A stretch of DNA of 60,202 nucleotides from the NCBI GenBank assembly GCA_017882445.1, contig JADGPK010000013.1, positions 1 to 60,202 of the forward strand. The letters are read 5' to 3'. Each line of letters begins with the position of its first letter. Position 1 is the first letter of the stretch. The DNA comes from Solirubrobacteraceae bacterium (GTDB lineage: Bacteria > Actinomycetota > Thermoleophilia > Solirubrobacterales > Solirubrobacteraceae). The notes beneath the pieces are model-generated. The model searched no databases and was not told the origin of the DNA. It worked only from the letters and a program-made list of their open reading frames with translations. A program made the translations under genes and the position numbers. Shown in pieces: positions 1 through 60,202 of the stretch.

Positions 1-1
1 G

Positions 2-688
2 ACCGTGCGCAACGTGCGCAGCTACCAGTCACGCGGGCTCATCCCCCCACCCGAGGTGCAGGGCAGGACCGGCTACTACGGCGCCCAGCACCTCACGCGG
101 CTGGCGCTGATCCGCGAGATGCAGGCGCAGGGGTTCAACCTCGCCGCGATCGCCCACCTGCTGCAGGAAGCTCGCGGCGCCGGAGAGGAGGTCCTCGGCT
201 TCACCCGCGCGCTGATGACCCCCTTCGAGACGGAGGCACCCGAGATCATCGAGCGGGCCGATCTGCTCGAGCGCCTCGGTCGCGAGGTCGACCCGAAGCT
301 GATCGCCAAGGCCGAGAAGCTCGGCCTTGTGATCGCAATCGCAGAGGACTGCTTCGAAGTTCCCAGCCCAACCCTGCTGGGTGCCGGCGAGCGACTGATG
401 GGACTAGGCGTCCCCCTGGAGGCCGCGCTTGAGACGATGGACAAGCTCAGACGCCACAACGAGCGCATCGCTGAGACGTTCGTGCAGATGTTCCTGACGT
501 TCATCTGGAAGCCCTTCGATGATGCCGGGCGGCCAGAGTCCGACTGGCCCCAGGTGCGAGCGGCCCTCGACCAGCTGCGACCGCTGGCCTCCGAGGCGCT
601 GACCGCCGGCTTCCAGCCCACGATGACCAAGGCCGTCGAGGTGGCCTTCGGCAAGGAGCTCGACCGCGGACGCGCACGCAAGTCATGA
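2..688 (+). CDS. MerR-family transcriptional regulator, 5' end cut by window edge
   Basis: The reading frame is open to the left edge, so the true start and the first HTH helices lie outside the window. What remains begins with the end of a MerR winged-HTH: a TVRNVRSYQSRGLIPPP-like stretch, then the YYG...HLTRLALIREMQAQGF wing and helix. About 160 further residues form a helical effector region with no metal-binding cysteines typical of MerR/CueR/SoxR; it resembles the longer MerR regulators common in actinobacteria, whose ligand is unknown. The stop overlaps the ATG of the following decayed hydrolase by four bases (ATGA), so the two were probably co-transcribed and the hydrolase may once have been the regulated gene. 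The MerR assignment is firm, the ligand is not. Confidence 0.85.
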   Translation, partial: TVRNVRSYQSRGLIPPPEVQGRTGYYGAQHLTRLALIREMQAQGFNLAAIAHLLQEARGAGEEVLGFTRALMTPFETEAPEIIERADLLERLGREVDPKLIAKAEKLGLVIAIAEDCFEVPSPTLLGAGERLMGLGVPLEAALETMDKLRRHNERIAETFVQMFLTFIWKPFDDAGRPESDWPQVRAALDQLRPLASEALTAGFQPTMTKAVEVAFGKELDRGRARKS

Positions 689-1255
689 GCAGCACACCAG
701 CCGTGAACCAACCGATCAGGCCGACATGGCTGTCCGAGGAGCTGTTCCCGTTCGAGAGCCGTTACGCAGACGTGGACGGAGCACGCGTTCACTACCCCGG
801 CTTCGGGCTATCGGACGCGGCGCCCGGATATGCCTACACACCGGCCGAGCACGCCGGCGTCGTGGAGCGGATGATCCTCGGTCTCGACCTGCAGGAGGTC
901 ACGATGATGGTCCAGGATTGGGGCGGTCCGATCGGATTCGCAGCGGCCACGCGCCACCCCGACCGCTTCACCGCGGCCCGTTCCCGACCCCCGAATCGCG
1001 CCTGCCCACCTACGTGTTCCCGCGCGAGATACTCGCCAGTCGACCGTTTCTCGCCGCGGTCGAGCGCGAGCTGCCCAAGCTGGGCCGGCGACCGGCCCTG
1101 ATCGTGTGGCCGACCAAGGACATCGCGTTCCGCGACCCCGAGCGCCGCCGCTGGGAAGAGATCTTCCCCGACCACACCACGGCCACGCTCACAGGCGCGG
1201 GCCACTACATCCAATAGGACGCCGCAGAGGAGATCATCGACGCGATACGCGCCTT
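685..1255 (+). pseudogene. Decayed haloalkane-dehalogenase-like alpha/beta hydrolase
   Basis: Starts normally (MSSTPAVNQPIRP) and keeps the strand before the oxyanion loop (VDGARVHY), but then jumps directly to PGFGLSD; the HGNPTW-type oxyanion segment, about 45 residues in intact relatives, is missing. The nucleophile elbow QDWGGPIG is present. After RHPDRFTA the family sequence resumes in another frame (FPTPESRLPTYVFPREIL...), so a second deletion of roughly 75 residues also shifted the frame. The motif GAGHYIQ, containing the catalytic His, is followed by an in-frame TAG at 1215-1217 and then DAAEEIIDAIRAF, which is the expected C-terminus: a Glu codon has become a stop. Three independent lesions mean this is a pseudogene. 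Family deletion sizes are from memory of homologues; the frame change and the stop are visible directly. Confidence 0.85.
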
Positions 1256-1266
1256 TTGTGCTTCAC

Positions 1267-1623
1267 ACAGCCCAAGACGGCCACCTTCGTCGTCTGCCTG
1301 ATCACCGCGCCGTTCTGGCCGGTGATCATCGTGGGCATCGGGAGGCTCTGCCCACACATGCTGCGGTTGCCCTTCACTGCGAGGAACGCCGCAAGCACCG
1401 AGTGCGGCCCTTGCGGGAGCACGAGGTCGAACGTGCTGATCGGTGCATCTGGGATCGCGTCGAACGTGCTGCTCGTGATCCCTTTCTCGATGTCGGTTCT
1501 GCCGTCGAGGATGAGCGTGATCCCTTCGCCCTGCAGCACGATCTCCAGGGCTGGGATCCGGGAGCCGCCGTAGGAGACGAGATATGCGGGACCCGTCAGC
1601 GCGTTCTTCAGAACCGGCGTCAC
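1267..1623 (-). pseudogene. Fragment of a repetitive actinobacterial surface/exported protein
   Basis: About 119 residues on the minus strand (from VTPVLKNALTGPAYLVS to TKVAVLGC) resemble the tail of large secreted proteins common in Thermoleophilia, with the features GEGITLILDGRTDIEKGITSS, DAPISTFDLVLPQGPHSVL and MPTMITGQNGAVIRQTTKVAV. The open frame continues upstream to 1842, but that part is Arg/Pro-rich noise with no signal peptide and no repeat units, and a signal-bearing start is absent. I therefore read it as an orphan C-terminal fragment left after deletion. It sits next to the decayed hydrolase, so this whole stretch looks like a scar. The family recognition is from memory and moderate in certainty. 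Confidence 0.5.
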
Positions 1624-2074
1624 CGCTGCGCCTGTGCCGACCACCGACGCCGCCGGGCATGCGGCTGGGACACGGCTCGACGCACCGCCTCCAAAGGGGG
1701 TCCGTGCACGGTAGGCCCCACGGCCCGGGAATCGGCGGACCGCAGGGCTACCGTTGGGGGGACACGGAGGACCAAGCAACATGGCGCGCAGACTGCAGGC
1801 GACACGCTTACTTAGCCGGACGTGTAGCAGGAGGCTGCCCACTTCTCGCGCTTCGGAAACATCGGGGGCACGGGAGTGGACGATTGTTCGATCCTGGGCC
1901 AGGGGCCGGACCGGGGGCGGCGCTGCGCCTCATCGCCACGTGCACGGCGATGTCCTCTCGGGGTTGGTCGGCGATCGCGAACGTCGTTCGGGGGCCAAAC
2001 CGGTGGGGTCAATCAAAAACACGTGGCTACTTTCGAGACTTGCTGCGGCTCGTTGAATCTGCTAGACCACGGCG
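1624..2074. other. Intergenic stretch, nothing recognised
   Basis: About 450 bases without a credible gene. Open frames on both strands are Arg/Gly/Pro-rich, have no recognisable domain and no ribosome binding site. No tRNA, inverted-repeat element or clear promoter was seen. It lies between the surface-protein fragment and the small membrane gene and is probably part of the same decayed area. Confidence 0.5.
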
Positions 2075-2254
2075 ATGGCGCACTCTTCCCACAGGTCGCC
2101 GTACGGGACTTCGCCGTTCGACCGAGCGACGCGCCTCCGTCTCTCGCACACACGCCGCGCCGTCCTGAGCCGGCGTGCGGTCTTGATCGGTGCGTCGCTC
2201 TTCTGCGTGCTCGCATGGGCGGCCCTGTATCTGGCCGCAAGAGCGCTCCTGTGA
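2075..2254 (+). CDS. Small single-pass membrane protein (59 aa), hypothetical
   Basis: An ATG at 2075, preceded in frame by a TAG at 2063-2065, opens 59 codons ending in TGA at 2252-2254. The first half is basic and hydrophilic (several Arg and His), followed by an Arg-Arg pair and a hydrophobic helix VLIGASLFCVLAWAALYLA ending RALL. This is a plausible one-span membrane protein with its N-terminus in the cytoplasm. Its stop lies two bases before the ATG of the tandem TetR gene, which suggests translational coupling. No clear Shine-Dalgarno sequence is visible before the ATG. I do not recognise a family. It could be chance, but the charge pattern and the junction with the next gene argue for a real gene. 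Confidence 0.4.
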   Translation: MAHSSHRSPYGTSPFDRATRLRLSHTRRAVLSRRAVLIGASLFCVLAWAALYLAARALL

Positions 2255-2256
2255 GG

Positions 2257-3669
2257 ATGAGCATGGCTGCCCCGCGACTCCCGCACGGCCCGCACGCACT
2301 CACCCGCGAGGAGGTCGCGGCCAACCAGCGGGCGCGTGTGATGAGCGCGATGATCGAGCTTGTCGGCGCGCAGGGGTACGGCGCCACGACCGTCGCCGAG
2401 GTGATCACGCAGGCCGGAGTGTCGCGCAAGGCGTTCTACGAGCACTTCGCCAACAAGCAGGAATGCTTCCTTGCGACCTACGACATGATCGTCGCCGAAG
2501 GATTCGAACGCGTCGAGGGGGCCGCGAGCGAGGCGGGCGGCCTGCAGGAGGAGCTCGGGTTCGCGCTCGACGCGCTGTTTCAGCGCGCGATCGAGCGACC
2601 GGGGGCCGAGCGCCTGATCCTCGTGGAGATCGCCGCCCTTGGCCCTGCGGGAATCGGACGGCGAGAGCAGCTGATCAGCGCCTATGAAGGGGTGCTTCGC
2701 CAGCATGTCGGTGCGGCGGCTCGTCCAGGGCTGATCCCCAACCCGCTGCTGAGGGCCGTCGTCGGGGGCTATCTCAAGGTCCTCTACTCCCGAGTGCAGG
2801 ACGGCGCGCACAAGCAGCTGCCGGCGCTGATACCGGATCTCGTGCGGTGGTCCTTCACGTACTATCCGCTGCCCGAAGCCTTGAACACAATCGGGGAGCT
2901 GCAGGCGATCAAGTTGCCGAGCAGCCTGGTAGGGGGCCGTGCGCCCGGCTCGCTCGCGCCTTCGTCAACCTCGAGCAGGACGCGCGCAGCGAGCCGACGC
3001 ACGCCGAGCTTCTCGCGCAGCTTCCTCGTGCACAGCCAGCGCGAGCGGATCCTCGACGCGGTAGCGCAGCTCAGCGCCGAGAAGGGGTATGCGAACCTGA
3101 CGCTCGAGGACATCGCCGAGCGCGCCGCGGTCTCGCTGCAGGCGTTCTACGAACACTTCACCGACAAGGAGGACGCGTTCCTGGTCGCCTACGAGGTCGG
3201 GCACGGCAAAGGCCGCGCGATCGTCGAGCGCGTCCACGACGAGGCGAGCGACTGGCCCCACGGCGTGCGCGCCGGCGTCACCGCGCTGCTCGAGTTCCTC
3301 GCGTCCGAGCCCGCTTTCACGCACATGGCGCTCGTGGACGCGCTGATCGCCTCCCCCCGCACCGTCGAGCGCTCCAACAAGGGCATCGTTCGCTACGCCG
3401 AGCTGCTCACCCAAGGCTTCGACGAAGCGCCCGACGGGAGCAAGCCGCCAGCGGCGACGATCGAGGCGATCGCAGGCGGCATCTTCGAGCTGTGCCTCGC
3501 CTACACCGTCCAGGGCCACGTGGCCGAGCTCACCGAGCTCGCTCCGTGGATGATCTACTTCGCACTGGCGCCGTTCGTCGGCACCGAGGTGGCGGGCCGG
3601 GTCGCATGCGAGCCCGTCGCGGGCGGCCCGCTCACGGGCGCCCGACTCAGGAGGCCGTTGCCAGCATGA
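2257..3669 (+). CDS. Tandem TetR-family regulator: two TetR units in one protein
   Basis: About 470 residues with two separate TetR DNA-binding domains. The first unit (about residues 20-75) reads TTVAEVITQAGVSRKAFYEHF followed by NKQECFLATYDMI; the second (about 265-320) reads LTLEDIAERAAVSLQAFYEHF then DKEDAFLVAYEVG. Each is followed by its own helical ligand-binding region, so the protein resembles two fused regulators rather than one with a repeated HTH. I chose ATG 2257 (alternative ATG 2263) because the upstream open frame is low-complexity and the start is two bases after the preceding small gene. TetR proteins normally dimerise; the fusion could make a pseudo-dimer that binds two half-sites of unequal sequence. 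Its target is unknown. The 3' end overlaps the convergent small membrane gene by 23 bases. Confidence 0.8.
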   Translation: MSMAAPRLPHGPHALTREEVAANQRARVMSAMIELVGAQGYGATTVAEVITQAGVSRKAFYEHFANKQECFLATYDMIVAEGFERVEGAASEAGGLQEELGFALDALFQRAIERPGAERLILVEIAALGPAGIGRREQLISAYEGVLRQHVGAAARPGLIPNPLLRAVVGGYLKVLYSRVQDGAHKQLPALIPDLVRWSFTYYPLPEALNTIGELQAIKLPSSLVGGRAPGSLAPSSTSSRTRAASRRTPSFSRSFLVHSQRERILDAVAQLSAEKGYANLTLEDIAERAAVSLQAFYEHFTDKEDAFLVAYEVGHGKGRAIVERVHDEASDWPHGVRAGVTALLEFLASEPAFTHMALVDALIASPRTVERSNKGIVRYAELLTQGFDEAPDGSKPPAATIEAIAGGIFELCLAYTVQGHVAELTELAPWMIYFALAPFVGTEVAGRVACEPVAGGPLTGARLRRPLPA

Positions 3670-3889
3670 ACAGGTCAAGAACCGATAGGGCGGTGCAGGC
3701 GAGCGTCAGCACGATCACGATCAAGGCGTTCGTCCGCTCGGCGCGCTGCTGGGCTGACTTCAACATCGGGGGCGGCAGGTAGGCCGGGGAGTCGGCGCGG
3801 ATCCACTTGACGTCCGGCGAGCCGCGCGCAAGCGTGAACCCCACGAGGCTGGCCTGCCCTGCGCTGAGGTCAACGGGGCCCACGGCCAC
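3647..3889 (-). CDS. Small membrane protein, hypothetical
   Basis: About 80 residues read on the minus strand from a GTG near 3889 or 3883 (an ATG at 3946 would also fit). The soluble part contains VDLSAGQASLVGFTLARG and SPDVKWIRADSPAYLPPPM, which look like real protein rather than GC-rich noise, followed by a polar linker and a C-terminal hydrophobic helix ALIVIVLTLACTALSVLDLF. It ends 23 bases inside the convergent TetR gene and its start overlaps the end of the upstream multi-TM gene by about 20 bases, so these two minus-strand genes may be co-translated. No family recognised; it may be a single-pass anchor protein. Confidence 0.45.
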   Translation of the reverse strand: MAVGPVDLSAGQASLVGFTLARGSPDVKWIRADSPAYLPPPMLKSAQQRAERTNALIVIVLTLACTALSVLDLFMLATAS

Positions 3890-4964
3890 CAGCCTGGTAG
3901 CCGGACACCGGTCTCTCGGCTGCGCCCGCGCCACCGAGAGCCGCATGCTCGAGCCTCTGCATCAGGCCCCCTTGCACGTCGCGGCCGGGTGCGAACAGCT
4001 CGAACACCATCAGCCCCTGACGCGCCAGCACCAGCACGATCAGCCCGAGCGCCATCAGCCAGGCCACCTGGTCGAGGTGATGGCCGAGCCCGACCTCCAC
4101 GGCTGCGACGCCCAGCGCGATCAGCACCGGCAACAGCGGGGATATGAGCGACGCGAGCGATGGCCTGTAGTGCTCGGCCTTCGGCACCACGGCGCTGCTG
4201 GACTGCGAGCTGAACGCGGCAAGCGCGATCCCGAGATATGCCGCGACCCAACCGGTATCGATCAGGCTCCCGCTCGTGTAATTCGCGACATCGGTGAGGT
4301 AGGTGAAGGTGCTGTCCGAGAGCGCCATCGCGAGCAGGGCCGCAAGCAGGCACCACAGCGACAGGCGGTCTCCACCGGTCATCCCCCGGATGGTGAGCAC
4401 GATGAAGAAGACGATCACCACATCACCGAACGGATAGGCCAGCGTCACGATGCCAGCCCACGTACTGAGATCGGCGCTGCGCCACAGCGGGCTGAGGACG
4501 AGCGTCCAGCTGAGGAACAGCAGCGCCGTGGCGATCACCAGGCCCTCGAACACCCAACGGGCCTTACGCGTGCCGCTGCCGCTCGTCGCCGGGTGCACGA
4601 CCAGCGCCGCGACCGTGACCGGTATCGCCGAGAGGTAGCCGACATCCGCCCAGGACGGCACGGGCACTTCCACGTTGAGGACCAGCGCGTAGTAGCCCCA
4701 GACGACCTCAGCGAGCGTCCAGAACGCGGTCGCGCCGCCGAGCAACGTCCAGAACAGACGCATTCGGCCACTGTGCCGAGCGCTGGCGCGCAGGCACAGC
4801 ACACACGCGATCAGCGCAGCCAGCGGCGTGACGACATCGTCGACCCAGAGCGTCATCCGGTCACCGCCGAGGTGCAGTCCGATCCAGGCCGCGAACAGGC
4901 CGGTCGCGAGCGTGAAAAGACCTACCGCTCCGAGAAAGCGCCGGCCATTGAAGGCGTGTGCCAT
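3870..4964 (-). CDS. Polytopic membrane protein, GGDEF-sensor-like, no output domain
   Basis: A 364-residue protein starting at MAHAFNGRRFLGAVG. It has about ten predicted membrane helices, for example FLGAVGLFTLATGLFAAWIG, LAALIACVLCLRA, IPVTVAALVVH, GLVIATALLFLSWTL and LLPVLIALGVAAVEVGL. The pattern, including WTLAEVVWGYYALV and YPFGDVVIVFF, is the kind found as the membrane sensor portion of actinobacterial GGDEF/EAL proteins, but here the protein ends about 30 residues after the last helix with no cyclase, kinase or HTH domain. The open frame extends further upstream, but that extension is Arg-rich and looks non-coding. It may be a truncated sensor or a stand-alone membrane protein; no catalytic residue can be named. 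Confidence 0.65.
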   Translation of the reverse strand: MAHAFNGRRFLGAVGLFTLATGLFAAWIGLHLGGDRMTLWVDDVVTPLAALIACVLCLRASARHSGRMRLFWTLLGGATAFWTLAEVVWGYYALVLNVEVPVPSWADVGYLSAIPVTVAALVVHPATSGSGTRKARWVFEGLVIATALLFLSWTLVLSPLWRSADLSTWAGIVTLAYPFGDVVIVFFIVLTIRGMTGGDRLSLWCLLAALLAMALSDSTFTYLTDVANYTSGSLIDTGWVAAYLGIALAAFSSQSSSAVVPKAEHYRPSLASLISPLLPVLIALGVAAVEVGLGHHLDQVAWLMALGLIVLVLARQGLMVFELFAPGRDVQGGLMQRLEHAALGGAGAAERPVSGYQAGGRGPR

Positions 4965-5131
4965 CACTACGCCATCGGCAGCAACCCACGGACTTCTTGA
5001 CTGCTTGGCGACTGGGCGGACAAGCCGGCCACAGGGGCCACTGGATCCCGATCGTTGGGAATCTCGGCAGAAGGGCACATGCCTCCTGTCCCGCCCACGC
5101 CGCCGGTCAGCAGGCCCTTGGCGGGGCAGCC

Positions 5132-6316
5132 CTAGATGGCGGTGATGTAGCCGTTCATGAACCCCGGGTGCTGCATCGCCCAGCCGTTGGCGTCGGTGTC
5201 GCAGGGCAGCACGCAGTACCACTGGAACTTGCCGGCCTGCTTGACGATCAACGTGTACGTGTGGGTTCCCGGCTGTGCGATGATGTTCACGCCGGCCACC
5301 GGTGCGGTGATGCTGTGCGGCACGTCGTCGGTGTTGTCAATCTTCAGCGTCAACGGCTGGCCGACCTTGACGGCGAATTCGGTCGTGGTGAAGGCGTCGT
5401 GCTTCTTGCCGTCCGGACCGACCTTGGAGCCACCGATGATCTTCAGGTCGACCACCTTGACCACCTTCGGCACCACCGCGGCGGTCTGCGTGACCACGGA
5501 AGTGGCGCCTGCCTGCCTTCTTTCGCGGCTCTGCACCAGCGCTACCGTCGACATCAGCAGCGAGGCCAGTATCCCCACACCCGCGAGCACTACCCTGCCC
5601 TTCCTGGTGACGGCTTCCTCGAACTCGTGCCGATATCTCGCCTCGGTGTCCCTGTCTGGCTCCTGAGCGCCTGAGCCGGGTTCGAAGACGAGATGACGGA
5701 CGGGCACGGCGAACCGCTCGCGCACGAGTCCCGCAAGCCGCGGCTCGAGTCCGCCCCACGCCCACTCGCCGCGAGTGGTCACGATCACCTCATCCGCCGC
5801 GAAGGTGGCGAACGCGTCCTCTACGGCCTCCAGGGGGTCTGCCTCGGAGACCTCGCCCGTGACGTCGAGGTCGCGGCCGACGCGGTCGAGGGCCGCGTCC
5901 AGCCGGACGCGCGCCTGATCCAGGGGACGGTCGATGGCGCCTGTCAAGCGAGCTCCAGGGGAGATGACCGCGGGCGTGAGCAGGAGCACACGCGTGTGTG
6001 GTGCGGAAGCGAGCCTTTCGACCTCGCTGAGCAGCGCCTCCTCGCGGAGCGTGTCGTTGGCGACGATCAGGACGCGGCGCTCGGCGACGGGGCCGACGTG
6101 CGCGGGGGCGCTCCTCAGCCCCATCTCGACGCGGCGGCGCTTGCCCACACGCCGTTGCGCGATGCGCAGCGCGAGCGCGCCGACCATCCCCGCAAGCACC
6201 ACGAGGGCGAGCCACGTCGGGCCGAAGGCGGCCGCGAGCACGATCGCGAGCAGCGCGAATATGACCAGCAGCACAGAGCGGAAGGCCTCGGGCTCGCTCT
6301 GGAAGGGGCTACGCAC
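5132..6316 (-). CDS. Membrane-anchored UspA-like / cupredoxin (CuA-like) fusion protein
   Basis: A 394-residue protein with an unusual order. Two N-terminal hydrophobic helices (about 15-50) are followed by a soluble domain (about 70-225) with RRVLIVANDTLREEALLSEV and DEVIVTTRGEWAWGG, resembling the universal-stress-protein-like domain of actinobacterial proteins. A further helix (about 250-268, VLAGVGILASLLMSTVAL) leads to a C-terminal cupredoxin domain (about 300-394) with DNTDDVPHSITAP and a copper loop containing C-VLP-C, then H and M (QHPGFM). In cytochrome oxidase subunit 2 the CuA loop is C-x3-C-x3-H-x2-M; here the second Cys to His spacing is ten residues, so the copper site is altered. 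The start overlaps the preceding receiver-like gene by eight bases. It probably handles copper or electrons outside the membrane while a stress domain faces the cytoplasm. Confidence 0.75.
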   Translation of the reverse strand: MRSPFQSEPEAFRSVLLVIFALLAIVLAAAFGPTWLALVVLAGMVGALALRIAQRRVGKRRRVEMGLRSAPAHVGPVAERRVLIVANDTLREEALLSEVERLASAPHTRVLLLTPAVISPGARLTGAIDRPLDQARVRLDAALDRVGRDLDVTGEVSEADPLEAVEDAFATFAADEVIVTTRGEWAWGGLEPRLAGLVRERFAVPVRHLVFEPGSGAQEPDRDTEARYRHEFEEAVTRKGRVVLAGVGILASLLMSTVALVQSRERRQAGATSVVTQTAAVVPKVVKVVDLKIIGGSKVGPDGKKHDAFTTTEFAVKVGQPLTLKIDNTDDVPHSITAPVAGVNIIAQPGTHTYTLIVKQAGKFQWYCVLPCDTDANGWAMQHPGFMNGYITAI

Positions 6317-6782
6317 CGTTGGAGCCCTCCTCGTTGGCCGTCCCGAGCAGGCTCTTCACGGCGGCCACGAACTGCTCGGGGGTCGCAGGCGCCGGCAACT
6401 GGTGGCAGCCGTCCAGGAGCTCGAGCAGATCAGCGTCCATGTCGGGTGGCGTTTCGACCAGCAGCGGCACATTCGGACAGCGCGTGCGCAGCGCTCGCAG
6501 GACCTCGCGCGCCGCCTCGCTCTCATAGCCCAGGCAACAGATGGCGAGGTCGGCATCGTGAGCGGGGGCACACCCTTCGGGCCCGGTCAGCGGACACTGC
6601 CCGCGTCCCGGCGGCCCCGGACAGATCGCAACCGAGTAGCCGGCAAAACGCAAGCCGGAGGCGATCGCAATGCCGGCCGCCTCGTCAGGGTGCTCGACAA
6701 GCACGCGCGGGTGGCCCCAACGCCAAGGCTGCGGTCTGAGGTTGACCGCTCGCGCGTGCGCCGTGGAACTTTCGGAGAACAT
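6309..6782 (-). CDS. Receiver-like (CheY fold) protein, degenerate
   Basis: 157 residues with alternating strands and helices: RVLVEHPDEAAGIAIASGLR, GYSVAICPGPP, DADLAICCLGYESEAAREVL, VPLLVETPPDMDADLLELL and a final helix FVAAVKSLLG. This is the beta-alpha order of a response-regulator receiver, with ADLAICC where the phospho-acceptor strand should be. There is no Asp at the usual end of beta-3, and a cysteine-rich insert (CPGPPGRGQCPLTGPEGCAP) lies between beta-2 and alpha-2. It is therefore probably not phosphorylated in the standard way; the cysteines could bind metal. The gene is translationally coupled to the downstream USP-cupredoxin fusion (8-base overlap), so the two likely act together, for example in sensing. 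Confidence 0.6.
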   Translation of the reverse strand: MFSESSTAHARAVNLRPQPWRWGHPRVLVEHPDEAAGIAIASGLRFAGYSVAICPGPPGRGQCPLTGPEGCAPAHDADLAICCLGYESEAAREVLRALRTRCPNVPLLVETPPDMDADLLELLDGCHQLPAPATPEQFVAAVKSLLGTANEEGSNGA

Positions 6783-6904
6783 TCCCGCACGGTAGATCGC
6801 GGCGCGCTCGAAGTTATCCGGGTCAAGCCGCGTTCAGATCCGTATAAAACCCCCACTCGCGCTCGAGGCAAGCTTCACATCGAACGACACTCTCCGGCGC
6901 GCGC

Positions 6905-7837
6905 TCACGGAGCCAGCAGGATCTTCCGGTGCGAGCCGGCCTGCAGGCGTCGCCACGCCTCGGCGACGTCCTCGAGTGCGAGCACTTCGCTCTCCACCTC
7001 CAGCTCCCCCGCGGCTGCCGCCTCGGTCATGCGACGGTATGCCTCCCGCCTGACCTCGGCCGGGGTGGCGAAGCTCGCATGTCCGAGGATGTTCAGCATC
7101 TTCCCCCGCACCGCCGCCGAGGAGATGACGGCGTCAGGCGCGGCACCCTGTCCGAGCTGAACGATTCGAGCGCCAAACGACGCCGCTTGCACGGCGGCGG
7201 TCAGCGGCTCCCCGCACAACGGGTCGACGACCACGTCGATACGACCGTCGCAAGCCTCCCTGAACGCACCGGCGAGATCCTCGGACTCGCCAAGGCGGAC
7301 GACCTCGTCGGCGCCGAGCTCGATGCAGCGTTCCAGACCCTCCCTCGAGCGCGCCGCGGCCACGACCCTGCCTGCGCCAAGCAGCTTCGCGGCCTGGACG
7401 GCGATCTGGCCGACCACTCCGCTCGCACCGAGAACGAGGACGTGCTCGCCCTCCCGGAGCTCCGCTCGCCAGGTCAGCGCGAGCCACGCGGCCAGACCGG
7501 AAATCCCGAGCGCCACAGCCAGCGCGTCGTCCACAGCGTCGGGGACTGAGAAGGCCGAGCCGGCGGGTATGAGCGTGCGCTCACCCATCGAGCCGAACGG
7601 AACGACCGGCGCGTCGAAGTACACGCGGCCGCCGTCGAGCGTCCCGACACCCTCACGCCCCGCCACCGATGGCAGCGGCGGCGGGCCGGCGTAGTAGCGC
7701 CCACTGCAGATCGAGACATCCACCGGGTTCACGCCGGCGGCGGTGACCTCGACGACCGCCTGCCCCTCGCCGGCGGCCGGCTCGCGGAACGTGGACGCGC
7801 TCGGTATGCCAAGCTCGCGCAGAACGGCGGCCCTCAT
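6905..7837 (-). CDS. Zinc-independent quinone oxidoreductase-like MDR protein
   Basis: 310 residues counted from MRAAVLRELG (an ATG four codons upstream is possible). It is a medium-chain dehydrogenase/reductase with a GroES-like N-domain (VTAAGVNPVDVSICSGRYY, PSVAGREGVG) and a Rossmann NADPH domain (VLVLGASGVVGQIAVQAAKLLGA, then RVVAAARSREGLE). The catalytic and structural zinc cysteines of alcohol dehydrogenases are absent, as in QOR/crotonyl-CoA-reductase-type members. The C-terminus LEDVAEAWRRLQAGSHRKILL is typical. Likely reaction: NADPH-dependent reduction of a quinone or an alpha,beta-unsaturated carbonyl compound. It is transcribed away from the tautomerase operon, with a divergent promoter region of about 118 bases between them. 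Confidence 0.85.
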   Translation of the reverse strand: MRAAVLRELGIPSASTFREPAAGEGQAVVEVTAAGVNPVDVSICSGRYYAGPPPLPSVAGREGVGTLDGGRVYFDAPVVPFGSMGERTLIPAGSAFSVPDAVDDALAVALGISGLAAWLALTWRAELREGEHVLVLGASGVVGQIAVQAAKLLGAGRVVAAARSREGLERCIELGADEVVRLGESEDLAGAFREACDGRIDVVVDPLCGEPLTAAVQAASFGARIVQLGQGAAPDAVISSAAVRGKMLNILGHASFATPAEVRREAYRRMTEAAAAGELEVESEVLALEDVAEAWRRLQAGSHRKILLAP

Positions 7838-7955
7838 CGCCCACAGCATAGGCCAGCCGGGCGCGGTGGACCGACGGCCTTATGCTGCGTCCGGCAGGCG
7901 GTCGACCCACCGCGGCCACTCGACGCAAACGCGCAGCTGGCAGGAGGAACCACGA

Positions 7956-8336
7956 ATGCCCCTAGTCCGGATATCCCTGAAGGAAGGCAAGCCAGAGTCC
8001 TACCGCCGCGCACTCGGCAAGGGCGTGCACACGGCGCTGCTCGAGGAGGCCAAGATCCCGATAGGCGATGAGTTCCAGCTCATCACCGAGCACGACGGTG
8101 CCGGCCTCGTCTATGGCGCCGACTACCTCGACATTCACCGCGACGACGACGTCGTCTTCATCCAGATCACCCTCAACGAGGGTCGCTCCGCGGAGGTCAA
8201 GCAGGCCCTGTACGCACGCATCGCCGAGCTGCTCGCCGAAGATCCCGGAGTGCGTAGGGAGAACGTCCTGATCAGCCTCCTCGAGGTGCCCAAGGAGAAC
8301 TGGTCGTTTGGAAACGGCGAGGCGCAGTACGCCTGA
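7956..8336 (+). CDS. Tautomerase-family protein
   Basis: 126 residues beginning MPLVRISLKEGK; removal of the initiator Met would expose the Pro-1 that acts as the catalytic base in the tautomerase superfamily. A strong AGGAGG lies at 7942-7947, about eight bases before the ATG. The remainder, with LDIHRDDDVVFIQITLNEGRS and LIPWEVP-like ending LISLLEVPKENWSFGNGEAQYA, fits the two beta-alpha-beta units of a longer tautomerase/MIF-fold protein. Its stop overlaps the start of the next gene (TGATG), so it is co-translated with the FAH-family hydrolase. Together they suggest catabolism of an aromatic ring-cleavage product: keto-enol isomerisation followed by C-C hydrolysis. Confidence 0.88.
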   Translation: MPLVRISLKEGKPESYRRALGKGVHTALLEEAKIPIGDEFQLITEHDGAGLVYGADYLDIHRDDDVVFIQITLNEGRSAEVKQALYARIAELLAEDPGVRRENVLISLLEVPKENWSFGNGEAQYA

Positions 8337-9253
8337 TGCGCCTCGTGACCTACGAGCACGAGGGGCAGTGGACGCCCGGCGTCTCGGTGGGCGCTCAGAT
8401 CGTGGACGCCACGCGCGCCGCGCTCGAGGCCGGGATCCGAGCTTCCGGCGAGCCGCACTGGCGGTCCAACCGCGCCGTGCTCGAGCTGACCGGCGAGCAG
8501 CGGGGGACCCTTCTCCAGGCGGCTGAACGCCTGGCGGACGGCATCGCATCGCGCACGCTCGAGGAGGTCCGGCTCGGACCGCCGATCACCGACCCCGAGA
8601 AGATCATCTGCCTCGGCCTGAACTACCGAGACCACGCTCAGGAGACCGGGCTGGAGGCGCCGCCCGCGCCGCTGCTGTTCGCCAAGTACCGCAACTCGCT
8701 CATCGGTAACAACGCGCCCATAGAGCTCCCGCTCGTCTCCGAGGCCGTCGACTACGAGGGCGAGCTCGCGGTCGTCATCGGGCGGCGCTGCAAGGGCATC
8801 GCTGCGCGCGACGCCCTCGCCCACGTTGCCGGCGCGATGGCGTTCAACGACGTCAGCGCTCGCGACCTGCAGTTCCGTACGAGCCAATGGCTCGCCGGCA
8901 AGGCGCTCGACGGCTTTGCGCCCTGCGGACCGGAGCTCGTCCTCATGGACGAGATCGACGACATCCAGCATCTGGACATCTCCACGCGCCTGAACGGCGA
9001 GGTGGTGCAGTCGGCCAACACCTCTCAGATGATCTTCTCGGTGGCGGACACGGTCTCCTACATCTCCGGACTCATGACTCTCGAGGTCGGCGACATCATC
9101 GCCACTGGCACTCCCGCCGGAGTCGGCTTCACGCGCGATCCACCACTCCTGCTCTCAGACGGAGATCTGGTCGAGATCGACATCGAGCGCATCGGCGTCC
9201 TCAGCAATCCGGTTCAAGGGGCAACAGGCGGCCCGCCGTCGGCGCGCTCATGA
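8336..9253 (+). CDS. Fumarylacetoacetate hydrolase (FAH)-family protein
   Basis: 305 residues. The C-terminal FAH domain begins around residue 80 with EKIICLGLNYRDHAQETG and carries the metal ligands in the DYEGELAVVIG and FNDVSARDLQ segments, then KALDGFAPCGPELV and DIIATGTPAGVGFTRDPP, all hallmarks of the family (divalent metal held by Glu/Glu/Asp). Members hydrolyse C-C bonds of acylpyruvates, isomerise homoprotocatechuate intermediates or decarboxylate oxaloacetate; sequence alone does not decide which. The TGATG overlap with the tautomerase gene argues for a shared ring-cleavage-product pathway. Start is fixed by this coupling. Confidence 0.9.
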   Translation: MRLVTYEHEGQWTPGVSVGAQIVDATRAALEAGIRASGEPHWRSNRAVLELTGEQRGTLLQAAERLADGIASRTLEEVRLGPPITDPEKIICLGLNYRDHAQETGLEAPPAPLLFAKYRNSLIGNNAPIELPLVSEAVDYEGELAVVIGRRCKGIAARDALAHVAGAMAFNDVSARDLQFRTSQWLAGKALDGFAPCGPELVLMDEIDDIQHLDISTRLNGEVVQSANTSQMIFSVADTVSYISGLMTLEVGDIIATGTPAGVGFTRDPPLLLSDGDLVEIDIERIGVLSNPVQGATGGPPSARS

Positions 9254-9427
9254 GCCGCGCCATCGGAGCCACGGTATGGCGCCATGGCGTTCACGCGGGC
9301 CTTGCGCAGAGCGCAACCGCCGCGACAGGTCGGCCAACCAAAGTCCATCCCGTGGCTGTGTGAGAGTGAACGGGTCGCCGACGCGGCTCGATCGCGACGA
9401 GCGGATCAAAGCCACCAAGGGAGAGCC

Positions 9428-9892
9428 ATGAGCAAGCCGGTCAAGACACACCGCCATCTCGCGAGGGTGGTGCGTTTCAGTCCCAGCGAGATCAAGGCAG
9501 CGATGAGAGACGTGGAGGGCGTGAACGCCAAGCTCGCGGTCCTCATAACGAAGGGCGTCGGGTCGATGGCCTGCGCGTATCTGTTCAGCATGATCGCGCT
9601 CGCGAGCCTCCCGGCGATCCTCACACAGGCCGGCGCTCTGCCATCTGGCGCGGTCCCGCACTTCCTCATCAACCCGGGGCTGATCCTGATCGTCGCGTGG
9701 ATCGCCCAGACGTTCATCCAGCTCGTGCTGCTCAGCATCATCATGGTCGGCCAGTCCGTTCAGTCCGACGCCGCGGATGCTCGCGCCGAAGGGACCTTCA
9801 CGGATACGGAGCGGATCCTCGACGCCCTGAGCCTCAAGACCGAAGGTGGCTTGAAGGCGATCCTCGATGCGATCGAGAAGCCCAGAGCCTGA
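9428..9892 (+). CDS. Two-helix membrane protein, hypothetical
   Basis: 154 residues from ATG 9428, preceded by an AGGGAGAG ribosome-binding sequence. A basic N-terminus leads to two membrane helices: MACAYLFSMIALASLPAIL and GLILIVAWIAQTFIQLVLLS, separated by a short loop with PHFLINPG. The C-terminal half is cytoplasmic and helical (DAADARAEGTFTDTERILDAL). The layout and the phrase IIMVGQSVQ match small DUF1003-like or low-affinity-transporter-like membrane proteins of actinobacteria, but I cannot assign a function. It follows the FAH gene by 174 bases on the same strand and may be transcribed separately. Confidence 0.75.
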   Translation: MSKPVKTHRHLARVVRFSPSEIKAAMRDVEGVNAKLAVLITKGVGSMACAYLFSMIALASLPAILTQAGALPSGAVPHFLINPGLILIVAWIAQTFIQLVLLSIIMVGQSVQSDAADARAEGTFTDTERILDALSLKTEGGLKAILDAIEKPRA

Positions 9893-9970
9893 GCACCGGT
9901 TTCCCGCGGTTTGCCGTCGGGCTGTCAATCCCCGTAGCCGCGAACCTCCCCGGTCCGGCCGAAAGCACGG

Positions 9971-10975
9971 TCACGCCCCGCCGGGTAGGGCGGGTGGGGT
10001 GCTCACCGGCGCAGACGCCGTCGCGATGCCGGCGTCGTCGAGTATCGCGCCGGCGTGCTCCAACGCGAGCTGCCCAGCCGCCTCCAGCACCGCCTGTCGG
10101 CGCTCCAGCTGTCCGACCTCTGGCCCGCCGCGCGCCAGGCGCAGCCCGTACACGAAAGGCGCGCGCGGGCGGGGCTCGCTGGTCGCCGCCGCGATCTCGC
10201 GCATGGCGGCCTCATAGTCTGAGGCGCGGCGGTGGTACAGCTCGACGAGCGCCGGGTTGAGCCTGCGCAGCCGACTTTCGACGATCCGGTTGGCAAGTCG
10301 CGGCAGCGGCGTGCGAGAGACTCCGAGCGGCCGCGTCATCAGCACCAGCGCATGCGTCGCGCCGAGCCGTACGGCGGCCTGATGCGGGATCGCTTCGGCG
10401 AGCCCACCGTCAAGCCACCGCCGCCCGCGGAACTCGACGGGCCCGCCGCCGATCCAGGGCATGCGACTCGACGCCAGCAGCGCGTATCGCAGATCCTCCT
10501 CCGAGCGCAGGTCGGTGAGATCATCGGCGAGCGCGGTGTCGACATCGACCGCCATGCAGTGCAGGGCGATGGGACTTGCAACGGTTCTCGAATGGCGCGC
10601 TGCGTCAAGCCGCTCGTCGGCGTGGTCAAGCGTGAAGGCGACATCGATCGCGGCGCGCCCGATTAGCAGCCGATACGGGTTGATGAAGCGGCGCGTTGAA
10701 AACGCCGCGTGATAAGACGTCAGGCAGCCGTCGACGACGCCGGCCAGGAACGCCGCGCCGTTGAGCGCTCCGGCGGATGTGCCGACGACGAGATCGAAGC
10801 AGTCGAGCAGTCGCCGGCGCTCTAGCGCACTCGCCATACCCGCGGACACCACTCCACGCATCCCGCCCCCCTCCAGCACGAGCGCGAGCCGCTGAGCATC
10901 CTCGCGGGCCCCGGGCCGCGTGCCATGCGTCGCGCGCTCGCGCAGAAGCCTCAGCACAGGGTGCGTCTCTGACAC
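9971..10975 (-). CDS. Patatin-like phospholipase
   Basis: 334 residues from a GTG at 10975 (VSETHPVLRLL). The frame stays open to an ATG at 11047, but that extension is a Gly-Leu repeat caused by a simple hexamer repeat and is unlikely to be translated. Catalytic features of the patatin fold are complete: oxyanion loop GGGMRGVVSAG, nucleophile GTSAGALNG and the Asp of the dyad in WLDGGLAEAIP. The C-terminal part carries the ALVLMTRP segment seen in bacterial members close to YjjU/RssA-type proteins. Expected activity is Ser-Asp acyl hydrolase on lipid esters, cytoplasmic or membrane-associated. Its gene starts only about 70 bases from the decayed hydrolase on the other strand. Confidence 0.88.
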   Translation of the reverse strand: MSETHPVLRLLRERATHGTRPGAREDAQRLALVLEGGGMRGVVSAGMASALERRRLLDCFDLVVGTSAGALNGAAFLAGVVDGCLTSYHAAFSTRRFINPYRLLIGRAAIDVAFTLDHADERLDAARHSRTVASPIALHCMAVDVDTALADDLTDLRSEEDLRYALLASSRMPWIGGGPVEFRGRRWLDGGLAEAIPHQAAVRLGATHALVLMTRPLGVSRTPLPRLANRIVESRLRRLNPALVELYHRRASDYEAAMREIAAATSEPRPRAPFVYGLRLARGGPEVGQLERRQAVLEAAGQLALEHAGAILDDAGIATASAPVSTPPALPGGA

Positions 10976-11010
10976 CGCGCAGACGATACCCGCCGGTCCG
11001 AGGCCGATGG

Positions 11011-11034
11011 CAAGGCCAAGGCCAAGGCCAAGGC
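11011..11034. repeat. Hexamer tandem repeat, four copies of CAAGGC
   Basis: Four perfect head-to-tail copies of CAAGGC, followed by a partial CAGG, between the patatin start and the hydrolase remnant. In one frame it encodes Gly-Gln or Gly-Leu repeats. It looks like replication slippage in an intergenic region and may mark the breakpoint that removed the 5' end of the hydrolase. Confidence 0.8.
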
Positions 11035-11048
11035 CAGGAGCCAGCATC

Positions 11049-11616
11049 GTGTGGACTACGCCGTAGCGGCAGCGGACCGGTTGTCGTGTTCGTCCACGGC
11101 GTCGGCGTCAACGGCGATTTGGGGCGCGGCGTGGTCCCCCGGCTCGCAGACGCGCACCGTTGCGTCGTGCCCGACCTGCCGTGGGGGTCGCACTCCTTGC
11201 CGCTACGCGCCGATGCCGACCTCTCGCTGCCGGGGATGGCTCGGATCGTGGCCGACTTCGTCGCGGCGCTGGAGCTCGACGACGTCACGCTGGTTGCCAA
11301 CGACACCGGCGGCGCCGTCGCCCAGGCGCTCGTCGGCCGCCACCCCCAGCGGCTCCCCACCGCCTGCGGCTGGGTGACGAGCAAGCCGATCGAGGAGGCG
11401 ATCATGCGTTCCTACACAGATCCGGTGCGTATGAACCGCTCGGTGCGGCGCGACCTCACGCGCCTTCTGCGGGCGGTCGACACTCGCTACACCTACGAGG
11501 CGGCGGAGGCGCTGCGCGGCTTCGACAAGCCCGCGCTGGTGCTGTGGGCACAAGACGACAAGATCTTCCCCCGCGAGCACGAGCACGTAGGCGCGGCCGG
11601 CGCGCGGTGGGCGTGA
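11049..11616 (+). pseudogene. Decayed alpha/beta hydrolase (second one)
   Basis: The plus strand shows the start of an alpha/beta-hydrolase core, PVVVFVHGVGVNGDL, then PDLPWGSHS and the nucleophile region LVANDTGGAVAQALV, with Asp as in dehalogenase-like enzymes. After HPQRL the sequence jumps to WVTSKPIEEAIMRSYTDPV, so most of the cap domain (about 60 residues in intact relatives) is missing in frame. The protein stops soon after PALVLWAQDDKIFPREHEH, with no catalytic His motif and no last helix. The N-terminal bases that read V-D-Y-A-V lie in a different frame from the core, so the 5' end is also damaged. A catalytically active product is not expected. This is the second hydrolase of the same class in this window with internal deletions. 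Confidence 0.75.
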
Positions 11617-11639
11617 CCGGGCAGTCAGGCGGACGGCGG

Positions 11640-12830
11640 TCAGCTCGTGGTGGTCAGCTCCGCCACACACCAGGACCCTTCAGCGAGATCTCCGATCAGT
11701 CCCTCCAGCGCCCCCGCATGCTCGGTCCGCACTGAAGGATCGTCCTCGCGGATCGCCTGCCCCACCATCGTGTCGCAGAGGCGGCACTTCTCACAGTCGC
11801 GCATCCCGCCGCAACCTCCGCGTGCGTGCAGAGCGCGCGTCAGCTTGCCGAGCCGCGCGTTGTCGATGTAGATGTCGGGGCGCCGGTAGCGCTCGACCCC
11901 CCGCTCGGCTGCGAGCGCGGCGGTCATCGGGTGGTTTGAGAAGTCGACCGCAGGGGTCGCCAGCAGGTCCATGAAGTTCCCGTCGTAGCCAAGGCGCGCG
12001 TAGGCGCCCGCCATGTCGAGGATCCGCTCAAGCGGAAGCTGCCTGCCGGCGATCTTGAACAGCTCGATCCCGAAGCGCTCCTCGTAGTAGGGCAGGTCCT
12101 CGGGCCGAATCCAGGGTGAGCGCAGGATCTCGACCGGGTCGCGCGCGCGCACGGCCGAGCACTTCAACAGCGGGTAGTCGATGTAGCCGTGCTCGGGCTT
12201 GTCGCTCTGGGAGCCCTGCGAGCACAACGTGTTGTGGTAGGCGCGATAGGCGCAGAAGCGCAGGCAGCCGTTGTTGACCACCAGCGACAGATCGCTGTTG
12301 GCGGCCCCGCTCAGCAGCTCGAGCAGCGGCAGATCGCGGTTGCAGTCCTCGGCCAGCTGCACGCGCTGCGCGCCGTAGCGCTCGAACAGGCGCAGGCTGT
12401 TGGTGCTGGCCACCTCGCAGATCACCGAGACGCTCACCGGCAGCTCGGGGAGATGGCTGCGCACGAGCTCGATGAGGTAGGGCACAGCGATCGTCACCAT
12501 GTCCACGCCCGCGTCGGCCACCTCGCCGACATAGTCCAGGATTCGCTTACGCCCAGCGCGCGTGTACTCGGCATGGTCGAGCACCGCCGAGTTGAGCAGG
12601 TAGTTGACGCGGATGCCCGAGCCGTGGGCGCGCTCGGTGAAACGCCGCACATCTTCGAAGGTCGGCGAGCCACCCTGTTGGGTGAGCCGCCGCGCCGGAC
12701 GCCCGCTCCCGATCACCGAACGCGACAGCGAGCCGTAGACCTCGTGGATGCGCCCGGTCTCCGACTGCAGCTGCTCGAGACCGTCCAGCAGCTCGGGCTC
12801 GAAGCGGCTGGGAACGCAGATCTTGATCAT
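11640..12830 (-). CDS. U32-family (peptidase U32-like) iron-sulfur protein
   Basis: 396 residues, a TIM-barrel protein of the U32 family with the family's cysteine set: C189 (NNGCLRF), C193, C203 (NTLCSQ) and C224 (LLKCSAVR), which in UbiU/UbiV, TrhP and RlhA hold a [4Fe-4S] cluster. A second group, C340, C346, C349 and C352 (GGCGGMRDCEKCRLC), could hold another cluster or zinc. Known U32 proteins mostly take part in hydroxylation, in some cases without O2, rather than proteolysis. It is the last gene of the ten-gene molybdoenzyme operon, with a good ribosome site (GGAAGGA) before the ATG. I infer a redox or hydroxylation role connected with the complex; the peptidase name should not be taken literally. 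Confidence 0.8.
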   Translation of the reverse strand: MIKICVPSRFEPELLDGLEQLQSETGRIHEVYGSLSRSVIGSGRPARRLTQQGGSPTFEDVRRFTERAHGSGIRVNYLLNSAVLDHAEYTRAGRKRILDYVGEVADAGVDMVTIAVPYLIELVRSHLPELPVSVSVICEVASTNSLRLFERYGAQRVQLAEDCNRDLPLLELLSGAANSDLSLVVNNGCLRFCAYRAYHNTLCSQGSQSDKPEHGYIDYPLLKCSAVRARDPVEILRSPWIRPEDLPYYEERFGIELFKIAGRQLPLERILDMAGAYARLGYDGNFMDLLATPAVDFSNHPMTAALAAERGVERYRRPDIYIDNARLGKLTRALHARGGCGGMRDCEKCRLCDTMVGQAIREDDPSVRTEHAGALEGLIGDLAEGSWCVAELTTTS

Positions 12831-12889
12831 GTGGTCTTCCTTCCGCGGCGTGGAAGGCCGTCTGGCGCCCGGCGCTTGCGAGGCACGGC

Positions 12890-14140
12890 CTAGCCCTCAA
12901 CCAGGTACATCATCCCGTTGGCGTCGAACGACGCCAACGTCCACGTCTTGAACCACCCCTCCTGCAGGCGCGAGGTCAGGCGCTCGTCCCGTGCCGCGTC
13001 CCCCTCGTAGCCCGCCATCAGCTGCGGCCCACGGATCACCATGGTGGCGTAGTCGAGCAGTTCCCAGTTGGTGTCGAGGGGCTCACCCGTCTGGGGGTTG
13101 GCGGGCTGGACCTCGACGTTCGTGACAGGGATGCCGACCGACTCGTCCACGTACCAGCTCGGATGCGACGCGAGGATCGGCCCCGTCTCGGTGAGCCCGA
13201 ACATGGTCAGGATCGGCACGTCCAGCGCCTTGCGCGCTTTGCGCCTGTCGCTCGCTGCGAACGGGCGGTCTGTTGAGAGCAGCAGGCCGCGCAGATTGCG
13301 TTTCAGGCTGTCCGCCAGCCTGCGCGGCCGGCCACGCGCGAGGTCTCTGAGGCTGTCAAACGGGACCAGGGCGTGGGCGACGTGGTGATCGTCGACCGAG
13401 CCCGCGACCGCGTCGGTCGCGCCGTCGGGTCCGCAGATCACCGCGGTGCCGCCCATGTACAGCGGCACCATCGTGCTGTACAGGCCCTCCCACGTCCACA
13501 GCGGCATCGCAGACAGCCACGTCTCGGCCTGTTCGAGCCCGAGAAACGCCGCCATCGAGAGAGCGCCGCTGACGAGCGAGTAGTGCGAGTGGCCGGCGAC
13601 CCAGCCGTCTGCAGTCACCAGGTCCACGGCCGCTTCGTGCACGTCGCGCACGGCGTCCGTCTCGTGGAGCGTGGGAGTGTCGCAGTGCGTGGCGCCGGCC
13701 CGCTCCAGCTCGCCGATCTCGACCGCCTCGACCCCAGCGGGCGCCTGCGCGGGCGCCTGCACGACAGCCAGGTTGGCCCCGCCGGCCGCCGCCGTCTCGC
13801 CGGCGATGAGAGCGCGCGAGTCCAACAGAATCGGCCTCCAGCGCGCCGCTAGCGCGCCAACGAGCGCGACCACCCCGTCGACGCCGGCGGGTCCCACCAG
13901 CGCGACGCGCCCGCCGCTGGGGCTGCGCTCCCGCAACGCGCAGGCGACGGCCTGCGCGCGGGACCAGAGCTCGGCATAGGTGACGGAGCGCTCGCCATCG
14001 ACGACCGCCACCACCTCGGGCCGGCGGCGCGACCAGCGCTCGGCCATCAGCCTGTCGCAGAACATCGGCGGCACCCCCAGAAGCCGCGGCACGTCGTCCG
14101 GCCAATACCAAGAAGGGTTGATCGCTATCGTCTTTGCCAC
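12890..14140 (-). CDS. Acyl-CoA-synthetase-like protein lacking the C-terminal subdomain
   Basis: 416 residues with the N-terminal fold of AMP-binding (ANL) enzymes: VTYAELWSRAQAVACALRE, the substrate-pocket region WLSAMPLWTWEGLYST, the A5-like motif MFGLTETGPILASHPSW, and GIPVTNVEVQPANP. The P-loop motif (TSGTTGxPK) is not recognisable where it should be (VDLVTADGWVAGHSHYS). The protein ends at ANGMMYLVEG, just where the mobile C-terminal subdomain with the adenylation Lys would begin (intact enzymes are about 520 residues or more). The ATG lies within the end of the upstream ligase gene (16-base overlap), so it is clearly translated in the operon. It may be a non-catalytic subunit or a specialised ligase; ordinary CoA ligation seems unlikely. 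Confidence 0.7.
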   Translation of the reverse strand: MAKTIAINPSWYWPDDVPRLLGVPPMFCDRLMAERWSRRRPEVVAVVDGERSVTYAELWSRAQAVACALRERSPSGGRVALVGPAGVDGVVALVGALAARWRPILLDSRALIAGETAAAGGANLAVVQAPAQAPAGVEAVEIGELERAGATHCDTPTLHETDAVRDVHEAAVDLVTADGWVAGHSHYSLVSGALSMAAFLGLEQAETWLSAMPLWTWEGLYSTMVPLYMGGTAVICGPDGATDAVAGSVDDHHVAHALVPFDSLRDLARGRPRRLADSLKRNLRGLLLSTDRPFAASDRRKARKALDVPILTMFGLTETGPILASHPSWYVDESVGIPVTNVEVQPANPQTGEPLDTNWELLDYATMVIRGPQLMAGYEGDAARDERLTSRLQEGWFKTWTLASFDANGMMYLVEG

Positions 14141-15531
14141 CGGGACGCTCCGATCGGCTCACGCGTCTTCTCGGCGGCCATACGCGCCTTCCAGCGCCTG
14201 GGGAGATGCCCGCCCCAACTCACATCGACCGGAAGGCAGAGACTCGCCTCGAGATGCTCGGTGGCCGTCTCGGCGAGGCGACCGGCGCGGCTGGCGCCGT
14301 CCAGGCGCACCTGCAGGCGCGCCATCTCCGCGCCTTCGCGCACGATCACGAGCGGTACGCCCACCAGCTCGGGCATCTCGTCCAGGCGCGCGCGCACGTC
14401 GTACGGAGCTATCAGGCGGCCCTCGACGCGCACGCAGTCGGCCAGGCGTCCGTAGAGCTCGACCCGTGGATGGGTGCGGCCGCACGAACACGGCCCGGGC
14501 AACAGCTCCCCGAGATCCTCGGTGTCGAAGCGCACGTACAGCGAACGGTCCAGTGTCAGGTTGGTCACCACCACTGTGCCCCGCCGGCCCGGGCCGAGTG
14601 GCTCACGGGTATCCGGATCGAGCACCTCCACGCGGTGGTGGTCGAGCCACACGTGGTGGCCGGCGTGCGCCGGGCAGTCGGCCCCGCCCCACAGACCATC
14701 GCTGGAGCCGCCGCGCTCGAACAGATCCTCGAGTCCGAGCAGGCCGATCAGCAGCTGGCGCTGGCCGGGGCTCATCGGCTCTCCCACCACCATCGCGTAG
14801 CGCACGCTCTCAAACAGGTCGAGCACGTCCACTCCTCGCTCCAGCGCCCCCTCGACGATCGCGTGCAGCATCGTCGTGACGGTGAGCAGGTATTCGGGGC
14901 GCTGCTCGGCGATCGACTCGATCGCGTGCTCCACGAAGCGTGGCACGAACGTTCCCCAGGGGCAGAGGACCTCCGCCTGCATCCACTCCAGGGCCCGGTT
15001 GTCGAGCATGCTGAGGTGGTGCCAGGCCGGGTACTGGCACATGACGCGCATCCCCGGGCGCAGGCCGTCCATCCAGAGCTCACGCAGGACCTCGCGCGGA
15101 GAGCCGTGGTCGAACTCGCCCCAGCCGAGCGCCGCGAAGGTCGGAAAGCCGAGCGTGCCGGAGGTGAGCACGACGGCCGCGGCTCCCGCCTCGCCGAGCG
15201 CCTCGATGCCGGTCTCATATCCGCCGCTCCGTTGAAGCTCGGCGATCAGATCCGCCTTGTCGAAGGTGGGGACGATCGCGGTGAAGTCATCGAAGCTCTC
15301 GATCGCCGCAGGGTTCACGTGCGCGAGGCGCTCGCGATAGAAGGGCAGCCGCGCGGCCGTGTCGAGCACCTCCCGCAGACGTGCCAGCGCCGCGGTCTCC
15401 AGACGCGCGAGCGGCACCGTCTCGGCGTCATCGAGGTAGCGGCGCCCCACCGGCACCTTCCCGATGTCCGCCGTCTCGATGCCCTCGAGCAGATCCCAGC
15501 CCGCGGAGGTGGTTCTCGCCTTCGCCTTCAT
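14125..15531 (-). CDS. Phenylacetate-CoA ligase (PaaK)-like adenylate-forming protein
   Basis: 468 residues, close to the usual PaaK length (about 430-440). The N-terminus has LREVLDTAARLPFYRERL and VPTFDKADLIAEL, typical of PaaK. The P-loop-like site is VVLTSGTLGFPTF, a variant of SSGTTGKPT. Further conserved parts are VVGEPMSPGQRQLL, GSSDGLWGGADC in place of the usual aromatic-ligase E-T-G motif, VEVLDPDTREPLGPGRRG and LYVRFDTEDLGELLPGPCSCGRTHPR, which matches the D-hinge. The C-terminal ferredoxin-like subdomain is present but short. It could activate an aromatic or other carboxylate with ATP and CoA. It is translationally coupled on both sides (4 and 16 bases), so it belongs to the molybdoenzyme operon. 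Confidence 0.78.
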   Translation of the reverse strand: MKAKARTTSAGWDLLEGIETADIGKVPVGRRYLDDAETVPLARLETAALARLREVLDTAARLPFYRERLAHVNPAAIESFDDFTAIVPTFDKADLIAELQRSGGYETGIEALGEAGAAAVVLTSGTLGFPTFAALGWGEFDHGSPREVLRELWMDGLRPGMRVMCQYPAWHHLSMLDNRALEWMQAEVLCPWGTFVPRFVEHAIESIAEQRPEYLLTVTTMLHAIVEGALERGVDVLDLFESVRYAMVVGEPMSPGQRQLLIGLLGLEDLFERGGSSDGLWGGADCPAHAGHHVWLDHHRVEVLDPDTREPLGPGRRGTVVVTNLTLDRSLYVRFDTEDLGELLPGPCSCGRTHPRVELYGRLADCVRVEGRLIAPYDVRARLDEMPELVGVPLVIVREGAEMARLQVRLDGASRAGRLAETATEHLEASLCLPVDVSWGGHLPRRWKARMAAEKTREPIGASRWQRR

Positions 15532-16250
15532 GCGAGCTCCAGGCCCGCGTGCGGGCAGCCGACGGTTCCCGCCTCCGTCAACACGCCCAGCTCGGTGGTG
15601 AGGGGGTCCATGTCGAGGAAGCGCGGCCTGACGGTGAGCATGTGCCGCTCCTCCCCATCCGCCGATCGTTCGCCGTCGCCGCGCGTGATCTTCAGCTCAT
15701 AGAGATCCTCCGGCACCTGCAGCCTGCGGCAGCGCGGACACTCCCCCGCGACGAAGGCGGCCGCGTCGCAGCGCGCAAGCAGCGAGACGCCGCCGTGCCA
15801 CTCGCGTTCCCATAGGACGCGCTCGCCACGCGCGGGAGTGTCGCCGTCGGCGGTGACCACGAGCCTCGCCGCGCGCTGCTCGACGGGCACAGCGATTGGC
15901 CCGGCGATCAGCAGCCCTACCAACTCGGCTCGCACGAACACGAAGGACGGTGAGAAGTGGCGCAGGACGTGCGCGAACCGCGTGACATTGTCGGGAAGGC
16001 CGTCCACGCAGAGGACGCTCGCGCGCGCGTGCTCCGCGGCGCCCCGCCGGAGGTGCGGCGCAAACGCATGAGAGGCGAGATAGGCGGCCGGACTCGAGCC
16101 GTAGTCGTAGATCACGACACGGTCTCCGGCGCCTACCCCAAGCACGCTCCAGGCATGCCCGAGCGCCTCTGCATAGCCTGCGAGCGCCGCGCCCGAGAAC
16201 TCCACGAAGCCAGCGCCGGGGCGCTCGAGTTGGACGGTGAGCACGCTCAT
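15528..16250 (-). CDS. Small adenylate-forming-enzyme-related protein with CxxC motif
   Basis: 240 residues. The first part (GAALAGYAEALGHAWSVLGV, GAGDRVVIYDYGSSPAAYLA) resembles the early strands of AMP-ligase-type proteins, and LCVDGLPDNVTRFAHVLRHF continues in that style, but no ATP-binding motif is present. The C-terminal half contains a CPRC pair (about residue 178), an LTVRPRFLDMD segment and VGCPHAGLELA at the end. With about half the length of a ligase it cannot be a complete enzyme; it may be the missing portion of the neighbouring ligases, or an accessory or carrier protein. Its stop overlaps the start of the PaaK-like gene by four bases, which suggests equimolar synthesis. Homology is uncertain. 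Confidence 0.5.
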   Translation of the reverse strand: MSVLTVQLERPGAGFVEFSGAALAGYAEALGHAWSVLGVGAGDRVVIYDYGSSPAAYLASHAFAPHLRRGAAEHARASVLCVDGLPDNVTRFAHVLRHFSPSFVFVRAELVGLLIAGPIAVPVEQRAARLVVTADGDTPARGERVLWEREWHGGVSLLARCDAAAFVAGECPRCRRLQVPEDLYELKITRGDGERSADGEERHMLTVRPRFLDMDPLTTELGVLTEAGTVGCPHAGLELA

Positions 16251-16262
16251 CTCACCACCCCC

Positions 16263-16802
16263 TCAGACCAGTCCCCCGAAGGCCAGGGACACACCGAGCA
16301 CCGCGATCGTGGCGGCGACGAGCAGATCTGCGCGCAGCACGATCGCCATCCAGCGTGCCGCGCCGACCATCCGCTCCTGGCGGCGCTCGCGCTCCTCCTG
16401 CGAGAGCATCGGATCGATCTTGCCGATCAGCATCGGCCTCAGCACGAACGTCATCGTGAGACCGAGTGCCACGAGCACGCACCACAGCCCGAACATCGTG
16501 AAGATCGTCTGCCCGTATGCGCTCGAGGCCGTGGCGGACGTGAGGAAGAAAGTGCCCGGGAAGGCGAGCAGGTCGAGGTATCCCAGTCTCAGGATGCCCG
16601 TGATCAGGATCACCAGCAGCGAGCTCCAGGCGATGATCGCCTGGCGGTCGCCGGCCTTGCGCAAGACCACCGCCGCCTGCGCTGGTGCGACGGCGCTCGC
16701 CGCCGGTGTCAGCACGATCTCCGCGTAGAACAGCCCGCCGACGTAGACCGCGAAGGCCAGGTCGTGGAGAACCTGGTAGAGGAATTCGAGATTCAGATTC
16801 AT
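16263..16802 (-). CDS. Four-helix membrane protein, CopD-like
   Basis: 179 residues from ATG 16802, which overlaps the stop of the preceding gene by four bases. Four hydrophobic helices can be seen: about 8-33 (QVLHDLAFAVYVGGLFYAEI), 54-75 (AIIAWSSLLVILITGILRL), 95-118 (TIFTMFGLWCVLVALGLTM) and 150-178 (IVLRADLLVAATIAVLGVSLA). The first helix with its His followed by VYVGGL is like the small CopD/DUF-type integral membrane proteins, some of which bind heme b. A His in the membrane and its place between a molybdoenzyme and ligase genes make it a candidate membrane anchor or quinone-side electron carrier for the complex; this is inference only. Confidence 0.6.
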   Translation of the reverse strand: MNLNLEFLYQVLHDLAFAVYVGGLFYAEIVLTPAASAVAPAQAAVVLRKAGDRQAIIAWSSLLVILITGILRLGYLDLLAFPGTFFLTSATASSAYGQTIFTMFGLWCVLVALGLTMTFVLRPMLIGKIDPMLSQEERERRQERMVGAARWMAIVLRADLLVAATIAVLGVSLAFGGLV

Positions 16803-18313
16803 CCTTGCGCGTCGCCCTGGGTGTAGGGGTCCGAGTGGCCCGGGTGCCACGTGGCGAAGTGCTCACGGATCTGCTGCGTGACCGCGTAGGGCTCGCCGCC
16901 CCCGTTCGCCGACACCTGGAAGCGACGGTAGAAGTCGACATCGAGGTGGTGCACCTGGATCGAGGTGTGCGCATGCAGCGGGTTCGTGAACGCCGGCGCA
17001 CATCCGTACGTGTCGATGATGTACTGCACGGTCTCAAGCACGGCCGTCTCGACCCACTCCGCCGAGATGTGCGCGCGGGGGTGCTCGAGCACCTCCTCCA
17101 TGACCTCGGGCCTGTACGGACCGCCGTGCTCGAGCGCGTAGTTGCGCTCCTGCGAGAGCGGACCGCCGGACCCGTAGCGGAGCTCTTTCACGTAACGCAC
17201 CGCGCTCTCAGCCGTGGGGAACCGCTCCGAGGGCACCACCACCGCCTCCTTGACCCCCGGGAGGCCGGTTGCTGTCATCACCGCTGCCGGGTTGCGCTCC
17301 ACGTCGCGTTCGAGGTAGTTGAAGCCGAGGCCCTTCGCCACGTCGGGGAAACCCCCCAGCACCATGTCGCTCGAGTAGACGCCCAGCCTCCACGCACCCA
17401 GCCCGAGCGCCTCGCACGCCAGCCGCACGTTCTGCTGCAGCGCGCCGGCCTGACTTGCGTGCTCGAACGCAACCATCTCGTCGAACGACGGGATCGGCCA
17501 GCCCGTCTCCATGAAGCCCGGCTTTACCCAGATGTCGCAGCCGGCGGGCGAGAAGTCCTCGGGCTTGGCCAGGAATGTTCCCCACCACTCGTAGCAGGAG
17601 AACAGCAGGTTGAACCACTCGAGCCCGACGTCGCCGACCGGGATCAACCACGTGCTCCCGGGCCGGTTGACGTTGTACTGCGCGGGGCTCATCATGTCGA
17701 CCGAGCGGGTGTCCTCCGGTGCGGCATGCCAGCCGATGTCAGGGCGGCGGTCGGAGACCTGCACGAGGCCCGTCCGGTACCACTCGAGCACCTTGGCGTA
17801 GTCCTCGGGCGAGCGGATCTCGATCGGGCCCGAGCGGTCCTCGCCCGGGCGGTAGACATGCGTGCCGCGGTCGTTGACCACGAACAGGTCGATCGCGGCA
17901 TTGGAGTCGCCGCCGGGCACCGTCCGTCCCGCCCAGCTGAGCAGGCTCGAGAGGTTGCCGTGCACCGGGATGTCGGCCAGCGCGATTCCGTTGGGACCGC
18001 AGGCCGCCCAGCAGATCAGCGCCTCCTCCAGCTCTGAGAGCGCCACAGGGGCATGCGCCGAGGTGAACGCCAGTGGGCCCTTCGCCTGCTTGACGGTCTT
18101 GCCACTCGACCACTCGAGCACCTCCGACTCGCCGGTCTCGCAGCGGTAGCCGAGCCCCACGCGCCGCGTGCGCAGCGTCGAGAGCAGCTTGAAGAACGGC
18201 GGCGTGCCGTCGAAGGCGCGCCCCAACTGATCGCGCTCGGACTCGGATGTCGCCGTGGTGGCGGCGTCTGCGTTGACGGCGGCCGCCGTGGCGGTCTCGG
18301 GCTGGTAGTTCAT
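16799..18313 (-). CDS. Unrecognised 504-aa protein of the molybdoenzyme operon
   Basis: 504 residues from ATG 18313, which overlaps the stop of the catalytic subunit by four bases (ATGA). The N-terminal region, ALSELEEALICWAACGPNG followed by GNLSSLLSWAGRTVPGGDSN and IDLFVVNDRGTHVYRP, vaguely resembles a nitroreductase-like fold. The middle has SCYEWWGTFLAKPEDFSPAGCD, QQNVRLACEALGLGAWRLG and GFPDVAKGLGFNYLER. The C-terminal part ends in a His-rich segment: NPLHAHTSIQVHHLDVDFY, then HFATWHPGHSD. No signal peptide or membrane helix is apparent. The many His and conserved Cys could bind a metal or flavin. I do not assign a function. Tight coupling with the alpha subunit suggests a dedicated partner or the enzyme acting on its product. 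Confidence 0.65.
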   Translation of the reverse strand: MNYQPETATAAAVNADAATTATSESERDQLGRAFDGTPPFFKLLSTLRTRRVGLGYRCETGESEVLEWSSGKTVKQAKGPLAFTSAHAPVALSELEEALICWAACGPNGIALADIPVHGNLSSLLSWAGRTVPGGDSNAAIDLFVVNDRGTHVYRPGEDRSGPIEIRSPEDYAKVLEWYRTGLVQVSDRRPDIGWHAAPEDTRSVDMMSPAQYNVNRPGSTWLIPVGDVGLEWFNLLFSCYEWWGTFLAKPEDFSPAGCDIWVKPGFMETGWPIPSFDEMVAFEHASQAGALQQNVRLACEALGLGAWRLGVYSSDMVLGGFPDVAKGLGFNYLERDVERNPAAVMTATGLPGVKEAVVVPSERFPTAESAVRYVKELRYGSGGPLSQERNYALEHGGPYRPEVMEEVLEHPRAHISAEWVETAVLETVQYIIDTYGCAPAFTNPLHAHTSIQVHHLDVDFYRRFQVSANGGGEPYAVTQQIREHFATWHPGHSDPYTQGDAQG

Positions 18314-21126
18314 GTGGCCTCCTTGACTCGGCCGTTGGAGGTTGCGGATTCGCCCTGCCGCGCCCGCTCGACCTCTACGAACACGGCGCGGTCGCTCGGC
18401 ACCGGCTGCCAGTTGAAGGGCAAATAGCGCAGGTGTCCGTAGCGCGAGACCAGATGCAGCCACTTGATCATCCCGGGCTCAACCTCACTGCCGCCCTTCC
18501 AGTCCTTGTGCATGAAGGGCTCCCAGCCGTTGTAGAGGATGACCTGCCCGGGCCGCACCGAGGGCGAGAGCTTCACCGACACCTGATAGGAGCCGCAGTC
18601 GTTGTGCACGAGCACCTCATCCCCGTCACGGATGCCGCGAGGCTCCGCGTCGAGCGGACTCATCGTGCAGATCGGCTTGCCGCGATGGGTCCCGAGCAGC
18701 ACCGGGTTGCTCATGTTGGTCGAGTGGATCGAGTAACGGCTGTGCCCGGAGGTCACCAGCAACGGGTAGTCGCCGCCCATCTTCGGCGGGTCCCTGTGGC
18801 GCGGCAACGCCTCGTCGGCCTCGATGAACCACGGGTGGTCGATGTAGAACTGGGCACGCTGAGTGAGCGTCGGGTAGGGCACCTTCTTCTGCGCATGCCA
18901 GGAGAACGCGGTCACCGTCTGGTCGCTGGCGACGTCGGCGGCCACGCCGAGGCCCATCGGGAAGATCCCGAGCCCCGTCAACCTGGTCGATCCGCTTTCG
19001 CGCATCGTGTCGAGGCTCGTGCCGGGGGGCAGCATGCCGGTCGCGCTCGAGTCGCGGATCCACTCGTCCATAACCGCCTCCTCGTCGACGAATGCTCCGT
19101 GTGAGGTGAACTGCTCGCCGAGGTTGTCCAGCCGTCGCGTCTGGCGACGCCCGTCGCGGAACTCGGTGACGCCCCGCTCCACCGCGCGCTCGGCCACCTT
19201 CTCGGAGAGCATGCGGAAGATCTCCCACTCCGACTTGGACTCTCCCTGCCTGGCGGCGGACTGCTCGGAGAAGCCCATGCGGAAGCTGTTGGTGAGCGTG
19301 TACTGGAGATTCGCTCGCTCGAACTGCGGTGCGGCGGGCAGCACCACGTCCGACCAGGCGCCGGTCGTGCTCATGCGCCAGTCGACCGACACGATCATGC
19401 GCAGCTTCGGCCACAGGTTCTTCAGCAGCATGCGTCGCCCGCCACGGGTGCGCCGCAGCGTGTTGGTGCCGACGCCGAACAGCACACGCGGCTCGGACTC
19501 CGGCCCCGGGCGGGCGACGCCGGCCCACCAGCCCTTCTCGGTCGCCTCGCGGAAGTAGTCGTCGAAGGGCCGGGGCATCTCCGGGTCGTTCCACTCGCGG
19601 TTGTTCCACACCTCCCGGTAGCCACAGTGGTAGTACCAGAAGAAGAACGGCGGCGTAGAGGTGCCCTGCGAGGCGGCGGCCTGCAGGAACTGCAGGCCGG
19701 CCTGCTCCTCGCCGATATCGGGGTTCTGCTCCCTGGCGGCCTCGATCGCCGCGCCGATGCCGGTCACGAGCTGCTCGGTCTCGGCCAGCCCGGGCTTCTG
19801 CTTGAGCTGGAAGAGGAAGTAGCCGTCAGGGCCGACCACGCACAGGCCCGTCATGCCGGAGCCCTTGCGGCCCCAGTTGCCCGTCAGCCCCAGCAGCAGG
19901 AGCATCGCCCGTTCCATGAGGTCGCCGTGGTAGTACTTCGGCGTGTTGTAGCCGGCCAGGATGTTGGTCGGCAGGAGCGCCGCCTTGCGCGCGATGTCGC
20001 GGATCACCTCGGGATGCACGCCGCAGATCTCGCTCGCCTGCTCGGGCCTGTAGCCGGCGTCGAGACGCTCCTTCAGCAGGGCGAACACGGGCGTCACCTC
20101 GATCGTCGCCGGTCCACCCTCGCCGCCGCCCGCGCACTCGACCGCGAAGGTGCCGGCGAGCACCGGGTCGGTGCCGTCGAGCTCGAGCGTCCCCCGCGTG
20201 GCCGACACCAAGCCGCGTTCGGCATCCCACCAGTAGAAGTGCTCCTGGGAGGCGTCCTTGAGCACGTCCGCCGCCCGCAGGAAGCGGCCGTTGTCGGTGC
20301 GCACGAGCAGCGACAGGTCGGTCTGCTCCTTGACGAACCGCAGGTCGGTGAGCCCCTCCTCCACGATCACCTGACACATGCCGAGCGCCAGCGCCGCGTC
20401 GGTCCCGGGCTTGACCGGCACGTAGCGGTCGGCATGCATCGAGGACGGGTTGTAGTCCGGCGCGATGCTGACGACCTCGGCGCCGTGATAGCGCGCCTCG
20501 CTGATGAAGTGGTGGTAGGGGATGCTCGTCGAGGCCGGGTTCGAGTGCCAGATCAGGATCAGCTTCGAGTGGAACGTGTCGTCGACCGAGGAGGCCATGC
20601 TGTACTTGCCGAAGGTGAGGTAGTGGCCGATCAGGAAGTCGTTGATCAGGCCGTTGCCGTCCAGGCTGATCGCGCCGATCATCGAGGCGAAGCGCAGGTA
20701 GGAGGCCCAGCAGACGAGCCCGCCCTCGGTCGTCTCCTCGAACACGATCGACTCCGACCCCTCCTCCTTGATCGTGTCGATGATCGCGTCCGCGACCGTG
20801 GTCAGCGCCTCATCCCAGCTCACCCGCTTCCAGCGGCCCGATCCGCGCTCGCCCGCGCGTACGAGCGGGTACAGCAGCCGGTCGGGACTGTAGAGCTGCT
20901 GGCTCCAAGCGGCGCCCTTCTGGCAGCTCATCGGGTTCATGTCCGGCACGCCGTCCTCGATCTGCGCGAAGGTGCCGGCGGGCTCCTCGTAGACGACCAG
21001 GCCGTCCTTTGTGAACACCCTGTAGGGGCACATCGCGAGGCAGTTCGCGCAGTGCGTCCCCCACGCCACGTTGTCGAACTGAAGCCGCTCGCGGTATCGC
21101 TGCGTGCCGGTGGGCGGGGTTTGCAC
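18310..21126 (-). CDS. Type II DMSO-reductase-family molybdoenzyme, catalytic alpha subunit 1 (EbdA/NarG-like)
   Basis: 938 residues, the size of ethylbenzene dehydrogenase, chlorate and nitrate reductase alpha subunits. The N-terminus (H25, C26, C29, C33 and C68 in PMSCQKGAAWS) should bind the FS0 [4Fe-4S] cluster. WKRVSWDEALTTVADAIID and the region around D163 (LINDFLIGHY), equivalent to the Mo-ligating Asp of this subfamily, follow. Later segments for the bis-MGD cofactor include HSNPASTSIPYHHFISEARY, SIAPDYNPSSMHADRYVPV, GTDAALALGM and, near the end, VTSGHSRYSIHSTNM. No Tat or Sec signal precedes the FS0 motif. It is the fourth gene of the operon, 20 bases after its likely TorD chaperone. 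Likely reaction: O2-independent hydroxylation, dehydrogenation or oxyanion reduction; substrate unknown. Confidence 0.88.
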   Translation of the reverse strand: MQTPPTGTQRYRERLQFDNVAWGTHCANCLAMCPYRVFTKDGLVVYEEPAGTFAQIEDGVPDMNPMSCQKGAAWSQQLYSPDRLLYPLVRAGERGSGRWKRVSWDEALTTVADAIIDTIKEEGSESIVFEETTEGGLVCWASYLRFASMIGAISLDGNGLINDFLIGHYLTFGKYSMASSVDDTFHSKLILIWHSNPASTSIPYHHFISEARYHGAEVVSIAPDYNPSSMHADRYVPVKPGTDAALALGMCQVIVEEGLTDLRFVKEQTDLSLLVRTDNGRFLRAADVLKDASQEHFYWWDAERGLVSATRGTLELDGTDPVLAGTFAVECAGGGEGGPATIEVTPVFALLKERLDAGYRPEQASEICGVHPEVIRDIARKAALLPTNILAGYNTPKYYHGDLMERAMLLLLGLTGNWGRKGSGMTGLCVVGPDGYFLFQLKQKPGLAETEQLVTGIGAAIEAAREQNPDIGEEQAGLQFLQAAASQGTSTPPFFFWYYHCGYREVWNNREWNDPEMPRPFDDYFREATEKGWWAGVARPGPESEPRVLFGVGTNTLRRTRGGRRMLLKNLWPKLRMIVSVDWRMSTTGAWSDVVLPAAPQFERANLQYTLTNSFRMGFSEQSAARQGESKSEWEIFRMLSEKVAERAVERGVTEFRDGRRQTRRLDNLGEQFTSHGAFVDEEAVMDEWIRDSSATGMLPPGTSLDTMRESGSTRLTGLGIFPMGLGVAADVASDQTVTAFSWHAQKKVPYPTLTQRAQFYIDHPWFIEADEALPRHRDPPKMGGDYPLLVTSGHSRYSIHSTNMSNPVLLGTHRGKPICTMSPLDAEPRGIRDGDEVLVHNDCGSYQVSVKLSPSVRPGQVILYNGWEPFMHKDWKGGSEVEPGMIKWLHLVSRYGHLRYLPFNWQPVPSDRAVFVEVERARQGESATSNGRVKEAT

Positions 21127-21146
21127 GTGCCCCTCCCCCTAGGATG

Positions 21147-21854
21147 TCACTGCGTCGCCGTCGCCGCCGCCGGCGCCTCGGCGCCCTCGGTCAGGTGCTC
21201 GTGGTCGGCCGCGAGAAAGCGCGCGGTGGCATCGATGAGGCTGGTGAAGAAAGCTGCGGCCTCCAGCCCGTCGAGGCGCTCCTTTAGCTTCGGCACCCAG
21301 CGGCCGGGCTGGCGCTCGATGAAGTCGAGCTGCGCCCTGCGGTAGGACGACGCCATCTGCGCCAGCGACGAGGCCGCCTGGCGAAACGTCAGGTAGTGCA
21401 GGAACTCGAGCTCGGTCGCGAGGTGATCGGGTGGGATCCGGCGCTCGTCGGACAGCTTGAGCCCGAAGTACTTGTAGAAGCGCATGACCTCCTCCATCGC
21501 CTTCATCCGGTCCGCGCTCCAGACGCCGCCGTAGAGCGGGCACGGCGGCCCGCCCGCCCCGACCTCGAACAGCCTCAGAAACTCGGCCTGGTGCTCGTCG
21601 CGCGACCACTCCGCCGGCAGCGGCTCGATCGCGAAGTCGAACTCGTAGGGCAGTTCGCCGCGCTGCTCGTCGAGGGCCGCCGTGAGCGCCCCGCCGGAGA
21701 GCTCTAGGAACTGCTCCTCGTCGGGCACGTTGTAGCCCGATGCGAGCAGCGCGTAGCACTTGCTGCGCGCGACCTCCGGTCCGTCCTCGGGCTCCTTCAG
21801 ACCGTCGACGCCCGCCTCTTTGATGTCCAGCCCGACCAGGGAGAACCCGAACAT
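21147..21854 (-). CDS. TorD/DmsD/NarJ-type molybdoenzyme chaperone
   Basis: 235 residues, all helical, with the features of the TorD family: VARSKCYALLASGYNVPDEE at the N-terminus, LPAEWSRDEHQAEFLRLFEVG and then GGPPCPLYGGVWS (the P-x-Y-G-type motif), and LATELEFLHYLTFRQAASS. Such chaperones bind the apo-alpha subunit and help insertion of bis-MGD. It lies between the beta and alpha genes, one base after the beta stop, as in ebdD, ddhD and clrD-type operons. The two other alpha subunits in the window have no chaperone of their own, so this protein may serve all three. Confidence 0.85.
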   Translation of the reverse strand: MFGFSLVGLDIKEAGVDGLKEPEDGPEVARSKCYALLASGYNVPDEEQFLELSGGALTAALDEQRGELPYEFDFAIEPLPAEWSRDEHQAEFLRLFEVGAGGPPCPLYGGVWSADRMKAMEEVMRFYKYFGLKLSDERRIPPDHLATELEFLHYLTFRQAASSLAQMASSYRRAQLDFIERQPGRWVPKLKERLDGLEAAAFFTSLIDATARFLAADHEHLTEGAEAPAAATATQ

Positions 21855-21855
21855 C

Positions 21856-22914
21856 TCACTTGCCTCCGTTCGTCGACTCGGCCCTCGCCAGCTCGGCCGG
21901 ATCCGTCGTGAACGGGCCGAACAGCGAATGCCACTGATAGGCGATCAACGTGTCGAGCATCTCCGAGCTGCCTCCACCGCGCACCCCGTCGACCTCGGCT
22001 TTCAGCTTGTCGAGCGCCGCACCCACGCGCGAGCCGAACAGCTTTTCCAGGTACTCGATCGGGATCCGGGGGGCCGAGGTGTCGATCGAGCCGTCCGGCG
22101 CCAGGCGATAGGGCGACAGCGGCGGGACGTAGAAGACGTTCGGGCTCGTGCCGTACTCCGGGTGCAGCGGCAGCGCGACCTTCCACTCGTTCACGAGCCT
22201 GTGGATCGGTCCGCTCTCGTCGTCCAGGAAGCCGACGAACACCAGGCGCGACGGGCACTGACGTGCGCACGCCGGCGCGACCCCCTGCTCGATCCGCGGC
22301 AGGCAGAAGATGCACTGCTGCCCGATCTTGCGAACGTGGTTGTAATAGATCTTCTTGTACGGGCAGGCCTCCATGCAGAAGCGGTAGCCACGGCAGCGAT
22401 CCTCGTCGCGCAAGACGATTCCGTCCTCGGGCCGCTTGTACATCGCCGCCCGCGGGCAGGCCTCGACGCAGACCGGGTTCGTGCAGTGGTTGCAGATCCG
22501 CGGCAGGTAGAAGTAGTAGGCGTTGGGATACTCGCCCGCGCCCTGGTCCTCGTCCCAGTTCGGCCCCCACTCCGGCGAGCCCTTCGTCGGGCGTAGCGCC
22601 TCGGCTGAGCCCTTGCCTCCGTAGAAGAGCCGGTCGAAGTCGTACTCCCACCCGCCCCCGAACTCCTCCCTGCTCGGAAGATGGCCGGGCACGGGCACGC
22701 CTCCACGCTCACCACCGCCCATCTCTTCCCAGTTCTTCGGAGTGCCCCGGCCGGGCTGGGTGTTGACGGTCGCCCACCACTGGTGCTCCATCCCCTCCTC
22801 GCGCGTCCACAGGACCTTGCATGCGACCGAGCAGGTCTGACAGCCGATGCACTTGTTGAGGTCGAACACCATCGCGAGCTGGTGCTCTAGCTTGGCTTTC
22901 TCCTGGATGCTCAC
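21856..22914 (-). CDS. Four-cluster iron-sulfur beta subunit (EbdB/NarH-like)
   Basis: 352 residues from a GTG at 22914, chosen because an AGGAG lies seven bases upstream and the sequence runs directly into MVFDLNKCIGCQTCSVACK. Four Cys groups are seen: CIGCQTCSVAC, CNHCTNPVCVEACP, CRGYRFCMEACPYKK and CIFCLPRIEQGVAPACARQCP. In the third group one Cys position is taken by Tyr, as in the [3Fe-4S] cluster of type II beta subunits, so the set would be three [4Fe-4S] plus one [3Fe-4S]. It passes electrons from FS0 of alpha to the heme b of gamma. No signal sequence, as is usual for this subunit; it would normally be exported together with alpha, but alpha has no Tat signal here. Confidence 0.9.
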   Translation of the reverse strand: MSIQEKAKLEHQLAMVFDLNKCIGCQTCSVACKVLWTREEGMEHQWWATVNTQPGRGTPKNWEEMGGGERGGVPVPGHLPSREEFGGGWEYDFDRLFYGGKGSAEALRPTKGSPEWGPNWDEDQGAGEYPNAYYFYLPRICNHCTNPVCVEACPRAAMYKRPEDGIVLRDEDRCRGYRFCMEACPYKKIYYNHVRKIGQQCIFCLPRIEQGVAPACARQCPSRLVFVGFLDDESGPIHRLVNEWKVALPLHPEYGTSPNVFYVPPLSPYRLAPDGSIDTSAPRIPIEYLEKLFGSRVGAALDKLKAEVDGVRGGGSSEMLDTLIAYQWHSLFGPFTTDPAELARAESTNGGK

Positions 22915-22925
22915 GTGATCGCTCC

Positions 22926-23597
22926 TCACTGCTCGAGCGCCAGGTCGAGCCAGCGCTGTGAGTAGGACTTGATGCCAGCTCTTTCCTGGTTCGCCCCGGT
23001 CCATACGGCGAAGGCGAGGCGGGTGCTCTCGCCGGGCGCGAGCCGTGGCGCGGAGTCCTGCTCGGAGGCGAGCGGACGCCCGAAGACGACCTGCCAGCGC
23101 GACCCCTTGGAACCGGACCGTGCCCACAGGCCGCTGCCGCCGTCTGCCGGACGCAGCGTGCCCAAGCCGGTGGCCAGGAGATCCTCGATCACTTCCGGCA
23201 TGCCCTCAGCCCAGCGCCAGATCTCGACGGGAGACTCCTCGGAGCCCTTCGTGTCGAGCTGGGCGTCGGCGGCCGAGGGGAGCATCACCGCGACGGAGTC
23301 CGGGAACGCGTCCGGGCCCTCGACCGGGTTCGAGAACGGGTTCTCATCGGCGGCGCGCGCCTCGCGGGTCGGGCTCGACCACTCCAACCGCAGGTAGAAG
23401 CTCTCGCCGTCATGCGCGGCCTGGGTCCGCAGGTCACGGACGAGGCCATAGGGACGATCGGCCCACGAGCTCCTTATGTAGCGCGACGGCTGATCGGCCA
23501 TCGGAGCCGCGGCCAGTGCCACGTGCTCCACCGGTGCCTGCTCCCAGGCGCTCGCGCCCGGATCCGACAGCGCTCCTGTGAGTCGTATTGCATGCAT
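22926..23597 (-). CDS. Ethylbenzene-dehydrogenase-type gamma subunit (heme b), no signal peptide
   Basis: 223 residues from ATG 23597 with an AAGAAGGGG ribosome site. The fold is that of the EbdC/DdhC/ClrC gamma family: SFYLRLEWSSPTREARAA with NPFSNPVEGPDAFPDSVAVML, EIWRWAEG, and the closing SRWQVVFGRPLA and LAFAVWTGANQERAGIKSY. Known relatives bind one heme b through Met and Lys and are periplasmic with a Sec signal; here the first residues are MHAIRLTGALSDPGASAWEQ, which is not a signal peptide. The protein therefore probably remains in the cytoplasm. It is the first gene of the ten-gene operon, with a conserved operator-like box 59-80 bases upstream. Confidence 0.85.
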   Translation of the reverse strand: MHAIRLTGALSDPGASAWEQAPVEHVALAAAPMADQPSRYIRSSWADRPYGLVRDLRTQAAHDGESFYLRLEWSSPTREARAADENPFSNPVEGPDAFPDSVAVMLPSAADAQLDTKGSEESPVEIWRWAEGMPEVIEDLLATGLGTLRPADGGSGLWARSGSKGSRWQVVFGRPLASEQDSAPRLAPGESTRLAFAVWTGANQERAGIKSYSQRWLDLALEQ

Positions 23598-23655
23598 CGA
23601 ACCACCCCTTCTTGGACTAGCTGAAGTGGTACCAGCGGCACGCCGCAGCGAACAC

Positions 23656-23677
23656 CCGACATCTGTAGGGATAGCCG
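23656..23677 (-). promoter_or_regulatory. Conserved box upstream of molybdoenzyme operon 1
   Basis: On the minus strand the sequence CCCTACAGATGTCGG (23656-23670) is 59 bases upstream of the gamma-subunit ATG. An almost identical copy, with one base different, lies at 33889-33903 upstream of the other molybdoenzyme operon, and similarity extends to the neighbouring AGCCG. The core TACA-R-ATGT has dyad character. Here it sits in the divergent region (23598-23818) shared with the FAD-oxidoreductase operon, so it could control both. A likely binder is the LuxR-type protein encoded at 33942-34772; this is inference. Confidence 0.6.
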
Positions 23678-23818
23678 CCAATTCGGCCCCCGAGACGATT
23701 TCGTGCTGTACGGTCCGGTCACCATGCGGTGCTCAGGAGGTGCGGTGCCATCAAGCGGACGGGTCCTTCCTGGGCCGCGGGTGACGGGATCGATCGACTG
23801 CGGGCGCGCGGAGCGGCG

Positions 23819-25453
23819 ATGAGCGGACCGCCGTCCACCTACGACGCTCTGGTGGTGGGCGGCGGGCACAACGGTCTCTGTCTGGCCGCCTACCTGGCGC
23901 GTGCCGGCTGGTCGGTCGGACTGCTGGAGCGCAGGCATGAGGAGGGCGGCGGCCTCAACACCGAGGAGCCCTCGATTCCGGGCTTCTACCACAACCTGCA
24001 CGCGCAGTTCATGGAGTTCCTGGACTACATGCCCTTCTACCAGGACTTCGACCTGGAGCGGATGGGAAGCCGCTCGGTCTACCCCGAGGCCCAGTGCGGG
24101 ATCACGTTCGCGGACGGCCGTGCGCCGTTGATCATCCACCGCCCCGACCTGCTCGACCGCACCCACAAGAGCATCGCGCGCTACTCCAAGGCCGATGCCG
24201 ACACCTTCTGCGAGCTCAAGCGCAAGACGATGGAGATCGACCAGTTCCTCGCAGCGTCGCTCTACAACCCGCCGCCCGTGGCTGAGCAGGGGAAGCTCCC
24301 GAACCCACTCGCCAACCCGATGATCGAGCCGATGTTCGCGCACCTCGGCCTCGACCCCACCTACACGCTCAAGTCACCGAAGGTGATCATCGACGAGCTG
24401 TTCGAGACGCCGGAGCTGCGCATGCTGCTCTACCGCGAGTGCGTGGAGTGGGGCACGCCGGTCGAGATGGAGATGGGCGGCACCGCGTTCGTCATGTCGG
24501 TGCTCTGGCTGTCTGCGATCTGGAAGCTGATGATCGGCGGCACGCACACCCTCGCGCACGCGATGACCCAGGCCTGCCTGCGGGAGGGGGTGACGTTCCT
24601 GGAGTCCGCGGAGGTCACGAAGATCGTGCTCTCCGACAGCCGTGCGGTCGGCGCCGAGACGGCTGACGGGCGCACGTTCCAGGCACGCCACGTGGTCGCC
24701 TCGAGCGTCGACGTCCGCCAGACGCTGCTCGACCTTGTCGGCGCGGAGAACCTCTCCGAGCTGTGGCGCAAGCGCACCGAGCGCTTCCGCTACGGCCCGA
24801 GCCATGTGCTCGCCACGACGACCTGGTGCCTGACCGAGGCGCCCCACTACCGCTCCGCCGAGGTCGACCCGGAGATCGATCGCTGCTTCTACACCGTGGT
24901 CGGCTTCGAGGACCCCGACCAGATGATGGATTACATCAGGGCCGCGTACGGCGACCACGTGCCCGAGCGCCCGGGTGCGGGAATGTGGGTGAACTCTCTG
25001 TTCGACCCCAGCCAGGCTCCGGCCGGCATGCACGTCGCGACCGGCTGGTTCTTCTTCCCGACCGCCGACCGTCTCGACGAGCGAGGCTGGGAGGAGGTCA
25101 GGCGCACGTACAACGATCGCTTCCTCGAGCTGTGGACGCAGTCCGCACCCAACATCAACTCCTCGACCGTGCTCGCGAACCGCCTCTACACGCCCGACCA
25201 GATGGACTCAAAGAACCGGATGCGCTTCGGCGACTTCTCCAACGGCGCGTTCGCGGTCGACCAGCTCAACTCCTCGCGGCCGTTCCCGGAGGCGGCGCAG
25301 TACCGCACTGAGATCGAGGGCCTCTACCTGTGCGGGGCCTCCAGCCATCCGGGGGGCGGGATCCACGCCGGGCCGGGCTACAACGCCTACAAGGCGATCG
25401 CCGCCGACCACGGGCTCGCCGAGCTGTGGGAAGCGAACGGGAGGATCTACTGA
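23819..25453 (+). CDS. Phytoene-dehydrogenase/PYROXD2-like FAD oxidoreductase 1
   Basis: 544 residues from ATG 23819 (GGAG seven bases upstream). The N-terminal FAD-binding motif is YDALVVGGGHNGLCLAAYLA followed by ERRHEEGGGLNTEE. The middle carries a large substrate domain, and the C-terminal FAD signature is LYLCGASSHPGGGIHAGPGY with NAYKAIAAD. The arrangement is that of CrtI-type amine-oxidase-fold enzymes (phytoene desaturases, PYROXD2), which desaturate or isomerise hydrophobic polyenes. No carotenoid genes are nearby, so the substrate is probably another lipophilic compound. Its stop overlaps the next start (TGATG). Confidence 0.85.
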   Translation: MSGPPSTYDALVVGGGHNGLCLAAYLARAGWSVGLLERRHEEGGGLNTEEPSIPGFYHNLHAQFMEFLDYMPFYQDFDLERMGSRSVYPEAQCGITFADGRAPLIIHRPDLLDRTHKSIARYSKADADTFCELKRKTMEIDQFLAASLYNPPPVAEQGKLPNPLANPMIEPMFAHLGLDPTYTLKSPKVIIDELFETPELRMLLYRECVEWGTPVEMEMGGTAFVMSVLWLSAIWKLMIGGTHTLAHAMTQACLREGVTFLESAEVTKIVLSDSRAVGAETADGRTFQARHVVASSVDVRQTLLDLVGAENLSELWRKRTERFRYGPSHVLATTTWCLTEAPHYRSAEVDPEIDRCFYTVVGFEDPDQMMDYIRAAYGDHVPERPGAGMWVNSLFDPSQAPAGMHVATGWFFFPTADRLDERGWEEVRRTYNDRFLELWTQSAPNINSSTVLANRLYTPDQMDSKNRMRFGDFSNGAFAVDQLNSSRPFPEAAQYRTEIEGLYLCGASSHPGGGIHAGPGYNAYKAIAADHGLAELWEANGRIY

Positions 25454-25920
25454 TGGCCGAAGTGTTCTCCACCGCGTGGCTCGCCCAGTGGGCGGAGCTG
25501 ATCAACTCCGACGAGAGCCTGCCGGACCACGCGCCGCCGGGACTGTGGCGGATCTACCTGCGGATCGAGGGCGACAGCGCCTCGCCATACGTGCCGCAGG
25601 ACGAGAGCCTGCACCTGCTGCTGCACCTAGAGGACGGGCGCTGCACCAAGCTCGAGCGGGGCGCAGGGCCACCCGGGCCGCGTGACCTCGACTTCCGCTT
25701 CTCCGGTCCGGCGGCCGTCTTCGAGCAGGTCGCCGCCGGCCAGCGCGACCCGGTCGACGCGGGCCTCGAGGGCGACATCAAGATCGCCGGGGACATGGGC
25801 TTCCTGCTGCGCCACGCGGAGCTCGTGAAGGAGATCGTCGACCTCTACGTCGGGCGGCTGGAGACCGACTGGCCCAAGGGCAAGCCGCCCTACGGCGGCG
25901 AGGCGGTGAGCGCAGCGTGA
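25453..25920 (+). CDS. SCP2-like lipid-binding-domain protein 1
   Basis: 155 residues: FSTAWLAQWAELINSDESL, IYLRIEGD, ESLHLLLHLEDGRCTKLERG, DLDFRFSGPAAVFEQVAAGQ and GLEGDIKIAGDMGFLLRHAEL. This is the SCP2 (sterol carrier protein 2) fold, which makes a hydrophobic tunnel and is used by bacteria as a carrier domain for lipids or as part of enzymes. It overlaps the upstream FAD enzyme by one base and the downstream one by four, so it is made together with them. A role presenting a lipophilic substrate to the FAD enzymes is a reasonable inference. Confidence 0.8.
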   Translation: MAEVFSTAWLAQWAELINSDESLPDHAPPGLWRIYLRIEGDSASPYVPQDESLHLLLHLEDGRCTKLERGAGPPGPRDLDFRFSGPAAVFEQVAAGQRDPVDAGLEGDIKIAGDMGFLLRHAELVKEIVDLYVGRLETDWPKGKPPYGGEAVSAA

Positions 25921-27563
25921 GCGGCGACGTCAGCACGGCCGTCCGCCCCACGGACGCCGCGGACGGCGAGGACGGCAGGCTCAGCTTCGACGCGGTGATC
26001 ATCGGCGCAGGCCACAACGGCCTGACGCTGGGTGCGTACCTGGCTCGCTCAGGGCTCTCGGTGGGGGTGTTCGAGCGTCGCGGCGAGGAGGGCGGCGGGC
26101 TCTGCACCGAGGAGCTCACGCTGCCGGGCTTCCTCCACAACGTGCACGCCAACTACCACACCTTCGTCGGTCTAGCGCCCGCGTTCCGGCACCTGGAACT
26201 GACCGAGGAGGGCCTCGAATACGTGCGCCCCGAGGTGCAGATGGCGAGCGTGTTCGACGACGGCCAGGCGCTCTGCGTGCACACCGACGCGGAGCGCACC
26301 CATGCGTCGATCGCGCGTATCTCCGAACGCGACGCCGACACCTTTCGGCGCCTGCAGGCCGAGGCGCGCCGCTACGTGGACCTGATGCTCGAGACGTTCA
26401 TGTACGGGCCACCGGTGGGGATCAACGACCTCACGAAGGCGCTGGTGACCTTCGGCCTGGACAAGCGCTCGGAGTTCCTCGAGGCGAAGCTGCGCGGCTC
26501 GACGATCGCACAGTTCCTCGATCGGCACTTCGAGAGCGACGCGGTCAAGGCGCATCTCGCCTTCCACGCGGCGATCTGCGGCTATGCCACCGACGCCAAG
26601 GGGCTCGCGATCGGCTTCCCGCTGCTGGTCGGCAAGATCGACAACTGGCAGCTCTGCCTCGGCGGCTCGCACCGGCTCGCACACACGCTCTGGCGCGACC
26701 TCGTAAGACACGGCGGGCTCGTGCACGTCCAGTGCGACGTCGCGCGAATCCTCGTCGCCGACGGCCGCGCCGTCGGGATCGAGCTGACGGATGGACGCGA
26801 GGTGCAGGCGAGGCAGCTCGTCGCGTCGAGCATCGACGTCGAGCAGACGGTCGGCCGGCTCCTCGCGGAGGACCCTTCGACCGCCGCGCTTCGAGCGAAG
26901 AGGAGCGAGCTGCGCCATCCCGCCTGGAGTCTCTTCTCCGTGCACCTCGCGCTCTCGGAGGCACCGCATTACGCGGCCGCCGCATTCGACCCGGACGTCG
27001 ACCGTGCCTGGGTGATGAATCTCGGGTATTCCCGCGTCGGGGACCTGATCGCCGACTGGAAGGCCGCCAGGGAGGGCCGGCTGCCCGACCCGCATCCGAA
27101 CGCTGCGGTCAACAGCCTGTTCGACACGCGCGATGCGCCGCCCGGGAAGTTCACGGGCCTGCTGCGCCAGATCGTCCCGGCCAAGCCGCAGAACGGGAGC
27201 ATCGAGAGCTGGGACGAGGTGAAGGACGAGTACGCCACCCGCTGCATCGAGACGTGGCAGCGCTTCGCGCCGAACATCCAGGACGCCGTGATCGCCAGCG
27301 CGATCGACACACCCGCCGACATCGAGCGAAAGCTGACCAACATGCGCGACGGGGACTGGATGGTGGGAGAGATAGCGCTCGACAACCTGCTCGACAAGCG
27401 ACCGCTGCCCGAGCTCGCGAACTACCGCACGCCGGTCGAGCGCCTCTACATGTGCGGCTCCACCCAGCACCCGCATGGCTTCATAACATTCGCGCCGGGC
27501 TACAACGCGCTCCAGGTGATCGCCCAGGACCTCGACCTCGAGCCCTGGTGGCGCTGGGTGTGA
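25917..27563 (+). CDS. Phytoene-dehydrogenase/PYROXD2-like FAD oxidoreductase 2
   Basis: 548 residues from GTG 25917. The FAD motif is FDAVIIGAGHNGLTLGAYLA with ERRGEEGGGLCTEE, and the C-terminal signature LYMCGSTQHPHGFITFAPGY with NALQVIAQDLD. It is clearly paralogous to the first FAD enzyme of this operon (same motifs in the same order and similar length), but the two are well diverged, so they are not a recent duplication. In CrtI-type pathways paired enzymes often catalyse successive steps. The last bases overlap the start of the second SCP2-like gene. Confidence 0.85.
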   Translation: MSGDVSTAVRPTDAADGEDGRLSFDAVIIGAGHNGLTLGAYLARSGLSVGVFERRGEEGGGLCTEELTLPGFLHNVHANYHTFVGLAPAFRHLELTEEGLEYVRPEVQMASVFDDGQALCVHTDAERTHASIARISERDADTFRRLQAEARRYVDLMLETFMYGPPVGINDLTKALVTFGLDKRSEFLEAKLRGSTIAQFLDRHFESDAVKAHLAFHAAICGYATDAKGLAIGFPLLVGKIDNWQLCLGGSHRLAHTLWRDLVRHGGLVHVQCDVARILVADGRAVGIELTDGREVQARQLVASSIDVEQTVGRLLAEDPSTAALRAKRSELRHPAWSLFSVHLALSEAPHYAAAAFDPDVDRAWVMNLGYSRVGDLIADWKAAREGRLPDPHPNAAVNSLFDTRDAPPGKFTGLLRQIVPAKPQNGSIESWDEVKDEYATRCIETWQRFAPNIQDAVIASAIDTPADIERKLTNMRDGDWMVGEIALDNLLDKRPLPELANYRTPVERLYMCGSTQHPHGFITFAPGYNALQVIAQDLDLEPWWRWV

Positions 27564-27949
27564 GGCGCCGTGCCGCCGGCGAGCCTCCGTCTGTTGAGGT
27601 CGGAGACGGAGCGGCGTCCGGCATCGCGCAGGTGACCGCCGACCTGTTCGCCCAGGCGATCGCCGGGCGGCCGGGTCGGGCAGCGCGGCTCCAGGGGTCA
27701 CTGGCCCTGAAGGGCACCGACCACGACTTTGGGAGCACCGTGTACTTCGAGCACGAGCGCATCAGGGTGACGGGCAGCGCCGACCCCGACGCGCTGGTCG
27801 TGATCGAGGGCCCGATGATGACGCTGGCGCAGCTCGGCTCGGGGGGGCATGCGCTTCGGGCCTGCCTGCGCCGCGAGGTCAGGGTGCGCGGCGCGCTTCG
27901 CCATCCGCTGCTGCTGATCCGCACGCGCAGGCTGCTGGGTGGGCGGTAG
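27560..27949 (+). CDS. SCP2-like protein 2 (short)
   Basis: 129 residues from a GTG at 27560 that overlaps the stop of the FAD gene (GTGTGA). The sequence IAQVTADLFAQAIAGRPGRAA, GTDHDFGSTVYFEHERIRVTG, DALVVIEGPMMTLAQLGSG and HALRACLRREVRVRGALRH is an SCP2-like beta-alpha fold, shorter than its neighbour. With it the operon has a repeating pattern: FAD enzyme, SCP2, FAD enzyme, SCP2. It converges with the alpha-subunit operon; the 86 bases between the two show no clear terminator hairpin. Confidence 0.7.
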   Translation: MRRRAAGEPPSVEVGDGAASGIAQVTADLFAQAIAGRPGRAARLQGSLALKGTDHDFGSTVYFEHERIRVTGSADPDALVVIEGPMMTLAQLGSGGHALRACLRREVRVRGALRHPLLLIRTRRLLGGR

Positions 27950-28035
27950 CCGAGCTCGCGCGCCCACCCTGGAGACGACCACGGGGCAGACCGCGCGGGC
28001 CGTGGCACCCGCGAGAGGGAGAGCCGACCGCGCGC

Positions 28036-30897
28036 TCACACCCCCTCCGGCGCGACCTCCTCCTCGACCTTGCTGATCGCCACCCTGACGCCGCGGTCGG
28101 ATGGCGCGGGCTGCCACTGGAACGGCCTGTAGCGCAGGTGCCCGTAGCCGCCCGCGAGGTGCAGCCACTTCACCATCCCCGGCTCGGCGTCCGACTGCCC
28201 TTTCCAGCCGGGGTGCATGAAGTGCTCCCAGCCGTTGTAGAGGATGATCTGCCCGGGGCGGACCGAGGGAGCGATCTTGGCCCAGACCTGGAGCTCGCCG
28301 AAGTCGTTGCGCAGGTGCATGAGGTCGCCGTCGCCGATGTCCAGCTCTTCCGCGTCCCTCGGGTTGAGCATCGCGAACGGACGTCCCCGGTGCGTGTTGA
28401 GCAGCAGCGGGTTGGCCATGTTCGCCGAGTGCACCGACCAGCGGTTGTGGCCGCTGGTGATGAAGAACGGGTAGTCGCCGCCGGCCTTCGGCGGGTCCTT
28501 GTGGCAGGGAAGCTCCTCGCCCGCCTCCAGGAACCACTCGTGGTCGACGTAGAACTGCGCGCGGCGAGTGAGGGTGGGGTAGGGCTCACCCTTCTCCACG
28601 TGCAGGCGGAAGGGCGTGTGGGTCTCGTCGGGGAGCAGCTCGGATGCCTGGGAGAGCGCCATGCTCGACAGCCCCCAGCCCGTGAAGCGGATCGTGCCCT
28701 TCTCACGCAGCGTCTCCAGCGTGGTGTCGGAGGGGAGCGTTCCCACCAGGGCGCAGTCGCGCAGGATCTCGTCGACCATCGCCTCTTCGTCGGGGATCGT
28801 GCCGCCCAGCGTCCACTCCTCCCCGAGCGTGTCGAGCCGCCGCTGCACGCCGAGGGCGTCGCCGTAGCTCTCGACGCCCCGCGCCGTGGCCCGCTCGGTC
28901 AGCTTCTCCGAGAGGGCCTTGAAGATGTCCCACTCGCTGCGGGACTCGCCCAGCGGCTCGACCGCGCGGTCGCCGAGGGTGACGTTCATGAACTGGGGGG
29001 TCGGGTTGCCGAACCAGATCTTCTCGTGCTGGTGCGCGGCGGGAAGCACGATGTCGGAGTGCAGCGCGGTGATGCTCATGCGCGTGTCGATGACGACGAT
29101 CAGGTCGAGTTTCGGCCACAGGCTTCCCAGCAGGCGGGTCGCTCCGCCGCGCGTGCGTCGCAGCATGTTGCCTCCGCACTCGATCAGCACGCGCGGCTCG
29201 GTGTGCGAGGCGACGTCGGTCAGCCGCCCCCACCAGCGCTTGTCCGTCGCCTCCTGGAAGTACTCGTCGAAGGAGCGCTTCATCGACGGGTCCGACCACT
29301 CGGGCCGGTTCCAGGCGTCGCGGAAGCCGCAGTGGTAGTACCAGTAGATCGCCGGGGGCACCGAGTTGGCACCCGACATCGAGAAGCGGTTCTGCTCGTC
29401 GCCGAGCGCTCCGATCGTCTCGAACTCGACCGCGATCAGCTCGGGCGTGCGCGTGGCGTCCTCCTCCGCGAGCTTCCCGATCACGGTGGACAGGGAGGTG
29501 ATCAGCATCTCCGATCCCTCGACTCCCGCGCGCGGCTTGGCCAGCGCGATCCCGATCCCGTCCATCATGCCGGTCGCCCAGGTCTTCGGTCCGGTGCCCT
29601 TCTTGCCCCAGTTGCCGGTCAGGCCCAGCAGGAGCATGATCGAGCGCTCCATCAAATCGCCGTGGTAGTACTTCATCGAGTTGAAGCCCATCAGCAGATG
29701 GGTCCGCTTGGCCGCCACCTTTCGGGCCAGGTCACGGATCACCTCCGGGTGAGCGCCGCAGTGCTCGCTCGCCAGCTCCGGCTCGTAGGCCGCCAGCCGC
29801 TCGCGCAGCAGCTCGAAGACGGGCGTCACCTCGACCTCCGTGCCATCGTTGAGCCTCACCGGCCAGCGGCCCTGAAGCAGGGATCGCCGCCCGCCGAGCA
29901 GCAGATTGCCGCGATCGGCCGCCACCACGCCCTCCTCGGCGTCGTAGCGATAGAAGAGCTCGTCCGACCCACCCTGCTCGAGGTCCGACGCGCGCAGGAA
30001 GCATCGCGTGTCGAGTCGCACGAGCAGCGGCAGGTCGGTCTGCTCGCAGACGAACCGCTCGTCGTAGATGTCCTCGTCGATGATGACCTTGCACATGCTG
30101 AGAGCCAGCGCCGCATCCGAGCCGGGCTCGACCGCCACGAACGTGTCGGCGTGCACCGCGGAGGGGTTGTAGTCGGGCGCGATGCTGACGACCTCCGCGC
30201 CCTTGTAGCGTGCCTCGGCGATGTAGTGGAAGTGCGGGATGCGGGTGTAAGCGGGGTTCATGTGCCAGATCAGCAGCAGATCGGCGTGGAACCAGTCGTC
30301 GACGCTCGCGGCCGGGCAGCCGGTCCCGTAGGTGATGTAGACGCCCGGGCCGAAGTCGTTCACCGAGCCGTCCATGTCGAGGGTGATGGCCCCGAGCCGA
30401 TCGAGCAGGCGCTGTGGGTAGGAGATCGCCGAGAAATGCGGCGTGCCGTCGCGCAGGATCGCCTCGGGCCCCTCCTCCACCAGCACGTCGATCAGCTTGT
30501 CGGCGATCTCCGTGAGCGCCTCCTCCCAGCTGATCCGCTTCCAGCTCGCCGAGCCCCGCTCTCCTACCCGCTTGAGCGGGTGCAGGATGCGGTCGGCGCT
30601 GTAGAGCTGCTCGCTCCAGGCGGCGCCCTTCTGGCAGCCCATCGGGTTCATGTCCGGCACGCCCGCCTCGACCTGCTCCATGTGGCCGGACTGCTCCTCG
30701 CGCACCACGATCCCATCCTTGACGTACACGCGCACGGGACAGTTGCCGGCCGGGTAGCAGTCGATGCAGTGCGTGCCCCGAACGACCTTGTCCCAGGTCC
30801 ACTTCTCCCCGTAGATGTCCGCGACGCCGGAATAGGCCTTGTTCCTGACCGCTCGACGCGAGCGGTCAGATCGGGAACTGGTCGCTCTCGAGCTCAT
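28036..30897 (-). CDS. Type II DMSO-reductase-family molybdoenzyme alpha subunit 2
   Basis: 953 residues. The FS0 site is H43, C44, C47, C53 and C88, with CIDCYPAGNC giving C-x2-C-x5-C, longer than in alpha 1. Other features: WKRISWEEALTEIADKLID, the Asp-bearing VNDFGPGVYITYG, HMNPAYTRIPHFHYIAEARY, SIAPDYNPSAVHADTFVAV and GSDAALALSM. Near the C-terminus are ITSGHNRWSVHSANM and LYNGWEHFMHPGWKG. It begins MSSRATSSRSDRSRRAVR; this Arg-rich start has no hydrophobic stretch and is not a Tat signal. It follows alpha 3 after 36 bases and has no own beta, gamma or chaperone gene; it may share those of operon 1. Substrate unknown. Confidence 0.86.
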   Translation of the reverse strand: MSSRATSSRSDRSRRAVRNKAYSGVADIYGEKWTWDKVVRGTHCIDCYPAGNCPVRVYVKDGIVVREEQSGHMEQVEAGVPDMNPMGCQKGAAWSEQLYSADRILHPLKRVGERGSASWKRISWEEALTEIADKLIDVLVEEGPEAILRDGTPHFSAISYPQRLLDRLGAITLDMDGSVNDFGPGVYITYGTGCPAASVDDWFHADLLLIWHMNPAYTRIPHFHYIAEARYKGAEVVSIAPDYNPSAVHADTFVAVEPGSDAALALSMCKVIIDEDIYDERFVCEQTDLPLLVRLDTRCFLRASDLEQGGSDELFYRYDAEEGVVAADRGNLLLGGRRSLLQGRWPVRLNDGTEVEVTPVFELLRERLAAYEPELASEHCGAHPEVIRDLARKVAAKRTHLLMGFNSMKYYHGDLMERSIMLLLGLTGNWGKKGTGPKTWATGMMDGIGIALAKPRAGVEGSEMLITSLSTVIGKLAEEDATRTPELIAVEFETIGALGDEQNRFSMSGANSVPPAIYWYYHCGFRDAWNRPEWSDPSMKRSFDEYFQEATDKRWWGRLTDVASHTEPRVLIECGGNMLRRTRGGATRLLGSLWPKLDLIVVIDTRMSITALHSDIVLPAAHQHEKIWFGNPTPQFMNVTLGDRAVEPLGESRSEWDIFKALSEKLTERATARGVESYGDALGVQRRLDTLGEEWTLGGTIPDEEAMVDEILRDCALVGTLPSDTTLETLREKGTIRFTGWGLSSMALSQASELLPDETHTPFRLHVEKGEPYPTLTRRAQFYVDHEWFLEAGEELPCHKDPPKAGGDYPFFITSGHNRWSVHSANMANPLLLNTHRGRPFAMLNPRDAEELDIGDGDLMHLRNDFGELQVWAKIAPSVRPGQIILYNGWEHFMHPGWKGQSDAEPGMVKWLHLAGGYGHLRYRPFQWQPAPSDRGVRVAISKVEEEVAPEGV

Positions 30898-30933
30898 GGC
30901 ACCGCCTCCTCAGATCGGTCTGTTCTGCCCGGC

Positions 30934-33783
30934 TCAGGCCTCGACCCGCTCGGCGACCTTCTCGGCCTCCACATACACGCCGCGATCGAACTGCACCGGC
31001 TGCCACTGCGTCGGCCAGAAGCTCATGTGGCCGTAGTTTGCGAAGTGGAGCCACTTGACCATCCCTGGCTCGACGTCGCTGCCCCCCTTCCAGCCCTTGT
31101 GCATGAACGGCTCCCAGCCGTTGTAGAGGATGATCTGGCCGGGCCTCACCGATGGAGCGATCTTCACCGGCACCTGGTAGGAGCCGAAGTCGTTGAAGAC
31201 CTTGATCTCGTCGTCGTCCTCGATGTCACGCGCGGCGGCGTCGTGCGGGTTCAGGAAGCAGAAGGGGTGGCCGCGGTGGGTCTGCAGCAGGATCGGGTTG
31301 GTCATGTTCATCGCATGGATCGAATGGCGGATGTGGCCTGAGGTGATGTGCAGCGGGTAGTCGCCGCCCATCTTGGGCGGCTCCTTGTGCCGCGGCAGTG
31401 CCTCGTCCGCCTCCAGGAACCACGGATGCTCGAGGTAGAACTGCGCGCGACGCGTGAGCGTCGGGTAGGGCTGCTTCTGCTCGGTGTGTCGGCGAAACGG
31501 CACGTGCACCTCGTCGGCCTTTACATCTGAGGCCTGGGCCAGGGCCATCGGCGAGAGGCCCCAGTCGATGAAGCGGACGAAGCCCTGCTCGCGCATCGTC
31601 TCCAGGTCGGTGCCGGCGGGCAGTGAGCCGGACAGCACCGTGTCGCGAAGAATGTCGTCGACCACGGTCTCCTGGTCTTCCAGCGCCCCGTTCAGCGTGT
31701 AGCGCTCAGCGAGCGTGCCGAGGTCGAGCTTGTTGCCCTTCCAGTCGCGGTATTCGGTGAATCCCCGCTGCTTGGCGCGCTCGCTCACCTTCTGCGCGAG
31801 CAGCTTGAAGATCTCCCACTCCGGCTTGGCCTCTCCGGCGGGCTCCACCGCCTTGTCGGAGAAGGTCGCGTTCATCAGGTGCGGGGTCGGGACGGCGAAG
31901 CCGAGCTTCTCGTAGTGGTTGGCCGCGGGGAGCACGATGTCGGCGTGCATCGCGGTCATGCTCATGCGGAGGTCCACCGTCACGATCATCTTGAGCTTCG
32001 GCCAGAGGTGCTCGAGCAGCATCGTCGTGCCCCCGCGTGTGCGCCGCAGGATGTTCCCGCCGCACTCGATCAGCACGCGCGGCTCGGCGCGCTCGGCGAG
32101 CTCGGGCAGCTGGCCCCACCAGCCCTCGCTGAACGCCTCCTCGACGTAGTCGTCGAACGGCCTGCGCATCGCCGGATCACTCCACTCGCGCCTGTTCCAG
32201 ACCTCGCGGTAGCCGCAGTGGTAGTACCAGAAGAAGGCCGCCGGCACGATGTTCTGCCCCAAGCCGCCGGTGAAACCCTCGACGCCCTGCGCGATCTGCT
32301 TCTGAGACTCGATGATGGCCTGTTCCGGCGTCAGGGTCGGGTCGTCTTTGAGCGCCTGCTCTAGTGTCCCGGCCGCCGCCATCATCACCTGCTGGGCGCC
32401 CTCGAGCCCGGGCTGCTCCTTCGCCATCGCGATCGCGAGGCCGTCGAGCTGACCGGTCGACCAGCAGCGCGTTCCCGTCCCGTGCTTGCCCCAGTTGCCG
32501 GTCAGGCCCAGCAGGAGCGCCATCGAGCGCTCCATCAGGTCGCCGTGGTAGTTCTTCATCGAGTTGTAGCCCATCATGATGTTCGTGCGCCGCTGGGCGA
32601 CCTTGCGTGCAAGCCAGCGGATGTCGTCCGCGTGGATGCCGCAGACGCCGGCTGCCAGCTCGGGCGTGTAGTGCTCGTTCAGGCGCGCCTTCAGCAGCTC
32701 GAAGACCGGCGTCACCTCGACCCGCTCGCCGCCGGGCAGCTCGACCTCGAAGGCGCCTTCGAGCGCCGGGGCGACGTCGGCGAGCTCGAGGCTGCCACGC
32801 CCGGCCTGCGCAACGGCGCCCTTGCCGCTGTCCCACCAGTAGAACTGGTCCTCCCGCCCCTCCGCGTCGAAGTCGGTGGCGCGCAGGAAGCGCTTGGTGT
32901 CGGCGCGCACGAGCAGGGGCAGATCCGTCTGCTCGGTGACGAACGCGCGGTCGAGCAGGCCCTCTTCGATGATCACCTGACACGCCCCCAGCGCGAACGC
33001 GGCGTCGGTGCCGGGACGGATCGGCAGGAAGGCGTCGGCGTGGATCGCGGACGGGTTGTAGTCGGGTGCGATCGACACCACCTCGGCGCCGTGGTAGCGC
33101 GCCTCGGCCACGAAGTGGAAGTGGGGAATACGCGTGTACGCCGGGTTCATGTGCCAGATCAGGACCAGCTCGGAGTTGAACCAGTCGCCGATCTCCGAGA
33201 CCCCGTTGAACTTTCCGTAGGTCTCGTACAGGCCCGAGGCGAAGTCGTTGATCGAGCCGTTCAGGTCGGTCGTGACGGCGCCGATCAGGTCCAGGAACCG
33301 CTGGGCCTCGATCACGGCCCCGATCTCGGGGGTCCCCTCGCGGATGATCGACTCGGGACCGTCCTCGCGGATCGTGTCGATCAGGGCGTCGGCGATCTCG
33401 GTGAGCGCCTCATCCCAGGAGATCTGCTTCCACTTGCCCGAGCCGCGCTCGCCGGCGCGCTTGAGCGGGTGCATCAGGCGGTCGGGGCTGTAGAGCTGCT
33501 GGCTCCAGGCGGCGCCCTTCTGGCAGCCCATCGGGTTGTTGTCCGGGATCCCGGGCTCGATCTGCTTGAACGTTCCCGCCTGCTCCTCGCGCCAGACGAT
33601 GCCGTCCTTGACGTAGACGAAGAAGGGGCAGTTGCCCGGATAGCAGTCGATGCAGTGCGTGCCCCAGGCGACCTTGTCCCACGTCCACTTCTCCCTGTAG
33701 ATGTCCGCGACGCCCGCATACGGCTCGGCCCTCACCGCCCGGCGCGAGCGGCGTGAGCGAGAACTGGTCGCGTTGGAACTCAT
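30934..33783 (-). CDS. Type II DMSO-reductase-family molybdoenzyme alpha subunit 3
   Basis: 949 residues from ATG 33783 (the frame extends upstream but only through promoter and antisense sequence). The N-terminus is very similar to alpha 2 (RSRRAVR...YAGVADIYREKWTWDKV). The FS0 site is H43, C44, C47, C52 and C87, spacing C-x2-C-x4-C. The Asp region is INDFASGLYETYGKF, then HMNPAYTRIPHFHFVAEARY and SIAPDYNPSAIHADAFLPI, with C-terminal ITSGHIRHSIHAMNM. Alpha 2 and alpha 3 look like products of a tandem duplication that diverged, whereas alpha 1 is more distant. First gene of a two-gene operon downstream of the LuxR regulator. Confidence 0.87.
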   Translation of the reverse strand: MSSNATSSRSRRSRRAVRAEPYAGVADIYREKWTWDKVAWGTHCIDCYPGNCPFFVYVKDGIVWREEQAGTFKQIEPGIPDNNPMGCQKGAAWSQQLYSPDRLMHPLKRAGERGSGKWKQISWDEALTEIADALIDTIREDGPESIIREGTPEIGAVIEAQRFLDLIGAVTTDLNGSINDFASGLYETYGKFNGVSEIGDWFNSELVLIWHMNPAYTRIPHFHFVAEARYHGAEVVSIAPDYNPSAIHADAFLPIRPGTDAAFALGACQVIIEEGLLDRAFVTEQTDLPLLVRADTKRFLRATDFDAEGREDQFYWWDSGKGAVAQAGRGSLELADVAPALEGAFEVELPGGERVEVTPVFELLKARLNEHYTPELAAGVCGIHADDIRWLARKVAQRRTNIMMGYNSMKNYHGDLMERSMALLLGLTGNWGKHGTGTRCWSTGQLDGLAIAMAKEQPGLEGAQQVMMAAAGTLEQALKDDPTLTPEQAIIESQKQIAQGVEGFTGGLGQNIVPAAFFWYYHCGYREVWNRREWSDPAMRRPFDDYVEEAFSEGWWGQLPELAERAEPRVLIECGGNILRRTRGGTTMLLEHLWPKLKMIVTVDLRMSMTAMHADIVLPAANHYEKLGFAVPTPHLMNATFSDKAVEPAGEAKPEWEIFKLLAQKVSERAKQRGFTEYRDWKGNKLDLGTLAERYTLNGALEDQETVVDDILRDTVLSGSLPAGTDLETMREQGFVRFIDWGLSPMALAQASDVKADEVHVPFRRHTEQKQPYPTLTRRAQFYLEHPWFLEADEALPRHKEPPKMGGDYPLHITSGHIRHSIHAMNMTNPILLQTHRGHPFCFLNPHDAAARDIEDDDEIKVFNDFGSYQVPVKIAPSVRPGQIILYNGWEPFMHKGWKGGSDVEPGMVKWLHFANYGHMSFWPTQWQPVQFDRGVYVEAEKVAERVEA

Positions 33784-33888
33784 GCGCGTCACCTCCGTAC
33801 ACCGGCTGGGTTGGCGTTGCCCCGAGCGACCACTGCGCGGGCCACGTCGCTGTGGCAGATGCAACAGCATGCGAGCCCACTTTTGAAT

Positions 33889-33910
33889 CCGACATTTGTA
33901 GGGGCGAGCC
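33889..33910 (-). promoter_or_regulatory. Conserved box upstream of molybdoenzyme operon 2
   Basis: Minus-strand CCCTACAAATGTCGG at 33889-33903, 106 bases upstream of the alpha 3 ATG, differs by one base from the copy at 23656-23670. It lies in the 158-base gap between the regulator gene and alpha 3. The match of 14 of 15 bases, in the same orientation and before functionally related operons, is unlikely to be chance and suggests a common regulator. Confidence 0.6.
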
Positions 33911-33941
33911 GTGCTACCGGCGTCTGCCGGCGGGACTCGCC

Positions 33942-34772
33942 TCAGGATGGATCGGCGCCGAGCAGCCCCAGCTCCCAGCCGCGCGTGACCGCCGCCGAGC
34001 GGCTGGGGACGTCGAGACTGTGCAGCACGCTCGACACGTGGTCGCGCACCGTGAACACGCTCAGGCCGGTGGCCGTGGCGATCTCCTTGTTCGACAGGCC
34101 CCTGCTGAGAAGGCGCAGCGTCTGGGACTGGCGTGCGGTCAGGGCTGGGAGCTGGTCTGCTCCCGCCCTGCGGGTGCCGTAGCCTTTCGCCGCGTCGAGC
34201 GCCAGGCCGAGGCTCTTGCCCACGCACGCGGCGGCCCTCAGCAGCTCATCGCTGACCCCGAAGGGCTCGCCGCGGCGGTCGAGCAGCATCACGGCCACGG
34301 GACCGGCGCCATCGATCACCGGAACGCAGAGCAGCGGACCGAGGCGGAACAGCTCGACGTACCTCATCGGGAGCAGGGGACCGTGACCCACGTTCAGCGC
34401 GTACGCCGGCCGGCCGCTGATCGCGCAACCCTCGATCCAGGGACTCGACTCGAAGGGCTCGCTGATCCCCCCGAGCATCGTCGGGTTCAGGCCGTAGCCG
34501 GTGGCGCCCCTGATCCGCCGAACATCCCAGTTGACACGCAGGAACGCCACGCGCGAGAAGCCGAGCGCGTGACACGCCTCCCTCCCGACGGCTGCCGTCA
34601 CCCGGGAGACGGGGGAGGCGACGAGGAGGAACTTGTTGAAGGCGTCCAGGCGCCACGCGAGCTCATTGCCGGACTGCCGCGTCGATTGCCGGGCGCCCGC
34701 GGGCGGTCCGGTCCAGGCCGGTGGTGAATGGGCTGCGGAGCTGACGCCGCTCACGCCGGCGACGCTCCGCAT
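33942..34772 (-). CDS. GAF-domain LuxR-type transcriptional regulator
   Basis: 276 residues. After a variable N-terminus there is a GAF-like sensor region (about 45-205): VSRVTAAVGREACHALGFSR, PWIEGCAISGRPAYAL, PLLCVPVIDGAGPVAVMLLD and RRGEPFGVSDELLRAAA. The C-terminus (about 215-272) is a LuxR HTH: LTARQSQTLRLLSRGLSNKE, IATATGLSVFTVRDHVSSVL and HSLDVPSRSAAV. There is no receiver domain, so it probably binds a small molecule, perhaps the substrate of the pathway. It lies directly upstream of alpha 3 in the same orientation, making it the best candidate regulator of the boxes at 23656 and 33889. The exact start is uncertain. Confidence 0.82.
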   Translation of the reverse strand: MRSVAGVSGVSSAAHSPPAWTGPPAGARQSTRQSGNELAWRLDAFNKFLLVASPVSRVTAAVGREACHALGFSRVAFLRVNWDVRRIRGATGYGLNPTMLGGISEPFESSPWIEGCAISGRPAYALNVGHGPLLPMRYVELFRLGPLLCVPVIDGAGPVAVMLLDRRGEPFGVSDELLRAAACVGKSLGLALDAAKGYGTRRAGADQLPALTARQSQTLRLLSRGLSNKEIATATGLSVFTVRDHVSSVLHSLDVPSRSAAVTRGWELGLLGADPS

Positions 34773-34896
34773 GCCGCCCAGGGCATCATGTGCGCTCTGC
34801 TCGTCAGTGCGCTCCGCACGCCGCCATCCTCGTTGCAGCCTGCCTCATCCAGCCCGCTCCTGGCAACTCATTCGAGGGGGCCGACAGCCTCCCGTA

Positions 34897-35007
34897 TTAG
34901 GGTAACCTAACGTCCGGGTCCGGCTGCGTCAATGGCCGGGCCCGGTTACCTACCGAGGAGGGGCCAAAGGGGCTCCCACCGCAGGCGACGAGGAGAGCGC
35001 ACCCGAC
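34897..35007 (+). ncRNA. Structured 5' leader, candidate molybdenum-cofactor riboswitch
   Basis: The 111 bases before the DUF6457-like gene can fold into a long hairpin: GGTAA at 34901 pairs with TTACC at 34946-34950, and CCGGGTCCGGC pairs with GCCGGGCCCGG with one G-U pair. It is followed by the conserved-looking segment CCGAGGAGGGGCCAAAGGGG and CTCCCACCGCAGGCGACGAG, ending in the ribosome-binding AGGAGA. Moco RNA motifs occur upstream of molybdate transport and cofactor genes, the position seen here, and the CUCCCACCG-type core looks familiar to me, but I could not compare it to the covariance model. The beginning (TTAGGGTAACCTAA) is also a palindrome and could be a protein operator instead. 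Confidence 0.42.
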
Positions 35008-35241
35008 ATGACCGCAGAGCAGTGGATCGAGGCATTTGCGCAAGCGATAGGACTCTCCGCGCCGGGCAAGGACGAGGTCGACGCGATCCTCGAGCTCGCG
35101 TCGACCGCCGCGCACTCCTCCGAGCGGACCGCCGCGCCGGTGGCAGCCTGGCTCGCGGGGACCAGCGGCAAATCGCTGCACGAGATCAATGAGATCGCCA
35201 GGCGGGTCTCGGGCCCCGGGGATGGCGCGGAGGGAGAGTAG
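35008..35241 (+). CDS. DUF6457-like protein (MobA C-terminal-domain-like)
   Basis: 77 residues: MTAEQWIEAFAQAIGLSAPG, DEVDAILELASTAAHSSERT and APVAAWLAGTSGKSLHEINE. This small helical domain is found in actinobacteria either alone or attached to MobA (molybdenum cofactor guanylyltransferase). Its position at the front of the mod genes agrees. The start is at the only ATG after an AGGAGA sequence. A strong GC hairpin follows its stop, so it may be transcribed as a short unit by itself. Its biochemical role is not established. Confidence 0.75.
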   Translation: MTAEQWIEAFAQAIGLSAPGKDEVDAILELASTAAHSSERTAAPVAAWLAGTSGKSLHEINEIARRVSGPGDGAEGE

Positions 35242-35259
35242 GGCAGGGGGCGGGTAGAG

Positions 35260-35280
35260 CGCGCGGCGGTCCGCCGCGCG
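35260..35280. terminator. GC-rich hairpin after the DUF6457-like gene
   Basis: CGCGCGGCGG and CCGCCGCGCG are perfect complementary arms separated by one base, so the stem closes around a short GC loop. It lies 19 bases after the stop. No T-run follows, so it is not a canonical intrinsic terminator, but it would separate this gene from the regulator downstream, or attenuate read-through. Confidence 0.5.
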
Positions 35281-35316
35281 GGGGCTTGGAACGAGCGACC
35301 GAGCTCGGCTGACTCC

Positions 35317-35351
35317 ATGCAGTTCTGCATGTGCAATGCTTATGCACGTGC
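35317..35351 (+). promoter_or_regulatory. Overlapping inverted repeats at the start of the HTH-TOBE regulator gene
   Basis: ATGCA-GTTC-TGCAT (35317-35330) is a perfect dyad, and GCATGTGCA (35327-35335) faces TGCACGTGC (35343-35351) with one mismatch across seven bases. The second dyad covers the ATG codons of the downstream regulator gene at 35336 and 35342. No Shine-Dalgarno is placed correctly for these starts, so the message could be leaderless and the dyads could be an autoregulatory operator. Confidence 0.5.
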
Positions 35352-35737
35352 GGAAGGACATGTCGCTCGGGGAAGCCGCCAAGGCCATCGGCGTCAGCGC
35401 CGACACGCTGCGCCGCTGGGATCGTGCGGGCAAGCTGCGAACCCATCGCGACGAGCGCAATCGTCGCCGTGTCGCAGAGTCGGAGGTGCGCCGCCTCACA
35501 GCTCGACCCCGGCGCCATCGGACTGGCACTGCCAGCTCAGCCCGCAACCGCTTCACCGGCACGATCCGTTCGGTGGAGGTCGATGGGGTGATGGCCCTCG
35601 TGGAGATGCAGGCCGGTCCGTTCCTGGTGACCGCCGCGATCACGCGCGACTCGGTCGAGGAGCTGGGCCTGACTGCCGGCGTGGAGGCGACGGCGACGGT
35701 CAAGGCGACGTCGGTGATGATCGAACGGAAGGCGTGA
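35336..35737 (+). CDS. Molybdate-responsive regulator: MerR-like HTH plus TOBE (ModE-like)
   Basis: 133 residues. Residues about 9-60 are an excisionase/MerR-type helix-turn-helix (SLGEAAKAIGVSADTLRRWD with RAGKLRTHRDERNRRRVAES). Residues about 68-131 are a single TOBE (molbindin) domain: NRFTGTIRSVEVDGVMALVE, QAGPFLVTAAITRDSVEELG and GVEATATVKATSVMIERKA. TOBE domains bind molybdate or tungstate, so this is a short ModE-like sensor of oxyanion level controlling uptake. The stop overlaps the modA start (TGATG). Alternative starts at 35342 and 35360 are in frame; the operator-like repeats overlap the first two. Confidence 0.83.
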   Translation: MLMHVRKDMSLGEAAKAIGVSADTLRRWDRAGKLRTHRDERNRRRVAESEVRRLTARPRRHRTGTASSARNRFTGTIRSVEVDGVMALVEMQAGPFLVTAAITRDSVEELGLTAGVEATATVKATSVMIERKA

Positions 35738-36546
35738 TGAGACCACAGACACGAGCTGACGGGCACTCCCCGAGACAGCCGATGACCCGCGTCGTTCGAA
35801 TGCTCATGATTCCGCTCGTGGCGGTGGCGTTTGCTGTGAGTGCCTGTGGAGGCAGCGGCGCCAAGCCCACCCTGGTGGTCTCCGCGGCGTCCTCCCTGAA
35901 GAAGGCCTTCACTCGCTATGGCGGACAGTTCTCGCCGGCCCGGGCCCGGTTCTCCTTCGCGGGATCCGACATCCTGGCGGCGCAGATCGAACAGGGCGTC
36001 CGTCCCGACGTGTTCGCCTCGGCGAACACCGAGCTCCCGGAGAGGCTCTATGCCAAGGGTCTCCTCGAGAGGCCGGTCGTGTTCGCCGCCAACAAGCTGG
36101 TGCTCGCGGTCGCGGCGAGCTCGACGAAGATCACGAGCTTCGCCGACGCGGAGAAGCCCGGGGTCACGCTGTCGGTCGGCACGGCGGGCGTACCGGTGGG
36201 CGCCTACACCCAGACGGCCCTCGACAAGCTGCCCCGCTCCCAACGCTCGGAGGTGCTCGCCAACGTCTCCGATCGCGAGCCCGACGTGACCGGGATCGTC
36301 GGAAAGCTCACCCAGGGAGCGGCGGACGCGGGCTTCCTCTACATCACCGACGTTACGGCCACCGACGGCCAGCTGAAGGCGATCCCGCTGCCCGCCGGCC
36401 TGCAGCCGCTCATCGCCTATGGCATAGCGGTCGTCAAGGGCACCGCGCATCCGCAACAGGCGCGGGCGTTCGTGAAGGGCCTGCTCGAAGGCAACGGACG
36501 CGCCGACCTGCTCGCCGCCGGGTTCCTCGGACCGCCGAGCTCGTGA
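35737..36546 (+). CDS. modA: Molybdate ABC transporter substrate-binding lipoprotein
   Basis: 269 residues starting MRPQTRADGHSP, coupled to the regulator by TGATG. A signal peptide MLMIPLVAVAFAVSACGG with a lipobox (V-S-A-C) anchors the mature protein outside the membrane. The mature domain begins PTLVVSAASSLKKAF, the ModA signature, with RFSFAGSDILAAQIEQGVRP and DVFASANTELPERLY, then AVAASSTKITSFADAEKPGV and LYITDVTATDGQLKAIPLP. This is the classical molybdate/tungstate-binding fold. It captures molybdate for ModBC; here the metal demand is explained by the three bis-MGD enzymes. Confidence 0.93.
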   Translation: MRPQTRADGHSPRQPMTRVVRMLMIPLVAVAFAVSACGGSGAKPTLVVSAASSLKKAFTRYGGQFSPARARFSFAGSDILAAQIEQGVRPDVFASANTELPERLYAKGLLERPVVFAANKLVLAVAASSTKITSFADAEKPGVTLSVGTAGVPVGAYTQTALDKLPRSQRSEVLANVSDREPDVTGIVGKLTQGAADAGFLYITDVTATDGQLKAIPLPAGLQPLIAYGIAVVKGTAHPQQARAFVKGLLEGNGRADLLAAGFLGPPSS

Positions 36547-36570
36547 GCGTCCGCATGCGTCTCAGCTCAC

Positions 36571-36610
36571 CGCCGTGGAGACGACCCTGACGCCGTGGAG
36601 ACGACCCTGA
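36571..36610 (+). repeat. Perfect 20-bp tandem duplication at the modB start
   Basis: The sequence CGCCGTGGAGACGACCCTGA occurs twice without spacer (36571-36590 and 36591-36610). Each copy carries a GTG. Only the second GTG (36595) is in frame with modB; reading from the first GTG (36575) hits TGA at 36608. This looks like a recent slippage event at a translation start. Confidence 0.9.
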
Positions 36611-37431
36611 GCTACCGCGCGCGGCGCGGGTCAAGGGCGCCGTGGTTCGCGATCGCGCTCGGCTCCTCGATCGCGCTCGTCCTTGCCTTCCTGGTGCTCC
36701 CGGTGCTCGCGATCTTCGTCAAGACCAGCCCCGCCCGGCTGCTCGCGAGCCTCGGCGAATCGGAGTCGACCGAAGCCCTGAAGCTCAGCCTGGAGACGAC
36801 CGCGATCGCAGTCGCGATCATCGTGATCATCGGTACACCCGCCGCGTTTCTGCTGGCCACCAGGTCCTTCCCCGGCAAGGCGATCGTCGTCACGCTCGTC
36901 GAGCTGCCCCTCGTGCTGCCTCCGGTTGCAGCCGGGATCGGGCTGCTCGCGGCGCTCGGCCCCCACGGATTGCTCGGGGGCGCGCTGGGTGACGCGCACG
37001 TCCAGCTGGTGTTTCAGACCGCCGGAGTGGTGGTCGCGCTGATGTTCGTCGCCGCCCCGTTCTACCTGCGCCAGGCGCAGAGCGCGTTCGCGTCGGTCGA
37101 CCGCTCCTACATGGACGCCTCCCGGACCCTCGGAGCCGGACAGGCCCAGACCTTCGTGCGCGTGGCGATCCCTATGGCGCGCTCGGGTTTGATGGCCGGC
37201 CTGGCGCTCGCCTGGGGGCGCGCCCTGGGAGAGTTCGGCGCGACGCTGATGTTCGCGGGATCCATACAGGGGATCACCCAGACCGTCCCGCTCGCCATCT
37301 ATGACCGCTTCGCCACCGACTTCCCCAGCGCGCTGGCGCTGTCTGCGATCCTCGTGATCGTCTCGGCGAGCCTGCTGTTGTCTGTCAAGCTGCTCTCCGG
37401 ACCGGAAGCGCTCAGCGGTGCTCCGCGCTGA
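36595..37431 (+). CDS. modB: Molybdate ABC transporter permease
   Basis: 278 residues from GTG 36595 (METTLSYRARRG). About five or six membrane helices, for example FAIALGSSIALVLAFLVLPV, AIAVAIIVIIGTPAAFLLA and VELPLVLPPVAAGIGLLAAL. The LPLVLPP motif and the permease EAA loop (MDASRTLGAGQAQTFVRVAI followed by AWGRALGEFGATLMFAG) are diagnostic of ModB. It forms the membrane channel with ModC and overlaps modC by 14 bases. The exact start is complicated by the 20-bp duplication. Confidence 0.93.
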   Translation: METTLSYRARRGSRAPWFAIALGSSIALVLAFLVLPVLAIFVKTSPARLLASLGESESTEALKLSLETTAIAVAIIVIIGTPAAFLLATRSFPGKAIVVTLVELPLVLPPVAAGIGLLAALGPHGLLGGALGDAHVQLVFQTAGVVVALMFVAAPFYLRQAQSAFASVDRSYMDASRTLGAGQAQTFVRVAIPMARSGLMAGLALAWGRALGEFGATLMFAGSIQGITQTVPLAIYDRFATDFPSALALSAILVIVSASLLLSVKLLSGPEALSGAPR

Positions 37432-38488
37432 GCTCGCCCGCACCGTGGGCGACATCGAGCTGGAGGTGTCGCTGCGGGTCCCCGCCGGGCGCTGCCTTGC
37501 CCTCGCTGGCCCCTCGGGCGCGGGCAAGACGACGATCCTGGGACTGATCGCCGGTACGGCGACGCCGCTTCGCGGCCGGATCGTCTGCGGCGAGCAGGTG
37601 TGGCTGGACACCGAGCGCCGCATCGATACGCCGCCCGAGCGACGCCGTTGCGGCTACGTCTTTCAGGACTACGCGCTGTTTCCCCATCTGTGCGCGTGGC
37701 GAAACGTCGCCTACGGGCTGGGTGAGGTGCCCCGCTCTCAGCGCCGTGCTCGGGCGCTGGAGCTGCTGGAGCGTCTGGGGCTCGGCGATCGCGCCGAGGC
37801 TTCACCGGCGACGCTGTCGGGCGGGGAGCGCCAGCGCGTGGCGCTCGCACGAGCGTTGGCCCGGCGGGGAGACGTGCTGCTGCTCGACGAGCCGCTCTCG
37901 GCGCTCGACGCGCGCACCCGCGCCGACGCGACCCACGCCGTGGCCGAGATCCTGCGCGAGACGGAGGCGCCCGTGATCCTCGTCACCCACGACTTCGCCG
38001 ACGCCGCGCTCCTCGGCGACGAGACCGCCGTCATCGACCGTGGCCGCATCGTCCAGCAGGGGACCGCCAGCAGCCTCGCAGCCACGCCGGGGACCGCTTT
38101 CGTCGCGGACTTCGCCGGAGCGGTTGTGCTCACCGGCGTCGCCCGCCCCGCTGCTGACGGGCTGACCACGGTCGCGCTCGACGGAGGCGGACAGGTGAGC
38201 GCGACCGCGACCGGCCCGAGCACGGGTCCGGTGGCAGTCAGCGTCTACCCCTGGGAGATCGTCATCCAGCCGCTCGACGCGGCCCTCAACAGCTCGGCGC
38301 AGAACCGCCTGCCGGCCCGGGTCGTTTCGGTGACGGCCGTCGGAAACCGGGTGAGGATCGGGCTTCAGGCGTCCCAACCGCTCGTCGCCGAGATCACGCA
38401 GCCCGCGGCGCGCGCCCTGCAGCTCGCTGTCGGATCACGCGTGATCGCCTCGTGGAAGGCCACCGCGACGCGGCTGATCGAGAGGTAG
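37418..38488 (+). CDS. modC: Molybdate ABC transporter ATP-binding protein
   Basis: 356 residues. Walker A is GPSGAGKTT (residues 31-39); the Q-loop is GYVFQDYALFPHL; the ABC signature LSGGERQRVALARAL; Walker B LLLDEPLSALD; the switch His is in VILVTHDFADA. The C-terminal 100 residues (from about 255) form a TOBE-like regulatory region (SVYPWEIVIQP, RLPARVVSVTAVGNRVRIGL), as in ModC proteins that sense molybdate. It energises uptake from the ModA-bound pool. The gene is the last of the mod operon and is convergent with moaA, 25 bases away. Confidence 0.93.
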   Translation: MLRAELARTVGDIELEVSLRVPAGRCLALAGPSGAGKTTILGLIAGTATPLRGRIVCGEQVWLDTERRIDTPPERRRCGYVFQDYALFPHLCAWRNVAYGLGEVPRSQRRARALELLERLGLGDRAEASPATLSGGERQRVALARALARRGDVLLLDEPLSALDARTRADATHAVAEILRETEAPVILVTHDFADAALLGDETAVIDRGRIVQQGTASSLAATPGTAFVADFAGAVVLTGVARPAADGLTTVALDGGGQVSATATGPSTGPVAVSVYPWEIVIQPLDAALNSSAQNRLPARVVSVTAVGNRVRIGLQASQPLVAEITQPAARALQLAVGSRVIASWKATATRLIER

Positions 38489-38513
38489 CACGCGCTGAAG
38501 TAGACCTTGCAGG

Positions 38514-39524
38514 TCAGCCCCCGATATAGGACATCTCGACCTTCGGTCGCCTCGCGGTCAGGGGACTGCGCGCCTCGGAGTAGCGGTCGGCCCGGGCGAT
38601 CCAGATCGAGCGTAGGCGCCGAGCGATCTCCTCGTCAGAGGCTCCGCCGCGCAGCAGGGCACGCAGATCGTGCCCGCCCGCGGCGAACAGGCAGGTGTGG
38701 AGCTTGCCCTCGGCGGAGAGCCTGGCGCGCGTGCAGCTTGCGCAGAACGGTCGGGTGACCGAGGCGATGAGGCCTATCTCCCCGGCGCCGTCGCGGTAGC
38801 GGTAGCGGGCGGCCACCTCGCCTTGGTGGTTCGGCTGCAGCGGCTGCAGCGGCCAGGAGGCTTCGATCGTGCGCAGGATCTCGGCGACCGGGACGACGTC
38901 GTTGAGGGTCCAGTGGTTGGTCGTCCCCACATCCATGAACTCGATGAAGCGCAGCGTGTGCCCACGGTGGCGGAAGAGGTCCGCCATGGGAAGCAGGCAG
39001 TGGTCGTTGACACCGCGCCTGACGACCATGTTGACCTTCACGGGAGTCAGCCCGGCGTCTGCGGCGGCGTCGATGCCCGCGAGGACCCGAGCGACGGGGA
39101 AGCCGACATCGTTGATCGCGCCAAAGACATCGTCGTCGAGCGCATCGAGGCTGACCGTGACGCGGGTCAGGCCAGCGTCCGCCAGAGCGCGAGCCTTCCC
39201 GGCGAGCATGGCGCCGTTGGTCGTCAGGGCGACGTCGGTAATGCCATCGAGCACGGCGAGCTTCTCCACCAGCCGCTCGAGGTCGCGGCGCAGCAGGGGC
39301 TCTCCCCCGGTGAGGCGAACCTTCGTGACGCCCTGCTCGGCGAACAGGCGAGCAAGGCGGGTGATCTCCTCGAAGGAGAGCAGCTCGGCGCGGGGCAGGA
39401 AGGCGAAGCCGCGGCCGAACAGCTCCTTCGGCATGCAGTAGCCGCAGCGGAAGTTACATCGATCGGTGACCGAGATTCGCAGGTCGCGCAGCGAGCGCGC
39501 ACGTTGATCGAGCGTCGCGGTCAT
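38514..39524 (-). CDS. moaA: GTP 3',8-cyclase (molybdopterin step 1, radical SAM)
   Basis: 336 residues from ATG 39524. Radical SAM motif CNFRCGYC (C-x3-C-x2-C) after [14 protein letters not shown] region [15 protein letters not shown], and a second [4Fe-4S] site at the C-terminal [18 protein letters not shown]. The C-terminus ends in Gly-Gly (SYIGG), as required for activity of MoaA. It converts GTP to 3',8-cyclo-dihydro-GTP, which MoaC turns into cyclic pyranopterin monophosphate. It follows mobA on the minus strand after 40 bases. Confidence 0.95.
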
Positions 39525-39564
39525 GGTGTGTCCGTTCAGCCTACTCGTGCCGCAGCAGCAGCAG

Positions 39565-40176
39565 TCACCCACCCTGGAGAAGCAATCGCTCCGCGACTTG
39601 GAGGTCGGTGGGGTCGTTGACGTTGAAGAAGAGCCTGCCGGGGTCGCCGAAACGCTGCAACTCACGCTCGTCGAAGATGCGCGGTTGGAGTCCGGCGATC
39701 GCCTTGCGCATCGAATGGCCGCTGCGCACGGCGATCTCCAGGGCGCCGGCGTGCGCGGGCTCGTAGCGGGCGAGCAGCGGTTGCGCCCGGCCTTCTATCT
39801 CGGGCACGACGAGACCATCGAGACCGGCCAGCCACGCGAGCAGCGGTCCGGTCACGAACGGCATGTCACAGCCGACGACGACGACAGGCCCCCCGCCACC
39901 CCAGCGCAGGGCGGTGATGACCCCACAGAGGGGGTGGCGGGGGAGCGCGGGCTCGCGGAGCACCGCACAGTCGAGCTCCGGCAGCGGCGACTGCCTCTTG
40001 GCGACGACAACGGCGTCGAGCCCCGCCGCGTTCAGAGCTGCCAGCGGGTAGGAGATCAAGGGCCGTCCACCCAGCTCCGCCAGCGCCTTGGCGCCGCCGA
40101 TCCGTCGGCTGCGCCCACCGGCGAGAACGACGCCGATCACCGCGCGAGGTGCTGCCTCAGGCGCCGGCCCGGTCAC
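39565..40176 (-). CDS. mobA: Molybdenum cofactor guanylyltransferase
   Basis: 203 residues from a GTG at 40176 ([15 protein letters not shown]); the longer open frame upstream runs through the moeA gene and is not used. The nucleotidyltransferase motif is [20 protein letters not shown], with [32 protein letters not shown] and the C-terminal [14 protein letters not shown], all typical of MobA. It adds GMP to Mo-molybdopterin to make the MGD form, needed as bis-MGD by the DMSO-reductase-family enzymes in this window. Together with moaA it forms a minus-strand pair divergent from moeA. Confidence 0.92.
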
Positions 40177-40279
40177 GCCGTGAAGTCTGTCACCCGCCGG
40201 GGCGAGGATCACGGATTCGCCGGACTCCGACGGTGGCCCACTCGTGCGAGGCAGTCCGCCCGTAGACTGATGGCCAGAG

Positions 40280-41500
40280 GTGGCGGCGCACATGATCGAG
40301 ATCGAGGAGGCCCGGCGCCTGGTCCTCGAGCACGTCTCGCCGCTAGGAAGCGAGAGCGTGGAGCTGCGCGCGGCGCTCGGACGCGCGCTCGCCGAGGATG
40401 TGACCAGCCCCGAGGATGTGCCCGCCTTTGACAGCTCGGCGATGGACGGATTCGCCCTTCGCGCCGCCGATACCCGCGGCGCCCGGCGCGATTCGCCTGT
40501 CACGCTGCCCATCGTCGATGAGTCGCGCGCCGGGCATCCGGCTGGATCCGGTCTGGGTGCCGGGCAGGCGATCGCGATCTCGACCGGTGGGGTGATCCCG
40601 ACCGGAGCCGACGCGGTGGTCCGGGTAGAGGAGACGAGATCCGAGCATGGACTCGTTCAGATTCTCTCTGAGGTGGAGCCCCACCGTGACATCCGACACG
40701 CCGGCGAGGACATCCGCGGCGGCGACACCGTGCTCGAGAGCGGTGTCCGGTTGGGACCTGCCGAGCTCGGTGTGCTCGCCTCGTCCGCACGCTCGGCTGT
40801 CATTTGCCATCGACGGCCGACCGTCTGGGTCCTGGCCACCGGCGACGAGCTGATCGAGCCCGGTCAGCCCATGCGGCCGGGTGCGGTGCGCAACTCGAAC
40901 GCCTATTCGATCCCCGCCCTGGCAGAGCGGGCGGGCGCCGAGGTGACCGGGGTCACCGTGGTCCCCGACGACCCCGACGTCACCCGCGCGGCAATAGCAC
41001 AGACGCTTGAGTGCGACGTCACGGTGATCTGCGGAGGCGTCTCGGTCGGCGTGCACGACCACGTCAAGCGGGCACTCATCGACCTGGGAATCGAGGAGAT
41101 CTTCTGGCGCGTTGCCCTGAAGCCGGGGAAGCCGACCTGGTTCGGCAGACATGAGGGCGGCTTGGTCTTCGGCCTGCCGGGCAACCCGGTGTCTGCGATG
41201 GTCACCTTTACCCTGCTCGTCCGCCCGGCGCTGATGGCCCTGAGCGGCAGGCGGCCCAAACGCCGGCGAACGACTGCCACGCTCGACCGCGACTACGAGA
41301 AGAGCCCCGGCCGGGCGCACGCCGTGCGTTGCCGCCTGGAGCTGCGCGAGGACGGCTGGCACGCGCAGCCCGCCGAGCAGCACGGCTCGCACATCCTGAC
41401 CTCGATGCTCGGCGCCGACGCACTCGCGATCATCCCGACCGCCAGCGGGAACGTGCGGGCGGGCGAGCGCGTCGAGATCGAGCTGCTCGACGACGGGTAG
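40280..41500 (+). CDS. moeA: Molybdopterin molybdenumtransferase
   Basis: 406 residues from GTG 40280 (an ATG at 40292 is in frame). Domain order is that of MoeA: MIEIEEARRLVLEHVSPLGS, PAFDSSAMDGFALRAAD, GGVIPTGADAVVRVEETRS, and the MoCF domain with VLATGDELIEPGQPMRPGAV, CGGVSVGVHDHVKRALIDLG and GGLVFGLPGNPVSAMVTF, followed by a C-terminal beta-barrel. It inserts molybdate into adenylated molybdopterin. It leads a four-gene plus-strand operon (moeA, moaDE, moaC, mog). Confidence 0.93.
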   Translation: MAAHMIEIEEARRLVLEHVSPLGSESVELRAALGRALAEDVTSPEDVPAFDSSAMDGFALRAADTRGARRDSPVTLPIVDESRAGHPAGSGLGAGQAIAISTGGVIPTGADAVVRVEETRSEHGLVQILSEVEPHRDIRHAGEDIRGGDTVLESGVRLGPAELGVLASSARSAVICHRRPTVWVLATGDELIEPGQPMRPGAVRNSNAYSIPALAERAGAEVTGVTVVPDDPDVTRAAIAQTLECDVTVICGGVSVGVHDHVKRALIDLGIEEIFWRVALKPGKPTWFGRHEGGLVFGLPGNPVSAMVTFTLLVRPALMALSGRRPKRRRTTATLDRDYEKSPGRAHAVRCRLELREDGWHAQPAEQHGSHILTSMLGADALAIIPTASGNVRAGERVEIELLDDG

Positions 41501-41506
41501 CATGGA

Positions 41507-42205
41507 GTGGTGATCGTGCGCGTGCGTTTCTTCGCCATCCTGCGGGAACGTGCCGGGACCGAGTCGATCGAGGTCGACCTGGCCGAGGGAGCGACCGTCG
41601 CGGATGCCATCAGGGCACTCTCGGAGCTGCCCGCGCTCACTGGAGTCCTCGACCGCCTGCCGGTTGCAATGGCTGTCAACCGCGAGTATGCGACAACAGA
41701 CACCCGCCTGGTCGCGCAGGACGAGCTGGCCCTGATTCCCCCGATCAGCGGCGGCGTCGACATCCATGCCCGCGTCACCGAAGAGCCGCTCTCACTGCAG
41801 GTGCTGACCCGCGCCGTCACCCGCCCCGGGGCAGGCGCGATCGTCACCTTCCAGGGCATGCCTCGCAACGTCGGCCACCTCGACTACGAGGCCTACCGGG
41901 AGATGGCCGAGGAGCGAATGATGGCCATCCTCAGCGACTGCCTCGAGCGTCACGACCTGCAGGCCATCGCCGCAGAGCACCGTGTCGGAAAGGTCGAGCT
42001 TTCGGAGCCCAGCGTGATTGTCGCGGTGTCAGCAGTCCATCGGGTAGAGGCCTTCGCCGCAGCCAGCGAGGCGATCGACCGGATCAAGGCCGAGGCGCCG
42101 ATCTGGAAGCAGGAGGTCGAGCCGGACGGAACGGTGCGCCGGGTGGACGGGGCGCCGCCTCGAGCCGGCCTTCGAGAGCCCTCGCAGCGAGAGGCAGAAC
42201 GGTGA
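41507..42205 (+). CDS. MoaD-MoaE fusion: molybdopterin synthase, both subunits in one chain
   Basis: 232 residues. Residues 1-83 are MoaD (VRVRFFAILRERAG, with DELALIPPISGG at its end); residues 84-232 are MoaE (AGAIVTFQGMPRNVG, LDYEAYREMAEERM, HRVGKVELSEPSVIVAVSAV and KAEAPIWKQEVEPD). The MoaD Gly-Gly (82-83) is internal, yet must be free for thiocarboxylate formation. In Mycobacterium tuberculosis the comparable MoaX is cleaved after this Gly, and the same processing is likely here. The MoaE lysines of the PIWK region are kept. The stop overlaps the moaC start by four bases. Confidence 0.9.
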   Translation: MVIVRVRFFAILRERAGTESIEVDLAEGATVADAIRALSELPALTGVLDRLPVAMAVNREYATTDTRLVAQDELALIPPISGGVDIHARVTEEPLSLQVLTRAVTRPGAGAIVTFQGMPRNVGHLDYEAYREMAEERMMAILSDCLERHDLQAIAAEHRVGKVELSEPSVIVAVSAVHRVEAFAAASEAIDRIKAEAPIWKQEVEPDGTVRRVDGAPPRAGLREPSQREAER

Positions 42206-42699
42206 ACGAGGGCCGGTTGAGCCACTTCGACGAGCACGGCAGGGCACGGATGATCGATGTCGGAGCCAAGAAACCCGGCGAGCGCAGGGCACGAGCCACA
42301 GCGCGGCTGCGGATGTCAGCGGCGACAGCGCGCGCCATCGAGATCGGAGACACGCCCAAGGGCGAGGTGCTCGGGGTGGCGCGGATTGCCGGCATCCAGG
42401 CCGCCAAGCGGACAGCCGAGCTGATCCCGCTCGCCCATCCGCTCGCGCTGACGTTCGTCGATGTGACCGCCAGCGTCAGCGCCGGGCAGGGCCTCGTCGA
42501 GCTGACCTCCGAGGTCCGCACCGTGGGGCGTACGGGCGTCGAGATGGAGGCGATGACCGCTTGCGCGGTCGCGGCGCTGACCGTCTACGACATGGTCAAG
42601 GGGCTGGAGCGAGGGGTCAGGGTGGAGATGATCACGCTGCTGGAGAAGAGCGGCGGACGCAGCGACTGGCGGCGCGAAGACGACGAGCTCACAAGCTGA
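42202..42699 (+). CDS. moaC: Cyclic pyranopterin monophosphate synthase
   Basis: 165 residues from a GTG at 42202 overlapping the moaDE stop. The sequence LSHFDEHGRARMIDVGAKKP, GVARIAGIQAAKRTAELIPL, AHPLALTFVD and GRTGVEMEAMTACAVAALTV with YDMVKGLERG is the diagnostic MoaC pattern, including the catalytic Lys and His residues. It converts the MoaA product to cyclic pyranopterin monophosphate. Usual length. Confidence 0.95.
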   Translation: MNEGRLSHFDEHGRARMIDVGAKKPGERRARATARLRMSAATARAIEIGDTPKGEVLGVARIAGIQAAKRTAELIPLAHPLALTFVDVTASVSAGQGLVELTSEVRTVGRTGVEMEAMTACAVAALTVYDMVKGLERGVRVEMITLLEKSGGRSDWRREDDELTS

Positions 42700-42705
42700 G
42701 CCCTC

Positions 42706-43185
42706 ATGAGGGCGGCCATCATCACGATCAGCACCTCGAAGTCCGCCGGCGAGGGTGAGGACACAGGCGGGAGCAGGCTGGCAGCGCTCGCCGAGCGGCT
42801 CGGCGCCGAGATCGCCGGTCGAGACCTCATCCCCGACGACCGCGAGCTGATCGAACAGCGGTTCCGCCATTGGGCAGACGTCGAGCGCTGCGAGCTGGTG
42901 CTGAGCACCGGCGGCACGGGCTTTGCCCCCACCGACATCACGCCGGAGGCGACGCTGGCGGTCATCGAGCGCGAGGCCCCCGGGATAGGGGAGGCGATGC
43001 GTGTCGCCTCCCGCGAGCACACCCGCCACTGGATGCTCTCGCGCGCCGTGGCCGGCATTCGCGGGTCAAGCCTGATCGTCAACTTCCCCGGCAACCCCGA
43101 CAGCATCGACCAGGCCGGTGAGGCGATCGCCGCGGCGCTGCCACACGCGGTCGAGCTGATCGCCGGCCGGCAATCGCTCCATTAG
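42706..43185 (+). CDS. mog: Molybdopterin adenylyltransferase (MogA/MoaB type)
   Basis: 159 residues: MRAAIITISTSKSAGEGEDT with GGSRLAALAERLGAEI, the GTGGTGF-like motif LSTGGTGFAPTDITPEAT, and SSLIVNFPGNPDSIDQA. This is the MoCF fold that adenylates molybdopterin before Mo insertion by MoeA. It starts six bases after moaC. The last 120 bases overlap, on the other strand, the 3' end of the MFS gene. Confidence 0.93.
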   Translation: MRAAIITISTSKSAGEGEDTGGSRLAALAERLGAEIAGRDLIPDDRELIEQRFRHWADVERCELVLSTGGTGFAPTDITPEATLAVIEREAPGIGEAMRVASREHTRHWMLSRAVAGIRGSSLIVNFPGNPDSIDQAGEAIAAALPHAVELIAGRQSLH

Positions 43186-44412
43186 CCCGGGCTCCGGGAT
43201 GTGTATCCGGGCGCTCAGTCCAGCGGCCGCCGGAATACCCACCAGCAGGCAGAGAGCCGCGGCGGCCAGCAGAGCGTGGTGCACATTGGTCGCAGTCACC
43301 ACGCCGTCGAGCGTGAGTCCGGCGAGTCCAGCACCGATGGCCGCTCCGATCAGCCGGCCGGCCGACAGCACGGCGGACACCCGCCCGTGAGCGGTGATGG
43401 GAATCGAGTTCAGAGCGGCTCTGGATGTCGGCGCGAACAGCAGCCCCAGACCAAATCCGACCGGCAGCAGCAACGCCAGCGAGACCAGACCATCGAGCGG
43501 CACGCCCGGGATGCCGAGCACCAAGAGGGCCAGACCAGCGCACCCGAATCCAAGCACCACCGGAAGCCGCTCGCCACGAGCATCGGCGAGCCTGCCGGAG
43601 AGCGGGGCAGCGAGCGCCACGAGCAGTGCGACCACGATCAATGCCGCGGCCGCGCCCAGCGCCGAGTAACCAGCCGCCACCTGCAGATACTGCTCAGCCA
43701 CGAAGAACGCACCGATCATCACGACAAACGTGAGAGTCGCCACCAGCGTTGCCGCCGCGAGCACCCGGCTGCGCAGACGCACATCGGCCGTCTTGAGCCT
43801 CTGCTGATGCACCCCCGCGGGCATCAGCCGGTAGACGGCGGTGGCGGAGAGCACCGCGAGCGGTACCAGCGCCCACCAGACCGCCCGCCAACCGATCAGC
43901 ACGGTCAGCCCACCTCCCAGCAACGGGCCGATCAGATTCGCCATCCCCGATCCGGCGCTCCAGATGCCCAGCGCGGTACCGCGTCGCTCAGCGGGGAAGC
44001 CGCTGACCGCCCCAGCGAGGGCCGCCGGACTGACCAACCCGGCACCCGCTCCCTGAACGATCCGCGAGAGCAGCAGCATTCCGGGATCCCCAGCCAGCGC
44101 TCCCGCACACGCGCCGGCTCCAAAGACGAACAGCCCACTCAGGGCGACGCGACGCGAGCCGGCGCTATCGACGAGCGTTCCGCCCGGCCACAGCGTGAGC
44201 GCATAGACGACGAAGTACGCCCCGAGCACAAGCCCCTGAAAGTGGCTGTTCATTCCCAGTGCGCGTCCAGCCGAGGGGAGCGCCACCGTGATCAGCGTCC
44301 CGTCCATCTGAAGGACCGCGGCCGCTCCGGTAAAGGCCGCCAACCGCAGCCACGCCGAGCGGCTGACCCTGATGGCCGACCCTGAGGAGCGACGGCGCGC
44401 TCGCGCTCTCAT
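43066..44412 (-). CDS. MFS transporter (DHA2-like drug/metabolite exporter)
   Basis: About 448 residues from ATG 44412 (the frame extends upstream without support). Twelve or more hydrophobic helices, with the family motifs LPSAGRALGMNSHFQGLVLG, LWPGGTLVDSAGSRRVALSG, SRIVQGAGAGLVSPAALAG and GIWSAGSGMANLIGPLLGG. The pattern is that of 14-helix EmrB/QacA-type exporters, though the length fits 12 helices. Substrate unknown. The 3' end runs 120 bases into mog on the opposite strand; since no earlier stop exists in its frame, the C-terminal tail (GDQLDRVWQRRGDRL) is encoded by antisense mog sequence. Confidence 0.85.
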   Translation of the reverse strand: MRARARRRSSGSAIRVSRSAWLRLAAFTGAAAVLQMDGTLITVALPSAGRALGMNSHFQGLVLGAYFVVYALTLWPGGTLVDSAGSRRVALSGLFVFGAGACAGALAGDPGMLLLSRIVQGAGAGLVSPAALAGAVSGFPAERRGTALGIWSAGSGMANLIGPLLGGGLTVLIGWRAVWWALVPLAVLSATAVYRLMPAGVHQQRLKTADVRLRSRVLAAATLVATLTFVVMIGAFFVAEQYLQVAAGYSALGAAAALIVVALLVALAAPLSGRLADARGERLPVVLGFGCAGLALLVLGIPGVPLDGLVSLALLLPVGFGLGLLFAPTSRAALNSIPITAHGRVSAVLSAGRLIGAAIGAGLAGLTLDGVVTATNVHHALLAAAALCLLVGIPAAAGLSARIHIPEPGLMERLPAGDQLDRVWQRRGDRLTGLVDAVGVAGEVDDQA

Positions 44413-44470
44413 CGGCACGCCGATGAGAGCGATTCGGTGGGATGGGCGAACCTTGGCTGCACTTGCCTGC

Positions 44471-45712
44471 CTAGAGCCCGAACGCGAAGCCCAGCCAGAT
44501 GAGTCCGACCAGCGTGACGGCAACCGTCGCGAAGCTGACGGCGACACGGTGCCTGCGCCGCAGCCCATACGGGGCTGGGAGCACCCGGTGGGCTAGCAGG
44601 ATGAGCATGCCGAGCACCAGCGGTAGCAGCAGCGCGTTTACGACCTCCACGTCGACGGCGAGCCGTACGAGCGAGGTGCTGGCGAGCACAAGCGCCGCGC
44701 CGAACGCGACCGCGCCGGCATACAGGCTGTAGAACAGCGGTGCGCGGCGCAGCCCGTCGTTCAGGCTCCGCGGCCGCCCGGCAACCTCGGCGACCGCCCA
44801 GGCGGCTGCGAGCGAGACGACGATGCTCGCGACCATCGCCGCTCCGAGCATCCCGAGCGCGAGCAGGACGCGGCTGGTCGAGCTGCCGAGCAGCGGCGCG
44901 AGCGCGCTGGCGATTGCACCCACGCTTTGCAGCGAGCCCGCGTGACCATGGAGGCTCGCCGCGGTCGCCACCAGCACAGAGCCCATGATCAGCTGCGTCA
45001 GCAGCGCGCCGAGCGCGGTGTCGATCCGCGCCGCGCGCAGATCGCGCGCGGTCAGGCCCTTGTCGACCACCGCGTGCTGCTGGTAGAAGATCATCCACGG
45101 CATCACGACCGCCCCGACGTTCGCCGCGACCAGCGCGAGATAGCCCGGCTGGCCGAGCGGCTGGGTCACGACTCCGGCGGCGAGCTCGTGTCCGCCGGGA
45201 CGGGCGAGCACGGCCGCAGCGACGAAGGCGAGCTCGAACAGTCCCAGCGCGATCCCGACCAGCTCCACCCGCCGGTAGCCGCCCGAGACGACCAGGACCA
45301 CCAGGAGTCCCGCCGCCGGTAGCACGGTCAGCGCCGGTGGCAATCCGAACAGCTGACCGACGCCGGCGACGCCGGCGAACTCGGTCACCAGCGCGCCGAG
45401 CGCGCTCACGAGCAGCGCGCCGATCGACACCAGCGCCCAGCGGGCGCCGAAGCACTCCCGGATCAGCTGCGCGTGCCCCTTGCCCGTCGCGATCCCCAAC
45501 CGAACGGTCAGCTCCATCACGAGGTACAGCACCGGCACCAGCAGCACCTGCAGCGCCAGCAGGCGGTACCCCCAGCGCGCACCCGACTGGGAAGCCGTGA
45601 TCACGCTGCCCGCGTCGGTATCGGCGAGCATCACCATCAACCCCGGGCCGAGGACCCACAGCCACCGCGGTACACGCGGCCGGCGCTGCATCGAACACTG
45701 CACGCTGGTCAT
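44471..45712 (-). CDS. NRAMP-family metal transporter with altered metal-site motifs
   Basis: 413 residues with about 11 membrane helices. The TM1 motif, DPGN in classical NRAMP, is DTDAGS here (LADTDAGSVITASQSGARWG), and the TM6 MPH motif is MPW (GAVVMPWMIFYQQHAVV). NRAMP proteins take up Mn2+ or Fe2+; members with changed motifs can prefer other ions, for example Mg2+. It lies one base after the glutamyl-tRNA reductase gene and may be in the cytochrome operon, where iron supply for heme would be logical. Start placed at MTSVQCS; a second Met (MQRRPR) is possible. Confidence 0.8.
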   Translation of the reverse strand: MTSVQCSMQRRPRVPRWLWVLGPGLMVMLADTDAGSVITASQSGARWGYRLLALQVLLVPVLYLVMELTVRLGIATGKGHAQLIRECFGARWALVSIGALLVSALGALVTEFAGVAGVGQLFGLPPALTVLPAAGLLVVLVVSGGYRRVELVGIALGLFELAFVAAAVLARPGGHELAAGVVTQPLGQPGYLALVAANVGAVVMPWMIFYQQHAVVDKGLTARDLRAARIDTALGALLTQLIMGSVLVATAASLHGHAGSLQSVGAIASALAPLLGSSTSRVLLALGMLGAAMVASIVVSLAAAWAVAEVAGRPRSLNDGLRRAPLFYSLYAGAVAFGAALVLASTSLVRLAVDVEVVNALLLPLVLGMLILLAHRVLPAPYGLRRRHRVAVSFATVAVTLVGLIWLGFAFGL

Positions 45713-45713
45713 C

Positions 45714-47111
45714 TCATGTTCCGAAGAGCTCTCGGGCGACCCGCGCGAGCTGACCGCCGTCATCCGAGTTGAGCGCCGATCGCGGTGCGTGCAGGATGTC
45801 AGCCACGAGCCGGTGGGTCATCTGCTCGATCAGCGAGCGCTCCTTCTCGGCGAGGCCCGGCAGGCGGCGAAACAGCCAGTCCAGCTCGCCGCGACGCTGC
45901 TCGTCGGCGGCGTCGCCGATCGCCTGGATCGCCGACACGACGTTGCGCGAGCGCAGCCAGCGGAAGTACGAGTCGGCGGATTCGGCCACCAGCTTTTCGA
46001 GCTGGCGGCGGAGCGGGTCCTTCAGCTCGACGTCCTTTGCGCGGGCGAGATCGTCGGCCGATACGAAACGGTCGCCGAGCGCAGCCTGGAGCGCATCCGG
46101 GACGGCCGCCGGCGAGGACATGTCAACGACGATCGCGCCACTCTCGGCCAGCGCGCGGGCATCGCCCTCGGCGAGCGGCCACTGCCCGCCGAGCGCGACG
46201 ATCGCGCCGGCGAGGCGCGGCATGCCGCCCTCGCCTTCAAACGGGATCGCCCGTCCGCCCACCTCGCGTGCCAGGGCGACGGCTCGCTCGCCGGTTCTGT
46301 TCGTGACGATCACCTCGGCGCCCTGGCGTGCCGCGGCAAGCACGGCGAGGCGCCCCATGACGCCCGCCCCGACGACGAGGATTCGCTGCCCCTCGGGCGC
46401 CCCGGCGTGCTCTTGCACCCGCTCGAGCGCGACGTCGGCCAGCGATCGCCGCGTGCCCCCGAACCGGCTGCGAGCACGCCGGCCCGCCTGAAGCGCCACC
46501 TGGAAGAGCCGATCCAGGGCCGGGTCGAGCGGATGCTCGGTGCGACGCCGGGTGAGGGTCTCGCGGAGCTGGTGCAGGACGTGGTTCTCGCAGAGCACAG
46601 CGCTGTCCAGCCCACAGGCGACCGAGACGAGGTGCCGTGCCACGTCGATCCCCTCGAGGCGCTGCGCTCCCGGCGGTGGCTCCGGAAGCGGCCGCTCTCC
46701 AAACCCCTCGAGAGCGACGTACAGCTCGACCCGATGGCAGGTGTGGACGACTATCGTCGCATCGCTCTGCTCGAGCGCGGCCAGCTCGGTCGCGAACGCC
46801 TCACGCGCGGCGGCCGGGACGTGGCGCGCCTGGGCGACCAGGGCGACGACGGCGGGGACCGGCGCGTCGGTTCCTGCGGGTGGGTCGGCCGCGGCGCGCG
46901 ATGAAGCTCCGGACGCCCCCCACGGCACCGGCAGGAGGCCGAGAATCGCCGACCTGGCGAACCGACGGTGGCCTCCGGGCGTCGTGAATGTCGAAACGTC
47001 TCCGTTATCGCTCCAGCGGCGCAGCGTGGCCGGCGAGACGCCGACGAGCGAGCAGGCTTCGTGCAGCGTCAGCCACTCCTCGCGAACCGATGTGTGCGGC
47101 GTATTCGTCAT
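45714..47111 (-). CDS. hemA: Glutamyl-tRNA reductase with N-terminal MerR/BldC-like HTH
   Basis: 465 residues. Residues 12-62 form an excisionase/BldC-type helix-turn-helix (WLTLHEACSLVGVSPATLRR and FTTPGGHRRF). After a linker, residues about 85-465 are GluTR: catalytic C125 in VVHTCHRVELY, GLDSAVLCENHVLHQLRETL, the NADPH site GQRILVVGAGVMGRLAVLAA and IVTNRTGERAVALAREVGG, then the helical dimerisation domain. GluTR reduces Glu-tRNA to glutamate-1-semialdehyde, the first step of heme synthesis. The start overlaps the nonaheme cytochrome stop (ATGA), so heme precursor supply is coupled to cytochrome c production. A DNA-binding domain on this enzyme is unusual. Confidence 0.87.
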   Translation of the reverse strand: MTNTPHTSVREEWLTLHEACSLVGVSPATLRRWSDNGDVSTFTTPGGHRRFARSAILGLLPVPWGASGASSRAAADPPAGTDAPVPAVVALVAQARHVPAAAREAFATELAALEQSDATIVVHTCHRVELYVALEGFGERPLPEPPPGAQRLEGIDVARHLVSVACGLDSAVLCENHVLHQLRETLTRRRTEHPLDPALDRLFQVALQAGRRARSRFGGTRRSLADVALERVQEHAGAPEGQRILVVGAGVMGRLAVLAAARQGAEVIVTNRTGERAVALAREVGGRAIPFEGEGGMPRLAGAIVALGGQWPLAEGDARALAESGAIVVDMSSPAAVPDALQAALGDRFVSADDLARAKDVELKDPLRRQLEKLVAESADSYFRWLRSRNVVSAIQAIGDAADEQRRGELDWLFRRLPGLAEKERSLIEQMTHRLVADILHAPRSALNSDDGGQLARVARELFGT

Positions 47112-48682
47112 TCGAGCTTTGGGCTGGATAGGGAGCTTGGTTCGCTGTAGAGGTCAGTCCGGCTCGAGCCCAGGACAGGCTGCTTGTGGCACCTGGCGCA
47201 GAAGGTCTCCCGGTGGCAGTACCCACACGCCTGGAGACCGGCCTTTTCGATCACCTGCGGGTGGTGGTAGAGCATTTCTTCGTGGTTCACCTTCGCCGCG
47301 CCTGAGCTGTGGCAGTTCGTGCAGAAGCTGCTGTTGGATGACGGTACGAGCGCCGCGGGGCTGCGCCCGTGTTCGAAGACCCAGAGTTTCGACAGGTGAT
47401 CGGGGGGAGGGCTGAGCAGGGACACATTGGACACCGTCTTGCCGACCTGCGGGAAGGTGTGGCACGTCGTGCATTCCCACGGGATCGTCCTGCTCAGGAG
47501 GCGACCATCGGGACCGACCGCGAAATGGGCGCCGTCGTGGCAGCGGAAGCAGCCGGGGCCCGACTGGTGGCCGAGGTTACTGGGGTAGTTGGCCGAGATC
47601 TCATTCATGTTGGGGTCGGCGACAAGCGGGTAGATCTGCTTGAGCTGGTCGACCGCGTTGCTGACCTCCCGCCCCTGGGCCTTCGAGACGAGCGGGTATC
47701 TCGCCGTGTACATCCCGCGGATGCCTTCGATCGCCCTGTCCGCTTCCCCGGTCGACCGGTAGCGCTTGCTGAGGCGCGCGACCCCTTCGCGCTTGATGTA
47801 GGGGAGCGACTGGCTGATCTTGCCTTGCGCCATCGCGCTGTTGACAGCTTCGTCGGGGCTGGGGAATTCGTGGCCGACGCGGTTGTGGCAGGTGATGCAG
47901 TTCATCTGCCGCGTCGTCTCGCTCCGGCCAAGACGGCTGATGTCCGGTCGCACGTCGCTGGAGACGCCGACCTGAGAGCGGGCGAGGAACTGTTCGGTGC
48001 GGCCGCCCTTGTAGGTGACCCGAATCCAATCGATCTTCTGGGAGTTCTTTTCGGGGGTCGCATATTCGACCTTCTGCTCGACGTGCCAGTGCGCGCCGCG
48101 GCTCGCCCGCCCTTCGCCGAGGCGGTACGGACGGACCATGACGGCGACCTTTTCCCGCGTGTTGGCCTTGTCTTCGCGGTAGATGGAATGCATCACGAGC
48201 TTCACCGGGCTGCCTTCACCGGCGATCTCGCTCAGAGGGTGGCACTTCATGCACGTGTCTTCGGGGGGCGGAAGCAGGTTGGGGTCCGGTGCTGAGATCG
48301 GCCTCGGGTAGCTGTCGGTGATCACCTGGAAGAGCTGAATCGAGCCTCGCAGCTTCGACTTGACGAGGCCGACGATGCCCGGTGCGACATGACACTGTCC
48401 GCAGGTCACGTCGCGGTGGACCCCCAGCTTGTGTGCGGTCACCTCCGGGGTCATGGTGTGGCATCGCGAGCAGAAGCCTTCCGTCTCGCTCCACCGCTGG
48501 AAGGCGGTGCCGCCGATCGCCGTCACGGAGCCGACCCCCCCCACGATCAGCAGCGCGAGCAGGAAGCCGCGGCTGCTGCGCGGCGGCCGCACGAGCCGAG
48601 CGGCGCGTTCGCCGATGCGCCTGAAGCGCGTCCGCGCAGGCTTGCCTGGCGCGGCATCCGACTCATCCGGTCGATCGGGCAA
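47108..48682 (-). CDS. Nine-heme cytochrome c with NapC/NirT-type N-terminus
   Basis: 524 residues with one N-terminal membrane anchor (about 39-60, FLLALLIVGGVGSVTAIGG) and nine CxxCH sites in order: CSRCH, CGQCH, CMKCH, CITCH, CFRCH, CTTCH, CTNCH, CGYCH and CARCH. The first section (CSRCHTMTPEVTAHKLGVHR) is like NapC/NirT quinol dehydrogenases. The long insert with YRLGEGRASRGAHWHVEQKV between hemes 3 and 4 has no motif I know. It probably accepts electrons from menaquinol and passes them to extracytoplasmic carriers. Position between TlpA/ResA and hemA in the maturation operon. Confidence 0.88.
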   Translation of the reverse strand: MPDRPDESDAAPGKPARTRFRRIGERAARLVRPPRSSRGFLLALLIVGGVGSVTAIGGTAFQRWSETEGFCSRCHTMTPEVTAHKLGVHRDVTCGQCHVAPGIVGLVKSKLRGSIQLFQVITDSYPRPISAPDPNLLPPPEDTCMKCHPLSEIAGEGSPVKLVMHSIYREDKANTREKVAVMVRPYRLGEGRASRGAHWHVEQKVEYATPEKNSQKIDWIRVTYKGGRTEQFLARSQVGVSSDVRPDISRLGRSETTRQMNCITCHNRVGHEFPSPDEAVNSAMAQGKISQSLPYIKREGVARLSKRYRSTGEADRAIEGIRGMYTARYPLVSKAQGREVSNAVDQLKQIYPLVADPNMNEISANYPSNLGHQSGPGCFRCHDGAHFAVGPDGRLLSRTIPWECTTCHTFPQVGKTVSNVSLLSPPPDHLSKLWVFEHGRSPAALVPSSNSSFCTNCHSSGAAKVNHEEMLYHHPQVIEKAGLQACGYCHRETFCARCHKQPVLGSSRTDLYSEPSSLSSPKLE

Positions 48683-49262
48683 CGCCGACTCCGATCTGCG
48701 CGAGGGATTCGGCCATCGTCGTGGGGTTCAGGGACGAGATCTTGATCTCCCGCAGGATGCCGGAGCTGTCGATGAAGAAATGAGAGGGGATCCCGACGAT
48801 CCGGTAGCTGTTGGCGATCGCGCCGCTGGAGTCGACGATCTTCGGATAGGTGAGCCCGGTTCGCTGCGCGTATTCTTCGACGTCGGTCTTGTTGTCCTGG
48901 ATGAATATCCCGACGAGCTGCAGGCCCTGCGCGCGGAACTTCTGGTAGGTGGCCTCGACGTCAGGGTTCTCCGCCCGGCATGGCTGGCACCAGGATGCAC
49001 CGAAGGTGAGCCAGACCGGGTGCCCTCGGAGCTGGCTGAGCGTGATCTTCCTTCCTTCGATCGTCGTCGCGGTGAAGTTCGGGACGGGCTGACCTATTTC
49101 GGGAGCCGGGCCGCTGGCACCGCCCGAGAGGACGACCGACGTGAAGCTGCCGCCGGATGCCGGCCGGTCAGCCATGTAGGCGACGGCCAGGATGGCGATG
49201 GTGGTGACGGCCATCACTAGGAGCGTCATGCGCCGGCTTCGCTGGGTCCGCCCCCTAGCCAT
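48663..49262 (-). CDS. TlpA/ResA-like membrane-anchored thioredoxin
   Basis: 199 residues. An N-terminal anchor (MTLLVMAVTTIAILAVAYMA) precedes a thioredoxin domain with active site FGASWCQPCRAENP (CxxC) and the cis-Pro region VGIPSHFFIDSSG. In System II cytochrome c maturation ResA/CcsX reduces the apocytochrome CxxCH cysteines before heme attachment, using electrons delivered by CcdA. It overlaps the CcsA gene by 8 bases and the nonaheme cytochrome by 20, so it is part of the same operon. Confidence 0.9.
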   Translation of the reverse strand: MARGRTQRSRRMTLLVMAVTTIAILAVAYMADRPASGGSFTSVVLSGGASGPAPEIGQPVPNFTATTIEGRKITLSQLRGHPVWLTFGASWCQPCRAENPDVEATYQKFRAQGLQLVGIFIQDNKTDVEEYAQRTGLTYPKIVDSSGAIANSYRIVGIPSHFFIDSSGILREIKISSLNPTTMAESLAQIGVGVARSTG

Positions 49263-50130
49263 AGCTGTGAAGTCCTCCGAAGAAGAGGTTCCCGAAGTAG
49301 GTGAAGAGGGACGCCGCGAACACGAGCATGAGCAGCATGGCCGCCCGCTTTCCGCGCCAGCCGCGAGCGCCGCGGGCGTGCAGGTAGGCGGCGCAGACGA
49401 TCCACGTCACGAGCGAGGCGGACTCCTTGGGGTCCCAGCTCCAGTACCTGCCCCATGCGACGTCCGCCCAGATCGCTCCAAGGACGATCGTCAGGGTCAG
49501 GAACGGGAACCCCACGAGCATCGCCCGGTAGGACAGGTCGTCCAGCAGCGTGCGGTCGGGCAGGCCCCATTTGGGGCCGTTGCTCTGGATCATGTACAGG
49601 GCCGCAGCGGCGAAGGCGACCGCGAAGGCGCCGTAGGCGATGACCGCGGTGGCCACGTGAACCGTGAGCAGCAGGTTGTTCTGAAGCGCCGGCACGAGCG
49701 GCTCGACTTCGCTCGGCACCGTCGTGGCGTAGAGGAGCAGCGCCAGGGCGATGGGCAGCACGACGACGCCCACCGCCCACTGGCGATAGCGCCGCAGGAA
49801 GTAGGCGTTGACGAGGAGTGCTCCCCACGCGAAGGCGATCGAGAACTCGTACATGTTCGCGAACGGGCCGTGGCCCGTCGCACGCCAGCGGAAGAGGAGC
49901 GTCGCCGTGAGGAACCCGAGTGCCAGCCACGTCGTGAGGATGCCGAAGGTGACGGCGTTCGACGATTCGGCGCCGGTGAGCGTGGAGACGTCTGCGCCGG
50001 CGGGCTCCCCTACGAGCACCACATGGGCCCGCGCGATACGCACGGAGGCGAACGCGAGGACGTAGCTGACGAGCGCCAGAGAGACGGCGATGATGCTGGC
50101 AAAGAAGCAGTACTGGGACAGGCTAAGCAT
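49255..50130 (-). CDS. ccsA: Cytochrome c biogenesis protein CcsA/ResC (heme handling)
   Basis: 291 residues from ATG 50130. Eight or so membrane helices. The diagnostic WWD-type periplasmic region is present as WGRYWSWDPKESASLVTWIV, along with NMYEFSIAFAWG and the closing GNLFFGGLHSYG. With ResB it forms the System II heme exporter and ligase. It overlaps resB by eight bases. Confidence 0.92.
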   Translation of the reverse strand: MLSLSQYCFFASIIAVSLALVSYVLAFASVRIARAHVVLVGEPAGADVSTLTGAESSNAVTFGILTTWLALGFLTATLLFRWRATGHGPFANMYEFSIAFAWGALLVNAYFLRRYRQWAVGVVVLPIALALLLYATTVPSEVEPLVPALQNNLLLTVHVATAVIAYGAFAVAFAAAALYMIQSNGPKWGLPDRTLLDDLSYRAMLVGFPFLTLTIVLGAIWADVAWGRYWSWDPKESASLVTWIVCAAYLHARGARGWRGKRAAMLLMLVFAASLFTYFGNLFFGGLHSYG

Positions 50131-51592
50131 CGACTGTGCCCCCCTTCTCGGTATCCGCGCCACTCACGGCGCGCCTTATGTCCTCGACGAGATGCTCGAA
50201 ATGGTCCGCGAACATCGCATTGCGGCGCTCGATCGCGGCGACCCCGATCTCGCTGCCGCCCGCCCGGCGGCGGACCACTGCCCTGATCCGCCGGTGCGGG
50301 AAGTAGAAGACCGTGAACAGGCCGATCACCAGGAGCGCCGAGCCGATCCAGACAATCGTCGCGCCAGGGTCGTGGGCGACGATCAGGCCCGTGAACTCGC
50401 GTTCGCGGACGAACTTGAAGTTGACGCCGGCGATCGTCGTCGGCTTGCCCTGCGAGAGCGTTTCGATCGCCACCGGCGTCTGTTTGCCGGCCTGATAGAC
50501 CTCGAGCTGCGTTGAACCGGGAGGAATGCTCGGGTCGGTTTCGCCGGACGCGGGCGAGACGACGAATACCGTCAGGCCCTGTTGCGGAAGAAGGAAGCGG
50601 CCTACGCGGTCTTTTTGGTTCTGCGCCACGAACGCCAGCGCCACGCCCTGTTTGAAGAGGACCCGGCCGTTGCCGGCTGTCGCCTGCATTTCGACGGCGG
50701 GGCCGAAGAATGACTGGTAGAAGGTGACGCCGTCGTAGCGCACCGGGTGGTTGACGCGATCGGTCCCCGCCGTCACCTCGCGCCCCCCCTTGTAGATCGC
50801 CAGCCGGCTCGAGTATTCGCGCGGCGGGCCGCTCGGGTAGTAGGAGTCGGTGAACGACTTGGCTTCCACCGCCAGATTCGTGCCGTGCCCGACTTCCACC
50901 TTGTTGCCGATCGGGATGACGACCGATTCGTCGCGGAAACCGCCCGTCGCCGTCGCCACCGCGCCGATGAGGATCACCACGAAGGCCACGTGCGCGGCGA
51001 CCCTCCCGAACGGCGCCCAGCGGAAGCGGTCGGCGCAGATCTGGATGTCATCGCCATCGTTCGCGGTGGCGACGCGGAAGTGGTCCTTGCGGAAGGCGGC
51101 GCTCAGCGCCGCCAGCGCGGCGCTCGGGTCCTTCTCCGAGGCAATGCTGGCTCTGTGCGGCGCCTTCTCGAAGAACGCCGCGGTCATGATCATCTTCGGC
51201 TGGGTCGCCGTCCTCCAGAGGCCTGAGAACCTGCGCAGCGAGCACGTGAGCACGCTGACCGACAGGTACACGAGCACCGCCTTGAAGAAGATCGACGAGA
51301 ACACCGAGAAGAGCCCGAGCGCGCTCAGGATGTCGGTCCAGCCCCCGTATTTGGGGCGCACCATGCTGAGCCATTCGGTGTAGGCGGCCGAGTTGCCCGT
51401 CACGGTGGCGGGGGCCTGGCTGAGGAGGGTGCCCGCGAGGGTCATCAGGCCGAGCACGCAGAGCATGATCAGCGCCACCCGCATGGAGGTCAGCTGACGC
51501 ACGATCCAGCCGGGATGCGGCCTGGACCGGCGGCGAATGGCGGCGGCCGAATGGCGGTGTAGTCCGGGCTCTGCGGGTGCGCCAACGCTCAT
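50123..51592 (-). CDS. resB: Cytochrome c biogenesis protein ResB (Ccs1)
   Basis: 489 residues from ATG 51592 (the longer frame upstream lies antisense-like within ccdA and is not used). Membrane helices around 35-60 (VALIMLCVLGLMTLAGTLL), 85-110, 190-210 and 425-450 frame a large extracytoplasmic domain. Family features: KPHRASIASEKD-like region HRASIASEKDPSAALAAL, FAPFGRVAAHVAFVVILIGA, VNHPVRYDGVTFYQSFFGP and the closing VFYFPHRRIRAVV. ResB is the second half of the System II synthetase. The stop codon overlaps the ccsA start. Confidence 0.92.
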   Translation of the reverse strand: MSVGAPAEPGLHRHSAAAIRRRSRPHPGWIVRQLTSMRVALIMLCVLGLMTLAGTLLSQAPATVTGNSAAYTEWLSMVRPKYGGWTDILSALGLFSVFSSIFFKAVLVYLSVSVLTCSLRRFSGLWRTATQPKMIMTAAFFEKAPHRASIASEKDPSAALAALSAAFRKDHFRVATANDGDDIQICADRFRWAPFGRVAAHVAFVVILIGAVATATGGFRDESVVIPIGNKVEVGHGTNLAVEAKSFTDSYYPSGPPREYSSRLAIYKGGREVTAGTDRVNHPVRYDGVTFYQSFFGPAVEMQATAGNGRVLFKQGVALAFVAQNQKDRVGRFLLPQQGLTVFVVSPASGETDPSIPPGSTQLEVYQAGKQTPVAIETLSQGKPTTIAGVNFKFVREREFTGLIVAHDPGATIVWIGSALLVIGLFTVFYFPHRRIRAVVRRRAGGSEIGVAAIERRNAMFADHFEHLVEDIRRAVSGADTEKGGTVDA

Positions 51593-51600
51593 GGTGCTCC

Positions 51601-52335
51601 TCAGACTTCGATCAGTGGGAGGGTTCCGGACAGCCGGCCGAAGGTGTTGGTGATCATGAGAAAGCCGATCCCGACGAGCATCGCCCCGGTCACCACGCCG
51701 ACCACTTTCTCGTGCGTGCGGACCCAGCCGAGCCGGTCGCTGACCGCGGTGGCGCCGAGCGCCACCAGGATGAACGGGATGCCCAGGCCGATCGCGTAGA
51801 CGAACAGCAGGACGGCGCCATGGGCAACGCTCGCGCTGACCGAGGCGAGGCCGATGATGCCGCCCAGGATCGGGCCGATGCACGGCGTCCAGCCTGCGGA
51901 GAAGACCACGCCGAGCAGCGCCGAGCGCCCGTAGCTGGACACCGGCGGGGTGTCCTCTCGCAGGCGGTCGACGCCCGGGTTGCCCATCGGCAGCCGCTTC
52001 TCGCGGTAGAGCGCCGAGATGCTGATCACGCCGGCCACGTGGAGTCCCATGAAGATGAGGACCGCGCCGCCGAGTTGACGCAGGAGGCCGACGTAGTCGC
52101 GGAAGAGGTAGCCGATCAGGCCGACCGAGGCCCAGATCGCGATGAAGACCGCCGAGAAGCCGGCAACGAAGGCGAGTGCATGGAAGAAGGCGACGCGACG
52201 GTGCGGCTCATCCGAGGTGTCGGGGCTCGTCGCGACCATGTAGCTGACGTAGCCGGGGACGAGCGGCAGGCAGCACGGCGACGCGAAGGAGAGGATGCCG
52301 GCGAGGAAGGCGATCGGGATGCCGACGTCCGTCAT
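51601..52335 (-). CDS. ccdA: CcdA-type thiol-disulfide membrane protein
   Basis: 244 residues, six membrane helices, with the two conserved membrane cysteines in FASPCCLPLVPGYVSY (helix 1) and SAGWTPCIGPILGGIIG (helix 4). It passes reducing equivalents from cytoplasmic thioredoxin to the extracytoplasmic ResA/TlpA so that apocytochrome cysteines are ready for heme attachment. The ATG at 52335 overlaps the stop of the TPR gene by four bases. Confidence 0.92.
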   Translation of the reverse strand: MTDVGIPIAFLAGILSFASPCCLPLVPGYVSYMVATSPDTSDEPHRRVAFFHALAFVAGFSAVFIAIWASVGLIGYLFRDYVGLLRQLGGAVLIFMGLHVAGVISISALYREKRLPMGNPGVDRLREDTPPVSSYGRSALLGVVFSAGWTPCIGPILGGIIGLASVSASVAHGAVLLFVYAIGLGIPFILVALGATAVSDRLGWVRTHEKVVGVVTGAMLVGIGFLMITNTFGRLSGTLPLIEV

Positions 52336-53150
52336 TCTTTGCCCAGACTCTTCATGTGCGTGGCGACCGTTTTGGCGATGTTGGAGTTGGGGTCCAGCGC
52401 GATGACCTTGGCCCACGCCTTCTTGGCATCCGCCATGTCCGGCGGTTCCTTGCTCAGGTACAGGAATCCGAGGTCGTAATACGCTTCGACGTTCTTCGGT
52501 TCGGCGGAGATGACCTTGAGCCACGCCGCTTTGGCGGCGGGGACGTCGCCGATGTTGAACGCCGCCGCGCCGAGCGCCAGGCGCGCCTTCGTGTTTCCGG
52601 GGTCGAGCGCGACCGCGCGCTTCATCCAGCCCCCCGCGGTGTTGTATTCGTGAGCTTCGAAGTAGATGTCGCCGAGCTCGACCAGCGTCGCGACGTTCTT
52701 CGGGTTGGCTTCGAACTGCACCATCAGCTGGGCGACGCGCGTCTTCTGGGCGTTGCTGAGGCCCTGTTTCTGGGAGGAACCGGTCGTCCGGGACTTCGCT
52801 TCGCTCTTGCCGCCGCCCATCTCGTAGACACCGATGACGACGGCGGCGGTGACGGCGAGAGCGACTGCCGCGAGCGCGGTTCGCCTCAGCGACGATGGCA
52901 TCCGATGAGACCGTGCGCGCCCGCGCCGCGACAGAGACTCGTACGCGTCGTCGGCTGCAGCGATCTCGTGCTGGGCCCACGGGCCCAGGCTCTTCGGAGC
53001 GCCCTCGAGGAAGCCGACCAGCTCCTTGTGGGCACTATCGAGCTCCCCGGTGCTCGCCTGAGATGTCAGCCCGAGGCGGGTGTGGGGGTCCAGTGACCGG
53101 GCCTTGCTGCGTCGTCTCGACTTTGGGGAGCCTGTCGTGGTGTCGGGCAT
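52332..53150 (-). CDS. TPR protein with J-like N-terminus, cytochrome assembly factor candidate
   Basis: 272 residues. N-terminal region (about 20-82) reads DPHTRLGLTSQASTGELDSA with AADDAYESLSRRGR, a J-domain-like arrangement without a clear HPD. A membrane helix (about 90-112, LAAVALAVTAAVVIGVYEM) is followed by TPR units at about 135-265 (VATLVELGDIYFEAHEYNTA, KARLALGAAAFNIGDVPAAK, VEAYYDLGFLYLSKEP). TPR proteins such as CcmI or NrfG present apocytochromes to the ligation machinery; here the protein begins the CcdA-ResB-CcsA operon. Functional role inferred. Confidence 0.78.
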   Translation of the reverse strand: MPDTTTGSPKSRRRSKARSLDPHTRLGLTSQASTGELDSAHKELVGFLEGAPKSLGPWAQHEIAAADDAYESLSRRGRARSHRMPSSLRRTALAAVALAVTAAVVIGVYEMGGGKSEAKSRTTGSSQKQGLSNAQKTRVAQLMVQFEANPKNVATLVELGDIYFEAHEYNTAGGWMKRAVALDPGNTKARLALGAAAFNIGDVPAAKAAWLKVISAEPKNVEAYYDLGFLYLSKEPPDMADAKKAWAKVIALDPNSNIAKTVATHMKSLGKE

Positions 53151-53222
53151 CGGGTGCTCCGCCTCCTGCGAACGCTGAGTGAATTAATCAACCTTGGGCA
53201 GTTTCGAGGGAATCCCGTCCAA

Positions 53223-53259
53223 CCACAACCTGTCGGCCGTCATGTCTTGGGTACAGGTC
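53223..53259 (-). promoter_or_regulatory. Conserved element, copy C, upstream of the TPR-CcdA-ResB operon
   Basis: On the minus strand the core reads TACCCAAGACATGACGGC then CGACAGGTTGTG, about 73 bases upstream of the ATG at 53150. It aligns without gaps to copies at 54538-54573 and 57676-57711; 19 of 30 core positions agree in all three, including TACC, AAGA, GAC and TTG. All lie upstream of cytochrome-related transcription units. Confidence 0.6.
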
Positions 53260-53301
53260 ACTGACGCCGACCAGCCGAGAGATACAACGGCGTCTGTACC
53301 C
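53248..53301. repeat. Imperfect inverted repeat in the cytochrome operon promoter region
   Basis: GGGTACA (53248-53254) and GACGCCG (53263-53269) pair with the contiguous CGGCGTC (53288-53294) and TGTACCC (53295-53301). The result is a 14-bp stem with an 8-base bulge on one side. It overlaps the upstream part of the conserved element. It could be an operator with two half-sites (GGGTACA/TGTACCC) or an RNA hairpin. Confidence 0.5.
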
Positions 53302-53406
53302 CCCGGATGGGTGCTCGGGCACTAGGGGGGATCCGGGGGGCCCGGGCACTGCGGGGCACCGTGGACGCGGTCAGATGCCCGTTGCCGTGACCGCGAAAAT
53401 GGAAAC

Positions 53407-53444
53407 GCCCCTGGTGGCCAGTGAAACTGGTGACCACCAGGGGC
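53407..53444 (-). terminator. Intrinsic terminator of the first hexaheme cytochrome gene
   Basis: An 11-bp perfect stem (GCCCCTGGTGG with CCACCAGGGGC) is extended inside by CCAGT/ACTGG. On the minus strand it is followed by a T-rich run (GTTTCCATTTTCG). It starts 18 bases after the stop of the 53463-54461 gene, as expected for a rho-independent terminator, and would separate this unit from the maturation operon. Confidence 0.75.
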
Positions 53445-53462
53445 AGGATCCGGTCATCCGGG

Positions 53463-54461
53463 TTACTTGTTGTGGCAGGTCTGGCAGACGCCCCTGTTAT
53501 CAAGCCTCAACAGGAAGCTCGTCTCTTTGCCAACCACTCCGTTCGGGTACGCTACCTGCGAGGCGTTTGCGCCCATCGTCGCGTCCGTACCGTGTGCGAC
53601 GTGGCACTGGATGCAGTTGGGTTTGGCCTTCGGAGGCGCAGATTTTTCCCATTCTTCCTTGGTGTAGGAGGTGCGGTGACGGTACGTGTACGTCGCGTCG
53701 CCGCTGTTGGCGTTGCCGCTGCCACTCCCGGCGAGCAGGCGCGTGTGGCACTGGGTGCACCATTCAGAGACCTTGTACTCGAATTCCATCTGGTTGGTGT
53801 CCCAGCTCGCCCAGTAGTTGGTCGTCGTATAGACCTTGGTCGTGGCGTCGGGGATTTTGACTTCCGTTTTCGTGCCCGCTTCGGTGGGGATCGGCCTCAG
53901 GATCCGGTAGTTGCCGTTTCCGTGCGGATCATGACAGGAACCGCAGGTCAGGCTGATCGATTTGCCCATTTCCGACGTGGAGCTGATCGGTCCGTTGCCC
54001 CAGGCGATCTGCGAGGATTCGTCGACCGAGTGGGCCGAGGTCGTTTCCTTGAGTTCTGAGGTCCCCAGCGCAGGGATTGTCGCTTCAACCAGTTTCCCGG
54101 TTTCCGTGCGGACGGGTTTTGGTTCGCTCGTGTTGATCAGGGCGTACTTGAAGCCGCCGCCGCGCAGGGCTCCGGCTGCACCGCCCGATCGGCCCGTGCC
54201 CGAGTAGCCGACGCCGTCCTGTACGTCGAGGTTGGACCCCGTACCCGTGGTGCCATGGCAGGTGAAGCAGAGCGCTTCCTGGTTTTCCTTCAGGTTATAG
54301 GGGGCTTTGCCGGTGTGGGCCCGGTGGCATGCCGCGCAGGTGTCCGGGGTGAGCCCCTGTCCCTTCACGTGCGGCCCGTTGTCGGCTGCTGCCGTGCCGA
54401 CACCGATAGAGAGCGACACGACACAACCCACTACGAAGGCAAAGCGTGCCGACTTCCTCAT
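53463..54461 (-). CDS. Exported hexaheme cytochrome c, paralogue 1
   Basis: 332 residues from ATG 54461 with a strong AGGAGG upstream. A Sec signal peptide (MRKSARFAFVVGCVVSLSIG, cleavage near TAAADN) is followed by six CxxCH sites: CAACH, CFTCH, CGSCH, CTQCH, CIQCH and CQTCH. Conserved blocks with its neighbour: DNGPHV-GQGL-PDTCA, GGGFKYALI, SSQIAWGNGPIS and CGSCHDPHGNGNYRILRP. The CAACH and CGSCHDPHG segments are like doubled CxxCH (paired-heme) cytochromes found near outer electron-transfer chains. No membrane anchor after the signal, so it is soluble or cell-wall associated. It has its own promoter element and terminator. Confidence 0.87.
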   Translation of the reverse strand: MRKSARFAFVVGCVVSLSIGVGTAAADNGPHVKGQGLTPDTCAACHRAHTGKAPYNLKENQEALCFTCHGTTGTGSNLDVQDGVGYSGTGRSGGAAGALRGGGFKYALINTSEPKPVRTETGKLVEATIPALGTSELKETTSAHSVDESSQIAWGNGPISSTSEMGKSISLTCGSCHDPHGNGNYRILRPIPTEAGTKTEVKIPDATTKVYTTTNYWASWDTNQMEFEYKVSEWCTQCHTRLLAGSGSGNANSGDATYTYRHRTSYTKEEWEKSAPPKAKPNCIQCHVAHGTDATMGANASQVAYPNGVVGKETSFLLRLDNRGVCQTCHNK

Positions 54462-54537
54462 TGTCTGACCTCCTGAGCCATCGCCGGCTCCCGGGTTTTC
54501 CATTACCAACGTCATTAACGCCCGCGGAGGCTTCGAG

Positions 54538-54573
54538 CGCAATCGGTCGGATGGTATGTCTTCGGTATACGTG
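54538..54573 (-). promoter_or_regulatory. Conserved element, copy B, upstream of hexaheme cytochrome 1
   Basis: Minus-strand core TACCGAAGACATACCATC then CGACCGATTGCG, 77 bases upstream of the ATG at 54461. It matches copies A and C (see 57676 and 53223). TACC occurs twice with an 11-base period, one helical turn, which suggests direct-repeat protein binding. Confidence 0.62.
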
Positions 54574-54663
54574 ACCCGACGCAGTGCCGATGCATCCACC
54601 GATCGGTACACGGGGCCCATACCGGTCGGCTGTCAATAATGGTGCTCTGACGGTCGCGTTGCG

Positions 54664-55635
54664 TCATTCTTCGACGTGGCACATCCGGCAGGTGCCCTTG
54701 TCGTCGATTCGCAGCAGCCGGCTGCCGGGGCCCGCGGCCACGCCCTGCGGGCTGTGGACGCCGGTGGAGAGGCCTTCTTCGACGCTCGCATTCGAGCCGT
54801 GCGCAACGTGGCACTGGATGCAGTTGGCTGAGCCCTGTGTGGTCTGCGAGGTGATGTGGCGGTTGGTGAAGACGGCATCGCCGCTTTCGGTGTAGGAGGT
54901 GCTGCTGAGATAGCGCGTATGGCAGGTGGCGCACCAGGCCGAGATGTCGGTGATGAGGGCCGGCGCGTACTGGTCCTCTACATCCCAGTAGTTGGTGGTC
55001 GTGTAGACCTTGGTGACGGCGTCGGGGATCGTCACGCCGCTTTCCGCCCCGGATTCCAGTGGCATCGGTCTCAGGATGCGGTAGTTGCCGTTCCCGTGGG
55101 GGTCATGACAGGAGCCGCAGCTCATCGAGATGGCCTTGCCGTAGTTCGCTTCGGCGCTGATGGGGCCGTTGCCCCAGGCGATCTGGCTCGAGGCGTCGAC
55201 CGAGTGCGCCGAGGTGACCGGGGCGCCGCTGGCGAGCACCGGGACGACGCCGCCGGGATCGGAGCCCCCGCTCGACTGACCGGAGGAGGCCGCGGAGTCG
55301 ATCAGGGCGTACTTGAAGCCGCCGCCGCGCAGGGCGCCGGGTTTCCCGGTCCGTTCAGCGCTCGAATAGCCGACGCCGTCGAGGACGTCGGTGCTGGCAC
55401 CGGCCGCCGCGGCGCCGTGGCAGGTGTAGCAGAGGTCCGTTTCGGGCGTCCTCAGAAGGTGGGGGGCCCGGGCGGTGTGGACCCGGTGGCAGACTGCGCA
55501 GGTGTCCGGGACCAGCCCCTGTCCCTGCACATGGGGTCCGTTGTCGGCCGAGGCGCCGGCGCCGACGATCAGCAGTACGGCATAGCACGCGACCACCACC
55601 GCCGCTCGTCTGATTCTCCACGTCGCGCGCGGCAT
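54664..55635 (-). CDS. Exported hexaheme cytochrome c, paralogue 2
   Basis: 323 residues. Signal peptide RRAAVVVACYAVLLIVGAGA, cleavage near ASADN. Six CxxCH sites: CAVCH, CYTCH, CGSCH, CATCH, CIQCH and CRMCH, in the same positions as in paralogue 1, and the same blocks (PDTCAVCHRVHT, GALRGGGFKYALIDS, AHSVDASSQIAWGNGPIS, HVAHGSN). The two genes are a tandem duplication that has diverged, mostly in the linker between hemes 2 and 3. This copy is part of the TPR-NHL operon, 20 bases after the NHL gene. Probable role: extracytoplasmic electron carriage, acceptor unknown. Confidence 0.87.
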   Translation of the reverse strand: MPRATWRIRRAAVVVACYAVLLIVGAGASADNGPHVQGQGLVPDTCAVCHRVHTARAPHLLRTPETDLCYTCHGAAAAGASTDVLDGVGYSSAERTGKPGALRGGGFKYALIDSAASSGQSSGGSDPGGVVPVLASGAPVTSAHSVDASSQIAWGNGPISAEANYGKAISMSCGSCHDPHGNGNYRILRPMPLESGAESGVTIPDAVTKVYTTTNYWDVEDQYAPALITDISAWCATCHTRYLSSTSYTESGDAVFTNRHITSQTTQGSANCIQCHVAHGSNASVEEGLSTGVHSPQGVAAGPGSRLLRIDDKGTCRMCHVEE

Positions 55636-55655
55636 CGGCGGCCCGTTTCCGGCTC

Positions 55656-56732
55656 TCAGTATTCCCAGACCTGTACCCGAGCGTTCTGGCGATCGGTGAC
55701 GTAGATCCGCCCGTTGCGGCCTATCGCGATCCCATTCGGGTACCGGAACTGCCCATTGCCGATCCCTTCCCCGCCGAATGATCCGATATACGTCGGTAGT
55801 TCCGCAACGTTGCCGTGGAGGTGGAAGACTTTGACCGTCTGGGCGGTCGTGTCGACGACGAACAGGCGGTCGCCGCTGATTGCGATTCCGCGCGGCAGAG
55901 CGAGGTCCCCTTCTCCAACGCCGCGCGCGATCGCGCTGACGAGCTTGCCGGCGGGATTGAAGATCGCCACCCGGCCGTCGTTGCTGTCGGCGACGTACAG
56001 GTCGCCCTTCCCATCGACGGCGAGGCCGTTGGGGAACCAGAACATGCCGCGGGATCCGATCGTGCGCAGGGATTTACTGCCGGAGCCACCGAGGACGAGG
56101 ACGCGGTGATTCTGGCGCGACCCGCCAACGTCGGTCATGTAGAGGCCCCCTTCCGGGCCGAAGGCGAGCCCGAGCGGGTTTGCTTTCCCTGAGGAGCTTC
56201 CAGGCGGCCGAAGTGCGCGCAGATACTTGCCGCTCGGGCTATAGACGTCGATGGCTTCGCGCAGACGGTCGCTGACGAAGACTTCTTCGGTCTTCGGGCT
56301 GACCGCCACGTAGACCGGGAGGCGGAAACTGCCGTTGCCGCTATTAGGCTGCAGCGTGCCGATCTGATGCCCCGAGCTGTCGAAGACCCTCACGAGGCGG
56401 GACCCTTCGCTTTCGGTGACGTAGACACGATCGCCGGACGGGCTGACAGCCACTCCCATCGGCTGGTTGACTCCGTAGATGTCGGACACGTGGTGCGGCA
56501 GTTCTGAGGGGATGCTCGGCAGCGGGTTGCTGCCGGAGAGCGCGCGGATGATGATGAGGATGACGATCGCGAGCGCCACGCCGATCCCCCCCAGCGCGGC
56601 GATCTTCCGCCGGCGCCTCTTGCGCGCGGCGTCCGTGAGCCTGGGCTGATCGGCCGCGTCCGCCCTGCCCGCCTCGCCGGCGTCGTGCAGCAGGTCGGCG
56701 ACAGCCGCGGAGGACTCCTTCTCGGTGGTCAT
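55656..56732 (-). CDS. Membrane-anchored NHL-repeat beta-propeller protein
   Basis: 358 residues from ATG 56732. A cytoplasmic N-terminus with an Arg-Lys cluster (RKRRRRKIAAL) leads to one membrane helix (about 46-64, GVALAIVILIIIRAL), then a beta-propeller with about six NHL-type blades: GVAVSPSGDRVYVTESEGSR, YVAVSPKTEEVFVSDRLRE, LGLAFGPEGGLYMTDVGGSR, NGLAVDGKGDLYVADSNDGR, RGIAISGDRLFVVDTTAQTV and NGIAIGRNGRIYVTDRQNAR. Propellers of this kind serve as protein-protein scaffolds outside the membrane. In this operon it may hold the multiheme cytochromes at the surface. One base separates it from the TPR gene. Confidence 0.85.
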   Translation of the reverse strand: MTTEKESSAAVADLLHDAGEAGRADAADQPRLTDAARKRRRRKIAALGGIGVALAIVILIIIRALSGSNPLPSIPSELPHHVSDIYGVNQPMGVAVSPSGDRVYVTESEGSRLVRVFDSSGHQIGTLQPNSGNGSFRLPVYVAVSPKTEEVFVSDRLREAIDVYSPSGKYLRALRPPGSSSGKANPLGLAFGPEGGLYMTDVGGSRQNHRVLVLGGSGSKSLRTIGSRGMFWFPNGLAVDGKGDLYVADSNDGRVAIFNPAGKLVSAIARGVGEGDLALPRGIAISGDRLFVVDTTAQTVKVFHLHGNVAELPTYIGSFGGEGIGNGQFRYPNGIAIGRNGRIYVTDRQNARVQVWEY

Positions 56733-56733
56733 C

Positions 56734-57645
56734 TCACGTGCCTCCTGTGTGGACGCCGAGCCGGCTGAGGCCGCCACGCGCATTGAAGTTCCCAGGATCG
56801 ACGGCGAGGACCTGCCGATACCAGCGGGTCGCGCTCGTACGTTGCGACTGCACCTCAGCCGCCATCCCGAGCCCGAGCATCGCGTCGACCGCGACGGGGC
56901 CCGATGTCAGGGATTCCAGGCGCTGAGTCGCAGCGGCCGGCTTCTTCTCGCAGAGTTCCACCATCGCGACCGCGTATTCCGCCTGCGGCTTGTGCCGCTG
57001 AGCCTCGTAGCTCTTGGCGAGCTGTTCGTAGGGCTGGCACCAGCCACTCGGCACGAAGCGCACCGCCTTCAGCAGCGCCTTGACCGCCTGGTCGTAGGAG
57101 CCGGCACCGTAGGCGGCCGTCCCCAGCAGGTACCAGGCGTCGGCGTCCGCCGGTTCGATCTTAAGGGCCTTCTTCGCTTCCCGCATGGCCGCCGTCGCAT
57201 GGTGCTGTTTGAGCAGCACCGCGGCCAGGCCGTAGTCGGCGCTCTCGAGCTGCGGATTGACGCCGGAGAATTCGGCGGTGCGGGCCTTTCCGAGGACCTG
57301 TTCGAACGCCTTGCGCGCCCCGGAGAGTTCTCCTTGCTCGGAGAGGATTTCGCCACGCCCGAGCAGCGCCGTCTGGTTCTGTTCGACTTTGAGGACCGCG
57401 CCGTACTGTTCGAGAGCGCTGGCCTGCCTGTTGGCGGTCCGGTAGACTTCGGCGAGCTGCAGACGCATCCCGACGTTGGTCGGGTTCTGGCGGACCGCCG
57501 TTTCCCCGGCCGCGATCTGCCTGTCCACGAGCGAGCGGGCCGTGCCGGGCCGGTCGAGGAAGTAGACGATGGCGACGAGGGCGACGCCCACCACCACGGC
57601 CTTGAGGCCGACGCGGATCAAGCGATCGAGGGTCTGCTCACCCAT
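56734..57645 (-). CDS. Membrane-anchored TPR protein
   Basis: 303 residues. One N-terminal membrane helix (about 12-31, VGLKAVVVGVALVAIVYFLD), then repeated TPR-like pairs: RQIAAGETAVRQNPTNVGMR, LAEVYRTANRQASALEQYGA, YGLAAVLLKQHHATAAMREA, WYLLGTAAYGAGSYDQAVKA and LGLGMAAEVQSQRTSATRWY. It probably acts as an assembly scaffold for the NHL protein and the cytochrome encoded next. First gene of a three-gene operon with a conserved promoter element 31 bases upstream. Confidence 0.8.
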   Translation of the reverse strand: MGEQTLDRLIRVGLKAVVVGVALVAIVYFLDRPGTARSLVDRQIAAGETAVRQNPTNVGMRLQLAEVYRTANRQASALEQYGAVLKVEQNQTALLGRGEILSEQGELSGARKAFEQVLGKARTAEFSGVNPQLESADYGLAAVLLKQHHATAAMREAKKALKIEPADADAWYLLGTAAYGAGSYDQAVKALLKAVRFVPSGWCQPYEQLAKSYEAQRHKPQAEYAVAMVELCEKKPAAATQRLESLTSGPVAVDAMLGLGMAAEVQSQRTSATRWYRQVLAVDPGNFNARGGLSRLGVHTGGT

Positions 57646-57675
57646 ACCGTGATTTTCGCGGTGCTAGGCGCGCAA

Positions 57676-57711
57676 CTCAATCCGTCCGGGGGTAGATCTT
57701 CGGTACAGGCG
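57676..57711 (-). promoter_or_regulatory. Conserved element, copy A, upstream of the TPR-NHL-cytochrome operon
   Basis: Minus-strand core TACCGAAGATCTACCCCC then GGACGGATTGAG. It aligns with copy B over 30 bases with few differences and with copy C. It lies between the response regulator gene and the TPR gene, so the two-component system directly upstream is the natural candidate to bind it; NarL-type regulators often recognise TAC-containing heptamers. Confidence 0.62.
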
Positions 57712-57761
57712 AGCGCCGGCCGCGTGAGTCGCGTCGGCGCGGTGTCAGCCGCTTCGGCGCT

Positions 57762-58430
57762 TCACCCCAGGCCCTGTCGGACGATATAGGCGGCGGCTTG
57801 CGTGCGGTTCTCGAGCTGGAGCTTCTCGAGGGCGTTGTGGATGTGGTTCTTCACCGTCCCCTCCGTGATGAAGAGGCTCGTGCCGATCTCCTTGTTGCTG
57901 GCGCCGTCCGCCACGAGCTGCAGGACCTCCAGCTCGCGCCGCGTGAGCGCCGGCGTCTCGCGCGACGGGGCCGGCGTGATCGACCGCGTGGTCCCGTCGC
58001 GGATCTGGCCGAGCAGCCGCTTCGCGATGCCCGGAGAGAGGGGGGTTTCGTTGCGCATCACCGCCCTGACCAGGGAGTAGAGCTCTGCCGGGCGGAGATT
58101 CTTCAGCAGGTACCCGTGCGCGCCGAAGCGGATCGCGTCGAGGAGATGGTCATCGGACTCGGACACGGTCAGCATGACGACCTTGACGTTCGGCACCTGT
58201 TCCCGGATGAGGCGTGTCGCCTGGACCCCGTCCATCACCGGCATCTCGATGTCCATGACGACGACGTCCGGCTTCAGCGCGCGCGCCTTCTCGACCCCCT
58301 CCAGGCCGTTCTCGGCTTCGCCGACGACCTCCAGGCCGTCCTGCCCGTCGATGAGCTCCGCGATCGCGGTGCGGAAGAGGGCCGTGTCGTCGACGAGCAG
58401 GATGCGGATCGGCCCGGTCGGCTCCGGCAT
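57762..58430 (-). CDS. NarL/FixJ-family response regulator
   Basis: 222 residues. Receiver domain (about 8-125) with acidic pair DD at 14-15 (ILLVDDTALF), phospho-acceptor D60 in VVVMDIEMPVMDG, Thr at VVMLTVSESDD and Lys in YLLKNLRPAE. LuxR-type HTH at about 160-215 (LTRRELEVLQLVADGASNKE, GTSLFITEGTVKNHIHNALE). It is encoded immediately after the sensor kinase (TAGATG junction), so the two form a pair. The neighbouring genes and the shared promoter elements suggest that it controls the cytochrome genes. Confidence 0.9.
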   Translation of the reverse strand: MPEPTGPIRILLVDDTALFRTAIAELIDGQDGLEVVGEAENGLEGVEKARALKPDVVVMDIEMPVMDGVQATRLIREQVPNVKVVMLTVSESDDHLLDAIRFGAHGYLLKNLRPAELYSLVRAVMRNETPLSPGIAKRLLGQIRDGTTRSITPAPSRETPALTRRELEVLQLVADGASNKEIGTSLFITEGTVKNHIHNALEKLQLENRTQAAAYIVRQGLG

Positions 58431-59807
58431 CTAGATCGACGGGCTCGGCGTTCGCGCGGGGATGTTGGGAAGCTCGGCTACGATGCGCGTGCCGTGTCCC
58501 GAGGCGGAGTCTGTCAGCAGCGTGCCGCCGATCATCTCCATGCGCTCGCGCATGGAGTGCAGCCCGAACCCGCCCCGCTCGAACAGCTCTTCGGTCACCT
58601 CGAAGCCCCCGCCGTCGTCCTCCACGACGAAGGTGACCGTGCCGTTGTTCGCGGTGACCCGGACTGTCGCCGCCGCTGCGCCGGAGTGCTTGCGCACGTT
58701 CGTGAGCGCCTCCTGGACGACCCTGATGATCTGGATCTCACTGCGCGGGGGGAGCGCCAGGTCATCCTCGGGGCTCGCCTCCAGCGACGTCGCGATCCCG
58801 CACTGGCGGCTGTACTTGTCCAGGTAGGCGCGCAGGCTGTCGAGCAGGTTGCGGTCTACGCGGCTCGACTCGTGCAGGTCGAGGATCGCCCCGCGGGCGT
58901 CGCTGTAGCCCTCCTCGCAGACGTCTGCAAGCTCGACCAGCTCGAGCACAGTCGCCGGCGCGACGGCGTCCTCGCGCGAGGCCAGCGCACGCAGCCGTAG
59001 GTGTACTGCTCCAAGGACCTGCGCGAGGCTGTCGTGCAGCTCGCGAGCGAGCCGCTCGCGCTCGGCGAGGATCGCGCCATGCCTTTCGCTCTCGCGCATT
59101 CGGGCGCTGGTCACGGCGATCGAGGCGATGTCGGAGAAGGTCGTCAGGAACTCCCGATCGCGCTCGTCGAAGGGAACCGCCGACGTGCGGCCGATCCAGA
59201 CCTCGCCGAACACTCTGCCGGAGCTCTGCACCTGGACCTGCATGCTCTCCTTGAGCTCCGCGGACGAGCGCAGGGAGCGCGCGTACCCGAGATCGTGCAG
59301 GGCGTAGGACTCCTCAGCGTCGGGCACGATGCAGGCTCCGTCGCGCGGGGGGGCCGCCCCCGCCGGCGTCGGGTCGAGCTGGACGGATCGGGTCGTGGCG
59401 TGGTTGAGGCAGACGGCCGCGTGGTCGCTCGCCAACAGGTCGCGGCCGTGCCGGGCGACAGCGGCGAGGATATCCGCGAGAGGGTCCTGGTTCGAGATCC
59501 GAAGCAGCGCGTCGTAGAAGGCGTGACCCTCTCGCTGCCGGCGCCGCAGGTTCATGACGACCTGGGCCGTCTCGGCCTGGGCGCGGGCGACGAAGTGGAA
59601 CATGACGAACGAGAAGCCGACGATGGCGACGACAGTGACCAGCGCAAGGATGATGTGAGGGCTGTAGCTGGCGAAGTTCTTCTCGGCGATGCTGTAGCGG
59701 ATCAGCTCGAGCCCGACGACGAAGATCACCGGCAGGACGACTCCGGCAACCCTCAGGTGGCGGAGGGACACCGGCCGAGTGCCGGTCCCGGTCTTCTGTC
59801 GCCTCAT
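58431..59807 (-). CDS. NarX/NreB-type sensor histidine kinase with GAF domain
   Basis: 458 residues. Two membrane helices (about 20-38 and 52-73) with only a short outer loop (RYSIAEKNFASYSP), then a GAF-like region (about 95-240) including HAAVCLNHATTRSVQL, GEVWIGRTSAVPFDERDREF. The HisKA_3 phospho-acceptor is H258 in ERERLARELHDSLAQVLGAV. The ATPase domain has VVQEALTNVRKHSGA (N box), VEDDGGGF (G1) and GGFGLHSMRERMEMIGG (G2). The tiny outer loop suggests sensing inside the membrane or the cytoplasm through the GAF domain, for example redox state or a gas. Confidence 0.9.
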   Translation of the reverse strand: MRRQKTGTGTRPVSLRHLRVAGVVLPVIFVVGLELIRYSIAEKNFASYSPHIILALVTVVAIVGFSFVMFHFVARAQAETAQVVMNLRRRQREGHAFYDALLRISNQDPLADILAAVARHGRDLLASDHAAVCLNHATTRSVQLDPTPAGAAPPRDGACIVPDAEESYALHDLGYARSLRSSAELKESMQVQVQSSGRVFGEVWIGRTSAVPFDERDREFLTTFSDIASIAVTSARMRESERHGAILAERERLARELHDSLAQVLGAVHLRLRALASREDAVAPATVLELVELADVCEEGYSDARGAILDLHESSRVDRNLLDSLRAYLDKYSRQCGIATSLEASPEDDLALPPRSEIQIIRVVQEALTNVRKHSGAAAATVRVTANNGTVTFVVEDDGGGFEVTEELFERGGFGLHSMRERMEMIGGTLLTDSASGHGTRIVAELPNIPARTPSPSI

Positions 59808-60067
59808 ACGAGCGGAGCTGCTGTTCCGGACATTATGAGAGGTCCACCTTCCTTAGCTCCTTCGCTCCTCGGGTTGCCTGGACGTCGGCACCCAAGGTAC
59901 CCGGCCGTGAACCAGTCTGTACCATTCAGCACAGTAATCTTACCCGGCAATGGCTAACTGTGGCTGGTTGAGTCTGTACATAATATACCTAACCGGCGGT
60001 TATGACGCCTGGGTGTTGACCGCGGAACTGTGACACGCCACGGCGCACGCACGCTACGGTCCATGGC
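59808..60067. promoter_or_regulatory. Divergent promoter region between the sensor kinase and hemE
   Basis: 260 bases with unusually low GC near 59920-60005. AGTCTGTAC occurs twice in direct orientation (59914-59922 and 59971-59979), the second followed by ATAATATACCTAACC. The TGTAC and TACC elements recall the conserved cytochrome-operon boxes, so the same regulator could act here on hemE, on the kinase, or on both. A TAATAT (59981-59986) is a possible minus-10 element for the plus-strand gene. Confidence 0.45.
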
Positions 60068-60202
60068 GTGCCGACCGAGACGATCGTGAGCGCGGCGGTG
60101 AGCGACCCTGCCGTGCGGCGGGCGTTGTTGTTGCGTGCTTTGCGTGGGGAGCGGGTGGAGTGTGTGCCTGTGTGGTTTATGCGTCAGGCGGGGCGTTCGC
60201 TG
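60068..60202 (+). CDS. hemE: Uroporphyrinogen decarboxylase, 3' end beyond window
   Basis: Only the first 45 codons are in the window, from GTG 60068: VPTETIVSAAVSDP, RRALLLRALRGERVE, then CVPVWFMRQAGRSL. The PVWFMRQAGR motif is the invariant N-terminal signature of HemE and contains Arg residues that hold the substrate carboxylates. HemE converts uroporphyrinogen III to coproporphyrinogen III. With hemA at the other end of the cytochrome block, heme synthesis genes enclose it. Confidence 0.9.
   Translation, partial: MPTETIVSAAVSDPAVRRALLLRALRGERVECVPVWFMRQAGRSL

Follow-up and report, generated by a model that had tools for sequence, protein, structure and literature searches.

The closest described relatives of the molybdenum enzymes analyzed here are EbdABCD of Aromatoleum (structure 2IVF) and the S25DH/S26DH hydroxylases of Sterolibacterium denitrificans, of which several paralogues per genome act in sequence (sections concerned of PMC7411048 and PMC11061730). 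According to the corresponding part of PMC7411048, the Tat sequence places S25DH/S26DH in the periplasm, and haem b is present in S26DH1; S25dA, CmdA and EbdA are listed as periplasmic in a table of PMC10100899. In S. denitrificans, a CtmAB-like desaturase acts ahead of the Mo C26 hydroxylase (relevant part of PMC11061730). For flavoenzymes of this kind, a covalent-flavin motif (G-F-L/R-X-N/S-T/L-H-A) has been published for limonene dehydrogenase and steroid delta24-desaturase.

In the window (the whole stretch of 60,202 nucleotides analyzed), the first-pass annotation had claimed 17 ORFs at 11640..34772. All were found, with place, strand and order as described: a minus-strand run of ten genes, a divergent FAD-SCP2-FAD-SCP2 set, and two more alpha subunits behind a GAF-LuxR regulator. 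The unit extends past 34772 to modABC and five cofactor genes, ending at 43185 (approximately 43.2 kb).

11640..12830, minus strand: U32-family protein (PF01136, 45.2 bits; alignment of five sequences including the window)
12890..14140, minus strand: AMPb, adenylate-forming-enzyme relative (PF00501, E 8e-31)
14125..15531, minus strand: PaaK-like protein, some catalytic motifs altered (PF00501, E 2e-8)
15528..16250, minus strand: p240, short PaaK-like protein (no Pfam match; clusters with PaaK by blastp)
16263..16802, minus strand: TM4, small hydrophobic membrane protein, weakly CopD-like (PF05425, E 5.5e-5, below cut-off)
16799..18313, minus strand: p504, nitroreductase-fold protein, probably an FMN flavoprotein
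18310..21126, minus strand: alphaA, type II Mo-bisMGD catalytic subunit (TIGR03479, E 2.6e-257; tree; N-terminus)
21147..21854, minus strand: TorD-family chaperone (PF02613, TIGR03482)
21856..22914, minus strand: beta Fe-S subunit, EbdB-like (2ivf_B, E 3.5e-122; 4Fe-4S)
22926..23597, minus strand: gamma subunit, EbdC-like (PF09459)
23819..25453, plus strand: FAD1, CtmAB/delta24-desaturase-like flavoenzyme (motif GFYHNLHA)
25453..25920, plus strand: SCP2a, lipid-carrier-type protein (PF02036, E 1.9e-6)
25917..27563, plus strand: FAD2, CtmAB/delta24-desaturase-like flavoenzyme (motif GFLHNVHA)
27560..27949, plus strand: SCP2b, weak (PF02036, E 0.017, under Pfam cut-off)
28036..30897, minus strand: alphaB, second type II Mo subunit, long-branch relative of alphaC
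30934..33783, minus strand: alphaC, third type II Mo subunit
33942..34772, minus strand: GAF-LuxR regulator (PF00196, E 6e-11; GAF, E 0.0013, below cut-off)
35506..38488, plus strand: modABC-like ABC uptake genes (PF13531, PF00528, PF00005+TOBE)
38514..43185, no strand given: Mo-cofactor genes moaA, mobA-like, moeA, moaD-moaE fusion and mog-like (Pfam)

Third-position G+C was 0.80-0.94 in 16 of the 17 frames, SCP2b (27560-27949) standing outside that listing, and protein-level conservation of the island genes in other species further supports coding. Start sites were set from translations for beta (~22914), gamma (~23597), FAD1 (~23819), SCP2a (~25453) and alphaC (~33783), the longer ORFs of these five genes being over-extended. 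Since gene order is kept across phyla, a chance arrangement is excluded. The modABC and cofactor genes provide the island with molybdenum.

The island shares with EbdABCD the alpha, beta and gamma subunits, the TorD-type chaperone, the Mo-ligand Asp and Lys450 columns and the Fe-S pattern of beta. It differs in the missing Tat motif and His192, in the altered haem ligands of gamma, in having several alphas per beta/gamma set (three with one beta/gamma/TorD set, so that several Mo enzymes do lie side by side, as first proposed) and in the attached p504-TM4-AMPb genes. All three alphas matched PF00384/PF01568, and EbdA (2IVF) was their best solved relative. Their first-pass assignment as EbdA-type was borne out by the tree, where they belong to an 83-sequence clade sister to EbdA and two Tat-bearing EBDH-like sequences. 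The grouping of this clade with EbdA received an SH-aLRT value of 99, and ClrA, PcrA and haloarchaeal NarG fell apart from them, in a tree that took in no S25dA, S26DH, CmdA or AhyA sequence. Grouping with nitrate reductase, named beforehand as an outcome that would speak against a new system, was not observed with any tested reductase of nitrate, chlorate or perchlorate. By E-value, no family fitted the tested subunits better than the type II models (TIGR03479/03478/03477/03482), but all scores stayed under the curated cut-offs (856, 910 and 931 vs. 985 for alphaA, alphaB and alphaC; 477 vs. 481 for beta, 138 vs. 170 for gamma and 145 vs. 152 for TorD); alphaB and alphaC pass 985 only once in-frame neighbours are counted in. 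On NF042978, alphaA scored 734 vs. a cut-off of 2000.

At the column of the Mo ligand Asp223, every one of the 61 sequences with a letter there, out of 70 aligned, has D (34 of 37 alphaA and 27 of 33 alphaC-type sequences), the rest being gaps. Lys450 is K in 70/70 alphas; it is also present in the chlorate reductase ClrA, and thus does not discriminate hydroxylases from reductases. A counterpart of EbdA His192 is absent from the clade, at a place where the alignment is uncertain. By motif search, without a signal-peptide predictor, the Tat motif RRxF[LI] was found in 0/82 readable clade alphas (n = 83; L048 is cut ahead of its N-terminus) vs. 7/14 outside the clade, and some alphaA frames start 18-29 residues ahead of the FS0 His. 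The motif is likewise missing from four convergent Chloroflexota alphas that fall outside the clade, so its absence is not peculiar to the clade.

The haem site of gamma is altered as well. Haem ligands are given as Met/Lys for NXR, "as in EBDH", in the passage concerned of PMC8387239; the window gamma has K/K in these columns, Lys being retained. The complete Met+Lys pair was found in 0/18 module gammas (Met alone in 7/18) vs. 3/4 convergent gammas and 2/2 controls. Compared by description rather than by sequence, the island is like S25DH/S26DH in its several Mo hydroxylase paralogues and in the flavin desaturase that precedes the Mo enzymes in their stigmasterol route, but neither periplasmic location nor haem b is expected for it.

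The 504-residue protein, initially regarded as unknown, showed a nitroreductase-type fold over approximately 180 residues. This stretch resembles the FMN nitroreductases 8cqs, 3hj9 and 3hoi and ThcOx (13-23% identity to the four; TM-score of 0.2-0.25 by query length), but p504 has 504 residues and usually neighbours alphaA and TM4. PF00881 was not matched in p504 at E<=5. R50 and R51 are invariant across 61 sequences, consistent with bound FMN, and p504 is probably an FMN flavoprotein. An alpha lies directly upstream of p504 in 36 of the 39 loci with a close p504 homologue (module loci), which span Actinobacteria, Chloroflexota, Alpha- and Gammaproteobacteria, and TM4 lies downstream in 38/39; the genes are thus kept together in other genomes, as the first-pass annotation had suggested checking. 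The count of four transmembrane segments in TM4 is that of the first-pass annotation.

The partner of p504 is a single alpha clade, alphaA, and of 24 genus genomes the four that have alphaA are also the four with p504. Among 36 alpha loci from the alpha searches, all seven with alphaA as best match at 57% or more have p504 alongside, these being loci already in the p504 scan; the short flanks of the other 29 had no p504. In the fetched flanks of more distant p504 homologues, an alpha was seen at 0/40 loci. Three loci (L034, L061 and L064) carry p504-TM4-p240-PaaK-AMPb without any alpha, and the alpha search of the genome of L034 (G308, of uncertain completeness) gave no match, so the tie between p504 and Mo enzymes is not universal. 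Genes seen nearby in other carriers encode, among others, SDR, Zn-ADH, acyl-CoA dehydrogenase, acyl-CoA ligase, thiolase, OYE/ETF and CoA-transferase III.

ANL adenylate-forming ligases have the P-loop consensus SGTTGxPKG. No recognisable loop of this kind was seen in any of 34 aligned AMPb homologues (L057 is out of frame at that site), and PF00501 is the sole domain match of the window protein, which has no recognisable C-terminal domain. AMPb is a probable pseudo-ligase, and its role is probably one of binding or scaffolding, not that of a working ligase. Of the three adenylate-forming relatives annotated at first pass, AMPb and the PaaK-like protein do match PF00501; the former has no recognisable P-loop and p240 has no Pfam match. 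The loop of the window PaaK-like protein is altered (SGTLGF), whereas L025 retains SGTTGR (an intact-looking SGTTGRPT); some relatives may therefore have a functional PaaK.

FAD1 and FAD2 resemble CtmAB of Castellaniella defragrans and delta24-desaturase as adjacent CrtI-like flavoenzymes of approximately 60 kDa, both with the flavin His motif. The likeness is judged by motif rather than whole sequence, and the island differs in its interleaved SCP2 genes and adjacent Mo alphas. Both proteins retain G-F, N and H-A of the covalent-flavin consensus, with one departure each (Y at position 3 in FAD1, V at position 6 in FAD2). This motif points to isoprenoid or allylic carbons, and the Sterolibacterium desaturase provides a precedent for flavin and Mo enzymes acting on isoprenoid carbons. 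The proposed absence of any described system is thus overstated for the flavin and Mo part; for the p504-TM4-AMPb combination, no description was found in open-access text. FAD genes occur at 6/39 and SCP2a at 2/39 module loci, which makes the lipid or isoprenoid clue a local add-on.

Judged from these sequence features, there is an even chance that the island oxidises, in the cytoplasm and independently of O2, a substrate that does not dissolve in water and is probably of isoprenoid type, such as a sterol side chain or a terpenoid. Among the genes identified, none was specific to a particular substrate. SCP2 would present the lipid in the cytosol, FAD1/FAD2 would carry out its desaturation or allylic hydroxylation, and alphaC/alphaB and alphaA would put water-derived oxygen on different carbons. 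Electrons from the alphas would enter the beta Fe-S chain and, given the altered haem site of gamma and the lack of a visible export signal, would leave by a route bypassing the gamma haem and a periplasmic acceptor, with p504 (flavin) and TM4 (membrane) as candidate carriers to the quinone pool. The alcohol would be converted to a CoA thioester and passed to beta-oxidation via other genes. A more tentative, on balance doubtful, proposal sees in alphaA-p504-TM4-AMPb the core of a Mo hydroxylase class that would be new, cytoplasmic and independent of haem. Electrons of C-H hydroxylation would there reach the quinone pool through the nitroreductase-fold flavoprotein and the small membrane protein, a dead ligase-fold protein would hold substrate or complex, and exchangeable alphaC-type subunits and CtmAB-type flavin pairs would fix the substrate range.

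Three other explanations were weighed. The U32 and SCP2 genes together recall O2-independent ubiquinone hydroxylation by UbiUVT, in which a U32 Fe-S-type and an SCP2-domain protein belong to one pathway. The island could accordingly serve biosynthesis or tailoring, its Mo and flavin enzymes hydroxylating or desaturating an endogenous isoprenoid (quinone, carotenoid or hopanoid) at low O2 with UbiU/UbiV- and UbiT-like helpers, as might suit a host whose three COX1 matches and NarG suggest exposure to oxic and anoxic conditions; the best models for the FAD enzymes are also of the CrtO/CrtI carotenoid type, all below cut-off. This is nevertheless unlikely. Unlike UbiUVT, the island has a single divergent U32 and Mo enzymes; its U32 conserves NxGCxxxC, [KR]CS and DCxxCxxC among the five aligned sequences and matches PF01136 over one 66-residue stretch (cut-off 22 bits), but scores far under the equivalogs UbiU (15.9 vs. 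440 bits) and TrhP (20.7 vs. 534 bits). Moreover, U32 is found at 4/39 module loci and SCP2a is rarer still, the set is confined to the few genus genomes mentioned, and the 5-12 alpha matches in each of six module genomes, some adjoining beta-oxidation-type genes, have a catabolic look.

A role of the Mo enzymes as terminal reductases (acting on oxyanions or N-oxides, or dehydroxylating), the flavoproteins belonging to a separate pathway, would agree with a type II family that includes chlorate, perchlorate, selenate and nitrate reductases and with the Lys450 shared with ClrA. It is made quite improbable by the placement with EbdA away from ClrA, PcrA and haloarchaeal NarG, by the missing Tat motif, altered haem site and conserved flavoprotein neighbour, and by a separate full NarG already in the genome. 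The least probable reading is the aromatic-hydrocarbon pathway of the first-pass annotation, with aryl-CoA made by the ligase relatives. The relationship to EbdA, the PaaK-like sequence with its intact-looking loop in L025 and a thiamine-diphosphate enzyme adjoining the module in L027 favour it, but the loops of AMPb and of the window PaaK-like protein speak against activation of aromatic acids, and the flavin motif favours allylic isoprenoid chemistry. A hydrophobic substrate, as first proposed, remains the likeliest kind; its aromatic nature received no particular support.

Under the preferred reading of cytoplasmic oxidation of an isoprenoid-type lipid, a multi-phylum, seemingly cytoplasmic clade with an altered haem site and new conserved neighbours would alter views of electron exit and substrate access in O2-independent C-H oxidation. 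The gene set is recognisable and can be sought in uncultured bacteria as possible oxygenase-free degraders of sterols or terpenoids, making lipid breakdown under scarce O2 a testable question in new groups. A LuxR homologue was also found upstream of alphaC in L024 and L025.

All 17 genes that the first-pass annotation had claimed for the island at 11640-34772 were found in the window as described. The ten-gene minus-strand operon was tight, its coordinates giving 4-base overlaps at alphaA/p504, p504/TM4 and p240/PaaK, a 16-base overlap at PaaK/AMPb, and a largest gap of 59 bases before U32 (alphaA, like alphaB and alphaC, being an EbdA-like type II molybdenum subunit, p504 a 504-aa protein of nitroreductase fold, TM4 a small hydrophobic membrane protein, p240 a short PaaK-like protein and AMPb an AMP-binding ANL relative). 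On the plus strand, the FAD1-SCP2a-FAD2-SCP2b operon, in which two CrtI/CrtO-like flavoenzymes are interleaved with lipid-carrier-type proteins, started approximately 220 bases from gamma and converged on alphaB/alphaC. One further feature was located directly past the right edge of the island:

35506-43185: modABC (molybdate-type ABC uptake) with moaA, mobA-like, moeA, a moaD-moaE fusion and mog-like genes

Since modABC and the five Mo-cofactor genes make up a Mo supply unit, the functional island lies nearer 11.6-43.2 kb. Left of the island (6905-9253), genes for a Zn-dependent alcohol dehydrogenase and an FAA-hydrolase were present, whose clusters (c16 and c28) recurred in some other loci; a tRNA with a four-base anticodon, called by ARAGORN on the minus strand at 7583-7673, overlapped the alcohol dehydrogenase frame and is probably spurious. 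Rfam gave no match in the window or in L015, one of the loci fetched from other genomes.

A collection of 84,980 species was scanned with a p504 profile, and the best 80 of 195 p504 relatives were kept, resulting in 79 loci, the ORFs of which were called by a home-made heuristic that over-extended some starts. Those with a p504 identity of approximately 49% or more (n = 39) were considered module loci. The neighbourhood whose recurrence elsewhere the first-pass annotation had proposed as a check was kept in several phyla: an alpha gene was directly upstream of p504 in 36 of the 39 module loci, TM4 downstream of p504 in 38 (the single miss being a contig end), and AMPb followed within 6 kb in 32 (among the 7 misses, 4 lacked the room for it); 22 loci had another alpha farther upstream. 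Upstream of alphaA, beta, TorD and gamma were found in 25, 26 and 22 of the 39 loci, respectively; all three were missing from that side in L027, L033, L052, L055 and L057 despite approximately 10 kb of room, which leaves alphaA-p504-TM4-AMPb as a smaller constant unit. Alpha-bearing carriers included Solirubrobacterales and other Actinomycetota, Acidimicrobiia, Chloroflexota, Alphaproteobacteria and Gammaproteobacteria, and a chance gene cluster was ruled out because gene order was kept across phyla. Among the 40 loci with a more distant p504, no alpha was detected within the fetched flanks, and TM4 was present in one (L065).

Three loci from ‘Proteobacteria’ and ‘Deltaproteobacteria’ (L034, L061 and L064) carried p504-TM4-p240-PaaK-AMPb with no Mo enzyme, AMPb being further downstream in L034 and L061 and upstream in L064, where U32 was also present; a search of G308, the source genome of L034, yielded no alpha. 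The p504-TM4-AMPb set can thus occur apart from the Mo enzyme, a point against p504 as an obligate subunit of that enzyme.

The reverse test covered 36 alpha loci with short flanks (L107-L142) obtained from alpha searches. p504 adjoined alpha in all seven loci with alphaA as best match at 57% or more, each already known from the p504 scan, and was absent from the short flanks of L125 (weaker alphaA-like, 49%) and of 28 alphaC/B-like loci. L137 (identical to L032) was found again in a draw of Chloroflexota genomes made without p504. Within the genus, 4 of the 24 genomes carried alphaA, and exactly these four also carried p504. A match between two randomly drawn sets of four is calculated to occur once per 10,626 draws, a figure to be read with caution since adjacent genes do not vary independently and many of the genomes are incomplete. 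A type II alpha over E 1e-150 was found in 1 of 246 genomes of the phylum draw (the source genome itself) and in 4 of 400 of the Chloroflexota draw (centre genome included), while the Pseudomonadota draw gave an alpha in the centre genome and in none of the others (1 of 398); in the latter two draws the two best candidates per genome were scored. Two of the four alpha-bearing Chloroflexota genomes, G303 and G665, had alphaA with p504; neither scored alpha of G687 or of G478 was alphaA-like. This rare and scattered occurrence of the island is what a transferred catabolic unit would be expected to show. In each of six module genomes (behind L027, L030, L040, L042, L049 and L058), 5 to 12 matches to a type II alpha were counted at E 1e-60, some being pieces of one gene, which recalls the several S25DH/S26DH-like enzymes of Sterolibacterium.

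The first alpha tree comprised 78 rows; for the enlarged tree, 99 of 107 alphas were used (27 duplicates merged beforehand and 8 alphas of 700 aa or less omitted; quick method, SH-aLRT only); sequences of S25dA, S26dA, CmdA, AhyA, DdhA and SerA were in neither. Both trees placed all window alphas in one clade (83 rows, support 100 in the enlarged tree), whose sister group was EbdA with L134 and L135 from proteobacterial genomes (joint branch 99); a branch with support of 97 set it apart from ClrA, PcrA and haloarchaeal NarG. Because EbdA, ClrA, PcrA and others were long-branched, this deep placement is unsure. Every p504-linked alpha in the tree (33) fell in the alphaA clade (36 rows, support 100), whose three remaining rows were basal and had no p504 link (L039_9552, L056_14811 and L125); alphaC-type rows formed several lineages, and window alphaB was a long-branched relative of alphaC. 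A firm grouping of the alphas with nitrate reductase, the case that the first-pass annotation had named against a new system, was not observed; nitrate reductase identity was ruled out by tree placement and by a separate NarG in the source genome. In EbdA, Asp223 is the Mo ligand, and Lys450 and His192 are further active-site residues. The Asp223 column had D in all 61 of 70 rows showing a letter and the Lys450 column K in 70 of 70 (ClrA also has K), while His192 had no counterpart in the 70 aligned rows, the alignment being uncertain there.

COX1 was matched three times in the source genome (3.27 Mb, 234 contigs, the window being one contig), which also has a complete narG, so the host is probably a facultative aerobe able to use nitrate. 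Its nearest named relative at the locus was a Solirubrobacteraceae MAG (L023; p504 identity 93%).

Cellular location was assessed with a search for RRxF[LI] that took in up to 170 residues ahead of residue 60 in the matched core. No clade alpha had this Tat motif (83 rows, the N-terminus being readable in 82), against 7 of 14 rows outside the clade (ClrA, haloarchaeal NarG, L134, L135, L154, L155 and L158), the other seven being four convergent Chloroflexota alphas, L139, L142 and L156. Moreover, some alphaA frames started 18-29 residues before the FS0 His, leaving no room for a leader. In the literature, S25dA, CmdA and EbdA are tabulated as periplasmic (PMC10100899), and S25DH/S26DH are considered periplasmic from their Tat sequences (PMC7411048). 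The SCP2-type proteins would fit a cytoplasmic placement, as a periplasmic system would not need them.

The haem ligands of NXR are given as Met155 and Lys305, ‘as in EBDH’, in PMC8387239, and were placed at the MG and GxK columns by counting along the printed alignment. Among the tabulated sequences (22 gammas from ORF clustering and 2 controls, gammas of other loci being outside the table), the pair was complete in none of the 18 module gammas, with Lys missing in 17 and Met in 11, and the window gamma had K/K; both ligands were kept in 3 of 4 convergent gammas, ClrC and the haloarchaeal gamma, as well as, judged by eye, in the outside gammas L157 and L158. These columns suggest that the module gamma either carries no haem or binds it differently. 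The convergent gammas belong to a more canonical alpha-gamma-beta-TorD operon with no Tat motif, on the minus strand at approximately 14-19 kb of L030, L037, L040 and L058.

FAD1 (~544 aa) and FAD2 (~548 aa) had CrtO as best model, with scores far below the cut-off. Their flavin motifs, GFYHNLHA and GFLHNVHA, each depart once (Y at 3 and V at 6, respectively) from the consensus G-F-L/R-X-N/S-T/L-H-A at the covalently flavinylated His of steroid delta24-desaturase and CtmAB, as given in PMC11061730. GF..[NS].HA was present in 8 and HA in 15 of 16 distinct homologues in the searched loci (two further rows, the L014 copy of L023, not counted); homologues occurred in 6 of the 39 module loci. The same paper reports that a Mo-dependent C26 hydroxylase acts on the product of the delta24-desaturase and that homologues of the desaturase are present in Acidimicrobiales, among others; these two enzymes are a direct precedent for flavin and Mo chemistry on isoprenoid side chains. 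Hence the earlier statement that no comparable system had been described does not hold for the flavin and Mo part and stands for p504-TM4-AMPb within open-access PMC text, where no paper naming this gene set was found.

Even at E 5, Pfam had no match to p504 and p240, and it likewise gave none to a 208-aa protein of cluster c12. The structure alignment behind the p504 fold used 60 of the 79 loci plus the window. TM4 had a single strongly conserved His, for which reason no haem is claimed. AMPb was ANL-like, its C-terminal domain unmatched in the Pfam search, and the P-loop was seen in 0 of 34 rows (L057 being out of frame there), on which ground a working CoA ligase was rejected; this leaves the earlier proposal of ligase relatives making aromatic CoA esters unsupported. 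PaaK was judged by an SGTTG-type loop, the canonical ligase motif: of eight sequences, the window had TSGTLGFPTF, five relatives had L or H for the second T, L064 gave no match and L025 kept SGTTGRPTF, so some carriers may still have an active PaaK. In all 5 U32 sequences compared, conserved Cys residues were arranged in a way that would allow an Fe-S cluster; U32 nevertheless matched PF01136 over 66 residues only, and no equivalog.

Taken together, the island appears to encode a system of the EBDH/S25DH kind, probably for isoprenoid-type lipids, with a new conserved partner set. What the sequences show is the gene content and its conservation, the missing Tat motif, the altered ligand columns, the flavin motif and the p504 fold; the lipid nature of the substrate, the sequence of the reaction steps, an electron exit via p504/TM4 and a scaffold function of AMPb are inferred from these. 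Alpha surroundings in single genomes (module and paralogous) included OYE/ETF, CoA-transferase III, FAS1-type dehydratase, acyl-CoA ligase, thiolase, acyl-CoA dehydrogenase and SDR, which point to catabolism via CoA thioesters. A link of the module to F420 was also considered: CofD, over its curated cut-off, was beside p504 in L060, and an MqnC/CofH-like radical SAM protein was found with a CoA-transferase pair and a small nitroreductase in L034 (tested there; cluster-mates in L061 and L064). However, such genes were absent from most module loci, and the link is therefore kept as a lead. In L060 and L062 (Pseudonocardia dioxanivorans and Actinophytocola), a p504 homologue (39%) was near cluster-mates of small nitroreductase, thiolase and acyl-CoA ligase. 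In the proteobacterial carriers L042, L049 and L051, AMPb was followed by a DUF3237 protein, identified by direct test in L049 and by cluster membership in the other two.
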